A DNA stretch of 64,000 nt from Mesaphorura yosii (Eukaryota > Arthropoda > Collembola > Poduromorpha > Tullbergiidae), in NCBI GenBank assembly GCA_009869945.1, contig WIXG01000162.1:62001-126000 (forward strand), read 5' to 3'. Shown piece by piece: positions 1-64,000 of the stretch (positions are counted from its first letter, which is position 1; each line of letters starts with the position of its first letter). The translations under genes were made by a program, and so were the position numbers. The notes under the pieces were generated by a model. It did not search any database. It saw only the letters and a list, made by a program, of their open reading frames with translations, and had not been told where the DNA came from.

Positions 1-49
1 AGAGGAGATTAAATTGAGTCCGGTCAATTGTTCCAGCACGAGCGTCCAA

Positions 50-77
50 GCGTGCGCGTCCCAGCGTGCGCGTCCCA
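50..77. repeat. two-copy 14-base tandem repeat
   Basis: The unit GCGTGCGCGTCCCA occurs twice head to tail (50-63 and 64-77). A degenerate partial copy (GAGCGTCCA) lies just before it. The repeat is GC-rich against an AT-rich background. It lies in what would be intron or flanking sequence of the phosphatase gene whose first coding exon is at 269-387. No function is claimed. The rest of 1-268 shows nothing recognisable apart from the donor side of that intron. Confidence 0.85.
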
Positions 78-268
78 GCAAGATGTACAAACCAAGCCGC
101 AGTCACCACACGAGCATTTTAATGAGTATCCAGAAGTCAGGTACACCACGGTCATGTCACGTGGACCATTTACCATTTAGTATTAGTGTATGAAAATGAA
201 TACAAATGCAGAATTTTAGCTTGCTAATTCTACAAAGAACCTCAACTTTGAGTAAACGTAGAACTTAC

Positions 269-387
269 GCGTCGCCAATGAAGACCCGGTCGTACACTTC
301 GTCGAATGGATTTCGAGGCACCGTCCAGTTTTCTCGAAGGATGCCTTTCAGGTCATCGGGCGTTGTGACCTTTTGTCTTGAACTCAT
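269..387 (-). CDS. dual-specificity phosphatase (DUSP3-like), first coding exon, partial
   Basis: On the minus strand an ATG at 387 opens 39 codons plus two bases, ending at a consensus donor (GTAAGT, 268-263). The peptide starts MSSRQKVTTPDDLKG and ends DEVYDRVFIGDA. This E-V-x-x-x-[VI]-[FY]-[IL]-G-[DN]-A signature opens the catalytic domain of small atypical dual-specificity phosphatases of the DUSP3/DUSP13/DUSP29 type. The catalytic HCxxGxxRS loop lies on later exons outside the window, so activity cannot be judged. These enzymes dephosphorylate phospho-Tyr and phospho-Thr, often on MAP kinases. The family call rests on about a dozen residues. PRDM10, also on the minus strand, lies upstream in the direction of transcription. 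Confidence 0.62.
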
Positions 388-2171
388 AACAGAAAGTTAG
401 TTTAATTATTAACTAGAAGAGATTTAAGTCTTGATTCTCAGCGTTCGATGCCAATAGTAAAAGAAAGAAACCGTCTACAGAGGAAAATAAAACTAAGTTA
501 TACTGTTTTTTGGTGCTGTCTTGACTGATGTACATGAAAATGTGTGCCAAATTTTGGCAAAACGAATAATGAACATGAGCTCTCTTTCATTAGATCTCAT
601 GCATATGATGACGATGACGATGCCCGCCATGTGGTATTGGTTCATGGCACGGCTTTAGTTTTGTCTTTGGAATGCGTTGGCAGCGTTTCAGAAAGCTGAA
701 GGTCATTTTTCATTCTCATTCTCGCCTTCATCCGGTTTCACAAATTGAAAATTAAGCCTGAGACTGTTCCGTGTTCGACAGAATAAATATCGCTTATTTA
801 TTGCGTCTTTCTTTTACACGACACACAAACTTACGATACACGTAAATTCTGGCGATGATGGCTACTGCTACGCTACGGTTCTTAATATATAAATGTAAGT
901 TCGTCATTGCTTCAGCTTCATAATTGTCGTCAACTAAAGTAGTGATAATAATAAACCAGAATACGGTTCTCAACTTAATGAACAAATGAGACGCTTCAAA
1001 AATTAAAAATTCGTAAAAAAAAAACAAATGTGACAAGATAATCATGAGTAAAAATTCTCGTAATTATTGAAATGCATATTACATTACAGGACAATACGTG
1101 TAGTAATAATATGACTTGAAAACGAATTGCTACGCTAGGACGAACGAACCAAGATTTAAATACTATCGTACCATTTGAGAACGCAACTCAGTTTGTACGT
1201 AAAACTAAAAGACTAAATGATTTCACCGAAAATGATTTGGCTAATTACGAGTTTGGAAACAGTCATTAAAACGTGATCCCATCAACTTGGAATATTGGCT
1301 GGTTGGCACAACACTTGAAAGTATCTTGGGTTTCTTGTAGTACGATTGAGTTGGACAGCAAAGAAAATCGGGGTACATTTATCAGGATCAGGGCACATTT
1401 ATCTAATCTACATTTGAAGGTTATTTTCATATGCCTGTCGACAAGAGTCTTTCCTTCATTAAACTTTCCTGTCTCAAGAGTAAAGGCGCATACATATTGC
1501 AAAGGGCACTACGTTGGTTAAAAAGTTTGAATTACGCAATATCAACAGCAAAAATATCCGGCAAGGCTCTACAATCGGGAAAAATTTACACCACTGATGT
1601 AGTCGTTTCATATTTTCTTTTTTACAACATCAATACCTGAGAGTGCACAAGCCGTACATCGGCTTCGACATCAAAAATATTGTTAACATGTAATGTAATC
1701 CGTATTTACAATTTGATATTTGCAGATTAGCTTATTCCTTTGCTCCACAGTCCAAGTCTGGTTACTCGAATTGTCTTGGGTATCGAAATTTCTTCTTTCT
1801 CCTGTTTTGTCAAAATTTAGCTAATCATGGCCGGGATTCGGAAGCAAAGTATTGAAAATTTCGAAATTATCCGTTCTAAATCTCCTGTCTAGACTGGTAC
1901 AGTACTGCTTAATCCTGAAACCCTCGTATCCTACATGTGATGTGAGAGAGATCAGCACTTCAAAAGATTAATTGATCCTGCTAGGCTTCGGTGGGATTAA
2001 TCCTACACTATGCTACTTAGTCCGCTAAAGAATGTCGGCCATTTCTTTTGCATAATTGGTGACACATTAGTATTAGTGCACATTATTACGTGACATAGCT
2101 CAAACCCCTATTCTTGCTATTTCGACGCTGATATTCGCATCGCTGCTGAGGTCATATGAATATGAGATCAC
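388..2171. other. spacer between the phosphatase and PRDM10; no gene seen
   Basis: About 1.8 kb of AT-rich sequence. It should hold the 5' untranslated region and promoter of the minus-strand phosphatase (just above 387) and the 3' untranslated region of PRDM10 (below 2172). Open frames of up to about 80 codons occur on both strands, but none has a recognisable domain or good splice partners. A minus-strand AATAAA lies near 797-802, but it is too far from the PRDM10 stop to assign confidently. Confidence 0.6.
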
Positions 2172-5100
2172 TTAGTTGTTAAGATTATTACTGCTTTGTG
2201 AATTGTCTTTACTTATGATTTCAGAAGCAAACAAGCGTGAGGTTGACACGCGCGAACTGCTACTAGCGGTCGAGACTGGCGGCAAAGTGAGGTTGTTGTT
2301 GCCGCTTGTTGATGTAATGGAAGCGATGGTCTCGCTGTTCAATGTGGAGGGCAGGGACGTCATTGGAACTACAACGAGTTCTGGTGCTTGCTGAAGGATG
2401 CTGTTGAGATCACCGTTCGTGATATTTGTTGTCAGAAAGAATCCAATAACTTCATCGCTGCCCGACACTTGAGAAAGTGTAGGATCATTTGGCTCCGAAA
2501 CTGTTTTCGCATTCTGAAACTGTATAATTTGACTTGGAACTTCTTTGCTGCTACCAGCGCCCATTTGCAACTTTTGCTGAATAAGCGGGGACGACGCGGA
2601 TGATGAGTTTGAAGAAGAAGCGTTGGAGTCTGCATTGGTTTTGCGAACATTGTTCTTCTGAGTTCTCGGCGTCTGTAGGAAGAAATCCGAATGTTACCTT
2701 CTCAACTTTTAAAGCTCAGCATTCGAATAGACAAATATTTTGCCACTTTACCTGAATGTCTGGTGGCATTAAATGCAAGTGGTTTTTGCGTTGGTGCTGT
2801 AAGAGTTTTGCTCTGGTTGCATACTGACGATGACACCATTGACAAGCGTGAGGAGTCGAAACAACTTTACCAGCATCATTGTACAAAGACACACGCTTCG
2901 ATTGTATTCCACTGGCCGAGACACCGTTTTCATCGCTGCTTACAAATGATCCTAGCCGATCCGGTGTTTTGATCGCGTCAACTTTGGGAACTTCATCCGC
3001 CTTGACTTTCGACTGCTTCCCTCTGAGCTGCGGCGGTAAAGGTTTACCGGGATGACTCTTGAGACTGTGCGACTTTCGCTTCGAGCTACTTTTGTAAACT
3101 CGTTCGCAATAGAGGCAAAAATAGTCCCTTGCTGGCTTGACGATGGGCAAATTAAGCTCGGGTACTTGCTGTAGGGTTCTTTCGGGGTGTCTTTTAGCTA
3201 AATGATTCACGAGCATCCCTCGTCTCTTGAAGCCAATACTGCAATCAGTACAGCGGAAAGTAAACTTTTCCAGCTCGTCATTCGTAAGTTTGGGAATGAA
3301 TTTCTTGTGAAGCCTGAGTTTTTTTGGCGCTGGAGGTGTTGGCAGAATTGGGATTTCCACAGGTTTCTTCTTTCCATCCACATGCATTCTTTTGGTATGC
3401 TCGACCAGTTTATCACGTCGTTTGAATTGATGTCCGCACTCTGAAAAATATATTAGTTGATCAGTTGAAAGAATTGAAATGATCTGATGTCTCCTATGTT
3501 GCAAGTTACCTGCACACAAAAATTCACGATGGTCTGAATGCTTCAATTTATGTAGTTTCAATTTGTCCGAAGTTGGGAACTTCATGCTACAATGTTCGTA
3601 GTCGCACTGAAAAGTCCTTGGTCCATGAAATGCACGAATGTGTTTTCTGACCATCGGGTATTGTGCAAATTTCTGAAAGCAAAGCAAAGCCATTAGAATT
3701 TGACGTCCATATTGCTAATCTCACAATTTGCACAACAAATTCTTACCTTCGTACAACGATGACAGTGAAAGAATCCAGTCTGTGTGTTGCGGTGCGTTTG
3801 AACATGCTCCTTCAGCTGGAGTAATTGTTGAGTTGAGAATTCACACAATGGGCATTCAAAACATTTCCCATCTAAAACAAAAACATAATGTTCATTTTAT
3901 GAAATCCAAATCCAGGAAAGTTATTGGAATTGCAAATGAAGTTGAACGTACCAGAATGGGTCTTAATGTGCCCAGCCAAAGCTGAATTCGTGAGGAATCG
4001 TTTGTTGCATGTCTGGCATTTGAGTGGCTTGCACTCCTCGTCGCAATGCGCCATTGAGTGCCTGTCCAGTCTATCCTTCGAAGCGAACGATTTGTAGCAA
4101 ATTGAACATTTGTTCTTCTTCTTTGCAACGATCGGAACAGGAGCTGCTGTAGTGCTCGTAATTGATGACGCAACCAATGATTTGATGTTATTGCTGGGAA
4201 GATTATCCTGGTTTCCCGAATCCTGCACCAATGCATTTTCCATGGCTGCCTTCTTTCTTGGGAATTTCTCGTACTTACTTCCTGTGACTTCCTTAATCAG
4301 GCTCTGGCTTCCTGAAACGGTGTTGTTTGTGCTGTTCTGCGAAGAAACTGCAGAGGATGATTGTCTTGAATCCAACGTGTCCTTTGATGACTGTTCCGTT
4401 TTGTTTTTTGCTGGGTTTGGGCTTGGAGATACAGGAGACACGCTGGGGTTGATGTTTTCGGAGTTGTAATACTTCTTCAGAACTTTCTTCTTCGGTCTTC
4501 GAATCACTTCGTCAGGTTCGTTATCGTGCGCATTACTCAAGTGAGTTCGAAGCTCCTCAATGCTACCAAATTCCGCTTCGCATTCAAAGCAGGAATACTG
4601 AACAGATGTGCTTTTGCTGGTGCGCCCTTTCTGCCGCTTCGCAACAGTTAAAATCGACGGGGCCTCGTACTCGATTTCCAATTCACCTTCTCCTTGGTCA
4701 CTACAATTGTTGTAGACGTCATTCGGGTTGGAAGTGATTGGTTCCATGTAATGAAATCCGAATTTCTGCGCGTACTCAAAACTGTAGCCAACTCGCAGTT
4801 CCGCTTTGGGCAAAATATCTCGACAGGTTGTGAAGTAGATTAAGTTACTTGATTCCGAAATCAGAGCATTTTGTTCTTCAGGTGTTCGGGCCAGTCGTAC
4901 GAATTTCATCCAATTGCACATTTCGTCAAGTGTGCGATCCAGCTGTAAGAGCACGGTTGATTCATCAACGATGACGAGGTACGGGTAAATGGACGCGGAC
5001 ATGTTGTGGAAATCAGACTCGTAGACTTTCTTCATCGGCCCTTCGACCGGGCCGAATCTTGTGTTGCAAGGAATCGTTTTGTGACGATTGAATACTCTCC

Positions 5101-8100
5101 AAGTATTGTCTTCATCGCGTACTAAGCTCAATGGACTTGGCAGGGATCCGAATGCTTTCGGCTGGACCGGTTTGTCTGGAATGAAGTTTGCCGTTGGTGG
5201 AGACGGCGGCATGATGGCACTGCCTCCGCCTCCTCGTGAGAGGCTGAAGGATTCCGCATCTTTCAACTTCTTGTAGTGAATAATACGTTTCTCCTCTGCT
5301 GTGAGGTTGCTGTTGTTCAACATGGAATCAAAGTTGTTGCCAAAATTATTTCCGGCACTGGTCACAGTTGTGGAACTGGTCGTGGTTAAAATCGTCATGC
5401 AGGAGTTGCTCGGGTCTTGACTGGCCACAATGCAAGATGTGCTCCCGTCATTCATGATATGATGGTTGCTACTGCTGTGGTGATGATGATGCTGCTGCAT
5501 AAGTTCTTGGACCGAATTTGTAGACGCGATCAGATTTACAGGCTCGTCGTTGTCGACGGACGCGCTTCGGTGGTGCTGCTGAGGATCCATGGAGGTGATG
5601 TGAGACGCCGACGAATCCAGCATGGAATTCTTTCCAAACATGTTCAGACTGAGGGGCTGCTGTTGGATGTGCTGTTGCAATTGCAAGTCGAGTGGAATTC
5701 CATGCAATTGTGGCATGTTGCCGCCAGAAGCAACTAATTCTCGCTCTGCCACCAAATCGACGTCGTCAAGTGACAGGTTTTCGGCTCCGTTATGATCGAG
5801 TAATGCTTGATTGTGTACACTTCGCTTCACGATGATCGAAGAAGAACTGGTCGACATATTGTGGGACTTGTCGATTTCCATGATGGACATATCCATCACC
5901 TCGTCCTGGTCGCCGCCGGAGTCGTCATCCGTTTGCTGGTCGTGTTGAACGTGCTGCTGCTGCTGCCACAATGAACGAGTTGCCCAGTCATTCATCCAGC
6001 CAGCTCCTGAACTGCTTCCACCGGGCGCATTGTTCCCCATTGAGTTCATCAGCAGGGCATTGCCGAGGATTGAATTCGTGGGCAATCCCGATCCCGCACT
6101 TAGACTTCGCAGCGAATTCTGGTATTCATTGGTGGCGGCAATCCACGAGTCATCGTGACTTCTTAGCGGCTGCATCATTAGCAAATTTCGAAGAGTGCTG
6201 TCACTAGGAATTTTTGACAGCGAGTTGTTGACATCGTTGGGATCAAGAAACTGAACATGTTGAGACGGAACATTTCCTGCCACTCCATTTTCAATTCCAA
6301 CATCACCCAGCTGCAGATCTTCCATCTCACGGTTGGCGGCTATCATTCTTTCATGCTGTTGTTGCATCCCATTTTCATCGCCCATCGGATTGCCGTGGTT
6401 CATGTTACCAAGCACAAATTCCAAGTGTCCATGCGATTGACTTTGAAATATGTTTCCCATCTCGTCTTGCATCCCCATCGCGCCGCCACTGCCGCTGCCC
6501 GGCATCACGAGTAAGGGTCTCGAGCTTGCACTTGATGGTCCTCCACCACCACTATTTCCTCCAGGCGCATTTGAAAATATTTCGTCGCTTAGTCCGTAGT
6601 AATACGCGTACGCATCAGCCACGTCTTCGTACAGAATCCCAGGATCATTTCCGCAATCGATGTTTGATTTTGATAGGACATCCTGAACGTTGTTGAAATC
6701 GTCCGGCCCGCTCACGTTTATCATATTCGATCGTGTCAGCGCATCATAATTTGGTACCGAGTTGTAGCGATCAAGAATTGTTTGAGGTGATTGCTGCATG
6801 GATGACATGCCCTCCATAAGGGAGGAGTGCTGATGTTGCTGCTGCTGTAACGACTCATGCAATTGTTGGTGCAGAGCATGGTCTTGTTGGATCAACTGAG
6901 ACTGAAGCTGTTGCTGAAGTTGAGAGGTCGACAGAGGTGGAGGCGAAGCATGTCGCAAGCTCGAACCCGCCGGAGGTGATAACGGAGTTGAAGAAGCGAG
7001 GCCAGATGAAGATTGCAATTGTATTCCAGGCGGTGGTGGAGAAATTCCATCGAATATCTCCCCGCTCTGCATTCTTTGCAGAATCTTTTGCTTTGGCGGC
7101 ATCGGGATCCTCTTCGAGAATGATTTCTGTATTGGAGCTCGTACATGTGATGAAGAATTGGCGTTAGACACTCCTGAAGTCGATGAGTTCTCAGTCAGAT
7201 TCAGTGGGCTGTCAGCGTGTAGATCGTTTAAGAAATTATCAGTACCTAATGTGTCCTCTGCTGATACAGCGTTAATACTGCTCCGTAAGGGTGGAAATTG
7301 CGCCGTACTGGAGTCATCTGTTCCAAACTTGCTTTGCTCAAGAACAGCGATTTTTGCTGCATACTTCTTAATGTGAAACGGTTTGCTACTGAATTGCAAG
7401 GGAGGAATGCTGGCTGGCGTTGTTGCACAGTTGTTAGAAGAACTTGCATCTTGTGAACTGCTACTACTGCCAGTAGCTTTTAAAGCTCCATTGGACCCCG
7501 ACGCTGACGTTGACCCCTGATTTGAATTATTGTCATTGGCGAGTCCCGAGGACTGGGACTCACTTGGTACGTAATCCCAGAGAAGTCTACTGGGACCGGG
7601 AAGTGCAGCGCCAGATGACGTGGACGTAGAAGTCTGTTGATGCAACAAACTGTACTTCCTATTCGGAGTTCGACTTGCACTGATCTCTTGTCTCGACGGA
7701 GCAGGAGCTGGGTCATTGCTGCTAATATTCTTGGTGGCCGCGTTATCAATATTGCTGGCGTTTCCAGTGCTACTGTTAATACTTGCTTGAGCTTGTGCTG
7801 AAAATCTTTCGAAGCTGGATGCCTTCTTGATCTTTTTACTGAGTGGTGACAGATACGATGAGGAACTTGGTGATGAGAAACTCGAGCTAGAATACTGACC
7901 ATTTCCTGTACCTTCAGCTGCAGTTCCAGACGACGACGATCCTGCAGCAGCATGGTCAACTGTTACAGCATTAGCAGAGCTGCTATTTCTTGAAAGAGAT
8001 CCTTGAAGTAACGGTGACGAGTGCAATGCCGATGATGGTACCGGTGCAGAAGAGGCGGCTTGATTACTCATAATACTTTCGTGATTGTTTGGATTGCTGC

Positions 8101-8794
8101 TGTTCTCACTGATTACACTCACACTGTTCGGATTTCCAGAACTGGCATTTCTAACGTTCTGAACTGGGGCGCTGCTACTGTTGCTATCATCTGCCAAAGA
8201 TGCTGGCGAGAACGGACTAGGCGGTATGTCATCGACGGTTGAGGAGGACACTACACACATACCTCCAGGAGTTGGAGGGCCAGCAATGCTGTGATTAGCA
8301 TTGTTATTACTGGTACTCGAGCTGGAGCTGCCAGCATTTCTATACAGATTTGAGTTCACCGGGCCAGGAGATTGGGATGGACCCCAGAATGTTGAGTCAG
8401 GACTTCCTAAAGGTGACGAACTGCGCGTGTTTACATAATTGGTGCTACTTGACGAACTGCCGCTAGTACTAGCGTTGGCATTTTGATTATTACTAAGCCC
8501 AGCTCGGTGTCTTGACGAAGGAGCTGTGAAAGACGAAGATGATAACGACGATGAAGGTTCCTCATCGATATCACGATGCTGCTGCGGTTGCTGATGCTGA
8601 AATGCTGGTCCAACTAATGGGGATGACGACCCGCCATTGCTATTGCCCCCGACAACCCGACCAATTGAGGAACGGAGCAAGGGATTCGGAGGTACTGGAA
8701 ATATCGGAGACGTTGTGCTTGATATGAGAGATGATGATGGCCGTCGCACGCGATAAGGCCGATTTGGCGGTGGGTTATTGTTGTCTTCATCCAT
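2172..8794 (-). CDS. PRDM10: PRDM10-like PR-domain zinc-finger transcription factor
   Basis: Five coding exons on the minus strand: 8794-3952, 3871-3747, 3672-3510, 3440-2752 and 2672-2172. All junctions are GT-AG with matching phases, giving 2106 residues. Residues 1 to about 1220 are Ser/Asn/Gln-rich and low in complexity. A PR (SET-like) domain follows at about 1225-1345, with CNWMKFVR and a Y-F-T-T strand. Ten C2H2 fingers follow from about 1400, then a Ser/Thr/Gln-rich tail. Finger order and linkers match vertebrate PRDM10, including RRGMLVNHLAKRHP, VPELNLPIVKP and VYKSSSKRKSH. PRDM10 is a nuclear DNA-binding regulator. Its PR domain lacks a clear histone methyltransferase core, and this one shows GYSFEY where catalytic SET domains have GEEL...Y. 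Vertebrate PRDM10 is roughly 1150 residues, so the N-terminus here is greatly extended. The long exon reads on in frame into intron 1, and a true junction at 3952/3871 replaces that extension. PRDM15, the sister paralogue, fits less well. Confidence 0.9.
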
Positions 8795-8929
8795 TATGGC
8801 GAATTACTCATACGACCTGCAATAAAAAGCAAATTCAGTACATGGTTAGGTAGGAATTACGCTTTTGAATCGGCTTGGTGCTAATTCTTGGTCCAAGTTG
8901 ACAGTAGCGAAATGCAAAGCTCACTTACT
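8795..8929 (-). other. PRDM10 5' untranslated region with a likely 112-base intron
   Basis: On the minus strand a strong donor (AAA then GTAAGTG, gt at 8928-8927) pairs with an acceptor (TTATTGCAG ending at 8817). This implies a 5' untranslated exon above 8928 spliced to the exon that carries the PRDM10 ATG at 8794. The start is preceded in frame by no other ATG in this short leader. Inferred from splice consensus only. Confidence 0.55.
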
Positions 8930-10694
8930 TTAGTCTTTGAAGTCTTAAACAAAGGTCAGGTAAATATCTCAGTACACCCCGAAAATCAGTTTAGCACAGC
9001 AGCGAAATGTAATGACAGGTGCGGATTAATACTAGAACGCTTATTAAATTAGTAAGTCTAAAGTCCCCGCTACATTTTAATGTACTTTCACTCTCACAAG
9101 TCAAGTCACACCACAAAGGATTCAACCACTAAGCACCTCAACATCTGACTGTTCACCACACACAAGCTCCTCGTCTCACATTTTGTACGCGACTGAAGAC
9201 ACCAAGCAAGCATCCCAACCAGACAATATTGCTGCCTGCAGCCACAGCTTTGGTATGGTTCAGCGTTCAGCACAGTGGAGTGGAGTGGCTAGACTTCACT
9301 CTATGGCACTGCTTCAGAGAAGTTTACAAACTATGTGGTACTTGTGCTAGCTTGGCCCGTAGTTCGTAGCAAGTGGCAGACTAGACGAGGTGCAAGTAGA
9401 AGCTGCAACAAATTCTTTGTTAACTTTCCCTCAGAACACTGCAATCCGCAACCACCGTGTGTGGAACTCGACTTTCGTGTGGCGTGGCGACGGGCAATAC
9501 AAAATTAATAAAGGGTTTTCCAAAGACAAAGACGAGACGGGACGATCATGAAAGACCGACTGCCTGATAATCAATGGACAAAGTGTGCCGTGCCACCAAC
9601 GTCCTTGCCAGGCGGTGCGGTGCGCCATAAGGTCGCCTAAATAATAGATTAGCACACGGCACGACCAAAGGTCCTTCCTAACTGCGTTCTACCTGCCCAC
9701 TGAGACCGAAGCTCCTGTTTAAGATTTAAGTAGTGCGCATCTCGTCCCATTCCATGGCCGCTGTAGCGAGCAGAGACAACAGCAATTGGTTTAGTGTCAG
9801 TCTAAAACTTTATACTCGGGGAAAACGGAGTGTTTACCCTTGAGAAACGAACAGGAATAAAAAATCGAAGAACCTCCAGACACTCTTCTGTGTACTTGAC
9901 TTGGTTTGGTTCCACATCTCCCTAAACATTCTGCTCGTGCGGCCACGGAATGGAGAGGCGGCTACATGGAATTAAACCGTCCGCCGTGCCGTGCTTTGTA
10001 AATACCTCGAGTCTAGTTGCGACCTTTCTTTCTCTCTTTCTCGTTTTCCCCGAATGTCTTCGTTTTGGGGTTTGGGTTTCGCAATTCCAAGAAAATGCCC
10101 TGCCAATCCTCACTTTGGTGTCCCCGTTTGGGAATTTGGCATTGGCCATTGCATTACGCATTCATGCAAGAAATTCGTTCGAATTTGTACTTGTCGCAGG
10201 CTTAGCCCGTGCCTGACTTCAAAGGTCGACTAATAATATCTGGCCATATTGCAATAAAGGAGTTGGCTTGATAAAATGAGTTAAACGCTCACAATCGCAT
10301 ACGTCAAACAACGTATTATGAAGCGGGCCTAATCCCGACCGAGTCCCGACTCCTGACCTTGTTTATTCCAAGAATCTCTCTCATCTACCTACTCTCATTA
10401 CACACAGCGGCAGCAGCAGAAATTCACCAGTTTGCGTAATAGTCCACGGAAAGCAAATAAATACGATGCGGCTCTAAGAACCAGCCGACAGAACATAACA
10501 ACTTTACAGCTTCTGCCTTTGCCCGTGCCTTGCTGAAGGGTTTATCCTTCAAAATATGATTTCGCATCTCTTTTCACAACAGTGAGCTCTTTCTTTCATT
10601 CTTCTCGGCCCGAATCGTGGTGCTGGCGATGACGGAGTTTCAACTCATCCGCCATCGGGTTTTGTACAGCGTGCATGATAATGATGATGTAGTG

Positions 10695-10730
10695 TATAAA
10701 TAGACCAGACGCGGCAACGCGGCCTCAGCC
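10695..10730 (+). promoter_or_regulatory. TATA box and initiator-like pair, candidate core promoter
   Basis: TATAAATAG begins at 10695, and an initiator-like TCAGCC (arthropod consensus TCAKTY) lies at 10725-10730. This puts the TATA about 32 bases before the would-be +1 adenine at 10727, the canonical spacing for arthropod core promoters. A 41-codon ORF starts 62 bases downstream. TATA-like words are common in AT-rich DNA, so the spacing is the main support. Confidence 0.35.
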
Positions 10731-10788
10731 TTGGACTGGATCATATTTTTTAGCGTAGCATAGTGTTCAGAGGGAGCAAAGCAAGTCA

Positions 10789-10914
10789 ATGTCGAATCTT
10801 GATAATATGCTTACAAAGACAAGTTCCCTCTATATTTCGAGACAAAACAATTACGAGCTTATGCTCGCTCTACTTGTCATTCATGCGTTGACATCGGCAT
10901 CGACATCTGCGTGA
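10789..10914 (+). CDS. small ORF (41 aa) downstream of a candidate promoter; doubtful
   Basis: An ATG at 10789 opens a 41-residue frame ending in TGA at 10912-10914. The peptide is polar at first (MSNLDNMLTK) and hydrophobic near the end (LMLALLVIHALTS). It resembles no family I know. It is listed only because it is the first ATG frame after the TATA/initiator pair at 10695-10730. It could be a short secreted or membrane peptide, an upstream ORF in a non-coding RNA, or chance. Confidence 0.15.
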   Translation: MSNLDNMLTKTSSLYISRQNNYELMLALLVIHALTSASTSA

Positions 10915-13900
10915 CACGACGTGACATTTTTGTCGTTGCTGAGTGCTGACTCTTCTCAACTGTAAACAAACACGACACAGACGAGACAGGACGAGCCCAT
11001 AAAATAGGAATCCGATTTGATGACGTCTGGATTCTGAAGAAGCGACTCGTAAACAATAAAAAAGCGCATGTTCATGAAGTCTGAACTGTCTCAAGGTGAA
11101 AGGTTTCCATGCGCTTGCTTTCCCGTGCATAAGCGTTCCCATTAAAGTTGCCACGTTGAGATGGAGTTGAACTTTCCCTGAGCCACCTTTTGCGACTCAG
11201 TTCGTCATTGCTTATTGCCTAGTACCCCACCATTTGTTTTTGAATATGAGGACCATGGCATGTCATCATTTATTATTTAGCCCTCAGACGACACAATGCC
11301 CAAACAAAGGAGCCGAGCAGGAAAATGGAGCACAGGGGCATGTTTTTAGAATTAGAGGTCAAACCAATGGCACATTTAAATCTAAGGACGTCTCAATGAG
11401 ACTAAGGTTCACTTCACTACATTGACATGGCCGCAATGCAGCGGCGTGATAGTATGAAAGTAGAATGGGAAGTGGTCAATGGTCAAGCCGTGAGTAACAG
11501 CAATGTATAAGAGGTTGTCCCAATTCATCGCGCAGGAAAGTTAGAACAAATGGCCAGTCACTGCTGCGAGTCGAGCCGTGTCGATTCTTTCATGTAGCAT
11601 GCAATACCAAACCACGGCGACAGAATAATAATTAAATCTGTAAATCCCGACCAGAGACCTGACTAGACAGCATGGCCCTGTCCCTGAGACTCAGACTCAC
11701 AGACCGAGTATGAGATAAATTTATTATTGTCGGTTTCCACCACATTGTGTAACGCGACTCCGCTAATCAAATTCTGCACGCAAAATCTGACTTTTTGCAA
11801 AAGTTGGTCTGGCCTGCACTTCAGAGTCGAGCCGAGTCTAGTCTACATGACCATAGCATGCACATGTGGGAACGAAATGAAACACGAAGTGCAAATTGCC
11901 TTTGCAATTTGCTGTTGCTTGTGTGAATTAAAATTTCGTGCATGAACTAAAAGCGAGCGCGACACTCCAGAATTTCAGTATCTCAGGCATTTAGGAAGGG
12001 ATTTACGACAATGTTGTCCCTTTGCCCTTGCCATCTTCAGAATTGAAATGTCCGTGATATTAGTAACCATTGCGGTGTGTTCCAGGTCCTAGCGTATGCC
12101 GCCGCGTATTGTGTGGAACCACAAAGCTCTATACATGGAATGGAAAATGGAATCATGGCCACGGCCACGAGCCCATTCTTTCTTTACGAGTTCTACATTT
12201 TAAGCATTGAGACTCTGCTATTTGCTTGTCTCCATTGCCACTTGGCGCATGGATGCCCTTTGCAAAGACATTGTGCGACTAAAGAGGAAAAGAAAAAGAA
12301 TTCAAGTTCATGCAATGGCCAAGTTAGGCTGTTTGGGTTGCTATTCTCGCGGTGACATTGATAATTAGGCTTTATTAATTTATTTTGACCTTCTAAACCT
12401 CGCACAAGGTAAAATCCTGTGACGTATTTGCTTCTCTGGCTGATTTGCGGCTGTGCAAGTGAGGCTTTAGTAATCTCATCCTCTGTATTTGTGTGTAATG
12501 TAATACCACCATCTCAGCTTGGCTTAATGCATGATGGAGATTCGCCAGTTCGACAATCGACAATGTGGAAAAAAGACATGCTACTTTTTACACTTTTGCA
12601 AATGACCTTTACAGAGACGGCACTCAACGCTTACGCGACATGACACAGGCATTGGCATAAGCTAAACTCCGCGCTCTGCAGTACGACAATGCATTAGGCA
12701 ATATTATTCATGAGCATTGATAATTTTACCTCAATCACATAAAATGTCTTTTTCAATGCTGTCTGGGTTCAGCCTCAACATTTTAGCATTTTAGCCATTT
12801 CATTACGAGCAGCAGTGCGAAAAAGCAGAAATACCTTTTTGCTCCTCGCTCTATGCAAATTCGCAAGGCATGGGCATGGCATTGGTTTGAACTTGAAATG
12901 GAAACTAGTCACATAAATTCATTCAGAGACATGCTCACTGCTCACTGCAATTCTACTGACAACTTAACTGACAAGGTTAAGCATTGAACAACAATATGAA
13001 TAATTTCAAGTTGCTTCCTTACTGCCAGTCTGCCATTGCGCATTGCATTTGAATGTCAAGCAGTTATTAAATGGGATTTAGCGTACTCATTTGTTGTTAT
13101 CCTTTAACCTTAACGTGTTAATTATTAATCGAGTCCCTGCCAAAAGAAACTGCAAGGCGCACGATACAAGTTTGGTAGTTACCTTTTCAGCAATTTAATT
13201 AAGGTCGATTTAATGTGAATTTGACATTTCAATTTCCTACTTGGGTAATCCATTCTCATTTTCCACTTATCGTGTTATTTCGCATTCATTTCACACCTTC
13301 AGCGCGATCGCCGGGCTACCCAGCTGCTCCGGCTCTCAAGCAAGAAGCAAGCGAAGCTTATAAATTAGGACCTGTTACACAATAGCGGAAAATTCTCCCG
13401 ACCACGTTTGCGGACGGCTGAATTCTTTGGCTTTGCCTTTGCCAAAATGCCAAATGTTCGTATTCGCAACAAAATGTAGCGCCGTCCTTCCTCAACCGAC
13501 CGAGCCTGAGCTTCATTATGTAAATGCTAAGCCAGGCCTTGGCTATCTCACCAGCAACTGGCTGGCATTGACTTTGACTTTGAGCAGGATTTTATAACTC
13601 GCGCACGCGATTGGTAAACTCGATATGCGGAACTCTTCTCCGCCGCGTGGCAATAGCAAGCAAACAAAGTTGTTTCACAATACCAGAAAATCATTGAGAA
13701 TTTTTTCATGGCTTCGCATGGCATTAACGTCAATTTTATTGGGGCTGGAAAGTGCAAACACAAGAGCACAAGTGGTGCAGATGTCGAAATGCTAGACGTT
13801 GACCCTGATTGTCTGGATCCGCACTTATTTTAGACGCAATTTCAGTTCAAGTACGCACGTTGAAGTTCTGACGAGTGGAATAATTCAGAGCAAAACTACA

Positions 13901-14645
13901 TAATTATCATGATTCGTTCGTGAGTGAGGTAATCCTCTTCACATAGAGTGTAGCAGCCGCCTAATTCGGGCAAGAGTAGACGACTGACCTTCTCATCTTC
14001 GTACACGTCAATAGTCAATTCTTCTTGCGTCGTGTTCAATGTCAATGCTCAGTCGTTCCTGCTCACATGTGTGTTGAATCATAATTTTCGCGTTTAAACT
14101 GCTGTGCTGGAATTATCCTCCTGCTGCATCATCACAGCTCACAGCTCAACTCGCTAAAAAGTATCAAGGTGAAGTGCTTCGGGGATAGTCTATTCTCAAT
14201 GTTATGTCAGCTATGTGCTACGTATCTGTATTACTTGCTTAATGCTTATTCGAAGCACCACAATCACCACCAGCTACCAGCTTGCAGGCAACGGGCCTGG
14301 GTTTTAGCGCGAATGCCACATCACAGCAACCTTCCCCACCTAAAACCTTCTACAGCACGTGCTGCAATCCAACCTTGACAATGAATGACATCGAATCGAG
14401 TCGGAAATAAACACACCAACCTCATCACTCCACTAGCCACTGTAGCCTGTGTTGAAGGTAAGTTTCAAGGCAAGGCAAAGGTGACTCCATCCACATTTGT
14501 ACCAGATAATTCACAAGAATTACACACTTGAACACGAGTCCAGCAAACAGAGGCGTAAACAGTGTTAATCGAATGTCGTAATTATGTCTTCTATGCGTAA
14601 CTGTACGAGGAGGCTCCAGCTGATACTAATTTATGACCACTGTCC

Positions 14646-14673
14646 GTTGTCACCTCTCCGGCGAGGTGACAAC
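14646..14673. repeat. perfect inverted repeat, 11-bp arms, 6-base loop
   Basis: The arm GTTGTCACCTC (14646-14656) and its exact reverse complement GAGGTGACAAC (14663-14673) are separated by TCCGGC. The CACCT/AGGTG core is also an E-box-like, Snail/ZEB-type site present once per arm. It lies in the gene-poor region with no adjacent gene. Confidence 0.8.
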
Positions 14674-17600
14674 ATTTACTTCTATCACTTGCACATAAAC
14701 AATAGTAAACCAGTTTCCTGATGCTCATGGCGGTTGGTCCTGGCTGTTTAGCATTGCATTGCATGAAATTGAGTCACCGAAGCTTACGACGCGATGTCCA
14801 CCGATTAATTATGCTTGCTGCATACAACTTGATGTATTATGACCTAACCATGAACATGGACGGACGAGTCCATTTCGAATTCGCAATTCGCCTTTTTCAT
14901 GGCCTGCCGTCCGTTCCGTGTATAACCTTGTCTTGATGTCTATAATTATTGCAGCTGGTGCTGAATTATTTAAGAAATTGAACTCTGCTCACTGCGCTCG
15001 GTCACCGCAACTCTTAAAACGTAGCGAAGTCGGCGTAGATTGCTGGCATGCCCTGTTTGCGGGTTTGCCAAGCGCATAAATTATGGCTAAGGCAGAGCAG
15101 CCATAATATTTCATGGAACATGAGCATTGTGGAATTATGGCTCACAAATGTTTGAAATTGAGACGAGACAGTGCTCAAAGGCACGCATTCTACCTTGTGA
15201 ATCATCTAACCATGTGAAATGAATGGAAAGTTTTGCAGTCGCATAATTCATGAAGTAATCGCAGTCCAATTATTATCGTTAAAATCGATGCTCGTCTGAT
15301 TCGATGGGTGAACTGGCACTTGGCATCATTATTTCAGAACTTGCATTGTAATACGATTTGTAATTCGATACGATACTTCGAACTCGATCTGCGTCATGAC
15401 TCGTGATCCCAGAATCCAGGATCCCGGCGCCCAGCCGAGACCAGACTCATAGACGTACAATGGAAGCGAAATGAAGCTGAAATCATTAAATCCCGAGTAA
15501 TTGTAATACAAATCTCCTCTGCCTTTGTTATTCGGAATGCGTACGCTTAACGCGTGGTCTGTCCAATTACTCGAAAGTCGCAATTAGTCGGAGCTGAAAG
15601 TCAAAGCAAAGGCAAAGATGCAGCAGAGTTCAAAGAAACTGAACGAGTTCATTATTATGCCATCGTGTGCATATTATACTGCTGTACAGGATATGGAAGG
15701 GTGGCATGACCGGGCTATCATCGGTTTGTGGTTGTTATTTCCTTGCTGCTCACTATTCGCATTTTATTTGCACAGGACTCGAAGTACGAGCTCGAGGTTT
15801 AACAGAACCGTTTTTCTCATTGTCGCTTCTGAGCAACGCAGCACAGGGTTACAGGCTTAAAACTTACAGCAGAGCACATGCCAAGCAAGAGACTCGTGCG
15901 TGCACTTATCGCAGGGTTTAATAATCTCATTTCACCTGGCTCTGCTACAAAGACGTCTGCCCGGAAAGGAAAGGTATTTGACTGATATTTAATAGGAAAA
16001 GAAATAAAAAAAGGGCATTGTCATTTTCAGTCACATTACTACTGCTCACAACCATAATGTTATGCAGCAGAAAGAGGAAGGAAGGTTGGCCGGAGAGAGA
16101 GTTCATTTTTATGAATAAAAAACTTAAACTTCCTACTTTTCAACTCAACACATACGCAAAGATCAGCAAAACATTACGCAAGAATGCAAACATACAGGCA
16201 TGTAGCCAGGCGACTGGTTTGTTTGCGATCAAGTTGAAGTATGACTTAACTTTGACCTGTGGGCACTACTCATTTCTAATCGGTTGAGGTACTCGCATTT
16301 CCTTCAAACTCCAACAAAGTTATATACGCTTCCCTTTCTATTTCTGATGCACCTCGAACGGAGATCAATAAAACTCCGAATTCCGCTGAACTCATCAGTT
16401 GCGAATTTATATCGTGGGTGGTTAACCCTTGCATCATTCGACCGGGATCGTTGCCCATACGTTACACTCGTGTGCACAACGTCTTGCACTTTTGCAATTG
16501 CAATTACACAATTCCAGACCGTATGATGAATTCATATTCACAAATTCGCATCGCAATACGCGATATAGCGTCTCCATTTCATCATTTCATTGACAGCGGC
16601 AGTCACGACATGAATTAATGTTCCATTCCATTGCATTGCCTGCTGATTGGGACAAACGATGAGCTCAAAGACACCGGGGACACGGGTCAAGAGCCAATTC
16701 CAGCATGAACAACAAGCTTGACGAACAACGAGCACAGCACAGCGCAGAAGACAGAAGAGGTCACATTGCCTCAATCCCGCACTCATTGAGGTCATCCACG
16801 ACACAGCCATGAACGCATCGCGACACGACTGTCAAAAAAAGGAACAATGAACTCAAAAAATGTTAATCTCACTTAATGTAATGTGAAATGTGAAGTGAAG
16901 ACGCCTGTGCCCTGTTCTGTTCTGCTCTGGCTGAAGATTTACTTTATAATGGAAATGAATTGAGATTTTGAGAGTATCATCATCATAATCATAATAAGAG
17001 CAATAACACTTATAAAGCACACGAGCATCGGCTCCGCATTCCCATTTCGCGATCGTTTCGAAGACGAGCAGCGGCGGTTGCACTCATTCTCACTCGCATT
17101 CCACGCTTTGTGGTTCAGTTCAATCGAGACTTACAAATAAGAGAGTGTCATGTCCTAAAATAATAATTACGATGTCCTCGTGGGCTCGTCGTGCCGTGTA
17201 GTTCGTTGTCTCTTTCGTTGGACGTGGTCGTCGTCCTCACTTTATGCGCTTACAGTTAACCCTTTCTAAATACCATCGTTGCTGCCTGCGCTCCTTGCCT
17301 CTGTTTTCACTTCCTGATTCATGCACAATGCGTACAGTCAAAATCTCACTTCTTTTCTCTTTCTTGGGCTCGTCTGTCAGAATCCATTCACTCACTCTCA
17401 ATCTCAATACTCTCACATTTTCATTCAAATATTTGGGACAAAATTGAAATCTCGAGAGCTGAAGCGCATGCAAGGCACAGTTAACAATTTTGATCCTTTT
17501 AATTCTGGTGCATGTACTTATTTGCTGCTCGTACCAGGTCACCTCTTTTCTGCCTCTCCTCCTGCACGACGAACAATTCATTCAAAGGAAACGTCAAGTG

Positions 17601-19776
17601 GAGCGCGTGTTGTAATCACATTCACTTAACATTTTGAGGCCAGTCTACTTTTCGGCCGTCTGGTTACCGCCTGCTTATGGATTATGACATAATAATGTGC
17701 CAAAAGGGATTTTATGGGAGGTTGCTCAAATACTAAAGAGTCATCAGCATTCTTTGAATGGAATCTTCTATTTTTATACTGCACTCAATTAAGATGTACA
17801 CGAGTTAGTCAATGACTCTTCACACTTGGTGGAATCGCGAATGGCGCTCAGGCATGCGGGCTCTACTTAATAAAATTAATGAGATCATTGAACTAAATAC
17901 TAAGTGGATCTACGAGAGAATAGAAGCTACAAGACGAAGATACGAAGAAGTGAGATGTGACGCGCTATTAACCGCTCTAATTGAGATCAAAGACTCTTCG
18001 GTCTAAATCGAGAAAGGAGAAACCTGGTTTGAAGACCGGCCTTTTCATATGATTAATTCAGGGAAGACACGGGCATGAGCATGGAAATGGAACGAACATA
18101 GATTTCCAATTTCGTAAAGATCCGTGAGCCGAAAATGTCCTTCAGTCTAAAATGGAGCACAATAACGCAATGCTCAAAAGACAGAAATACAGGCAAGTCG
18201 AAGAGAAACTGGAAAGGGTGTCAGGTCACTCAAGACAAGTGATAATATTTGCATGCCAGTCAAGAACTGGACATGTGCTTGGCTTGGCCTCACTGACGCT
18301 GGCGCTGGGTTGGAAACGGTCAATCAATACTCAAGCCAAGTGAAATGAGAATAAGTCGCTTAACATTAAGTATTAAGCCATAAGTGCTGCTGCTGTGTCC
18401 CAAATTCGGAATGAAAATAATAACCATAAAATGTCAATTAATCTGTTTAGAAATAAAACCATGTCAAACCACATCACGACTAAGTCCTGTTATTATGATG
18501 ATTGCTCGCGTCGAGCCGCGTCCTGTTCGTGTCGCCGCGCTGTCTCTTTTGACATGAATAAGCGCGTGCAATGCTGAAGAAAGGGAAAGAGGAACTCATC
18601 GAATAATTGTGCCATAAAACAGAACCGGGCCGCCTAGCTTAGCCCTAGCCAGCCAACAAAATTAAATTACAGTTTGTTAAGTCGAGAAGTCAAAATTAAT
18701 ACTTTTGAGCTGGTAGGGCAGATAACATTTTCCCAAGGAACAGCAGATAATTGATGTGCATACAAGACGTCCAATGACCGGCTAGGCCAATTATTCTTTT
18801 ATTCCGGCCGCAGCTGGATAAATAATAGTCATTGCTGGACAAAGACAAAGGACTCATTGTCGGCCCGGTCATTTCCTTGTCCTGTCAAGTAATTGCGTTC
18901 ACCTAAAAACCTTTTCTTTCTCCTTCCAATCAAAAGTCAATCGAGGCTCGGGCCGATTCGATAATTAATTCTTTCCATTTCCATTTCTACTCCTATTGAT
19001 TGTTAATTAAGGGTTGTTTGTCCAGACTAATCATACGTTGGCCAGGAGGATGACAATACAATTATTCAAAATGGAACCTTCCAAAAACTGCATTCACTCG
19101 AGTCATACTCGGCAGTCGTTCGTAGGAAGAAAGTGTTGCACTTGGTTTTTTGTAAAGAAAAGTGCATACGAAGGCGCACAAGAGTCAACCTTCCTTTCCT
19201 CGATTTTCGAATGCACACGTCCATGTTGGTTGTCGACTGTCTGTGTTTCACTGTGCGGAAGGTTCCATTAAAACATCAACACTCGCTTGCACCAAGGGGT
19301 TGCCTTCTGAATACATGGTCGACTGTACACAGGCAACGAGCACTCGCTGTTTTCGACGTGTAGTAGTTTTAGTTAGCACTTGGCTCAACTCTGCCTTCAC
19401 TTCGTCCAACTCCAACCAAACAACATACGATAATCTTGTTCACTTACCTTTTCTACGCGTTCATCCCTCGCTTATCATTTAGATTCGGATACAGTTCCAA
19501 AATTGATGAATTATTAACCATGGATTTAAATATTGCCATAATTTCGTCCAAAATTTAACCACAAACACGACGGCACACGATGCACGTATTCAAAAATAAA
19601 TATTGATCCAAGAAAATTTTCGTAGTTGGTAGAGTTTTCTGTTCACTCACTCTCTTATGCTATTTGAATGAGACTGAAGCAAACAACCTCTCTGGTGAAT
19701 CTTGCATAGTTGGAGCTGATACTTTAGTTTAGTTCTTCAATGTTCGCCTTGTCATACATTACATTGCCTTGTGCTA

Positions 19777-19788
19777 GTACCATGGTAC
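19777..19788. repeat. 12-base perfect palindrome
   Basis: GTACCATGGTAC reads the same on both strands. It is isolated in the gene-poor region; it may be chance or a dimeric protein-binding site. Confidence 0.7.
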
Positions 19789-21342
19789 ATTTACACTACC
19801 GTCAGTCCTGCCTTGTCAGTAATGCCCATGGATCACTTTATCCTAGCATCGTTGTCTCTCAACTCTAGCCTTCTACGCTGAGCTGTGCAATAAATACATT
19901 GTTGTCGACTACTTGATTGTTCCTCGGTATCCCGCATGCATCTCAATAACGCAATAAATTGTAAAGACGTTTAACTAAGCGTGGATAAATCTATTTACAG
20001 CCACACTAAACTGACCCGTGGGACCCGGTTGATTATGACTTCTATGACAGATCTCAAAACTAGCAACAGAATAGATTATGGACGAGATGCATTTTTGTGA
20101 CAAAGGAAATCAAAGGATTAGTGGAATCCGTGACCGCAAAATCATTCTTTATCCTTGTTAGTCGGTTTCAAAGCTTAGTCAAATCAAAGCCTTGAGGACA
20201 GGGAGATGAACAGCGCCAGTAATATTAATTAACAATTGACTGAATGCGAGATTATGCTTGAGGTCTGGTGAACTCTTTAATTTATTGATCACGGAATTAT
20301 TCACGACACCTTTTACTTGGTAGATGTTGTTTATACGCTAATAACCGAAAGGTGTTATTGGCGTCTTTGGCGTGTAAGAGAATACGAAGAATACAGAGTC
20401 ATTAAAATCAGTCAAGTCAGAATTAGGAGTGGTCAAAGCCAGGCCATGTCATGACAGATTAACAGATAAGAAGGAATCCAGAGGTAATTAAACTCTACTT
20501 TAATCTGTAACGTACATCGCACATTGCCATGATTTTGAGTCATCAAATCATCATAAACGTAGTATCTCACGAACTATTTTGTATTGTATTTCATGAATGT
20601 AGAATTGACTGAGCTTCATTCAATGGTCCATTTAAAGTGAAATTAACTTTAGCTAGTGAGCAGTGATAGCGATAAGCAGTACGCAAAACTACACAAACAC
20701 AGGCACACCAGTCCAATCCAAGCTGAGCGGCTGGTGCAGCAGGGGAACAAGGGTTTCCACTTTACGTGTTGGCTCCTACAGCCATGGCTCGATGTTTACA
20801 ACTATTCTTAACCATACTCCCCTTGAGCCGCACACCTTGGACTGCTTTTAGGAAGGATACGTACATTTCGCCTTGCCCTGCCTGCAGAGTTGCCTGCAAA
20901 GGCAGAGGCTATCAACTGTCTGTGTGCTCCGCTTGAGTCGGCTCGTGCAAGCCAGCAACAGTGGCTGACCTTGACAAGAAATTGAAACTTCATACTTCAT
21001 CTCAGCTGCACAATGTACAATTGCTTGCATTACAGCTACAACAATGTGAAGCCATGCTTGCTGGGTGCTATCGAAGGAATTCCTCTCTTCATCCCAACAA
21101 TGCTCGTGCCGACAACGGCCAATCACAAGCAAGATTATATCATTCATCGTGCACAGACACGAGAGAGCACATTGTTAACTTATTCCCATTACGGCAGGAA
21201 TGGTTTGTTGTAGGACGGATGTCGAGGACATCTCGATTGTTGAGAAAGCTTCACACAACTTCATGCCGTTCGCATTCGTAATGTACACCTTAACCAATTT
21301 GCAATACAATTTCCTACCCAGACGGCCCAATGCAAAACAAAG

Positions 21343-21369
21343 TTTGTTTCGTACAACGTACGAAACAAA
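21343..21369. repeat. perfect inverted repeat, 12-bp arms, 3-base loop
   Basis: TTTGTTTCGTAC (21343-21354) and GTACGAAACAAA (21358-21369) are exact reverse complements around AAC. The arms are too short for a typical microRNA precursor. A dimeric protein-binding site or chance is likelier. Confidence 0.8.
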
Positions 21370-22854
21370 ACGCGGAAATACAGTCGCGCTCGCGTATTAA
21401 TATTTATTGCATTTTCATTGATACGTCACCGTATTTTGTACTGTAGCAAATAAGCACAAGGCAACAACTTTCAGTCTCACTCATTCAGGCACACCGTGGC
21501 TTGGCGTGGCAGCAATAAAAGCTGCAGGCTGTAACAACAATGCGCTAATAAAAATGTGATTACAAATGGGACTTGTCTACAGCCAAAGCCATTATTGTCA
21601 ATAGTCCACCTACTCCTCTAAATACTCTTATGAAACTCTCACTCTCGATTGTCAGAATAGAAACAGGCCACAGCCACTGCAATACACTTAATTTAGTATG
21701 CAAAACCCTTTTATGTAATCACATGTATGAAAAGTCAAGTCAAAAGTGTGACACGACTTGGCTTGGTTTCTATTTAACTTCCACGCATTCTCTCGCATGC
21801 AATGCAGGTTTCCTTCACGCGTGTGTTATTTTGGTACAATTTTGGTTAATACCAAATTGCATTTGTAAAAGGGGCACTTTTTCCTCTTCGCAAGGCAAAA
21901 GCAAAAGCAGGGCATGGCATGGTTTCTTATGGTTTAAAAGTCGGCTGAGCACAAAACAGTAGGACACTGGCCGCAGCATTTAAGCTAGGCATTTGCATTT
22001 TGCATGGTAGCTATATTTGCATCTGAGCTGGCGCCACAAATTGCACTGAGCGCAAAATTGTAAGAAAAATGAAAACGATAAAAGAACTTCCTAAATAATA
22101 TCTCATTATGGCATTTAAATGTAAAATGTGAAATTAGAGCGTACAGCACAGCAGCCCACAGCAAAGCGCAGACATCGAGCGGCACGCATTTTGGTTAGAA
22201 AGTTTCTCTTGCGGCCGTGCTGGTGTCTGTGCATTCTTGCTCACAGCAGACAGCGACGACAGCCAGTCTCGTTGATCTCAATTTCTATTTGCATTCCTCC
22301 CTGTTGTTAATTTCATGTGGCTCACTTTTCTCATTAAAAAGTATTACATAATTTCTCTTTCTTTGTCGTGCTGCCTCCTGACCAATTGAACTACATTCAA
22401 GTGTGTACATTTCTCATTGACGGTTTCGTTTCTTTATTTTTAAAAAATCACTTTTCTTTCGAAACTCACAGACACCATTGCATTTCCACTTTAAGTTAGT
22501 CGGCTAAGGCTGCGAGACGAGATTGAGGTCAATAAGATACAGCGCGAGGCCCAATGCAGGGACAAATGGACCAAATCACACAAAATTAGACCACGATTAC
22601 AACATTATGCATATGCATGATTTGTTCGTCCTAAAAGGCAAAGGCAGGCACGAGCGTACATTTCTTTTAATGTCGTGTTGGCGCTTCGACCTAACAAACT
22701 TAACAAAGTCAAAAACTGCAATTTAAAGTTGAGCGATGCATTCGTTTATTTAAACAGTAGTTAACGAGTAATTGGCAGTTAATGATTACAGTTTACAGTA
22801 CATGACCATCGTCGAACAAACGCAGTCCGATCAACACAGACTTGATTTAAAATA

Positions 22855-22860
22855 TTTATT
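22855..22860 (-). terminator. polyadenylation signal, GET1
   Basis: An AATAAA on the minus strand lies about 153 bases beyond the GET1 stop codon at 23013, a normal distance for a 3' untranslated region. Confidence 0.5.
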
Positions 22861-23012
22861 ACATTATCATTGACCTCCTAAAGTAAACACAAAATGCGTG
22901 GAAGTACAGAAAGGAAAGGAAATGTAGTTCAAGTACCTTTTCTGACAAGCAGAATGAGTTCATTCGTACAAGTCAATGTGCGAGACAATTGAGGACATCT
23001 TGCTTGTTACAT

Positions 23013-24138
23013 TTACGATTGCTTAATTAAGGCCGATATTGTGCTCCTTGACAAAATGCTCCACACGAGGATGCTCACTCCTCCGTCAATTCCTGTCGGA
23101 TACGACAGCACATAGTTCATTGGGTGAAACCACTGGTTTGAGATCACGAAGACCGGATGCTTGTGTCCGAAGTAAAACAGTGTACAAATGTAAATTAGTG
23201 CCTGAAATACAAAAGCATGCATCAGTTCACTTTTACTAAGGATAATTGTCTCAAATACAAATTCATTATGCCCTTACCACAACTGCGTAGGAGCCGTAGG
23301 TACAGATTTTTAACAGGTTCTGCTGGACAGCTCGCCTTGCTCCAACTGCAATATAAAAATGAAAATCCTATCAAACTAAAAGAGGCTTAAAATGCTCACA
23401 ACCGTTAAACAGATTCTGCTGAAAGCTTTAAACCCGAGACAATTTCAGGTCCATTGAAACCTAACTTGAACTAACTTCTTAAATGTTATGAACAACCATT
23501 TCGATTGTTTTAAATTCACAATGGACTTTTACCTAAAAAATTAACTTAAAACAATCCTTAAAACAATTCAACTGTCCAAATGTCAAACGTTTCTTGATTC
23601 TATCTTTCCGACATGATCGCTACTTAACATTTGAAACAAGAAAACAAACGGCATCTTCAGAGTGAAAGAAATGGGGAATGTTCCGAGTTTCGAGTACTAA
23701 TTTTACTGATGCTGAATGTCAAATATTCCTTCATTACCATCAGATTCCAAAGACAAAGTGAACTGGTTCAGCTTCCTTTTTAACTTTGAGTACTTCGCAA
23801 AGTCGTCCACCATTGAAAGCGTGGCCATCTCATCCTTAATCGCTGTGATTTCTTTCTGTAGACTTATCTCACGTCTAGTTGGGCCGTTGAATTGATTGCA
23901 TACCTGCGCAAAATGCAAACGTACAAGGGTACGTCGTGAAATTTAATTCGGCAATTTCTTATCTAGTATTGCTTGTCTGAACTGAACTCACCTTCTCAAT
24001 TATACCCGGCAGCAAGTTGCTGATAAGGAAGAGAATTGGAATGAAGAAGACCAGAAAATAGTCCACGTTGGAGACGAATACTCGAGGTGGGCTTGGGCTT
24101 GCGAGAGGTACTGAAGCAGATCTCGGTGGCGAGTCCAT
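23013..24138 (-). CDS. GET1: GET1/WRB, guided-entry receptor for tail-anchored proteins
   Basis: Four minus-strand exons, 24138-23992, 23903-23738, 23345-23278 and 23201-23013, join in phase with GT-AG introns to give 189 residues (human 174). With its partner CAMLG/GET2, GET1 forms the ER membrane receptor that takes tail-anchored proteins from GET3/TRC40 and inserts them. The layout fits: a membrane segment at about 24-43, a charged cytosolic coiled coil at about 60-100 with DDFAKYSKLKRKLNQ (the family's M-x-D-[ED]-F-A-[RK]-Y signature), and two more membrane segments at about 125-140 and 165-183 around NQWFHPMNYVLSYPTG. The N-terminus before the first membrane segment is Pro/Ser-rich. An in-frame ATG at 24174 would add 12 residues; I chose 24138 because the family begins close to its first membrane segment. 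GAS8 lies about 0.5 kb upstream on the same strand. Confidence 0.93.
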
Positions 24139-24537
24139 ATTGTATTCCTTTCCAGGGAATCGTTCACGCCTCACAATTCTAACTGCCGTCTACAGCTTGG
24201 CTACTGAATCAATGATTAACTAATTCACTAGCTTGCAACATACAATTGCCCATAACCTTTCTTTGTGTTGTAAAATGTGTACATTTCTTTCAATTTTACC
24301 GGCGTCCAGTTTTTTATGTTGCTCTCAGTTTCTCCTCAGTAAGGTTGAGGTTTTTAAATAGAAGACAAATGGACTCCGATTCCGAGTGCAGTCAAACCAT
24401 TTACAGTCACTAAACCACTCGACATCGACTTGTCACTGAATTTATTCCTAACGAATCTGATTTTTCACATTACGGCTACTCGGCCTCAATAAAAATTGCT
24501 CTGGCCCTGTAATAACTCTCTAAATGACAGACATTTC
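24139..24537. other. spacer between GET1 and GAS8
   Basis: A short intergenic stretch expected to hold the GET1 promoter and 5' leader and the end of the GAS8 3' untranslated region. No further gene is seen. Confidence 0.6.
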
Positions 24538-24543
24538 TTTATT
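24538..24543 (-). terminator. polyadenylation signal, GAS8
   Basis: AATAAA on the minus strand, about 133 bases beyond the GAS8 stop codon. Confidence 0.6.
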
Positions 24544-24675
24544 GAAAACTATATCAAAACTCAAAACCATGTCGAAGAGAATTTCGTATACGCTCATGTG
24601 CTAAATGTTTCAAATTTTTGATTAGCTGATTTATTTAATAAATTGGGAATGAAGGACTTGGAGTTTAACCACTGT

Positions 24676-26262
24676 TCACTCCTGATTTTCGCACACTTCC
24701 GCTGCAGAGCTTTCTTCTTGGCATGACACGGATCTAATCTGTTCGGTCGCAGAACATATTTCGCTGATTTGTGCCAGTGATTCGACCTGATTCTTCGAAA
24801 ACTGAACCCATTGAGCCGCATTCTGCATCTTCTGCTTTTCTTGAAGTAAATCGAGAGCTTCTGGTCCTGTCGCACTCATCTTCGCCTTGACACATTTGTT
24901 TTCGTCTTTCAGGGCGTTCATCTTCATCTCCATCACAAGTCGTTGCATGGAAGCCTTCCTTTGCACTTCCAGCAATTCTTTCACGAATTCCTGCTTGTAA
25001 ACGTTATTTTCCTCCTTCATGAGTCCCATTCGTTCATTGAGAGCTTCGTGTGAGCATTCAACCATTCGTGCGTATCGTCGATTGCTTTCCACCTGTGGAG
25101 AAATTGCCCGACAGTTATCGCACGTAAAGATTGCGCTGCGCTTAGCTGTGGCTTTGAATGTGTTATACCTGAGCGTTAACTTTCTGAAGTTCTTTGTGCA
25201 CTTCCTTCATGTCGATCTGCTCCGAACTCCATTCAGCTATTTGTCTCTCCATTTCTTTGATTGGACCAAGAAGGGCATAGTATTTGTCTTTGGCTTCTTT
25301 AAGCTCTCTCTTCGATCGCTGCTCCTCAATCTTCTTTTTGACAATGTCCTGCTGCAGGCTCGTGATGACAGCAAAGTTGTTCACTGCCAGGTCGTTGAAG
25401 TACGTCTTCGTTTCGAGAATTTGTTTCTCGTGCGCAGCCATCATTTGTGTAAGTTGGTCTTCCTTCAGCTGAACAAGCTTGGACATCTCCCTTTTAGCTT
25501 CAAACTCTAAGGTTTCACGCTCACGCTCCAATTGACGGTCCATGTTCATTTCGATGCGGCGTATCTCAAACGCGAACTGCTTTCTCATGTCAGAAGTTTT
25601 CTCTGCCTGCTCCATGTGCATTCGACGAAGGAGCTCGAATAGGCTCACTTGCGAGTTGCGAAGTTCTTTCTTCTTAGCGGTCAGGCTCTCTTTCATGAGC
25701 AGCTGAAGCGCCCAAACTTCGCCTTGAACCTTTCTCATCTTTTCCAAGTGGTTCAGGCGTACAAGCCCCAGCTTCTTTGACTGCTCTGCTTGCAGAAATC
25801 GTAGCTTTTGCTTGTACAGATCCATTTCCGATTTCTGCTCTTTCTTATTCTATTTGCATGAAAAACGATCATGTACTTAATGTTTAGCCTTCATTTGGAT
25901 TGAATTGAGTTAGTAGTTGAATGGGCACCTGCTCCATTTGGACATCAATCAATCTGGCTTTTTGTTTCTCTTCGGCGAGTTGCTCAACCGCCAAGTTCCA
26001 GAGCGTGAACAGCTTCTCGCGTTCCAACATGAAGAAGTTGCGTTCCTCTCTCTCACGATCAATTTCAGTCTGCAATCATTGAATTACGCAATACAGTCAA
26101 CGAATCAGTCGTATCGGTGCGATTGCTGCCGACATACTGTACCTGGAGCCGTTTAATGTGTCCCAGGAGTTGTGCCGGAGACATTTCATTAGGAGAGAGG
26201 CCATCAACAATTTGGGACGCTTTTTTGCGTCCTCCCTTCCCTTTCTTCTTCTTCGGTGGCAT
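24676..26262 (-). CDS. GAS8: GAS8/DRC4, dynein regulatory complex subunit 4
   Basis: Four minus-strand exons, 26262-26143, 26069-25929, 25849-25169 and 25092-24676, give 452 residues (human 478). GAS8 is a coiled-coil core subunit of the nexin-dynein regulatory complex of motile 9+2 axonemes, where it ties the complex to microtubule doublets and coordinates dynein. A lysine-rich start (MPPKKKKGKGGRKK) leads into IVDGLSPNEMS and then EIDREREERNFFMLEREK, close to the vertebrate N-terminus. The rest is near-continuous heptad-type coiled coil, including a K-T-Y-F-N-D-L-A-V-N-N segment matching the conserved I-K-N-Y-Y-N-D-I-T-L-N-N stretch. Only the far C-terminus diverges. Exon 3 is taken to start at 25849, at the TAG that keeps phase 0. 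Plus-strand open frames over this gene are shadows. Confidence 0.95.
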
Positions 26263-27769
26263 TTCGGCTGCTGGCTATTAGCTATGATATCACGCTGGGA
26301 ACCTGAACTGTTATTCGTTTTTAATTAAAGCTGCTTAAAGGGCGATGGTGGAAGTTTGTCAAGTAGTTCTTCCCTGCACAATTTAGTTAGGTAGTCTGTG
26401 TGGGCTTTATTTTGGTGGTTTGGTCAATAATGAAGCTGCAAAGATTAACGATTTAACAATTTCCAGGTGTGTGTAGTTCAAGTAAATATAGCAACTGGTT
26501 CCAAGATGAGTACGACGGAGGCGTCAGGGATGGATGAAGGAATTGAGTGCATTCGGAGTTCTCTAATGTAATTCAATACGCGTAATACACGGCACTGTTT
26601 TCGTTTTCATGTTGCAATAGATTTTATTCGTAAACCTCAGCATGAAGTAATACTAACATAATAACTTGTTCTTTCTTTTCTTGATATATTCTGACTAATT
26701 TATTACGTTTGTATTTTGGATGTATTGTTGATTCAATAAAATAGATACTCTTATAGCTTTCTTGCACATCCTCCATTTGTTTCCTTAAAGAGCTTTCTGG
26801 TTAGCACCTGAATAAGATTAGGACATTTGTACTTTAGAAGGGATCTGTAAATTTACATTCTGGTTGAGTACTTAAATGCAACACAACGCTTCAGGCAAGC
26901 AGACTTTTGCATTATCAGTATCAGCAGTCCGCCAGTCAGTCCAGCACTTTGGTCCCAGACTCCTCTGATTCGAAACAGGAAACACTACACCACGCAGTGG
27001 TTAAATCTTTATCATGATTACTTCGGGGATTTCAGGTGTCTAATCACAGATTTAGATAAAGTACACTCTCGCTTCTCATTTACATTCCAAAAACTAAGTA
27101 GTAATTAATATAGCAATCAGGTATTTGTACGTCACAATTCGATACACATGGCTAAAATCACAAGATACTTGTACTGACTAATGTAGTGCTACTAAAGACG
27201 TTTGTATTGATAAGATTAGGTTTCAATTCATAAAATATGCAGAAAGCCATTCCACAACAATCAGCCGTAATTTTTATCGACTTGCCTCATATAAACATCA
27301 TTGTAAGCGGACTTAAACAAACGAGTCAGTACTTGATAGTTAAATACTACGAGAAATTAGAATTAAAACTTAGTTCCAAGATTTCATTCAGCTGCTGATT
27401 TAAAATAGGCTTAAAGATTTAGGTCATACTAGTAAGATTATTTACAAGGCTTAAATGAAGTCTAAAATTGACAGAAGGGAAATAGCAGCAATAAATTATG
27501 AGAATGCAAACAATAAAATTCCACTCATTTTGTACGCTAGTTAAATAAAGGCGTATAGAAGAATTCAAAAATTATGAAACAGGTGTAAATTATTTACAAA
27601 GTCAAACGTGAACCCTGCCTCATCCCATTCCAAACGCAGATCCACATCATCCAAGTTGCATCACCACCTGTACAAGCTCTCGTACTAAAAAAGCTCACAC
27701 CTTTGCAAAGAATTCGCGAATCAGTCAGGGTCGTACAAAATTCAAGCAGACCAATCAACAATCAATGGC
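26263..27769. other. spacer between GAS8 and the zinc-finger gene; probable 3' UTR
   Basis: A 1.5 kb AT-rich, frame-poor stretch. It probably holds the long 3' untranslated region of the minus-strand zinc-finger gene (candidate AATAAA signals at 26699-26704 and 26623-26628) and the short GAS8 promoter just above 26262. No coding sequence is seen. Confidence 0.55.
26623..26704 (-). terminator. candidate polyadenylation signals, zinc-finger gene
   Basis: Two minus-strand AATAAA hexamers, at 26699-26704 and 26623-26628, lie a little over 1 kb past the stop codon of the seven-finger gene and before the GAS8 start. Which one is used cannot be told from sequence. Confidence 0.35.
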
Positions 27770-30700
27770 TTATGCGTCCTTCGAAACAGGGGATTGGCTC
27801 TTTGCCGTGTGATATTGCGGGGATGTCTTGTTCAGAAGAGAGTTCCTCAAAATTTCCCCAGTTGGGCTTGGCGGTGGAGGCGGATTCAAATGGTGATGCT
27901 GGTATGGGCTGCTTGTTGGAGGCGACGTCCTGTGCATTTGCGATGGAGAACGGTTTGGGCTGACATGTTGCGCTTGCGCAATCGGACGAAACTGGGCTCC
28001 CTGCTGAACTCGAGACATGCTGAATTGAATTGCAGCATTCAAATCGGCCGCCGTTCTCGTGGTCAAAAATCGTGGATCCTGCCCCATCGGGTACATTTGT
28101 GGATGCCTGCCATATGAAGCGCTGGGTCCACTGAATGAAGCTGAATGTTTTCGAAATTGTCCGTGTTCTTCCACCTGCCCAACAGCTGGCTGCTGCTGAA
28201 GATGAGATTCGAAGAAATCCCTTTGTCCAAGGCAAGGATTTGACCGGCGACGATTCGCGTCGTGGAAGAATTCATTTGCGACTCCGGAGTGCGCAATCAC
28301 AGACAGATGGTCTATTGGGCTCGGCTGCTGCTGGCCCTTTTGCGCTCGTGGTGATCCTTGCTTCGGTGGTCTGCCCGGAGATGCTTTTGGGATTGACTGC
28401 GCCATGTTCATGTTTGTTCCACTCTGATTCGGAGAGTGGGAACTTCCCGTTGGCGAAGTGGTGGTCACGGCGCCTGAAGCAGCAATGCCAGTACACTTTC
28501 GGAAATGCGTCTTCATATTGGACGACTGACTGAAGCACGCTTTGCATTTTTCGCATTGGTATGGCTTGATTCCTGCGTGGTGGTTCATATGTGTCTTCAG
28601 ATGGTGGTTCTTGGAGAATGTTTTGGAGCACTCCTGGCATTTGTATGGCCTTTCCCCAGAGTGAAGTCTCTGCAAAAATCAGAACAAATTTAAATCAACA
28701 GAATAGTTTTTACTATGAGGAAGAGTAAATACGAATTACATCAACTGACACGTTATTGTCTGAGGTCCCGGTTGGGTTCACTGAACGCAGTCAGCAGAAC
28801 TTCAAAAACGAAAGCAATGTTATTATTTTTCGAATACGCGTTTTACGCATGCCCTACATTTGATTTGAAGATTGCTGTTTCGTAAGCATCGCGGGAACGT
28901 GACCTGCCTCAATTTTAACAATAACGCATTTCGCATTAAATGTGCGGTAGTAAATAAAGTTCATCGTTAATGTTCTCATTCGTATTTATGCACCTTGAGT
29001 TCACGTATTTGAAATCAGGTTCTTCGAGTTTCAACCTTATTTCAAAATGTGTTTTTCTTACCTTATGAAGAAGCATGTTGCTGCGATCCGCGAAGCATTT
29101 ATTGCAAACATCGCATTGATACGGGCGTTCTGTGGGTTCACAAAGAACAAGATCATTAGTTTCATTAGCCACAAATGGTATGCGCACGGATTCCACACTT
29201 ACGCAAGTTAAAATCTACTCGTGCCATGTGTGTTCATTTTCATTGAGACTTACCTCCAGTGTGTGTTCTCAAATGCTGTCTCAAAAGCATCTTTCGGCTG
29301 AAACTCTTCGGGCACAAAGTGCACTGATGTGGTTTCAAGCCGGTGTGAATCCGAATGTGCATGTTGTAAGCAACTCTTTGATTAAAACTCTTGGGACACC
29401 ACTCGCAGTGGTACTCCTTTGCGTTGCGGTGGATTTTCAAATGGCTGCTGAGGTAGCCCTTGTCATTGAAATGTTTACCTGGAAGCGTATGCAGCGATGA
29501 CATTAATTTATGCTAAAAGCCAGCAGTGTACTGGCAAGTGGCATTGAAAGACTTACCGCAAACAGGACAAGTACATGCGAAGGTCTCTGTCCCTTCGTGC
29601 TTCGAACGATGATAACGAAAGTTTCTCAGCTGTGAAAATTCCTTTGGGCAATCCGGACATTTGAGCTTCTTCTTTTCTGGCTTCTCCAGCCGGCTGGAAA
29701 CGATCGGTTCGGAGAAGCGCCTGTCCTGCCTGAAGAGCACCGAACCATTAAGACCTTGATGTGCCGAAATTGCCAGTCCTCGAAGTCCGCCTGAGAGCAG
29801 CGGCGGAAGAGACTCGATGCTGGATGTGCTCTTGCGTCGTTCGTCAAAGTAGGACAATGACGGGACTAATGAATCAGAACTTGAAAGTGTCAGGTTGCGA
29901 ACTTTCTCCAATGCGTCCCTCGTCTCCTCAATAATGCACAAGTTGAGTGGGCGAACAATGTCGCTTGCTTCGTCTGACAGGTCTGCGGGCTCCTGCTTTA
30001 CGGCGGCGTGGAACAGTGAATGGATTCTTGTGTCTCCGAGTGAGGAACGCCTCACCTCGGAGGTCAACGGTGCGTCGGGATCGTCGCTGGGTTCTGACAT
30101 TTTCCTCTCGCGGATAATTTTGCGTTTCTTTCCTATATTTTTGAAACATCTCATCAATAATCATTCACCACCGTAAGCCGTCCGTTTACGTACCACATGG
30201 CCCGAGGAAAAGAAATGAGCCGGGGTCGTTATTCTCAATGATCTTTACGGAGGCGTCCGACTCTCGTCTCTCCCGGTTGACATCGCCAGACTCCGGGCTA
30301 GAAACGTAGGCTCCCAGTTCATCGTGACTTTGACAATGATTCTCATCGCTCAAGCTACTGATGGATTCGCGACGGTTTGTAAACTGCGGCTGCTGTTGTC
30401 GCTCCACAATAGCAGATGCCTGTGAGATGCGAGAAAGAAGCCGTTAGGAAAATTGAAAAATTGCATTGAAACCGAAGTAAAATACGCGAAATATGTCGGG
30501 ATTGTTCATGCGATTCAGGTGTATAGGTATGGATAATGGATGAGTGGGTCATCGTTTCGGCCAGAGTACGTAAATATCGAACCAGATTCTTTCAATGACA
30601 TCCACATTTACGTGAAGTTGGTGTAGGTTAAGAACGACCCACATTTATATCGAGAAATGGCAAGCTTTAGCTTTGCGTAAAGATAAGTGTCTGGTCATTA

Positions 30701-33663
30701 AATGAAACGAAAAACAGTTTCAAGGCTACTGTACAAATGCCACTGCTGATTATGTCATTATCTTTGTCCGGACGTGCAGAAACACCGCAACCAACCCAAC
30801 CAAGCTCGAAAGTCTTAAGCTATATACCTGTGCTAAGCTGGACAGTGGCGAAGGCAAGTTAGGAATGGAATGCCTCTTTTGCGTGGAGTAAAGATGCGAC
30901 TCAGGAGCAAAGTCAGAGGAATCAAGCGTCGAGTAAAGATTGTGGACATCGTCCTCCGGGTAATTGCCAACCTGCTCGACAGTTTCCCCGATCGGGTCAG
31001 GCCCCTGTTTCGAAGCTATCTTCAGTTTCGCCAACTCCGCAATCGTGGCGGTTGCTCCGAATGAATGTCTGCGATTCGTGTGGTCCTGCTCAGGCGACCT
31101 GCTTCTCCCAAACTCCGAGTCCATCTCCGGATGGCGGAACTCAGGCGTTTGCATTCGACTGATGTAGGTGGTCGACGAGCTGGCGTAGTTCGTTGCATCA
31201 ATGAGAAGGAGCGGAGGGGAGACGGAGGGCGAAGGGGACGAAGTGCGTTGGCGGAAAGGATCAAAGTGATCGACACTGCTGCTTCGCCGACTGAAGTTGA
31301 CGCTGCTGCTGGTTGTTGTGCTAGCACTGCAAGTGCTGCCGCGACGATAAATGTTGCTCAGCTCAGGTTCGAGCAGAAAGTCAAAGTCTGCATCGTCTAG
31401 AAGAGCGGAAATCGGCACAATCTGAATCGGTTCGCACTGGACTGGTTGCTTCGTAAACAGCAGATCAAGGCTGTTTTCGCCGCTGCTGTTGTTACCGCTC
31501 ATGTTGGTCTTTGTGTAGTCGTTGTACATGGAACGATGATAGCTCTCCATGTTTGATGACGACCCCGACCCAGAATTGCTTCGACTTTCCACAGAACTCG
31601 ACGTGTTGTATCCATTGTTGGCCATTGTCATTACCGGCGTCATGTAGTAATTGTTCGCCTCCGGTGCGGGAGGTGAGGAACTTGATCCACTGCCGTTGCT
31701 CTCGTTGCTCAGTGCGTAGTATGCGTCGATTGTTCCCATCAGGTCCTTTTCAGTGGTTACGTCACGATTTTGATGCGGGTGCTGATACTGATTGTGATTG
31801 TTGTAGTCGTATGCGGTGGCCGCTGTCGTCACCGGTGGCGATCCAGGCATCGAACCAAGACTGAAGTCTTGTCGCATCGTCGTTGCGTGGTAATTCCAAT
31901 AGTCATGATTGTTCTGATGCTGTTGAGCAGCTGTGTTGTAAATTTGCATGGGCATATTATTCAGATTGTGGATGTCCTGCGAAACAGAAATTCAGGGAAT
32001 TAGTCACACACGCACACACGTACGACGTATTTGATCTCAGGGCAGGCCAGAATCAACAGAATACAGAAAATTTTTCAATTCACAGCAATTCGCAATCAGT
32101 CTTTGCTTTATGCTACCGTTGTGCTTGACCTTCTCTGATGTCATCATGTCGGCTTCGCTATCAAACATCAACTGTAATTCGAGGTACAAGTTCAAACTTT
32201 GCTTCGCTTTGATGAATCGCAATGGCTGGTTTCTTAAACGTACATGTACGAAAACTTTACTTGGTAATTATGAGCAATCTAGCTCGAGTTCGAATCGTGC
32301 CCTTGTCAAGTTCAAGCTAACGCCGCAGTTATACCAAAGTTCAACATTGCACTGGCTTAGCTCAATCTCACATTGCAATCATTTAACTTCACAGCATTGA
32401 CATGACATTTGGAAAAAACACTGCAGGTCGTGTCTGGCGAATGGCGATCGTGTAGCAATTTTGCACACGAGTGTAAAGCCCAACGAATAATTTAGATAAA
32501 CAAATCCCCGCGATCCGCTGCCCTGCCTGGAATTACATCGGAGCATCCGTGTGCAATGCACTTTTTCATTTATTGTCAGGCTGTCCTGACGCTGTTGCTG
32601 TGTTAAAATTATCTTGGTAAGGAATTAGCGTGCTCCCACGCCTTTCAAAGTTATGAAACCAGGTACGAGAGAGATCCTCTGAAGTAGAAGCTCAATGCCT
32701 GAAATCTGCCGGCGCTAGCGTTCCAGGTTCCAGCGCAGAAGCATCGTATCAACTTGCCCCCGACGCGTTGTAACACTGGAAAATTTTCCTGCTTGCGAAA
32801 ATGAAAGCATGGAAATTTCCAAGGCTAGAACCGGCAAGCACTACGCTCTGCGCTTGCAACTCGCTGGAAACTTGCTTTTGTTCGTACCATCCTGCAGCTA
32901 TTTCTGAGAACTGAGAATCTATGAAACTGGAATCGCGTAAACCGTAAACAGGTTTCGTACTCTACAGCGTTTCACTTTCGCTGTAGAAATTATGGGAGAG
33001 GAGCCGGAGCAGAATGAATGAGTGTCAATGGGTTGGCGCTCGGTGCCTGCTGCCTTCCTGCGAAGGAGAAAGTTTCAGAAAAATTCGTACCACTTCCGAA
33101 ACTGTGTGCGGGATGAAAGCTGACGTTTGCGTGAGTTTCAAGCTTCTTTCCTCTTCCAGAGAATTAGCTACTAGCCACGGCTACGACTCATAAGCGCCTC
33201 GAAACGCTTTTACACTTCTCGCAGCAGAGCCCGGTGCCAATATGAACTTTGGAGCTTTCGCTGTCGGTTCGCCTGTACCAAAACCGCTTTCACTCATTAA
33301 GCAGCCAGTAGGGAGAGCGGTGAATGAAGGCTTGACATTTTGAATGGCATTGCTTGCACTCGGAAATTACGTGGGATTTCGGTTCGCGCAAAAATGAAAT
33401 CTCTCCAGTTACTTCAGGATATAATTATTAATTAATGTTAATTTGCCCGCCCACTACCAATTTATGCACTGAAAGAACCCCATAAACAATTTGCTGCTGG
33501 TGCCGTACGTACGTAGTTCGCACGTACGTTGACAGACGTACGTGCGAAATTCATTACGAAGTCCAGAAATAAAATGATAGTTGCTTACCCTCTGTTGGTA
33601 CTGCTGCAGTGCATCCATGGGGAAAGGTCTGAATGCAGGGTTCGGGTTGAGAGTGCAATGCAT
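27770..33663 (-). CDS. seven-finger C2H2 transcription factor with an RRxS-rich N-terminal half
   Basis: Seven minus-strand exons, 33663-33589, 31976-30828, 30419-30194, 30132-29557, 29478-29254, 29129-29062 and 28669-27770, join in phase to 1072 residues. Residues 1 to about 630 are disordered and Ser/Asn-rich, with a basic cluster (GKKRKIIRERK, a likely nuclear localisation signal) across an exon junction. Seven C2H2-type fingers occupy about 639-830, with Krueppel-type linkers (HTG, HSGERPY). Several exon junctions fall inside fingers, and the last finger is C2HC (H-F-R-K-C). A Ser/Pro/His-rich tail follows. It should bind DNA in the nucleus. I cannot name an orthologue, though the block CPVCGKHFNDKGYLSSHLKIH looks deeply conserved. 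Nine R/K-R-x-S motifs are spread through the N-terminal half, two of them with proline at +2, as in 14-3-3 sites. The ATG at 33663 is the first in exon 1. Intron 1 is 1.6 kb. Confidence 0.88.
31977..33588 (-). other. intron 1 of the seven-finger transcription factor gene
   Basis: A 1.6 kb intron, the only long one in this gene. The donor (AGG then GTAAGC) and the acceptor (TTTCGCAG) are good. Apart from the hairpin at 33517-33548, about 40 bases inside the donor, I see no coding or RNA gene. Its length and position suit an enhancer-bearing first intron, but that is inference. Confidence 0.7.
33517..33548. repeat. perfect inverted repeat, 13-bp arms, in a first intron
   Basis: TTCGCACGTACGT (33517-33529) and its exact reverse complement ACGTACGTGCGAA (33536-33548) flank TGACAG. 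A further CGTACGTACG run lies at 33504-33513, so the neighbourhood is full of ACGT words. On the minus-strand transcript the hairpin would form about 40 bases after the exon 1 splice donor. Confidence 0.85.
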
Positions 33664-34236
33664 GCCTTGGCCTTATTCGTTCCAGTTTAAGAGCGTGTAC
33701 ATGAAATGTATTCCATCTTTTCCTCGTAGCGGACCAAAATATTCTCTTTCCTCAGCACTGAAGTTACTGAACACCGTATTTCATCTAAATTCACTATTTG
33801 CGATTTGTATTTCACAGTTCATAAAAGTCGCAGATTACAGTCACGTTTGCTTTCAAGTTCAAGCGTCGCAACTTCACGAGCACAACAATTTTGGAAGAGG
33901 TTCAGGTACAGCTGTCTCAACTTGTCGCGAGTTACATGGTCCTTGACCGTGACACTGAAATTCGTCCACTTGATCAAAGTCAATTTCTGTCTAGAACGAA
34001 GCGACGAGGACGAGCTATCGATACGTACGCGAACAGGAACGGAGTTGAAATGATGGTCGAAACTTTTGCTTGCACCGCTTATGAAATGAAATGAAGGTTG
34101 AGGTTGTTGAGAAAGGCTCTATTCAGCTGCTGTTGTATCATGTAGACCGTAGAATGTGTTTTTGAATGCTCTCTCGTTTTTTGCAAATAGCGAATGCGAA
34201 TTACGTATACTGGCTCTACGTTTCCACTACGACCAC

Positions 34237-34275
34237 GCTCTACGCTGATGCTCTACGCTGATGCTCTACGCTGAT
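34237..34275. repeat. three perfect copies of a 13-base tandem repeat
   Basis: GCTCTACGCTGAT is repeated at 34237-34249, 34250-34262 and 34263-34275 without mismatch, which suggests recent replication slippage. It is about 0.6 kb upstream of the transcription factor start. Confidence 0.95.
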
Positions 34276-35674
34276 GGTCTGCTGTTGTGTGGATTCGTGG
34301 CTTCCCTGTGCTCGTCTTGTAAGGCTTGATGATGTTGAGGAGGGTCGGGTTCTTCTGCTGCTTAAAATATATTCCACTGCAATGCAACGCAACAGCAATG
34401 GCAAAGGAAGGCAAAGGCAATGTGAGAACCAGCGAGAGAAGCCAGCAAGGCTGTGTAAATAGGTAGGTGTTATTGGAATTTGCGAGTTGCGAATTGGTTT
34501 TTGGTTGTGTGCAATGTCAGTGGGTTGAAGTAATGTAATATTATCCATGATCCATGCCAGGGAATTTTACAAGCAGCCACAACCATAACATTGCATGGCA
34601 GCTCAAGCTAGGATTTCCATTAAAATGCGTAGTAGGCGGCTATGCGTTATGCACGATTTTTTGCAACTCTGTGAACGCAATGGGATACTGGAATTAACCC
34701 AGGCCTTATGCACAGCAGATTGGAGGATTTACATTTGCCACAAACTGTACGGCACGATAAACAACGAAGCGGAGTACACAACATTCGCCATTCGCACATC
34801 TCTCAACGAATTTTCGCTTCGAATTATACTTTAAACTTGCCTTGCGTGTCGTGGTCAAATGAACATGTATTGACACTTAAGAATTCACGTTTTCGCGAGC
34901 AATAATCACTGTCTGGTATTTCTGGGCACAGGATTTTGACTTGGTTTAGGAGCACGTGTGTATTTACACACTCTTTGCTGCAATTCCAGCGTTACTCCCC
35001 TGCTCACACTCGAGAAGAGGATTCATACGTAATATTCATGGCCTTGTATTTATTTAAGCATCTGGGATCCGATTGCTTTTTCTAGTAGCATGGCACTGAC
35101 ACTGGCACCAAATCCTGCTATCATTTGTCATCGCAGAATAAGGCATATTTATATTTTATTCATAGAGTTCTTAGTATCGCGGTTTGCCATTTGCTACTTG
35201 CCCTACTCATGACCTTTTGTAATCCAGATTTCACGCGAAATGATTGGAAAAGTTTGCGCTTACATTGTATCGAATTAGGTATCTACTTTGAATGGTTTCG
35301 CAAGACATGCGAGCTCCAGGCCGTGCTTCTCGTTTGCGATTTTGTGAACCAATCTGCAAAGCACTGGTTTCTGGTTATTGTGTACAGTGAGAAGTAGCGA
35401 TGTCGGATTTTACGTGGGAGCATCGCAGAAGCTCAAAGTAAAAGCGCAGAGCCGAAATGCCCACTCCTTCACTCTGCTCACGATTCGCAAATTATTTAAA
35501 GCCCTACAAGAGCTACTAATAGATTTTCCTCGCATAACGACGATGCGAGACGCAGACTTTGGAACTTAATCTTTTCGTGATTCATGCACAACGTCGTACG
35601 TGTATTTTTAAATGTCAGGCAAGAAATGGTACGAGTTCATGCTCTTGCCGTGCCGCGCGGCTCCGTTGACTTTC

Positions 35675-35698
35675 GCATACGCCGCGATAGGCGTATGC
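35675..35698. repeat. perfect inverted repeat, 9-bp arms
   Basis: GCATACGCC (35675-35683) and GGCGTATGC (35690-35698) flank GCGATA. It is a short, GC-rich hairpin in the gene-poor region. Confidence 0.75.
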
Positions 35699-38280
35699 AA
35701 GTCAGTGGAGTGTCTAATTTCCCAATTTATGTATTTTTAGACAAAGGGAAAGGAGAAAGAAAGTCAGGCAAAGGTGACGTACAGAGAAGGGAGATTCCGC
35801 TTTGTTGTTTAGCGAGAAAACAGGCGATGGTGTTTAGAAATAGAATAGAAAGCAACTGCAAGCACAGATTAGATATAATTGCCATTAGATTGTCGCGTTG
35901 TTGAATGCTTCTTCAAGTGCCCGAATACCTTGTTCATGCCCATGCCACAATCATGCACAATTACGTCCACTCTGCATGTTAACAAGCCAAACCCATGCTT
36001 CGGGGTCGTGGCATGGGTTCGTTCGGGTGATTTGGCACATGAAGGAGTTTTGCATTCATAACCGAGTCTAAACTCGACTCGGAGTACACTTGAAGTGGTT
36101 TGCTTATTCCGTACTTCTACTGTACAATGGGTACAAAGTCGAAATACGTAAATAATTATCATGAAATGTTTGGGCAGCCCAAACCAGTCACAAGTGTGTG
36201 CTTTTTGTTAGACAACATGATATCTGCTCTAGCGCATTACGGGGAAATTGAGATTAATAATATCATTGAAAGCGACTAATTATAGACGGAAATCAGCACG
36301 AAAGTGAGATTTCTGCTGACGGTGGTATACACGCATGGAGGCAGATGGAAATGTATGAGTGAAGTGGAGTTGATTTTGCTGCGTTGCAATTAAAAATGTA
36401 AACAAGCCCATAAATTGCCAGTGCAAGGTATAAAAATGCCGACCACCGTCGTCGTCGTGAGTCGAGGCAAAGAGTACACGCATTCTTTGGATAATGCCGT
36501 TCCATGATTAACCAATGTACCTTTCCAAAAATTCAATTTTAATGCAAAGTTATTGTTCTTTAGCTTCGATTGTTGGGGGAATCTCATTCCATGCTTTTGA
36601 CGCGGATGTCGGCGGCTCTCAATTAGCACCGAGCAAATGCTGGAGTAAATATTTACTAACTTAGCTTCTTCGGTCGATAAAACTCACCTTTGAAGTGCAT
36701 TCCGGAAATTCCATTCCAATCGAATGCTTCATGCTGCCGGTACTCTTCCAAGCCAAAATGGGGAATTGGAAACTTTAGCGTGTACTCATCTGCATTTACT
36801 TTTTTGAGAATTACCAAATCTTAATGTCTCGCATTTAGATACGGCCTGTGTATGTCAATTCAATTTCGATGCGGTATCACTTCACAATCCTACTCGCTTA
36901 CTCGGACTACTGTTGCGAATTCGTCTCAAACCTGCTCTTAAAGCCTTAAGCAGGATTAAATTGCCCTACACGCCAAAATTCCTAGAAGATGCATTGGTAC
37001 TGGCGACGCTACACGAGGCAGTACGCCGCACGAGAAAGAAAGAGCGAGAAATTCAACAATATAAAAATTAATTACACGTACTGGTTCGTGAGCCATATCA
37101 AAATCGTAGCATAGCATGTCCAGTGGCTGTGGATGTGGAGTGCATATCGGGAGCAGGTTGCGATAATTCAAAGAAACAGAACAGAAGACGTAGATGCGAA
37201 TTACGAACCATAATGCATAGGGTAAGGTAAATAGTAGTAAAGGTGCGACTGCCATACCAGTTTTCGTGCTCGCACCTCGCACTCACACGCTGGTGTGCAT
37301 ACTTGGCAATGGCCGGAGTATCATGCCCCAAATCGAACCTTCGTATGCAAGGTTCAAGTTCAAGATACGAGCACAAGCAGTAAGCGATGAAAGAAAGGCG
37401 ATAAAAAAACGGCACGTGTAGGTTAATTATGCATTATATAATTTCCACGTACATACGTACGCAGACAAAGTTGATTTTATTTATGGGACGGTGACGATCT
37501 CTTTATCGTTATGTGCCAGGGAATTCTCTCTCGGAATTATTTAGGCAAAAATGAATCGCGCCGGAGTGCAAGTGGCAATTACGGCAATTGTGTATTCGGC
37601 AATGCCGAATATGCAAGTTCACGATCGCGACAATGGCAAATATTTTTCCAATAAATCCCAGCATTGCACTGCCACAATGCTGCGCTGGGTTGAATGATTG
37701 GATAAAGGTCACTGCAATTTCCATACGCACAAGTAATAAACTGCTGGCTAGCCTTTGGATCCAAGTTGTTTGCCACACGTGTACTATTTACACGTACAAA
37801 TGGCTGTGCCGCACCAGGACCAGACCAGATTTTATCTGCACTTGTGCTTTCATGCTTTCGATGCAAAACAACGACAGTGACGTCCATGGCCATACGTCTG
37901 TGTGTATAACGAGTTTCAATGTGTGCAAGGCTTTTTTGCAAAACTTTCATACTATACTTGCTTTCTGTATGCAGAGAATTAAGGAATGAGATTATGATAA
38001 GCGTCGAACGCGAAATCCTCGCGCCGCACTCCATGAACTCTTCACCATTTCGTCGTGCTGCTGTGATGCATGAGAAAACGAATGCTAGTGTCAGCTTGAC
38101 TAAATAGGCGACAATTGCCAATTTATGGAATTATTATTTTAACATGGAAAATGTACCGACGCATCATGTCATCCCGTATCACGAGATTAGTCTGAATAGC
38201 AAATACCACGCAGATGAGATAGTAAGTTCATGTTCACATTCACAGCTTGGTAGTTGTCAGACGACAGATATGAAAATTAT

Positions 38281-38301
38281 GAATTGCGAATTGTGAATTG
38301 C
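38281..38301. repeat. three-copy 7-base tandem repeat
   Basis: GAATTGC, GAATTGT and GAATTGC follow one another head to tail. Similar GAATTGCGAAT words recur through this gene-poor region. Confidence 0.8.
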
Positions 38302-38798
38302 AAACGGTTGCGGTGAATGCATGAATAAAATGTGACTGACTATTTACCATTTACATTGCAAATAGTTATAATGCCAGTGACAACATTGAACATTCACAAC
38401 ATGGCACGGCAGTAATATGGCAAATGATTGCATGCAAGCCCGCATTGGCCGCATGCACACAAGTTGTTGGGAATGTGGCAACGCTGGCAGCACAAAGGCT
38501 ATTAGTCCTTGACATTCGTTGACCTTGGACTTGACCACCGCCCCTCGTTGCTTTGAGGGGTAATTCGAGGAAACGTTAAAATGAATGTAAACGTAAAGCG
38601 TTTTTAGATACGGTGACGAAAGGCAAATACAAAATTGCCAGCTGCAAGTAGAACATGGGCTCGGCATTGGCAATAATAGCAAGGGGACCAATCAGTTTCC
38701 TGGCAAATTACAGACAACTGTAATAATGCCTAGATGGTCCATACTCACTCGATTGCAAATCATCCTTCCAGCAGGGAGGTTTATTTCCCCGATAGTTC

Positions 38799-38822
38799 AA
38801 TATCGATGCAATCATCGATATT
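38799..38822. repeat. perfect inverted repeat, 10-bp arms, with ATCGAT cores
   Basis: AATATCGATG (38799-38808) and CATCGATATT (38813-38822) flank CAAT. Each arm holds TATCGAT, close to the DREF element (TATCGATA) of arthropod promoters. No gene is visible beside it. Confidence 0.75.
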
Positions 38823-39800
38823 AAATTGCATATAATGTGCTGTGATGTAAGTCAGGCGGCTGGACTCTCAGGAACAAATTATCTACAATTTGCAGAAATC
38901 AGAAATCGCAACATTTCAAAATCCAAGAATGCCAAGAGGAGCTGGTGTAGTTATTGCATTGGAACAAGCATTCGGGTGCACAGCCACATAGTCAATGCGC
39001 ATAATATGATTGATTAGGGATTGTATGAAAGAATCTTGAATGGTGGTTCGATGCCGTAATTCGCAAAGATCCTAAAAATAACTCCGTCTGGCTCGTGCTG
39101 CTTGATTTGAGAAAATTAAACTTTCAGATCCGGCAAGACCTCACAATTCATAATCATAACCAAGCCATGCCATTGCCATTGTAAGCCAACACAGGTAATT
39201 GACGCCTGCTGGCGTAGTTCGCACTCACAGTGTGGTCTGCGTTCGCATTTAGCATTTAGTGCCTGATTAAAAAATTTATGCGAACTCATTTGATGTCTGT
39301 GGCTCATGTTTGCTCAATTCGTCATTTGAAATTGCAAAAACATTGACTGGATTTTGCATGCATATGAATACATGAATATCAAGTCGTATTTTGCACAACG
39401 CGAATGGAAGTGGGTACGGTACGTAAGTGCGAGATATGAATTGCGAATACGAACGTGCTTCCAGACAAGGCTTGTATTAGGTTCCATGAACGTAAGAGGA
39501 CACAGAATTGATGCAAGTCCGTCCTGCGACATGAAGTCATGTAGTCAAATGACAAAGAAAATCCAAGCGCAAGTAGAAAGAGCAGACTTTAATAAGATGT
39601 AGCGTGCCGTTTGCAATTCTGCTTGACGCGTGACTGTGCAAATGTATCTTCGTGGGTACTAATACGTCCTAATATGATTTGCGTTGCTGTGAGACATAAG
39701 CGACTGACTTTGGGATGAGATAAGAACAACGCGCATTGCGCATGAGGCATGTAACGTGTTATACAATCCGTTCATGGCCATTTCTGCCTGCCATGAGCCA

Positions 39801-39838
39801 TGGCATGGCATGATGGTTGGCACGGCACGGCATGGCAA
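39801..39838. repeat. cryptically simple GGCA-rich stretch
   Basis: Six GGCA words occur in 38 bases, in the pattern TGGCATGGCATG...GGCACGGCACGGCATGGCA. Similar but looser runs occur elsewhere in both gene-poor regions. Confidence 0.7.
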
Positions 39839-42800
39839 GAACATGCGGCTATGCGATGGTTGCAATGCAATAATTGCGAGTGTATGCAAAATGGCAAGTC
39901 AATCGCATAAAAATCAGTTTCAAATCTGGATTTTTCCAGTGAGGCTAGGTCCAGACAAGCTACCGACCATTTATCGCCATCGTGATCGCGCATATGGCAT
40001 GTGGCATTACATGCTGATAGACGATATGCTATTGTAAGCAGTTATACCTTTGCAATTAACATCTAGCACTAATAAAGCACAAAATAAGTACTCAGAATTA
40101 GAATTCGGTGTCAGTTTAGAACCGTCAGGCACCATTATTTCGCCCACCACACTGCAGAATTCAAAAGGTTGAACTCACCAGTTGCCAATCGCGGAGATTT
40201 ACTTTTGAAAGGTTAAAATAGTTCAAGAGAATGCATTTTCGCGCCTAATTTTCATGCTAAAATAATTAAGTACCCGTCCAGCAAAGCCAACTGAATTGAA
40301 TGTGAATGCGAGTTTTGTTCTTAGCTTCGCGTTTTTGCATACGTCAATTACGCAAGCGTTATGTAAACTCACGTCCATGCGTCATACTCATACTTCGTTT
40401 ACAGGGATAATCACACATCAAAAACTGGGTACAATGTACAATTGCACTGCGAATGCGTCATGACATGCGCATCCATCTCCCGACGGAATGCATGCATCAT
40501 TGGGCGAGAAATATCAACATGAAAGTTGGTGCAGATTTTAATAACAATTTTGTTATTTGTTGTTGATTTTTGTGGCTCTTTTTTCATTCAGAACGGTGAG
40601 GGTACGCGTTTGGTGCACGTCTTGTGAAGTTGCACATAATGACGTGACCACAATCACATCACACGTATATGCAAAGTACAATCAAGATTGGTGAATCGAA
40701 GTGTGCGGATTGTCCCGAGAAATCATAACAAAACATTTGCACTTCACGCACAATTGCGTGCCCAAAAATGTAATGACTTAATAATTTTCGCTTAGCCCTT
40801 TGTCCAAATGAAATTGAAGCCACGCTGTAAAATGTACAGATTTTCCCCAAAATACTCGTAAAAATATGGATGAGACGTAGCCTTTGTTTTTGTTTTTCAC
40901 ACTGACTGCAATTACTTGCTTTTATATCCGGCAACAGAATTATTAAATTATTAAACCGCAAAACTACAAGCAGACACACAGATTCAGGTGATATTTCATG
41001 CGTGAGTTATTTCACATTTGAGGAAAACAAAAGGATTAGTAAGATTGACGAATTATCGGGAAATCGTCTACAGAAAGCCAAAATTCGTTTTGGGTTGAAG
41101 AAGAAGATGAAAATCAGTCAAGAACAAGGCCATTGGGCAAGTGATGATCAAGTTGTCCAGTGAATTGTTAGTAAATTGTTTCCAGATACAAATACTCCAA
41201 AAGAATTGTTTGTGGATAAATTGTTTCAAGTGAATTGGTCTGTTTCCTGATGGAAATAATTAGCCGATGAAGTGACCGACCTGAATAACGATATGCGATA
41301 TGGTAGGGAGAGTTGAGTAAAACTATTCGATTTCAGCCCAGGCATCAAAATAAAAAGTGGGCGAGTTTGTGGTGTGGCCAAACCACAAATATTCATAGTT
41401 CATTCACAATTGGTGGCAATACGATACAAATACGCAATTGACTTGTGACTTGAAACTTTTAATTAGTCTTTGTCCACATTCCATTCATCCTTATCGTCGA
41501 TGTCAAACCTCAGGCCAAGCGAGTCAGATGCAAACCAAGAAATCAAGTATCAAGTATCATCAAGTATGCCTTTGACCATTGTCAGTTGTCACCAACAAAG
41601 AGTGGCCATAAAGCGTGTTTTCTATTCGGAGCCGAGTTCCTTACTTTTCGGACAGAGCAGGTTTCGCTTTCTGCTAACATGGCCAAAACCATACGAAGAG
41701 ATTTGGGATGAACTTTTCCACTCGCCTCCTCACGACATTGAGACTTTTCACACATCGCAAAACAACTTCATTTGACCCGCGACCGAGTAGCACAAACGGT
41801 ACAAATAAATGTGACAACCAAAGCTGTAAACACGTCTATTGCAAATTTTCCATACAGAGCCTCTCTTACAATTCGCATTCGCGAACAGTCAGGGTGGGCC
41901 TTATTCGAAACCGGATTAGATGCTGTCTCAAATGCTTTATGCCCTGCTACTGCAACTGCACCTAATTGATTCTTTTTTGGCTTGTTTACGCGTGGCTTTT
42001 TGGAGTAGAAGCAATAACATCAAATTAGTGAGGAGAGCACAAATATGAGCGTTTCTTGAGAAATTGGATCTGGAAGTGACATCGAATTGAATCTTCTGTC
42101 GAAGCGGCTGATGCTGATGCAACTTTTGATGATGCAGTGTGGTGTCTGGGTCGCGGATTAAAGATGATTAATAATACTAAACGTACAAATGCAAATTTAT
42201 TGACAAAGGAAGTTGAAGTCACGTCGGCAACAAAATGATGCGAGAATAAATGACGTTTGCCGTTTGTCCAAGCGATAAAGGTTAAGCTGGACTCAAACTT
42301 GAAAATACAAGCATGGAAAATGTACACAAGGCCACTTATTATGAAATTCATTCATCACACCGTGCCGTTCGTAAACAAGTTCCAAATGCTTTCGGTACGT
42401 CTGCCTGTAGAGCATACGTGCAGCTTGGCAGGCAGGGCAGATGCGTAACAGCAAAACATTGGCAAAAAATTATACGTGTAAACATGAGCATAAATAAAAT
42501 GGCAAAGCTTACGCTCACGCTCACGTCCACGTACGTTGCCAAATAGCAAAATGCACATATAACTAGTCAGATGTATTCTTAGTAATTTACATTTTTCGTA
42601 CACAACAACACGAAAGGATGTTAAGCACACGCATAAGCTGGCCTGCCCGTCGGCCAATAATAACATTGTTTTCTATTAATTGTTAAGCTCATGTTGATGA
42701 ATGAATTGCATGCAATGCAGTACCAAGAAACGAAAAACGAGTTCGGCTTTTTCGCTATTATTATGAGTATTATTCTGTGTTTTTGTTGACTCGAGTCGGG

Positions 42801-45800
42801 ATTGCCATTTTCGCTGTAACTTCACCGTTCGCATAAACAAATTGAAGTTCAAGGTTATGCGATGCATGCAGGATTTGAGCAGGCCAAGGCAAATTACTAT
42901 TACTATTACTAGTGCGAATTAAACGTATCACATTAAGGAATGGAATGCTTACTCTTCATATTGCAGCAACGTATCTACGATTCTTATCCGGATTTTGTTT
43001 TTGTATTACATAATGCTTACGATGACGACTGCTTGGCATTAGCCAGCCAGATTGTGCTTCTGCCAATTCAAACGAGATAATGAGCGACGAGCGAGCGAAG
43101 GAAAGATATGAACAAAAATGAAAATGTAAACAGACAGCCTTTGTTAACCAAGTTCATTAGTCCAAGTGTGCTTGCTGACACAGCAAAGGTCTGGAAACGT
43201 TGTGAAATACCAACAATCTCATACTAGCAAACGCAAAAAGTCCGCTTCCGTTTTTGTAAACAATGTTACGCGGTTGATACCGATTATGACGGACTGAATT
43301 ATTTATTGCTTACGCGTACCGAAAGCTGAAGCGCTTGGATAAAATCAATGTTGTCAATTGCTATTATTGGCCGTCCGGCGAGCAACACAGCACGAGATAT
43401 CAATTTTGGATCAGCTTCACTGCTGTCATCGGCGTCTGATTGGCTTGCTGATGTTTACGAATTGCGAGTTTGCGATGATTAATAGAAATTGAATGGACGA
43501 AACGAACATGAATCGAATCTGCACTGGGAGTGGAAATATTCATAAAATGAATGTCTTCCGAATGTCTACTTGCTTACATACACACAATTCCAAACTGTTC
43601 TTAGCCCTGAGTTCCCGAATTGTCTTCAGGTTCTTTATAGTACCTAAAGATGGAAAATATATCGCGCATCGAGTACGGATTAACGTTTGTCCTTTCTTCG
43701 TCCTTTCACTTTTTGACCATTCTCATACATATTTAAAGTTTCTATGTGCTACTCGTCTCGTCTGCACATATCCACCATTTACTCTATCCCGTCGAAGCAT
43801 TTCCACAACCAACGAAAAGACGACGCAGTAGAGTCTCGACCTTGCTCAACATCTCAGCAATTGCGAAACTACGTTGTTTCTCGACGTACGCGTTGCACTC
43901 TGTGCAGTGAGCAAGTGGGTTAGTTGGTTACTCGGGTAGTTTACATTCATACATTTCTGATGTAACACAGTGCATTCTGGCCTTCTGGCTCTCCACTGCA
44001 GTGTAGCTATGAGCAAAAGAACGTTCCGCGCTTCCTCCTTCGCCTTGTGCTAGGGTGGCATGTTGTCCATTCCTGGAAATTTCCCCTTCCCCGTTAGAAG
44101 TCATGGTACATTTCTGCTTCTACTTCTACTTGGCATTCGAGCTGAATTGCGCAGCAAACGCTGAACGTCCGTCCATTATTGATCGCACTTGGCAATAGCA
44201 TTTTATTTCTGGCTAAAACGCGTAAACAAGTTCCGCGTCGTAAGATAGGTCAGTTTTTTATTATGTACACACTGTGTGTATGCTTTACAAGCTAAAATCA
44301 TGCAAGCATGGCCACACGACCTGAAAATACAATGTGCTTCATACTTGAAAACTTCATAGCTACTGGAGTTGACTTGTAATTGTCTGTCTAATTAATGGGT
44401 TGGAACTCCTGAATTCACGGCTTGATTTAAGCACTTACAAACAAAGCAAAACATAACAAGTCAATACTTATTTCTCTCAATGGCTTAATCGTTGTGACGT
44501 ACCCGGTAAGTTTATATTGGCCAGTTTACGTAATAGTGTGCGAATTCATCAACAAACAATAACAAAGGTGGGCAAAAAATTATCAACCTCTCTGCAGTGT
44601 GCGGAGCGGCTGTAAATCCTTGAGCAGTTGAACTCATTTCTGTGTTACGAGTACGCAATTCCTAAAATGTTGTCAACAGATTCAAGGTCCTCTTCTCCCT
44701 GTCTAATTTTTCGCAAGACTTTCATACACATTGTGATTTGTGCAGAAACTCCGAATGTTGTGGTTGCATTGGACATCAAACGTAAATGCTATATGCAGCG
44801 CAGCAAATTCTCTTTTTTTTATTGGCGTGCATTGGAAAATTACTCCAGCACATCTTTTATTTAATGTAATATGCAACTCGACCATGGCAGTGGCCACGGC
44901 CGGCCGACTTCACATTTCTTCTTTGCCAATTATCATTGCAAAAATATACGTTTAATGTTTGATTGCATCATTCTGCTTCACACACTTCACATGGCAAAGT
45001 GGTGTTGACTGGAATATGAATAGATTTCCTTGTTGATGTACGCCTGAGTCGCATTACGCATTTACAGGTGCTGGCCGCTGACTGCACTGCAATGACACGT
45101 ACATCATTAGAAAATGGCTACATTATAGAAGCTCATATTGATAAATAGAACTAACAATTTGCCAAGTATAGCACCAGAGCAGCACCGGAGCACAGTAGAA
45201 TAGAGTAACGCGACCTTGCACTTCGACTTGTTTATTTACACTTTTGGAGCCTGTTACAGTGAAAACCTTCCATTCCTTTCTATTCTATTCATATATCCTA
45301 TCTTGCAACCCGTTAGCATTGGCTATGCAAGCCTGTTACACAATATGATGGCTTGAGAGCCGAATCACGTACACAAACCACAGCGCTGGGGCATGATTCA
45401 GATTGAAGAGGCGAATTCTCGGAATAATCTTCTGATTGCGACAGATTTCCCCAGCGTAGTGTACCAAGAATGGCTTCACGGCCGTCCGTGTTGTCGGTCT
45501 TCATTTTGAGTAGAATTAATTATCTGGTGACATTGTTCCTGCAGTCATCGCAGAAGATTTCAGTTCCCACGAAGTTGGTTTTCCAGAATCGAGGTTCGAA
45601 TCATGAATTAATCAAGTCCGACCGTTCGGTTATTTTCACACATGAGAAGAAACATGTACATGAGCGATAGTAGAACATTTGTTTACTTGAGAAAGTCGCA
45701 TTTGCCTTCACGGCTCTTCGTAGTTTGCCGAAGCTTAAAATTTAATTGGTAGGAAAATTTCGGTTAGAGTAAACAGGTTGTCAAGCACGAGAATACTTCC

Positions 45801-46528
45801 GCAAGCTTGTGAAAGGAGCAGCATCTTGTTCATTAATTGCTGAGTTTATTTGGGAACTAACTTTCTGGTGCAAAAATAGAAGCACATGCTCATTTTACGT
45901 TTACGTACTTAGTGTGGTTTCAAATGTAGGTTATCGAAAAAATCCAGCGGCCTGTGGCTGTGTTCATATACTCACAGATCATAAATGCTTAATTGATTGT
46001 GGCCAATGCAATGGAAAAGGTGTCCCTGTCAGATGCTCTTAAATATTCTTATCAGTTGCAAGTGTTGAATTCTTTCAGTTAAAATTCGCTTCGAACTGCT
46101 ATGCTGGGATGTTTATAATAAATAAATAATAATACGAATAAATCTCGTCGACATGCTGTAGGATAAAAACATATAGAAAGTCTGTACCTTCTTAATCTAA
46201 TGTCTCAGCAAACCAGCAAACTCGTCACCAGAAAATATTTTTTAAAAAAAGATAACCTTTGACGTGACTCATGACTTCATGCTCCAAATTATCATCTTCG
46301 GAACTGACCTTTCATGTTATTCGCCTTACATCATCACTTTGGGGTTTGATAATTGAAATTAACATCAACGTCCTTCTTAGAAGAGACTTTGGGGCCTAGC
46401 TGATGGTATCATTACGGGGAACCAAATTACGCAAACAATAAATAAATGCTTTGAAATTGATATTTTGGCAGAATACCAGAAACCACTCTATCATTGAACC
46501 GTTTAACAGTTAAATTTTTGTAGGCACT

Positions 46529-46558
46529 TATTAGCACATCTTCAGTGTGCTTATTTAT
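46529..46558 (+). repeat. dispersed 30-base repeat, copy 1
   Basis: This segment, starting TATTAGCACATC, matches the reverse complement of 50124-50153 with a single A/G mismatch. Its core is partly self-complementary (AGCACA...TGTGCT), so it could form a short hairpin. This copy lies about 0.45 kb past the ABCB7 stop. Confidence 0.8.
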
Positions 46559-46986
46559 TCTCGAATGTCTGAAATGTTCGTGATTGGGATACATGAATCC
46601 ATGATGACTGCAGGAAAAGTACAAATTAAAATATACTTTCGTACTTTAAAAAAATCTTAATTTATTGTTGCAGGAATCTCACGATTATAATGCTTTTGCC
46701 GCAAAATATGGTTGACAAACCCCCTGAAATCTACTTTATGAATACGCTTGTCCACTCCAACATTACTCCACAATCCGGGGAGTTCATAATGTCCAGGAGT
46801 GAACTTGTGAACTCAGTCAAGTAAATCTAGTCTTACTTATTTTCTCGATTTTCTCAAAGCATTAAATATGGACCGAGGTGTGCAAGAAATGGCGATAGCC
46901 ATTTACAACCTACAACCACATGGATAAATTAGTTTTTATAATCGTACACGAATAATAATCATCGAGACGGATTTGTACTCTAAGGC

Positions 46987-46992
46987 TTTATT
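46987..46992 (-). terminator. polyadenylation signal, ABCB7
   Basis: A minus-strand AATAAA lies only 18 bases past the last base of the ABCB7 stop codon, implying a very short 3' untranslated region. Confidence 0.6.
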
Positions 46993-47010
46993 GCGATAGA
47001 AGCATAAACA

Positions 47011-50000
47011 TCACTGATGGTGTTGCGTCCTCCATAGTGTGTAATAGTAGGAAGATTTTTTCGAAGTCAGGTCCTTATGAGTCCCTCTGTCCACTATGCG
47101 GCCACCTTGCAACACTAAAATTTCGTCCGCATCCATTACTGTTGAAAGACGATGTGCTATCCAGATGGACGTCCTGTTTTGCGAGGCCTTCTTTAATGCT
47201 TCCAATATATTCTAGAAAGGGCAATTAACATCACTCAACAACGTTCACCACTGAATTTCATGAATGTTTATGTTCTTTGTTGTCTTTTCTTACAGATTCA
47301 GTTATGGAGTCCAGCGAAGAAGTGGCCTCATCGAAGACGAGAATTGGAGTCCGTTTCAGAACAGCCCTTGCAATAGCGACGCGTTGCTTTTCACCACCGC
47401 TCAACTTCAACCCTCGTTCGCCAACCTGAGTCTCGTATCCGTTGGGCCAACGTTGAACAAACTTGTGAAGATTGGCCACTTCTGCTGCTTGATAAGCTTC
47501 CTCCAGGGATGCTTCCAGATTTCCATATTGCAGATTGTAAAGCAACGTATCGTGAAATAGAACTGAATCCTGAACAAAAGCAACAGCTAGTCACGTTAGA
47601 TGTCCTCCGCAGAAATCAGTTTGCAAATTTCGTTTACCTGTGGCACAACAGCGATTGATTTTCTCAACGAATCCAAATCTACCGCACAAATATTTTGACC
47701 AGCAATCTTGATTTCACCTTCCTGAGGTTCCACAAATCGGTAGAGTAGACGTGTAATGGTCGATTTTCTGCATTAAAACAGAAGATGCCAAATTAGCCAA
47801 GAGGTGGTGGCTTTCCAAGGATTTACGTACCCTGAACCAGACCCTCCCACAATGCCAACCTTCTTCCCTGGTTCGACGATAAACGACAAGTTTTTAAGAA
47901 TCTTCGTGTCGGGCGTGTATCCAAAAGTAACGTTATTGAATTCAATTGATGCATTGGAGGCTCCATTCAAGTTCAGCATCGGTGCGCCAACATTTGCCTA
48001 CACAACATCACAGCATAGATCACAGCTAGACGTTGTCTTTTGAGAACTGTATGCTTACGGGAATTTTCGTCTGGATTGCAAGCAGCGCAAACATTGTGGT
48101 CATATCGATCATCGCCTGCCTCGTCTCTCGATAAACTGTGCCGAGAAAGTTCAGAGGTATTGAAAGTTGGAAAAGTAGGCCGTTTACCATCACCAAATCT
48201 CCCACGGTCATGTGTCCTGAAACGTAACGTTCAAAGGGGATTGAATCATCTTGCTATCTCACTCGGTTTAGCAATTGCTCACCTTGCGTGATTTGTTTGG
48301 CAGCCATGATCATAATTGCACTTAAAGACGCGCTGAAGATAACATTCTGACCAAAGTTAAGCGTGGCGAGAGATGTGCTTGTCTTCAGGGAAGCCTTCTC
48401 AAATTTCTGCAGGATTTGGTCATAGCGCTCAGCTTCATACTTCTCATTGTTGAAGTACTTGACCGTCTCATAGTTCAAGAGGGAGTCCACTGCACGGTTC
48501 CCGGATTCATTTTCAGCCTTGTTCATGGCGATACGAAATTTCGTTCTCCATTGTGTCACGGACAGAGTGTACACTCCGTACGCTGACACGCATCCAAGTG
48601 CAACCATCGCAAATTCGCTTCCGAATTTGTACCCCTGAAGAATTCAGATTCACACATTTATTAAAACGCTACGCTGTGAAAACATCGATTCGGTCTCAGT
48701 ATGAACTCGATATCATTGTTGTTGCTTACGAGGAGAGACGAAACCAGTCCAAGTTCAAACAGTGTTGGAAATATATTAAAAACCATTGCAGTAACGATGA
48801 AATTAACTCCCCGAGATCCCCTGTCAATCGCCTGTGAATCAAATCGAAAGAGGTATATCCTAATTAGTATTCAAAGGGCAAAGGGCACAACTTTGTAAAC
48901 ATTGGAACACCACAAGTCAAGTAATGCATTCTAATTTTATGTTCATATTTGGTTGGCTAATAATGTACATAGTGGGATCATGTTTCTCGGACGAGTGCAT
49001 CAGCAGCTTCAATTGCTCTGGTACATGCTTGCATTTACAAGAATTCCCAAGTATCGATCGGGAATGGGTTCAGACGCTGAGAGGAAATCCATGGAAATTG
49101 TGTCGTAAGAGAATTGGAATCCTAGTTACGTGAGTGGGCATTGGGAGATTATTTATACAGATTCATTCGGTTAAGTCTACGATACCGGACCACTTCAACA
49201 ACAACGTGTTGATGGAAGTGGAACAAAAGGAGACGGAAAGCAAAAAGCAGAGAGTCGTGTTTGAATTGAAAAGGATGGCATATGTCAGCTTATCCTGACA
49301 GAAATGAGGTTGTCTAGAAACCATTTTATTTATCCTGCTTTCACCTCGCCTCACCAACTCGCCTTCGCTTCGCATCACGAGCGGATCACGGCTCTGAATA
49401 CTGACCGGAAAGGGAAAACTTATTCTCAGTGCAAGAAAATGAAGATCTGCTCGAAAATCACTTTTCTTTTTAGACGCAACTAAACCAGCCTGCTTCAGTT
49501 AATAGACAATCTTTTCTAAAGAAATATTCGTACAAAGATTTAAAAAGGACGGCAATTTAATTTTAGCAAATCAGTACTCAAGTACTCACCTTTGACAATG
49601 CTCCAGTCTGCCGGCTGAGATGAAATGCCAAATCCAAGTTGTGTAAATGCAGAAACACATTTTTGGACAATTGGCGAATGCTTCGCTGTGCAACCTTCGC
49701 AAAAACTGCATTGCGCAGTTCATTAAATCCAGCAGCACCGGCTCGTGCGAGACCATCTGAAATTAGACAACATAAGTTTTGATGAATGCTAACTAAACTA
49801 CTACTCATCTCAGATTAGAAATCGATTATGATATTTTGGGACAAAGAGGGGCACAAAGTCAACGAGTCTGTAAATAAATCGCACTCTTTCAGTTCAACTC
49901 AATGCATTCACCTTCACTTGCTCGAGCACAAGTTGAGACGACGAGTTCAGTTTAGTTTCAAGGTTGTAAACTCGACCCAGCAGCTGGTTGTTCCAAAAGC

Positions 50001-53000
50001 ATAAATTGTTTCCAGAAAATTGTTCCAAGAGAATTGTTTCCAGTGCGTATCGGTAATATTTCTGTTGAGATTTACGGAGCCTCACGTTACCCCAGGCTAG
50101 TTATTTAAATGTTCTAATGTTCTATAAATAAGCACATTGAAGATGTGCTAATAGGATGACAGTCTTTCCAAATCTGCTGGGTCCAACTTTGGGCTTAGGT
50201 ACGTTAGTGTACTAAAAACAGAATTAAGATATCTTCTGAGCACTACTCTGCGCTGATGTAAAAGAACCCTTGACGCCTCGGATCTGGTCTTGTTCTTGGT
50301 AATGAAAGTAATGATTGGAATGTAAGGACTTAAAAGTGAATTTGCAAATATATGCCCGGAAGAGCTCTCCAGTTTCCAGTTAACGTTTCTTGCTTTGACC
50401 TCGTAGGTCTCTGTCATGTCTGTAATCTGATGCCAGAGATCACTCAGGTTCAGACACTTCAAAGGAAAATTCAAATTTAGTTTCATGCCATTTCAATTGT
50501 AGCACTAAAGATTTCGCCAATTACAGGCTGAAGGCTTCGAACAAATCATACGCATGTAATTATCGTTCAATGTTTAAGCAGTAAAGGGGCCTAAGATCTC
50601 ATCGTTGCTTCGTTTCGTTGTTCCCTTTATCCCATCCATACCATACAAATAGTACACAGATGTACACGGAGTTGGAACCTCCTTTGTCTGGCTTCTCCGT
50701 CTCATGTGTCATGTCGTTCACGTCGACGTTTCCACAGGCGAATTCGCATCGCAAATTCGCAATCCTCAAAATGCAGACGCAGACGGTCACACGGCACAGC
50801 TTTTAATGTTCCCGTCTCTCTTCACCGCCTGCCCATAATTTTATTATTGCGTTTTTCAGTCTACACACTCTTCATTCAGCATATGAGGCAGGATCGCATT
50901 TGGTATTTGGTTGTTTTACGACTTCTTTTAGAAATGAAAAGGGTTCGCAAAGCATTCAACAAAAACCATTGATGTTGTGCAAATATCTTCCTCCGCACAC
51001 TCACTCACATTCTCAGATCGGTTCGCCTGCCTGAGTCTACTGTGACCATGCCCGCGGAATGTGAGGCCAGGGCCATTTCTTATTTTAGGGACCACACATC
51101 GTGTGCATTTAGTTCAATCGTTGGTTCAGTTAAAATGTGTGATGACGAGTATGTAAAAATAAAATAAAGCCTTCGTCATCTCATCTCAGGCCAGGCTTCC
51201 TTTTTCTTCGTCGCAACATCGTGTCGTGTCGTTTTGGAAGGCATATTTTGTGGAAATGAAGCCTTAGCTGTTTGAATGCGATCGAATATCGCCTGTATTA
51301 TGTAAAATTTTATGCGTTGTACTTAAATTTAATGTGCATGCCTGTTTTCCTGTCCCACTTCTTCATGCCGATTAGGTCCACGATAATTCGATCATGATTT
51401 ATGCAGTCTGGGTTGACACTAGTAGCATAAACAGTACGAGAGAACTAATAGCGATAATGACAAACCAAAAGAAACTACTTCGTAAGCCCAAATGCTGATT
51501 TCTGATCTTTGTTTCTGAGCTTTTTTACCATTGCCTTCCCTTACATGTACAAAAATAAGTTCATGTCACGAATGCTTTGTTTGGAGCGTGGCTGCAGCTT
51601 TAGCGTCTTTTTCATTTCGAAGGGGAGAGATTACTAAGTCAAATGCTCCAAGACGCATCTTTTGTTCGTAGCATTTGGGAATCTGAATTTATCCCATTGC
51701 CCCTTCACATCTTCGCCTTATTCGTGTATCTGTGTAACGCATTAGTTCAAGTTAGACTTGTATTTCCAGAAATGAAAAATTATTCGAGTATTGCTCTAGT
51801 TTAAGATTAAGACAGAAACCCGTCAAGGCTGTAGCGAGCCTCGTGCATTGTGCAGTCAAGAGTCAAACGGTTGCGAGCATAATAGAGCATCAGAGTTAAT
51901 TTCGTCCAATCTCATGGAAGAAGTGAAGACTTTAAAAGTTTTCAGTGTAGATAAGTTTTAATAACTTGGATTTGATCTAACGCTGTTAGGTTTTAAAAAG
52001 AAAGTCCTTCAAGAAGTCCTTCCAGCAGCGTCTCACTTTCGAGGTTTCGACGCACAACTGACGAGTGGGAACTCTACTCCAAAGAGATGGACAAAAGCAT
52101 AAGTTGTCATGGTTTTATTGTGCGCCATGTACGCCTCTGTCTCTTAGCAGAGCACGAGCAAGACCACCTTTTGCAGCCCTCCTCTTCCATTTTCAAGGCA
52201 TTCTAAGTGCAGTTGGTGTTATTTACATGTAGACTTTTGCAGATCTTTCTGAGGACTCATTAAACCATAAAAGTGATTTGTGTTATTTGCGTGATTGGAT
52301 TGGACGGTGAGTAAAGTAAATAATTCGTTCCTTTTAGGCAATCCGTGTTCCGAAAATTTTGAGAGGAGAGACGCTCACATACACAGCCCATAAAAGAGCT
52401 TGCCAAATCACACGCTTTGACTCGTAGTCGTAGCTGCCATTTTTCATCATCCGACGCTTGTCAAGGGAAACGAGAAGGTGTAGGAGAAAGAGACGAGCCT
52501 CCTCAGCGCATCATTCGCATTATTACTTTCCAGTTGCAAATAGGACGCGAAAGAAAGTTCGTGACCGCAGCCGACGCCTTGTCCGCGTATTGTGTCGATT
52601 GTCTCGAATTACACCAACGGCCGCATATTGCGTTTCATTTGAGGTTCGCTTTCGCTCGCAAAAAATCGAATTAATTTCTCCTGCGTTCGATTTCCCTTTC
52701 TCTGATCTTGCTCGTGCGTTTCAGAAACGCGCTTTTAAAATAACTTAAATCACATTAACTTGGTGGCAGTAGGAGGGATATTAATCGAGTAACGCATTTG
52801 CGTAGTTGTTGACAAATAGCGCAAATACCAAATGGAGGATGTAAACCAATAAATTTTAATTAATTTCTACGCCAGTCACACAAGTAAACCAACAAAATGA
52901 GTTCTCAACGAAGTCGCCGGTCTCCTCGGAAGTCTCAATCACAACGAAGTCAGTCAAGTCAGCGAACTCAGCAAGACTCTGATTCTGGATTTGTGGACCC

Positions 53001-56000
53001 TGCACTTCAAACTGGTCGTACCATGAAGAAAGTTTGCAAAGAAAACTTCCTTGAGGCTTGGAAATATTGCCAGACTGGTAAACCCATTTTAAATACTTCT
53101 TATTTACGTCGGCATCGGGTAGCTGCGCTAAACGGCCGAATAATGCTGTGAATGGACAAAGGCGTCAATTACACCTATCATTCGCAAGGAGAAAACAGCA
53201 GCTTGAAACTAATTATTTTATAGATGATGAACGGCAAGCATTGAGAGTGCAGACAGAAGTAGTCATGCTGAAATTAGTCCGAAGCGAGCTCATGCTAACG
53301 GATCCAATGCTGATATTGGAGGACATGGGATTAAATGAACCTGCAGAAGACGACACTTCTGCTATTGATGCCGAATTGGATTCTTTCGAAAAGGCAAGCT
53401 TATTATGCTAATGTTCTATACTAGAAGATTTGGAGATTAATTAATTTAAAAGAGATCTCACTTCACGAAGGCCGTTGACGATAGACGCGAAAAGTTCATA
53501 AAAGGGTTGACACCCAGCAAGATGAAGAAGCATCAGGATTACGTGCAGATGTTGAACATAATCAACAAAAAATGCGAAGGTATGCCTGAAATACTTTCTC
53601 TATCGAGTCTTTTAGCCTGAACGCATGAACCGGAAAACGAATTGACTTTTCTTTTTATAGAGCTTGAACCTCATGCAACTACCAGCACAGGCTGCGGAGC
53701 AGTTGAAGGCGATGATACTTTGGAGATTTTAGAAGACGATGATGGCAATGTTAAAGAGTTGATTCCAATAAAAGATCCGATCTCCAAGAAAACGTTGGTG
53801 GACCCAGTTAGAAACAGTAAATGCTTGCATGTGTACGGAAAGGCTCAGATAACATCGCTTCTCTTGAAGAACAGGCAGATAAGGTAATCAACCAACACAA
53901 TCTGCCCCGCATTTCAACGATGCAGACCAACCAACTTTCACTATTCAATTTCACCCTCTGCCTTGTTTCTAATCAGATGCCCTCAAATGGGTTGCCCCAA
54001 TCGGGCGTTCATTAGAATTCAAGACCTGGTCGACGATCCTGAGTTGAAGGAGAAGGTTAGGCTGAAGGTAGCTGAGGTCCAGCGCAGAGAAGCGGAGGTA
54101 GAAAAAACCAGGAAGGAGAAAGGCAACAGTACAAATGATATGGAATAAGCATGATCCCTTTGTCGTCCGTGAATTATGATTTTGCGGCAAGTGGTATGAA
54201 TTCTAGAATTTATTAGGCTGTTTCTTTCCCGGCAGCGTTTCATTGGATAAGTAAGAAAATAAATTGAATTTCACTTACATCCGATGAGGATAGCCAATGT
54301 GAACGTGGTAATTGTGTCAACGGCATTCGCGAAGTCTGCCACTCCAACTCCAGTATTTGCTCCGAGTGTGTCCACAGAAATTTTAAATAAGTATGGCACG
54401 AAGACGTTGAGTATCTTGCCACAAGCCAGGAGGCCCAGGGCGAGCACTACGCGTTTGCGTATGTCCCAATTATCCTATAATTTGGGATTAGAATAGAAAT
54501 AGAAAAGGCACATTCCTGCTTAATTAAATAATGACGACGAATGTGGAGGTACTTACTTTAGGCCAAATATATTTAAGCATAGCTTTGAACACTTTGCTTG
54601 CTGAGACTTCGGATGAACTGCTTTTAAGTCCATTGCGTGCGAGGTTGGAAACTCCAGGATGGAAGCAAAGTCTGATTGGTTGAAATACTCGACCCTTTCA
54701 CAAATATAAGAATATGTTTCAAATTAGCTTTACACTGAACTAGAAACTAAATATCTTCGAGGTTTGCTTCGATTTCATAGTTTTTCATGAACACAATGCA
54801 ATGTTTCAAGTACTCCAAGGCCAGTCCACAAGCTTGATTCTTTTCGCACGAAAGTGTTTGTAAGTTAAAAATAGATTCTTCATACGATCGAATTTCCACT
54901 CTAATCAATTCCCGAACAATTTTCTTAAATGATGAACTGTTGGTCGTAATCTGGAAGTCAAATGCTTTGATCTGTTCTGGATTCCACAAAACTAGTTGTA
55001 CCAGTAAGCTTAAGTTCCAAGAAAGGTCATTTTGAAGAATGTGCAGCTCAGTTCGTAAATTGTGCTTTTTAATTATATTCATTTTTCTCAAGTCTTTAGA
55101 CAAAGGTAGCAGTTGTGGATTTCTAGTAACAAGGTCTGTGAAGTCTAAGGGCACAAAATCAAATGGATTTGCTGTGCCAGGTGGTGGAATAAAACCGTAT
55201 TCTGTCCATAGTTTGAAGTGTGGGTGGTTTCCGTAGCTGATGAATATTTCTTCGCCTGTATGAATCTCTCTGTTTGACTTAATCGTGTATGCTCTGTGCT
55301 CTTCGCTGAATGACACCTTTGTATTGGGCACAGGTGAGTGGTTAAATAAGTCAAGAAATGGTGCCAGCGCCATTCCACCTTCACTTTCCAGGAATACAGA
55401 CCGTGTGTTCACTACAAACCAGCAGTATTTAAATGATTCAAAATTACAAACTTCATCTTTTGCTTTTCTTGTGCTTGTGCGTGTGTCTTTGGCGTAAAAG
55501 AAAGCGAATGCTGATTGGATGGCTTTCATTTGCTTGTCGATCATAGTTTTGTAGATTGTTGGCAATAGTTGAAGCTCTTGCTCACTTAAGTAGGCTGGAA
55601 GTTCACGAAAGCTCGACGGTAATGTTTTGATGTACTCAAAGATTGGGGAATCTTTCCCTTTGCCGATTTCTTCGTAAAGATACAGTGCGTACTTATCATG
55701 GAGGGTAATTTCGTCGCGAATGCTTTGAATTTCTTCAGGAGAGTACCTGGATGCAGTTATTAAGCACAGCTCATGTAATTCAAGCAGTTTCTCTTCGGAA
55801 CTTATGGTATTCTTTCTCCTACTTGATGAAGCCATGATTCCTCGATAACGGACTTCGTCATTATTTACAGCAGCCAGAAAAACTGCAGGAGTTACTCGAG
55901 GACTCTTAACGAAAAGCTGTCCGCTTGGTCCAGGCTCGAACGTGTGAGATTTTCTTTTAAGCCATTTTAGTAAAGCAATCATATCTGAATCCGCTTCGAG

Positions 56001-56836
56001 TTGTTGAATGGTCCCTGATTGTTGTAAGCTCCTGCGGGAGCGAATTCTTTGCGTCCTTCCCATTTTGTACTTTTGTTAATTCGCCCACATTTGGTCCCTC
56101 TCCAACAACTTTTAGCTTCTCTTAGGCTCCGCTTCTGTCTCAAATGCGAATTTGGAATTACATCTTCTATCACCTTTGCTTTGGGTTGACGCGACGGATG
56201 TTGTATACATGGATGGATGGATGCAAGTCTACTTCTATACAGCACAGCACCAGTCAATGATTTGATCACTCGATAGTAAATGTCTAAAATAATGAGAAAA
56301 GTTCTGTTCAGTGAACATCCCTAGTGCACTTAAAATCATGGCATTATTGTAGAAATCATTCAATTTAAATTGAATTTGGCTTGGAGAAATTGATTTGCTT
56401 TGCGATTGGTGTGGTTTGATTGGCACTGGCTTGACTTGGTCTCTATTTGATCATCTCATTCTGGTTACACTAAATAGTAAAGGTACATGAGAAAACTAAC
56501 CTGCAATATTTTTAAATTCCTGTTCAAGTACGAAAAACTTCGATTTCCAAGCCCATTTCGAGTTGGAGGCACAGCATTTCTTATCGACGGTGATAGATAG
56601 AAGGATCTGAAACTACTAGTGTTGATTTTACTACACAGCCTACATCCTAATTGACTAGTGGCACTGCTTAAGGGTTTCCTGCATATATTTTGGTGCAAAC
56701 TACACGAAGATTTTGGTAAAGTTAGTCTCACTAAATTAACATGAAGGCTACACGAGTACTTTCGTGAGAATATGGGTGAACTCTTGCGACCGGTACTATT
56801 AAGAGCTGAGCTTAAGGAAAGCATCAGCATCCTCAT
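47011..56836 (-). CDS. ABCB7: ABCB7/Atm1-type mitochondrial ABC half-transporter
   Basis: Eleven minus-strand exons, 56836-56501, 54694-54557, 54474-54279, 49756-49590, 48831-48730, 48634-48283, 48216-48059, 47997-47831, 47767-47638, 47569-47294 and 47211-47011, join in phase to 740 residues (human 752). ABCB7 sits in the inner mitochondrial membrane and exports a glutathione-linked sulfur compound used in cytosolic Fe-S assembly. Exon 1 encodes 112 residues with no Asp or Glu and many Arg and Ser, as expected for a mitochondrial presequence. Exon 2 has no in-frame start upstream and needs such an exon. The membrane domain has SRQTGALSK and [14 protein letters not shown]. The ATPase has Walker A GGSGSGKST (split by intron 8), LSGGEKQR at about 638, Walker B ILVFDEA at about 658 and the switch His near 694. 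It ends soon after the H-loop, without the Cys-bearing tail of human ABCB7. Introns 1 and 3 host SETD4 and NSMCE2. Confidence 0.93.
49988..50043. repeat. degenerate tandem repeat built on TTGTTTCCAG
   Basis: Four successive variants of TTGTT(T)CCA(A/G) occur at roughly 14-18 base spacing. A related cluster (TAAATTGTTTCCAGAT and AATTGTTTGTGG) lies at about 41161-41235. Confidence 0.6.
50124..50153 (-). repeat. dispersed 30-base repeat, copy 2 (inverted)
   Basis: Reverse complement of 46529-46558 with one mismatch. It lies inside ABCB7 intron 3, so the two copies flank the downstream exons of ABCB7. Confidence 0.8.
52897..54148 (+). CDS. NSMCE2: NSMCE2/MMS21, SP-RING SUMO E3 ligase of the SMC5/6 complex
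   Basis: Five plus-strand exons, 52897-53077, 53224-53393, 53453-53579, 53661-53883 and 53977-54148, give 290 residues (human 247). NSMCE2 binds the SMC5 arm and attaches SUMO to repair and cohesion proteins. After a Ser/Arg/Gln-rich start and a helical N-terminal half comes the SP-RING at about 190-255. Its zinc ligands are present: Cys and His in KCLHVYG, and the two Cys of CPQMGC. The motif that usually opens the domain, C-P-I-T, reads D-P-I-S here; that Cys is not a zinc ligand in this family. A charged KR/E-rich tail ends the protein. Intron 2 begins with GC (AAG then GCAAGC) instead of GT, the only reading that keeps the frame. The whole gene lies in ABCB7 intron 3 on the opposite strand. 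Confidence 0.88.
54258..54263 (+). terminator. polyadenylation signal, NSMCE2
   Basis: A plus-strand AATAAA lies 110 bases after the NSMCE2 stop and 15 bases before ABCB7 exon 3 (54279-54474, minus strand). Cleavage 10-30 bases downstream would put the NSMCE2 3' end at, or just inside, an ABCB7 coding exon. Confidence 0.6.
54747..56063 (-). CDS. SETD4: SETD4-like SET-domain lysine methyltransferase, intronless
   Basis: A single uninterrupted minus-strand frame of 438 residues (human SETD4 about 440). SETD4 is a lysine methyltransferase of the SETD3/SETD4/RuBisCO-methyltransferase type, linked to histone methylation and cell quiescence. The N-terminus [12 protein letters not shown] matches the human GRTSRIRRRK start. 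The SET domain has CLITAS, then [10 protein letters not shown], the SAM-binding [13 protein letters not shown] with the NHS motif, [10 protein letters not shown] with the catalytic-region Tyr, and EYGFI. A Rubisco-substrate-binding-like helical region follows. Vertebrate SETD4 genes have several introns, so the intronless state suggests retrocopying or intron loss, but no frameshift or stop is present. It lies in ABCB7 intron 1 on the same strand, and its stop is only 52 bases before ABCB7 exon 2. Confidence 0.88.
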   Translation of the reverse strand: MGRTQRIRSRRSLQQSGTIQQLEADSDMIALLKWLKRKSHTFEPGPSGQLFVKSPRVTPAVFLAAVNNDEVRYRGIMASSSRRKNTISSEEKLLELHELCLITASRYSPEEIQSIRDEITLHDKYALYLYEEIGKGKDSPIFEYIKTLPSSFRELPAYLSEQELQLLPTIYKTMIDKQMKAIQSAFAFFYAKDTRTSTRKAKDEVCNFESFKYCWFVVNTRSVFLESEGGMALAPFLDLFNHSPVPNTKVSFSEEHRAYTIKSNREIHTGEEIFISYGNHPHFKLWTEYGFIPPPGTANPFDFVPLDFTDLVTRNPQLLPLSKDLRKMNIIKKHNLRTELHILQNDLSWNLSLLVQLVLWNPEQIKAFDFQITTNSSSFKKIVRELIRVEIRSYEESIFNLQTLSCEKNQACGLALEYLKHCIVFMKNYEIEANLEDI

Positions 56837-57353
56837 GCTTTACATTTCCTAAAGTGGCTAGCGCACTATGTAAAAAGTATAACAGAACAATCTCGGAAAG
56901 CTCAACTGATCACGATTAAGATGATCTTCAAGTGTTCATGTCTTTAAAACTGGTGCCACGTACTCCAGACACGAAGCACGTGAAACAGAACAACAAAAAC
57001 AGATGTGAGTTGTGTCTCCTTGCCCTTGTTTGTTTCATTCATTTGTGCTTGTGGAATTACACCGGAAGCAGCTCAGACCTAACACTTGCACTTTCTTTCT
57101 ACGTCTCTACGCACGGCAGTCTTCGACCGTGGTTACGTGGTCTCGACAAGTCCAGAAATCAGACGGCAGGTACGGTGACGGATAGCTGGTACGGATAACC
57201 TATTGTGTATTTCGTATATTCTTCGTTGCCAGAAATTATGGTTCCGGTATCACAGTTGACGCCGGCGAGTGACAGAGCGAACCAAGCCTGGGAGAATGGT
57301 GAGTAAACTCGCTGAATGCAGGCACAATTGACACTTCTGTCAACTAATAGCAC
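56837..57353. promoter_or_regulatory. head-to-head promoter region between ABCB7 and UPRT
   Basis: The two start codons face away from each other across 517 bases, so this must contain both promoters and leaders. Near UPRT a GGTGAGT donor (gt at 57299) and a TAATAG acceptor (ending at 57350) suggest a 52-base leader intron. An upstream ATG at 57237 would read out of frame with UPRT after that splice. No coding gene is seen inside. Confidence 0.6.
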
Positions 57354-58683
57354 ATGGCCGAAATTGACATGATTTTGACAGAAATAGCACCAGCATCATC
57401 TCGATCCAGCAGCCCCACGTCAATGCCATCGTCCGCCAACGACGTTGTCTGCGAAAACGGACCAATACCATTTCGTGAGCGGAGTACAAGTGGTGGAAGC
57501 TGTAATTATCCGATCTCGGAGAGTAATCCAAACAGCCCGTTGCCAACCGATGGCTTTGGCATGATTGCTCCCGCGAACCTTATCACCTACCAGATGAGAG
57601 AAAATGAATTTGGAAGCAGCTTTAAGATTTTGAGAATAACTGACCAAGTCAAAGAGCTGCAAACAGTCATTCGGGATAGGTGAGAGAATTTTAAAAGGCA
57701 CAAGTTAAACAAAAGCAACGCTGTTCGTATTGTTTCATGCCCAAAAGGAATACTCCAAGGAACAAGTTCAAATTCTCTGCGGATCGTTTGGTTAGTTACT
57801 TAATTTGAATGCGAGCCGACCACGCGAGTCGCTTTGATATACGATCACAAAGTTCTGAGTCTGAAAAAAGTCTGACGCATTTCTAGATTCGCTTGGTGAT
57901 CGAGGAAACTCTTGACGAATTGCCGTTCACGGATTGCGACGTTGTAACTCCAACAGGAGCCACATATCATGTAATGCTTGATTCTTAATTTCTCACAATC
58001 CATGCATGCACTTCGATTCTAGATGTTTTTGCAATTTGAAGGGACTCAAATTCATGAAAGGTAATTGCGGAGTATCCATTGTCAGAAGTGGGGAAGCAAT
58101 GGAGCAAGGTTAGTATTTAGATAACCCTAGCACAACCCGAATCGTTGAAAGTTTTAACTAAAGCATGATGTTCAACTTCAGGCCTCCGAGACTGCTGTCG
58201 TTCGATAAGAATCGGGAAAATTTTGGTGGAGCGGAACTCTGAGAACGAAACGCGTGTTGTTTACGCACGGTTTCCTGAAGACATTTCCAATCGGAAAGTC
58301 GTTCTCATGTATCCAATCATGTCGTCCGGGAATACCACTGTGAAAGCTGTCAATGTGCTTAAGGAGCATCAAGTCTTGGAGGATAATATTCTTCTCGCCA
58401 ACTTATTTTGCACACCGCATGCTGTTCGTTCTGTGCTGCAAAATTTTCCGAATGTAAGCAAGGCTGACGTTGATTAATTAATTTTGTCTCTGTTTTGTGT
58501 GTGTTCATTGCTACTTGTATCTATGCATTTTGCAGATGAAAATTGTGACTTCCGAAGTTCATCCGGTAAAGTAAAACTTAATCTTTGGTTTTATACAACT
58601 TTGTATTATTCAATGCTATTCAAATGTCTTATGTGTAGATCGCTCCAAACCATTTTGGAACTCGGTACTTTGGCACTGACTAG
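57354..58683 (+). CDS. UPRT: UPRT, uracil phosphoribosyltransferase homologue
   Basis: Seven plus-strand exons, 57354-57679, 57748-57790, 57887-57970, 58042-58108, 58182-58453, 58536-58565 and 58639-58683, give 288 residues (human 309). Exons of 43, 30 and 45 bases are strikingly small, but every junction keeps phase. The family converts uracil and PRPP to UMP in pyrimidine salvage. The first about 75 residues are a Ser/Pro-rich leader. Then come [42 protein letters not shown] and YPIMSSGNTTVKAV, the PRPP-binding region, ending VHPIAPNHFGTRYFGTD as in other animal UPRT proteins. The bacterial PRPP motif D-P-M-L-A-T-G-G is replaced by Y-P-I-M-S-S-G-N, as in animals generally, so uracil activity cannot be assumed. 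It is head-to-head with ABCB7. Confidence 0.95.
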
Positions 58684-59835
58684 TCAGATCTGAAATCTCC
58701 ACCAAATTGCACAGTATGACTATATACACTCTGAGCTTTTCATGAAAGAGCTGCGAAGTAAAAAAAAAGTAAACGGTGGAATTGATACAAGTAAAGACTG
58801 GAGAAAATTCGTGTTCCTTGCGTTCAAGTCACAACAAAATAAATTACATTCGCAATTCTTTGCATACTTTATGATTCAAGACTGTTTTGACTCTTTTCAC
58901 GAACTTATGGCTTCTGAGTACAATGTGCTATTTCATTATTGAATTGAATTTAAATGTGCCTGTCCTTTTCAGAATTGAAGAATGCTTCAAGTTCTTGAAA
59001 TATTTTATTGTTTTATTACACACTTAATGGGACTTATTAAACTTAAGCTGTATGGACGTTACAACATTTGGTGTTAATAGAGCTTGGGAGAGACCTCTCA
59101 TCTGAAATCTCATGCCGATACCAAATTCAAAGTCCTAACAATCACTCGCTACTAATTAAGAACTTTGTTATTGTTATTTGCTATTGCGGTAATAAAATTG
59201 CTGAATGATTTCACAATCTTGTGCTCGTGCAATTGTAAGTGCCTTTATGCATTTCTAGCCAACTATACTTTGCATTGCACTGGAAAGAATAAATAAAACG
59301 AATAATTTTTCGATGCACTTAACAGGCAGTATTTTGCATTGCTCGAAAACGAACTTACAGTAAAAATGTGTTTGTTGCATTATCAACTTAATAATACACA
59401 GTGAAGAGCGACCTCACTATACCGTCAGACTTCTGACATGACATGACTGGGAATATCATCAATTAAAGTAAAAGGTACCAATTAAATCGCCAATTCAGTG
59501 ACAGTAATTTGCAAGGAACTTGTGAGCAAGGCAATGGGCGAGAATAAGTTCAATTGACGAATAAGCTATGCAACATTTCCGGGTTTCTGTTCTAGGCTAC
59601 TCATTTCTTTTGCTATTTTTGCAATCTTAGCCATAATATAGATAATTCAAGTTTGTACGAAAGTTCCTTACATAATTCTTAGACTTGATTAACGACTTGG
59701 ATTTTAGATAAATGAGGTCGGCGTAACTTATTCAAACAAAGCAGATTTCATGCGGAAATTTTGTTTTCTTGATTCAATCTTGTTGCAATTCATGATCTTT
59801 GCTCCGTAGACGTGGAACAACCTTCGCGAACTCAA
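58684..59835. other. convergent spacer between UPRT and SH3BGR
   Basis: A spacer of 1.15 kb between two genes that end towards each other. It holds the UPRT 3' untranslated region (AATAAA at 58838-58843) and that of SH3BGR. A short frame at 58742-58942 has no recognisable content. No other gene is seen. Confidence 0.65.
58838..58843 (+). terminator. polyadenylation signal, UPRT
   Basis: Plus-strand AATAAA about 155 bases after the UPRT stop. Confidence 0.5.
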
Positions 59836-61212
59836 TTAATCTTCTTGGGAGAGCTCATCCTCGATTCCATCGTCCACCTCCTCATCTCCAGCGGCAGCAG
59901 CAGGAATTTCTTCATTGTGCGGTGCTTCTTCTTGTGGTGTGGTGGTTGTACTCGAAATTTCCCCTTCGTTGGTTCTTGCTCCTTCAACTTCAGTGATATT
60001 TTTCTCGTCGAAACCGCCATCATCATCAATGTCAACTGCGGGGTTGACAGCTGCAGCCGCTTCCGCAGCCACAGGAGCAGGTGCTGGTGTTGTGGACTCA
60101 ACAACTGCTGGTGCTGGAGATTGTTCTTTTGCACCTTCTGATGAAGTGACCTTTTTACTTTCAGCTTCTGCAGAACTCTCTCTCGAGTTCTTTCCATTTG
60201 ATACAGCTCCGTTATTGACCGATGTTTGTGTCGAAAACTTCCTTTCCACCTTCGGGACGTTCAGAAATTCTTCCAGGACGTCATTCTCGTTGGCCAAGTC
60301 AAAGTCCTCATAATCCTGTAAAGAGAAAAATATTGGTCTTAACTGAAGTCTGTAAATTATGACGTTAATTCTTTGAGCATCGACTGTAGATTAGTCTTGC
60401 TCATCGGCCTGGGCATACAAGTAACAATGAAGAATGGAAACACAAGGGTGCTCCTTGCACATCCTGCCTATTCCATCAACATTTCAAGCAATGTAAACAT
60501 CCAAATTCGCACATTATATCTTTGCTCAAGTAATTTTTATTTTAGCAAGAATGACTGCTTAGCCTTGACACCACTCTTCTTATTACACTGCTGCTGAAAC
60601 TCAATGAGGAAGACTCACCAAATAATATTTGCGTGCATGTCACGTAATAATAATTAATAACTTTATGACCCATATTGCAGCTTGAGCTTGCACATTATTA
60701 GCAGCACGTGAAACAATGTGTTCGTGATGATGCATCTTCATTCTTCAAAACCGTACGTGTGCAATTAAATTGCTGAACATTCTACTAAGCACGAATTCTC
60801 CAGAAATATTTGAATTGCCACATGAGTGGTGAGTAGTACTTAACCACTGAACGCAATACTTACCCCGCAATACACTTCTCCATTAAAGATTTGTGGACTA
60901 AAAATTTTCTTCGTATCACCGCGAGGTTTTGCATTGTTGAGCATGAATTCTTTGTCGCCTTCCTTTCCAGGTTCTGTAATATCAATCGCTTCGTACGGGA
61001 TCACTTTCGAATCCAGTATCATCATGACTCTTTGTTGTCGCTTTTTCATCTAGATTAGATAACCACATGATTGGCATTGGCAGTTAGCATATGATGTCAT
61101 ATCCTTGATAAATGCATTTATCCTTCATGAGTTTTATACTCGGATTACAAGTTAACCTTACCTCCTTGCTCGCAGAGATTTCTGCGTAATACACTTTCAC
61201 GCCCATCGTCAT
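59836..61212 (-). CDS. SH3BGR: SH3BGR, SH3-domain-binding glutamic-acid-rich protein
   Basis: Three minus-strand exons, 61212-61162, 61049-60864 and 60315-59836, give 238 residues. The first about 100 residues form the SH3BGR thioredoxin/glutaredoxin-like fold: GVKVYYAEIS as the first strand, KKRQQRVMMILDSKVIPYEAIDI, and the conserved SPQIFNGEVYCGDYEDF around the cis-proline loop. There is no CxxC redox centre, as in the family, so it is not an oxidoreductase. The C-terminal about 135 residues are low in complexity, first Ser/Lys, then Ala/Pro, then acidic, like the Glu-rich tail of vertebrate SH3BGR and fly Sh3beta. The exact cellular role of the family is unclear. ATG at 61212 is used because it opens the fold; a second Met follows two codons later. 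A 548-base intron separates exons 2 and 3. Confidence 0.92.
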
Positions 61213-61226
61213 TTTGCTGGATCAAA

Positions 61227-61440
61227 CTGTTTGTATTTTGTGAAGGTCGAAATGTCAGCTGAATATGCACTGTTGTAGAAATGACGGATAATGTAATTAT
61301 TGTGGCGTCTGAATTTCGGTGAATTCTACTAACAGATACTGACACGAAATATTATTGCTAACACGGACCATGTCGAAATCTTGGCGATCGCGAATTTATC
61401 GAATAAGCGATTATCATTGAAATAATACATAGCAACCTAC
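61227..61440 (-). other. probable 5' UTR intron of SH3BGR
   Basis: A minus-strand donor (ATCCAG then GTAGGT, gt at 61440-61439) and an acceptor (ACAAACAG ending at 61227) would join an untranslated exon above 61440 to the ATG exon, leaving a 14-base leader before the start. Inferred from consensus only. Confidence 0.45.
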
Positions 61441-63150
61441 CTGGATGAATAAAGTCCAGTCCCGATTCTGGCCGAATTCACTGTTCACTGTACCTTTTCT
61501 AGTGTCCCTGTACCGTTAACCGATACAATTTTAATTTAATTTATTTCTGTGAACTGCACACTGCACGAAAGTGCGAACCGAGCGAGCGACCAAATCAAAA
61601 CAAGCACGATTCACAAAAAAGTTGAGTTTGAGGTTGGGCTTTCAGAAACTCGCACTATTCACTCACTCAGTGCAATAATAAAAGGCATGGACACTAGGCA
61701 CAATACACGTAGATGAATAAAGTTGACGAAATGATAAACACAAAAAGTTGCTCGTGCACCACGGCCAACCAGGAACCAAAATGAACATTAGGCTTGAGAC
61801 TAGTCAGAGAGTGATACTAAAACCGAACTAAACTGAAATTGCTCAACATATTTCAAAAGGCTTGACTGACTCATTGGTCGTGTTTTACGTATTCTGCTGG
61901 TGGCTGGTGTTTAGTTAGACTTTCCTCTTTTAAGCCAAAACCAAATCTAAATGCGTTCAAGACTCAAATACATCTATGAAACTACTATGCTCATCCTCGC
62001 GTCGTGTTTCACATGTACCGCACTGCACATTATCGTACAATTTCAATCTATTTCCTTATTATTATGCACGTAGACGTAAAACGGTCATTTAGTATTATGA
62101 ACGAACGATAGCGAAAGCTGTTTGCGTACACAAAATTTCAACCTCAGCATCTCATTTGGCCAAATGTTAAAATAATAAAGCCAAGTTGTAAACATGGGAA
62201 TTTCTGAATTTATGCAGAGACTGGTTAAAGTGCGAGAACGAGAACGATTCTTGCGCGGCGAACACAAGTGAAGAATTTATGCCCAATTCTCAATGCTAAT
62301 GATAATCAGCTATCACAAACTTAATACGCTGTCTGATTGCCCAACATTAACACAGCAGTATAAGCAGCAACCCCAAAATTAACCTGAATCTGAACCGTGC
62401 GGGACATTGACGACAGCGTTTTGGTGTCTGATCAAAACTAAGACACGCTTCGTCTTCTCGTTATGGGCAAACTTCTAAACTTCAAATGAAGTTAACTACA
62501 TTTATTGCTCTTACTATCATCAGCCAGTTTTATGCATTCAAAAGAAAATCTGGCACCAGCAACTCTCTGCGCATTAAAACATGAATCACAAAACACTGCA
62601 TTGCAATTTTCAAAATAGAATTTGCCAGAAACGCAAAAAGGGAAAAAGCCAAAAACGGTTCTGCACTTGTTTGACGAAAAGTGCGATGCAACAACTCAAT
62701 GGAAATGATTCTTGCTGTTTTTCACTTGACTTTTGACAACGCAAGACGTCATTATGTAGAACTGTACACCGTGACTAACCCGTAAAACGCCGTAACCCGT
62801 CTGATTATGATGAATATGAAGAGCTTACGGGTTTTGATCTTGTTTATGATAGCTTCTTTCAAACTATCAAGCGCGTGTGAACGGCAAACTCAACCTGGCA
62901 GTTGTAAACAGAACAAAACAGTTGCCTGAAATGATGAATGCGAAGTGAACTTGGATGAACCGACATAAAAACGTAAAATATGATCTCAGGTTTCTTGTTC
63001 TCACTTCTCGCGAGATCTTTGGTGCTATTCGAAATGCCAAATGTCATGCAACATGTTCTCGCCGCGCCGCGCGACAGACATGAACAGATAACGAAATAGG
63101 CTCAAATAGGCGCGTCGGTGCAAATTGAGTGATGACGCAATGACGGCCAT
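61441..63150. other. spacer between SH3BGR and the canopy gene
   Basis: A 1.7 kb AT-rich stretch expected to hold the SH3BGR promoter and leader at its left. Open frames are all under 80 codons and show no domain. Confidence 0.6.
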
Positions 63151-63156
63151 TTTATT
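63151..63156 (-). terminator. polyadenylation signal, canopy gene
   Basis: Minus-strand AATAAA about 96 bases past the canopy stop codon at 63252. Confidence 0.55.
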
Positions 63157-63251
63157 GGTAATTGGTGGTTTTAATATTTTACATGGCAAATAATCACATA
63201 GCAAAGAAATTCATCGATCATTAGTTGCCAGCTGCATTAGCGTGGTGTGGG

Positions 63252-64000
63252 TTATAACTCAGTCTTTCCTTCGGGTAATTCTCCGCCATCGCCCTTCTCC
63301 ACGTCTTGAACTTTTTCGCTTAAGCATTTGTAGTCTTTTGATTTCTTCAGTACGCGGTTTTTGCAAAGGAATTCTGATAACGGAATTGTGCTCTGGTGAT
63401 TGTTGTACCAATCCTCAATCTCATCCTCATACTTCTCCACCATATCTTCACACTGAGTCTTCAAATGTGTGATTTCTGCTGATGGCTTATCCCACAGCTC
63501 GTATGGAATTCCAAGATCGACCTTCACACCCTTCGCCCTACACGCATTAACAAGTCACAATTAAATCCTACGCTGCGATGAGATTGCGCTTCGACATTGT
63601 ACTTGTGTGAAATTGGAATTCTCGATCGTTCGTACTTACACGAGACCATGCAAAGTTGAGAACGTTTGCGACTGCCCCTTGTCGAATCTTGTGCTGTCTT
63701 TCCGCTCTTTGTGAATGCTGTACCGCAGAATGCCTTCACAAGTCGCATCCATCGACTCTATCAGTCTTAATTGACTTGTTTTGTACTGCTTCTTATTCTG
63801 CTCCCGTTTATCTAAATGGTAGCCGATCTCCAAATTCTCTGGATTCGCACCTGTCTCGTCCAACTTGCTCTCCAGTTCTTGGACCAAGATTTTGCAGACT
63901 GAAATGCAAAACCAGTCGTAAATTACAATTGCCCAAAATTGAACTACGTGCAATGCAAACCACAAATACCTTCACAGTCAGACGCATACTTAACCCCGTA
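63252..64000 (-). CDS. canopy-family ER protein (CNPY3/CNPY4-type), 5' partial
   Basis: Three minus-strand coding segments, 64000-63970 (open at the window edge), 63898-63640 and 63537-63252, are joined in phase. The protein is a saposin-like ER chaperone. In vertebrates CNPY3 and CNPY4 help Toll-like receptors mature, and the fly relative seele acts in dorsoventral patterning. Diagnostic stretches are DCEVCKILVQELESKL with the first saposin Cys pair, KYKTSQLRLIES-like text (here QYKTSQLRLIES), KERKDSTRF, and GVKVDLGIPYELWDKPSAE, which is nearly invariant in CNPY3/4. The C-terminus is acidic and ends KTEL, a plausible variant of the KDEL retrieval signal. The signal peptide lies beyond the right edge. 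CNPY3 and CNPY4 cannot be told apart here. Confidence 0.9.

Follow-up and report, generated by a model that had tools for sequence, protein, structure and literature searches.

Genes with human Xq13 and 21q22 counterparts on one contig of the springtail Mesaphorura yosii: a possible scrambled remnant of ancestral bilaterian linkage

The window analyzed here, a stretch of 64,000 nt, forms part of a 168-kb contig (C162), one of the 1,127 contigs in the genome of the springtail Mesaphorura yosii. A PRDM-type gene, encoding a PR domain and C2H2 fingers, occupies 2172..8794 on the minus strand (Pfam PRDM2_PR, E = 2.9e-26, supported by PDB matches), and was modeled by the gene finder as four exons separated by introns 74-80 bp long. 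The same strand carries GET1 (WRB), a tail-anchored protein insertase subunit, at about 23013..24189 (Pfam CHD5, 2.6e-10; ends by eye), for which GET1/WRB chains were the best PDB matches (4e-07 to 8e-06). It is followed, also on the minus strand, by DRC4/GAS8, dynein regulatory complex subunit 4, at 24680..25825 (Pfam GAS, 9.4e-10; DRC4 chains in the PDB, 4.8e-14), by a C2H2 zinc-finger gene modeled at 27770..32168 (zf-C2H2 matches at 29,243-29,512) and by ABCB7, the mitochondrial iron-sulfur ABC exporter, at about 47014..50100 (Pfam ABC_tran and ABC_membrane, with PDB matches). The 5' end of ABCB7 is uncertain and, as read by eye from open pieces, could extend to 50,492.

Between ABCB7 and SETD4 lies NSMCE2, the SMC5/6 SUMO ligase, which was absent from the initial annotation. 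This gene occupies about 52888..54145 on the plus strand (Pfam zf-Nse, 1.6e-09, on 53,621-53,884; ends by eye); a PDB search with it up to E = 1 gave no match. The SETD4-like SET methyltransferase gene, at 54747..56063 on the minus strand (Pfam SET, 3.3e-10), is a single open frame of 438 codons without an intron. UPRT, a uracil phosphoribosyltransferase homologue, follows on the plus strand at about 57351..58571 (Pfam UPRTase, 1.2e-21; PDB, 3.6e-20), with its exons set by eye; its last exon was not located, a motif search of 58,400-64,000 being empty. An SH3BGR-family gene with a glutamate-rich tail lies on the minus strand at 59836..about 61212 (Pfam SH3BGR, 5.1e-16; SH3BGRL2 and SH3BGRL chains in the PDB), and has three exons by eye versus two in the gene finder model. 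Finally, a Canopy gene on the minus strand, at 63255..64000 (Pfam DUF3456, 9.8e-19, on 63,255-63,554), extends past the window edge and is presumably CNPY3/4-like. The gene finder, home-made and trained on open frames from the same contig, merged neighbours, and gene limits were therefore read by eye from open pieces: it fused GET1 with DRC4, Canopy with a piece of SH3BGR, ABCB7 with stretches antisense to NSMCE2, and UPRT with stretches antisense to SH3BGR. A splice check of ABCB7 was uninformative, having picked frame ends instead of splice sites.

The identities of these genes differ in firmness. For ABCB7, the ABCB7 chains were best in the PDB (E = 3.4e-44, versus 6.2e-26 for ABCB6), and one exon scored 152.9 bits to ABCB7 versus 94.1 to ABCB6, which places the gene nearer to ABCB7/ATM1. 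UPRT chains were likewise best for UPRT, which is of the UPRT rather than the UCKL1 type, a call that relies on human motifs; the genome contains a second gene with a UPRTase domain, on contig C3. The SETD4-like protein matched generic SET domains in the PDB, with no SETD4 chain among its 32 matches, and the name is therefore given by resemblance to SETD4. A genome search for a second full-length SETD4 copy gave none, returning the gene itself and one partial 42% match on contig C1. The SH3BGR-family gene had one match in the whole genome search, whereas human has four family genes. Its best solved chains were SH3BGRL2 and SH3BGRL, and SH3BGR was absent among the 7 matched chains. Judged from these sequence matches, the gene is best read as a probable co-orthologue of human SH3BGR and its paralogues. 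A search for COX1 gave no match.

Two further correspondences to 21q22 were considered and rejected. The PRDM gene could not be taken as PRDM15, another 21q22 gene: its PR domain scored nearly equally with PRDM4 (62.8 bits), PRDM10 (61.1) and PRDM11 (58.7), and no PRDM15 chain occurred among its 13 PDB matches. Similarly, the gene next to GET1 is not LCA5L, which in human sits between GET1 and SH3BGR; both Pfam and the PDB identify it as DRC4, and the match to the lebercilin family is on contig C1.

As the initial annotation had proposed, GET1 (-), ABCB7 (-), SETD4 (-), UPRT (+) and SH3BGR (-) all lie inside 23013..61212, by Pfam and PDB matches and, for the SETD4 name, by resemblance. The adjacent, head-to-head placement of ABCB7 and UPRT was not borne out: NSMCE2 (+) and SETD4 (-) stand between them, so that the two genes are not neighbours and were rejected as a bidirectional pair. 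Judged by strand, ABCB7/NSMCE2 and SETD4/UPRT are the neighbours that stand head-to-head. About 36 kb, holding at least six genes, separates GET1 from SH3BGR.

The human linkages named in the initial annotation are found in the literature. ABCB7 and UPRT appear consecutively in an Xq13.2q13.3 gene list (PMC7549592), SETD4 maps to 21q22.12, and GET1 and SH3BGR both map to 21q22.2, where a GET1-SH3BGR readthrough locus is recorded (PMC12779367). To assign the springtail SH3BGR gene to 21q22 is to pick one of four human relatives. ABCB7 and UPRT are also side by side in gene lists of turkey chromosome 9 and the sheep X, and their linkage is therefore older than the bird-mammal split. In Drosophila, UPRT is flanked by mad2 and S6k (PMC4536494). 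NSMCE2 and TATDN1 share one table row, covering a 693-kb interval at human 8q24.13 (PMC4228273), and a TATDN1 gene, found by reading and bearing a TatD_DNase domain, is located on the same springtail contig as the five genes. None of four further families of the human blocks was found on this short contig; their homologues lie on C232 (DOP1), C211 (WASHC5), C74 and C319 (OST3/6) and C1 (LCA5). A literature search on ABCB7 with UPRT, judged by title and the start of the abstract, gave no paper on ABCB7-UPRT synteny, nor did wider searches, judged by title among the entries listed. The ancestral chromosome behind 21q22 is not stated in the relevant passages of PMC12827327, PMC5370447, PMC9974502, PMC10972751, PMC8302630 and PMC6193309.

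The contig thus holds three pairs of genes that are close together in human, namely ABCB7-UPRT, GET1-SH3BGR and NSMCE2-TATDN1. The explanation we favor, with about even confidence, is that the arrangement is a scrambled remnant of an ancestral bilaterian chromosome, maintained without functional constraint. The window would then be an ordinary arthropod stretch, in which a few genes from one early-bilaterian linkage group are still near each other, their order having been shuffled by later inversions. In vertebrates, the ancestral chromosome would have been copied in two genome duplications, leaving pieces at Xq13-q21 and 21q22, and we infer both the common descent of the linkage and the derivation of these two regions from one pre-duplication chromosome. 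Such an arrangement would need no function, and the jobs of the genes are unrelated: iron-sulfur export, insertion of tail-anchored proteins, methylation, uracil salvage and an actin-linked thioredoxin-fold protein. The occurrence of SH3BGR-family genes at 21q22, Xq21 and 6q14 in human is the pattern expected of copies of one block. Part of the original proposal of an old shared block is supported by the human linkages and the additional NSMCE2-TATDN1 pair; a tightly preserved block is not, in view of the split pairs and the fly UPRT neighbours. Against the favored reading stand also the four families whose homologues lie on other contigs, the single SH3BGR-family match where human has four genes, and the intronless SETD4, which may be a moved copy. 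According to Sacerdot 2018 (PMC6193309), moreover, the reconstructed counterpart of human X combines two duplication tetrads, and even the X side might then have mixed origins.

The arrangement recalls conserved ancestral microsyntenic pairs, in which two unrelated genes are near each other in distant animals. Such pairs are adjacent and common to several phyla, whereas here ABCB7 and UPRT are split by two genes, and the fly UPRT has other neighbours. It also resembles the bilaterian and chordate ancestral linkage groups of Simakov et al. (2020; PMC7269912), where genes of an invertebrate chromosome have their relatives gathered mainly in a few vertebrate segments, in scrambled order, and chromosome-scale linkage persists in bilaterians. 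Unlike that work, which draws on chromosome-scale genomes and thousands of families, the present case comprises one 168-kb contig of a single species and 19 placed families.

Coincidence is the strongest rival, and we give it a substantial chance, though short of even. Some 27 recognizable genes on the contig, several of them with multiple human paralogues, together with a free choice of human band, could yield apparent pairs. The choice was post hoc; the Drosophila UPRT neighbours differ, and the homologues of four other human neighbours sit on other contigs. Chance was estimated by a rough, post hoc simulation, with approximate human coordinates and chromosome gene counts and with genes spread evenly along chromosomes. 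Of the 19 families placed, 12 were given one human place and 7 more than one (SH3BGR, CNPY, TJP, TCTN, LMAN2, G3BP and PRDM), and several were named from a single exon or domain (LYST from BEACH, PSAT1 from Aminotran_5, UBE2F from a UQ_con match below its cut-off). Eight families, mostly named by eye, were left out without a human place (glutamate-synthase-like, USF3-like, DUSP-like, C2H2, SLC5-like, FBXL/LRR-like, thaumatin and CBM14).

At distances of up to 5 Mb, chance alone yielded 1.9 pairs versus 8 observed (P = 0.0026), and at up to 10 Mb it yielded 3.7 versus 12 observed (P = 0.0025). Within 1 Mb, 3 pairs were seen versus 0.40 expected (P = 0.0086, under a weak null and approximate coordinates), and the 12 single-place families gave 2 versus 0.05 (P = 0.0008). 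Observed pairs therefore exceed expectation at every distance, and the NSMCE2-TATDN1 pair was not picked by the initial annotation, which argues against coincidence. The nine families of the window gave 2 pairs within 1 Mb versus 0.08 expected, at a P of 0.0025 that is optimistic, since the coordinates are approximate, the window was chosen for its pattern and both pairs had been named beforehand. The ambiguous PRDM gene, given three human places including that of PRDM15, accounts for 3 of the 8 pairs within 5 Mb, 4 of the 12 within 10 Mb and none within 1 Mb, and 12 of the 19 families are neither in the three pairs nor SETD4. The control contig C163 (160,000 of 168,151 bases) contained few families recognizable by eye (TBC-domain, NUP50-like and teneurin-like) and was uninformative as a baseline.

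A stricter form of common descent, in which one short ancestral bilaterian block held all five genes together with NSMCE2 and TATDN1, and Xq13-q21 and 21q22 are two of its duplicated copies, seems unlikely. The two human neighbourhoods would then once have been one, with SH3BGR/SH3BGRL, BRWD1/BRWD3 and HMGN1/HMGN5 as surviving doubles.

It is very improbable that ABCB7-UPRT and NSMCE2-TATDN1 are old whereas SETD4 arrived later and the SH3BGR match to 21q22 arose by chance, so that the 21q22 part would not be a block. The SETD4 frame is intronless, versus introns in the PRDM, DRC4 and SH3BGR models, and the gene may therefore have moved; the failure of the genome search to find a second full-length SETD4 copy and the four human SH3BGR relatives point the same way. 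Introns can, however, be lost without gene movement, and the human proximity of GET1 and SH3BGR suffices for a readthrough locus. Least credible of all is functional constraint, with ABCB7-UPRT (or GET1-SH3BGR) kept together since early bilaterians by a bidirectional promoter or by a regulatory element common to both genes: ABCB7 and UPRT are close and on opposite strands here and side by side in the human, turkey and sheep lists, but two genes split them in the springtail, mad2 and S6k flank UPRT in Drosophila, about 36 kb separates GET1 from SH3BGR, and no shared function is known.

Should the scrambled ancestral linkage favored here be confirmed in outgroups, the function of each gene would be unchanged. 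It would provide a further case of linked genes that predate the protostome-deuterostome split, and human Xq13-q21 and the Down syndrome region of 21q22 would both trace back to a single ancestral segment.

The contig that carries the window (C162) comprises 168,406 bases, of which the window represents positions 62,001-126,000, in an assembly of 93 Mb in 1,127 contigs; an arthropod mark is provided by 66 matches to the RR cuticle-protein domain, while a search for COX1 was negative. Gene order was derived by combining domain scans with open pieces of all six frames and the models of a small home-made gene finder, and the gene limits were set by eye, since the finder fused several neighbouring genes. 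The genes recognised in the window are, in order, a PRDM-type gene (-), GET1 (-), DRC4/GAS8 (-), a C2H2 gene (-), ABCB7 (-), NSMCE2 (+), SETD4 (-), UPRT (+), SH3BGR (-) and Canopy (-). GET1 and DRC4/GAS8 are near each other on the same strand (window 23013-25825). No gene was recognised in window 9000-23000 and 33000-46900, and the flanking genes are compact, with measured introns of 74-80 bp. Elsewhere, C162 carries a thaumatin-family gene (L011:60-551), of a family unusual among animals, and a CBM14 match slightly below its cut-off. A further DNA piece (L001:4110-4511) resembles, by eye, a glutamate synthase N-terminus, the scanned piece giving no Pfam match.

In comparisons with solved chains, a single exon scored 152.9 bits for ABCB7 versus 94.1 bits for ABCB6, which makes the former identity clear, and for GET1, DRC4, UPRT and the SH3BGR family the top match was in each case the gene's own family. 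NSMCE2 was recognised by its zf-Nse domain, and had no match among the solved chains. SETD4 was recognised by its SET domain; the 32 solved chains it matched were all other SET proteins, and the name reflects a presumed resemblance to human SETD4. Its coding frame (window 54747-56063; 438 open codons) is intronless, possibly through retrocopying or intron loss, and apart from the gene's own locus a genome search returned a single partial match (42%), at another site, with no second full-length copy. The PRDM gene cannot be given the name PRDM15. Another UPRTase-domain gene, which we take to be probably UCKL1-like, occurs on a different contig (G000:C3:156095-157091).

All five genes of the initial annotation (ABCB7, UPRT, GET1, SETD4 and SH3BGR) were found in the window, and the range assigned to them, 23,013-61,212, agrees with the ends of GET1 and SH3BGR. 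ABCB7 and UPRT had been described as adjacent, which they are not: NSMCE2 and SETD4 intervene. GET1 and SH3BGR are separated by ~36 kb containing six recognised genes. The human linkages are borne out by published papers: ABCB7 and UPRT are consecutive among the genes listed for Xq13.2q13.3 (PMC7549592), as well as in the lists for turkey chromosome 9 and sheep X (PMC8470100, PMC9126029); SETD4 is located at 21q22.12, and GET1, SH3BGR and a GET1-SH3BGR readthrough locus at 21q22.2 (PMC12779367).

A further pair was absent from the initial list. A TatD-family gene (TatD_DNase), presumably TATDN1, lies beyond the eastern edge of the window by about 2.5-3.5 kb, at about 128.5-129.5 kb of C162 (L008:2978-4031) and some 12 kb from NSMCE2. 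Human TATDN1 and NSMCE2 lie within one 693 kb interval at 8q24.13 (PMC4228273), which brings to three the pairs on C162 with closely spaced human counterparts.

The role of chance was simulated for 19 families of C162, each given its approximate human place or places, with random places drawn 20,000 times (40,000 for subsets); at least 8 further families were excluded, as no human place could be assigned. By these approximate coordinates, 3 pairs were seen within 1 Mb (0.40 expected, P 0.0086), 8 within 5 Mb (1.9 expected, P 0.0026) and 12 within 10 Mb (3.7 expected, P 0.0025), the ambiguous PRDM gene being involved in 3 of the pairs within 5 Mb and in 4 of those within 10 Mb. The 12 single-place families, on the same approximate basis, gave 2 pairs within 1 Mb (0.05 expected, P 0.0008), 3 within 5 Mb (0.27 expected, P 0.0053) and 3 within 10 Mb (0.53 expected, P 0.022). 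The window was, moreover, picked for its pattern, and a null model of random placement is too weak, because bilaterians are known to retain linkage at the scale of whole chromosomes (PMC7269912); the figures indicate only that unstructured chance is strained. In control contig C163 (160,000 of its 168,151 bases), the families that could be recognised were too few to serve as a baseline.

We consider the chances that the linkage on C162 is ancestral to be evenly balanced; coincidence is a tenable, if somewhat doubtful, reading. Several observations speak against a preserved block. The Drosophila UPRT homologue, kri, is flanked by mad2 and S6k (PMC4536494). Of four families whose human members neighbour these genes (DOP1, WASHC5, OST3/6 and LCA5), none was found on C162, their homologues being on other contigs, a result weakened by the shortness of the contigs. 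The SH3BGR family had one match in the genome, versus four human genes (SH3BGR, SH3BGRL, SH3BGRL2 and SH3BGRL3; PMC8356473), so that the 21q22 label is a choice. According to Sacerdot 2018 (PMC6193309), the chromosome reconstructed as the homologue of human X brings together two duplication tetrads, and the X side may therefore be of mixed origin.

Under ancestral linkage, the likeliest reading, the genes would once have shared one ancestral chromosome, remaining within one contig here and in a few segments in human, and their order would have been scrambled since. SH3BGRL is located in the same part of Xq as ABCB7 and UPRT, at no great distance from them, and human SH3BGR adjoins GET1 on 21q22; further family sets are BRWD1/BRWD3/PHIP and HMGN1/HMGN5/HMGN3. 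Together, these suggest that a single segment was copied in the vertebrate genome duplications to give Xq13-q21, 21q22.2 and 6q14; no text confirming this was found in the portions of the literature available. If they are such copies, the two human neighbourhoods of the initial annotation would be united. Old linkage of this sort is of an already known kind, and C162 would be at most one more instance.
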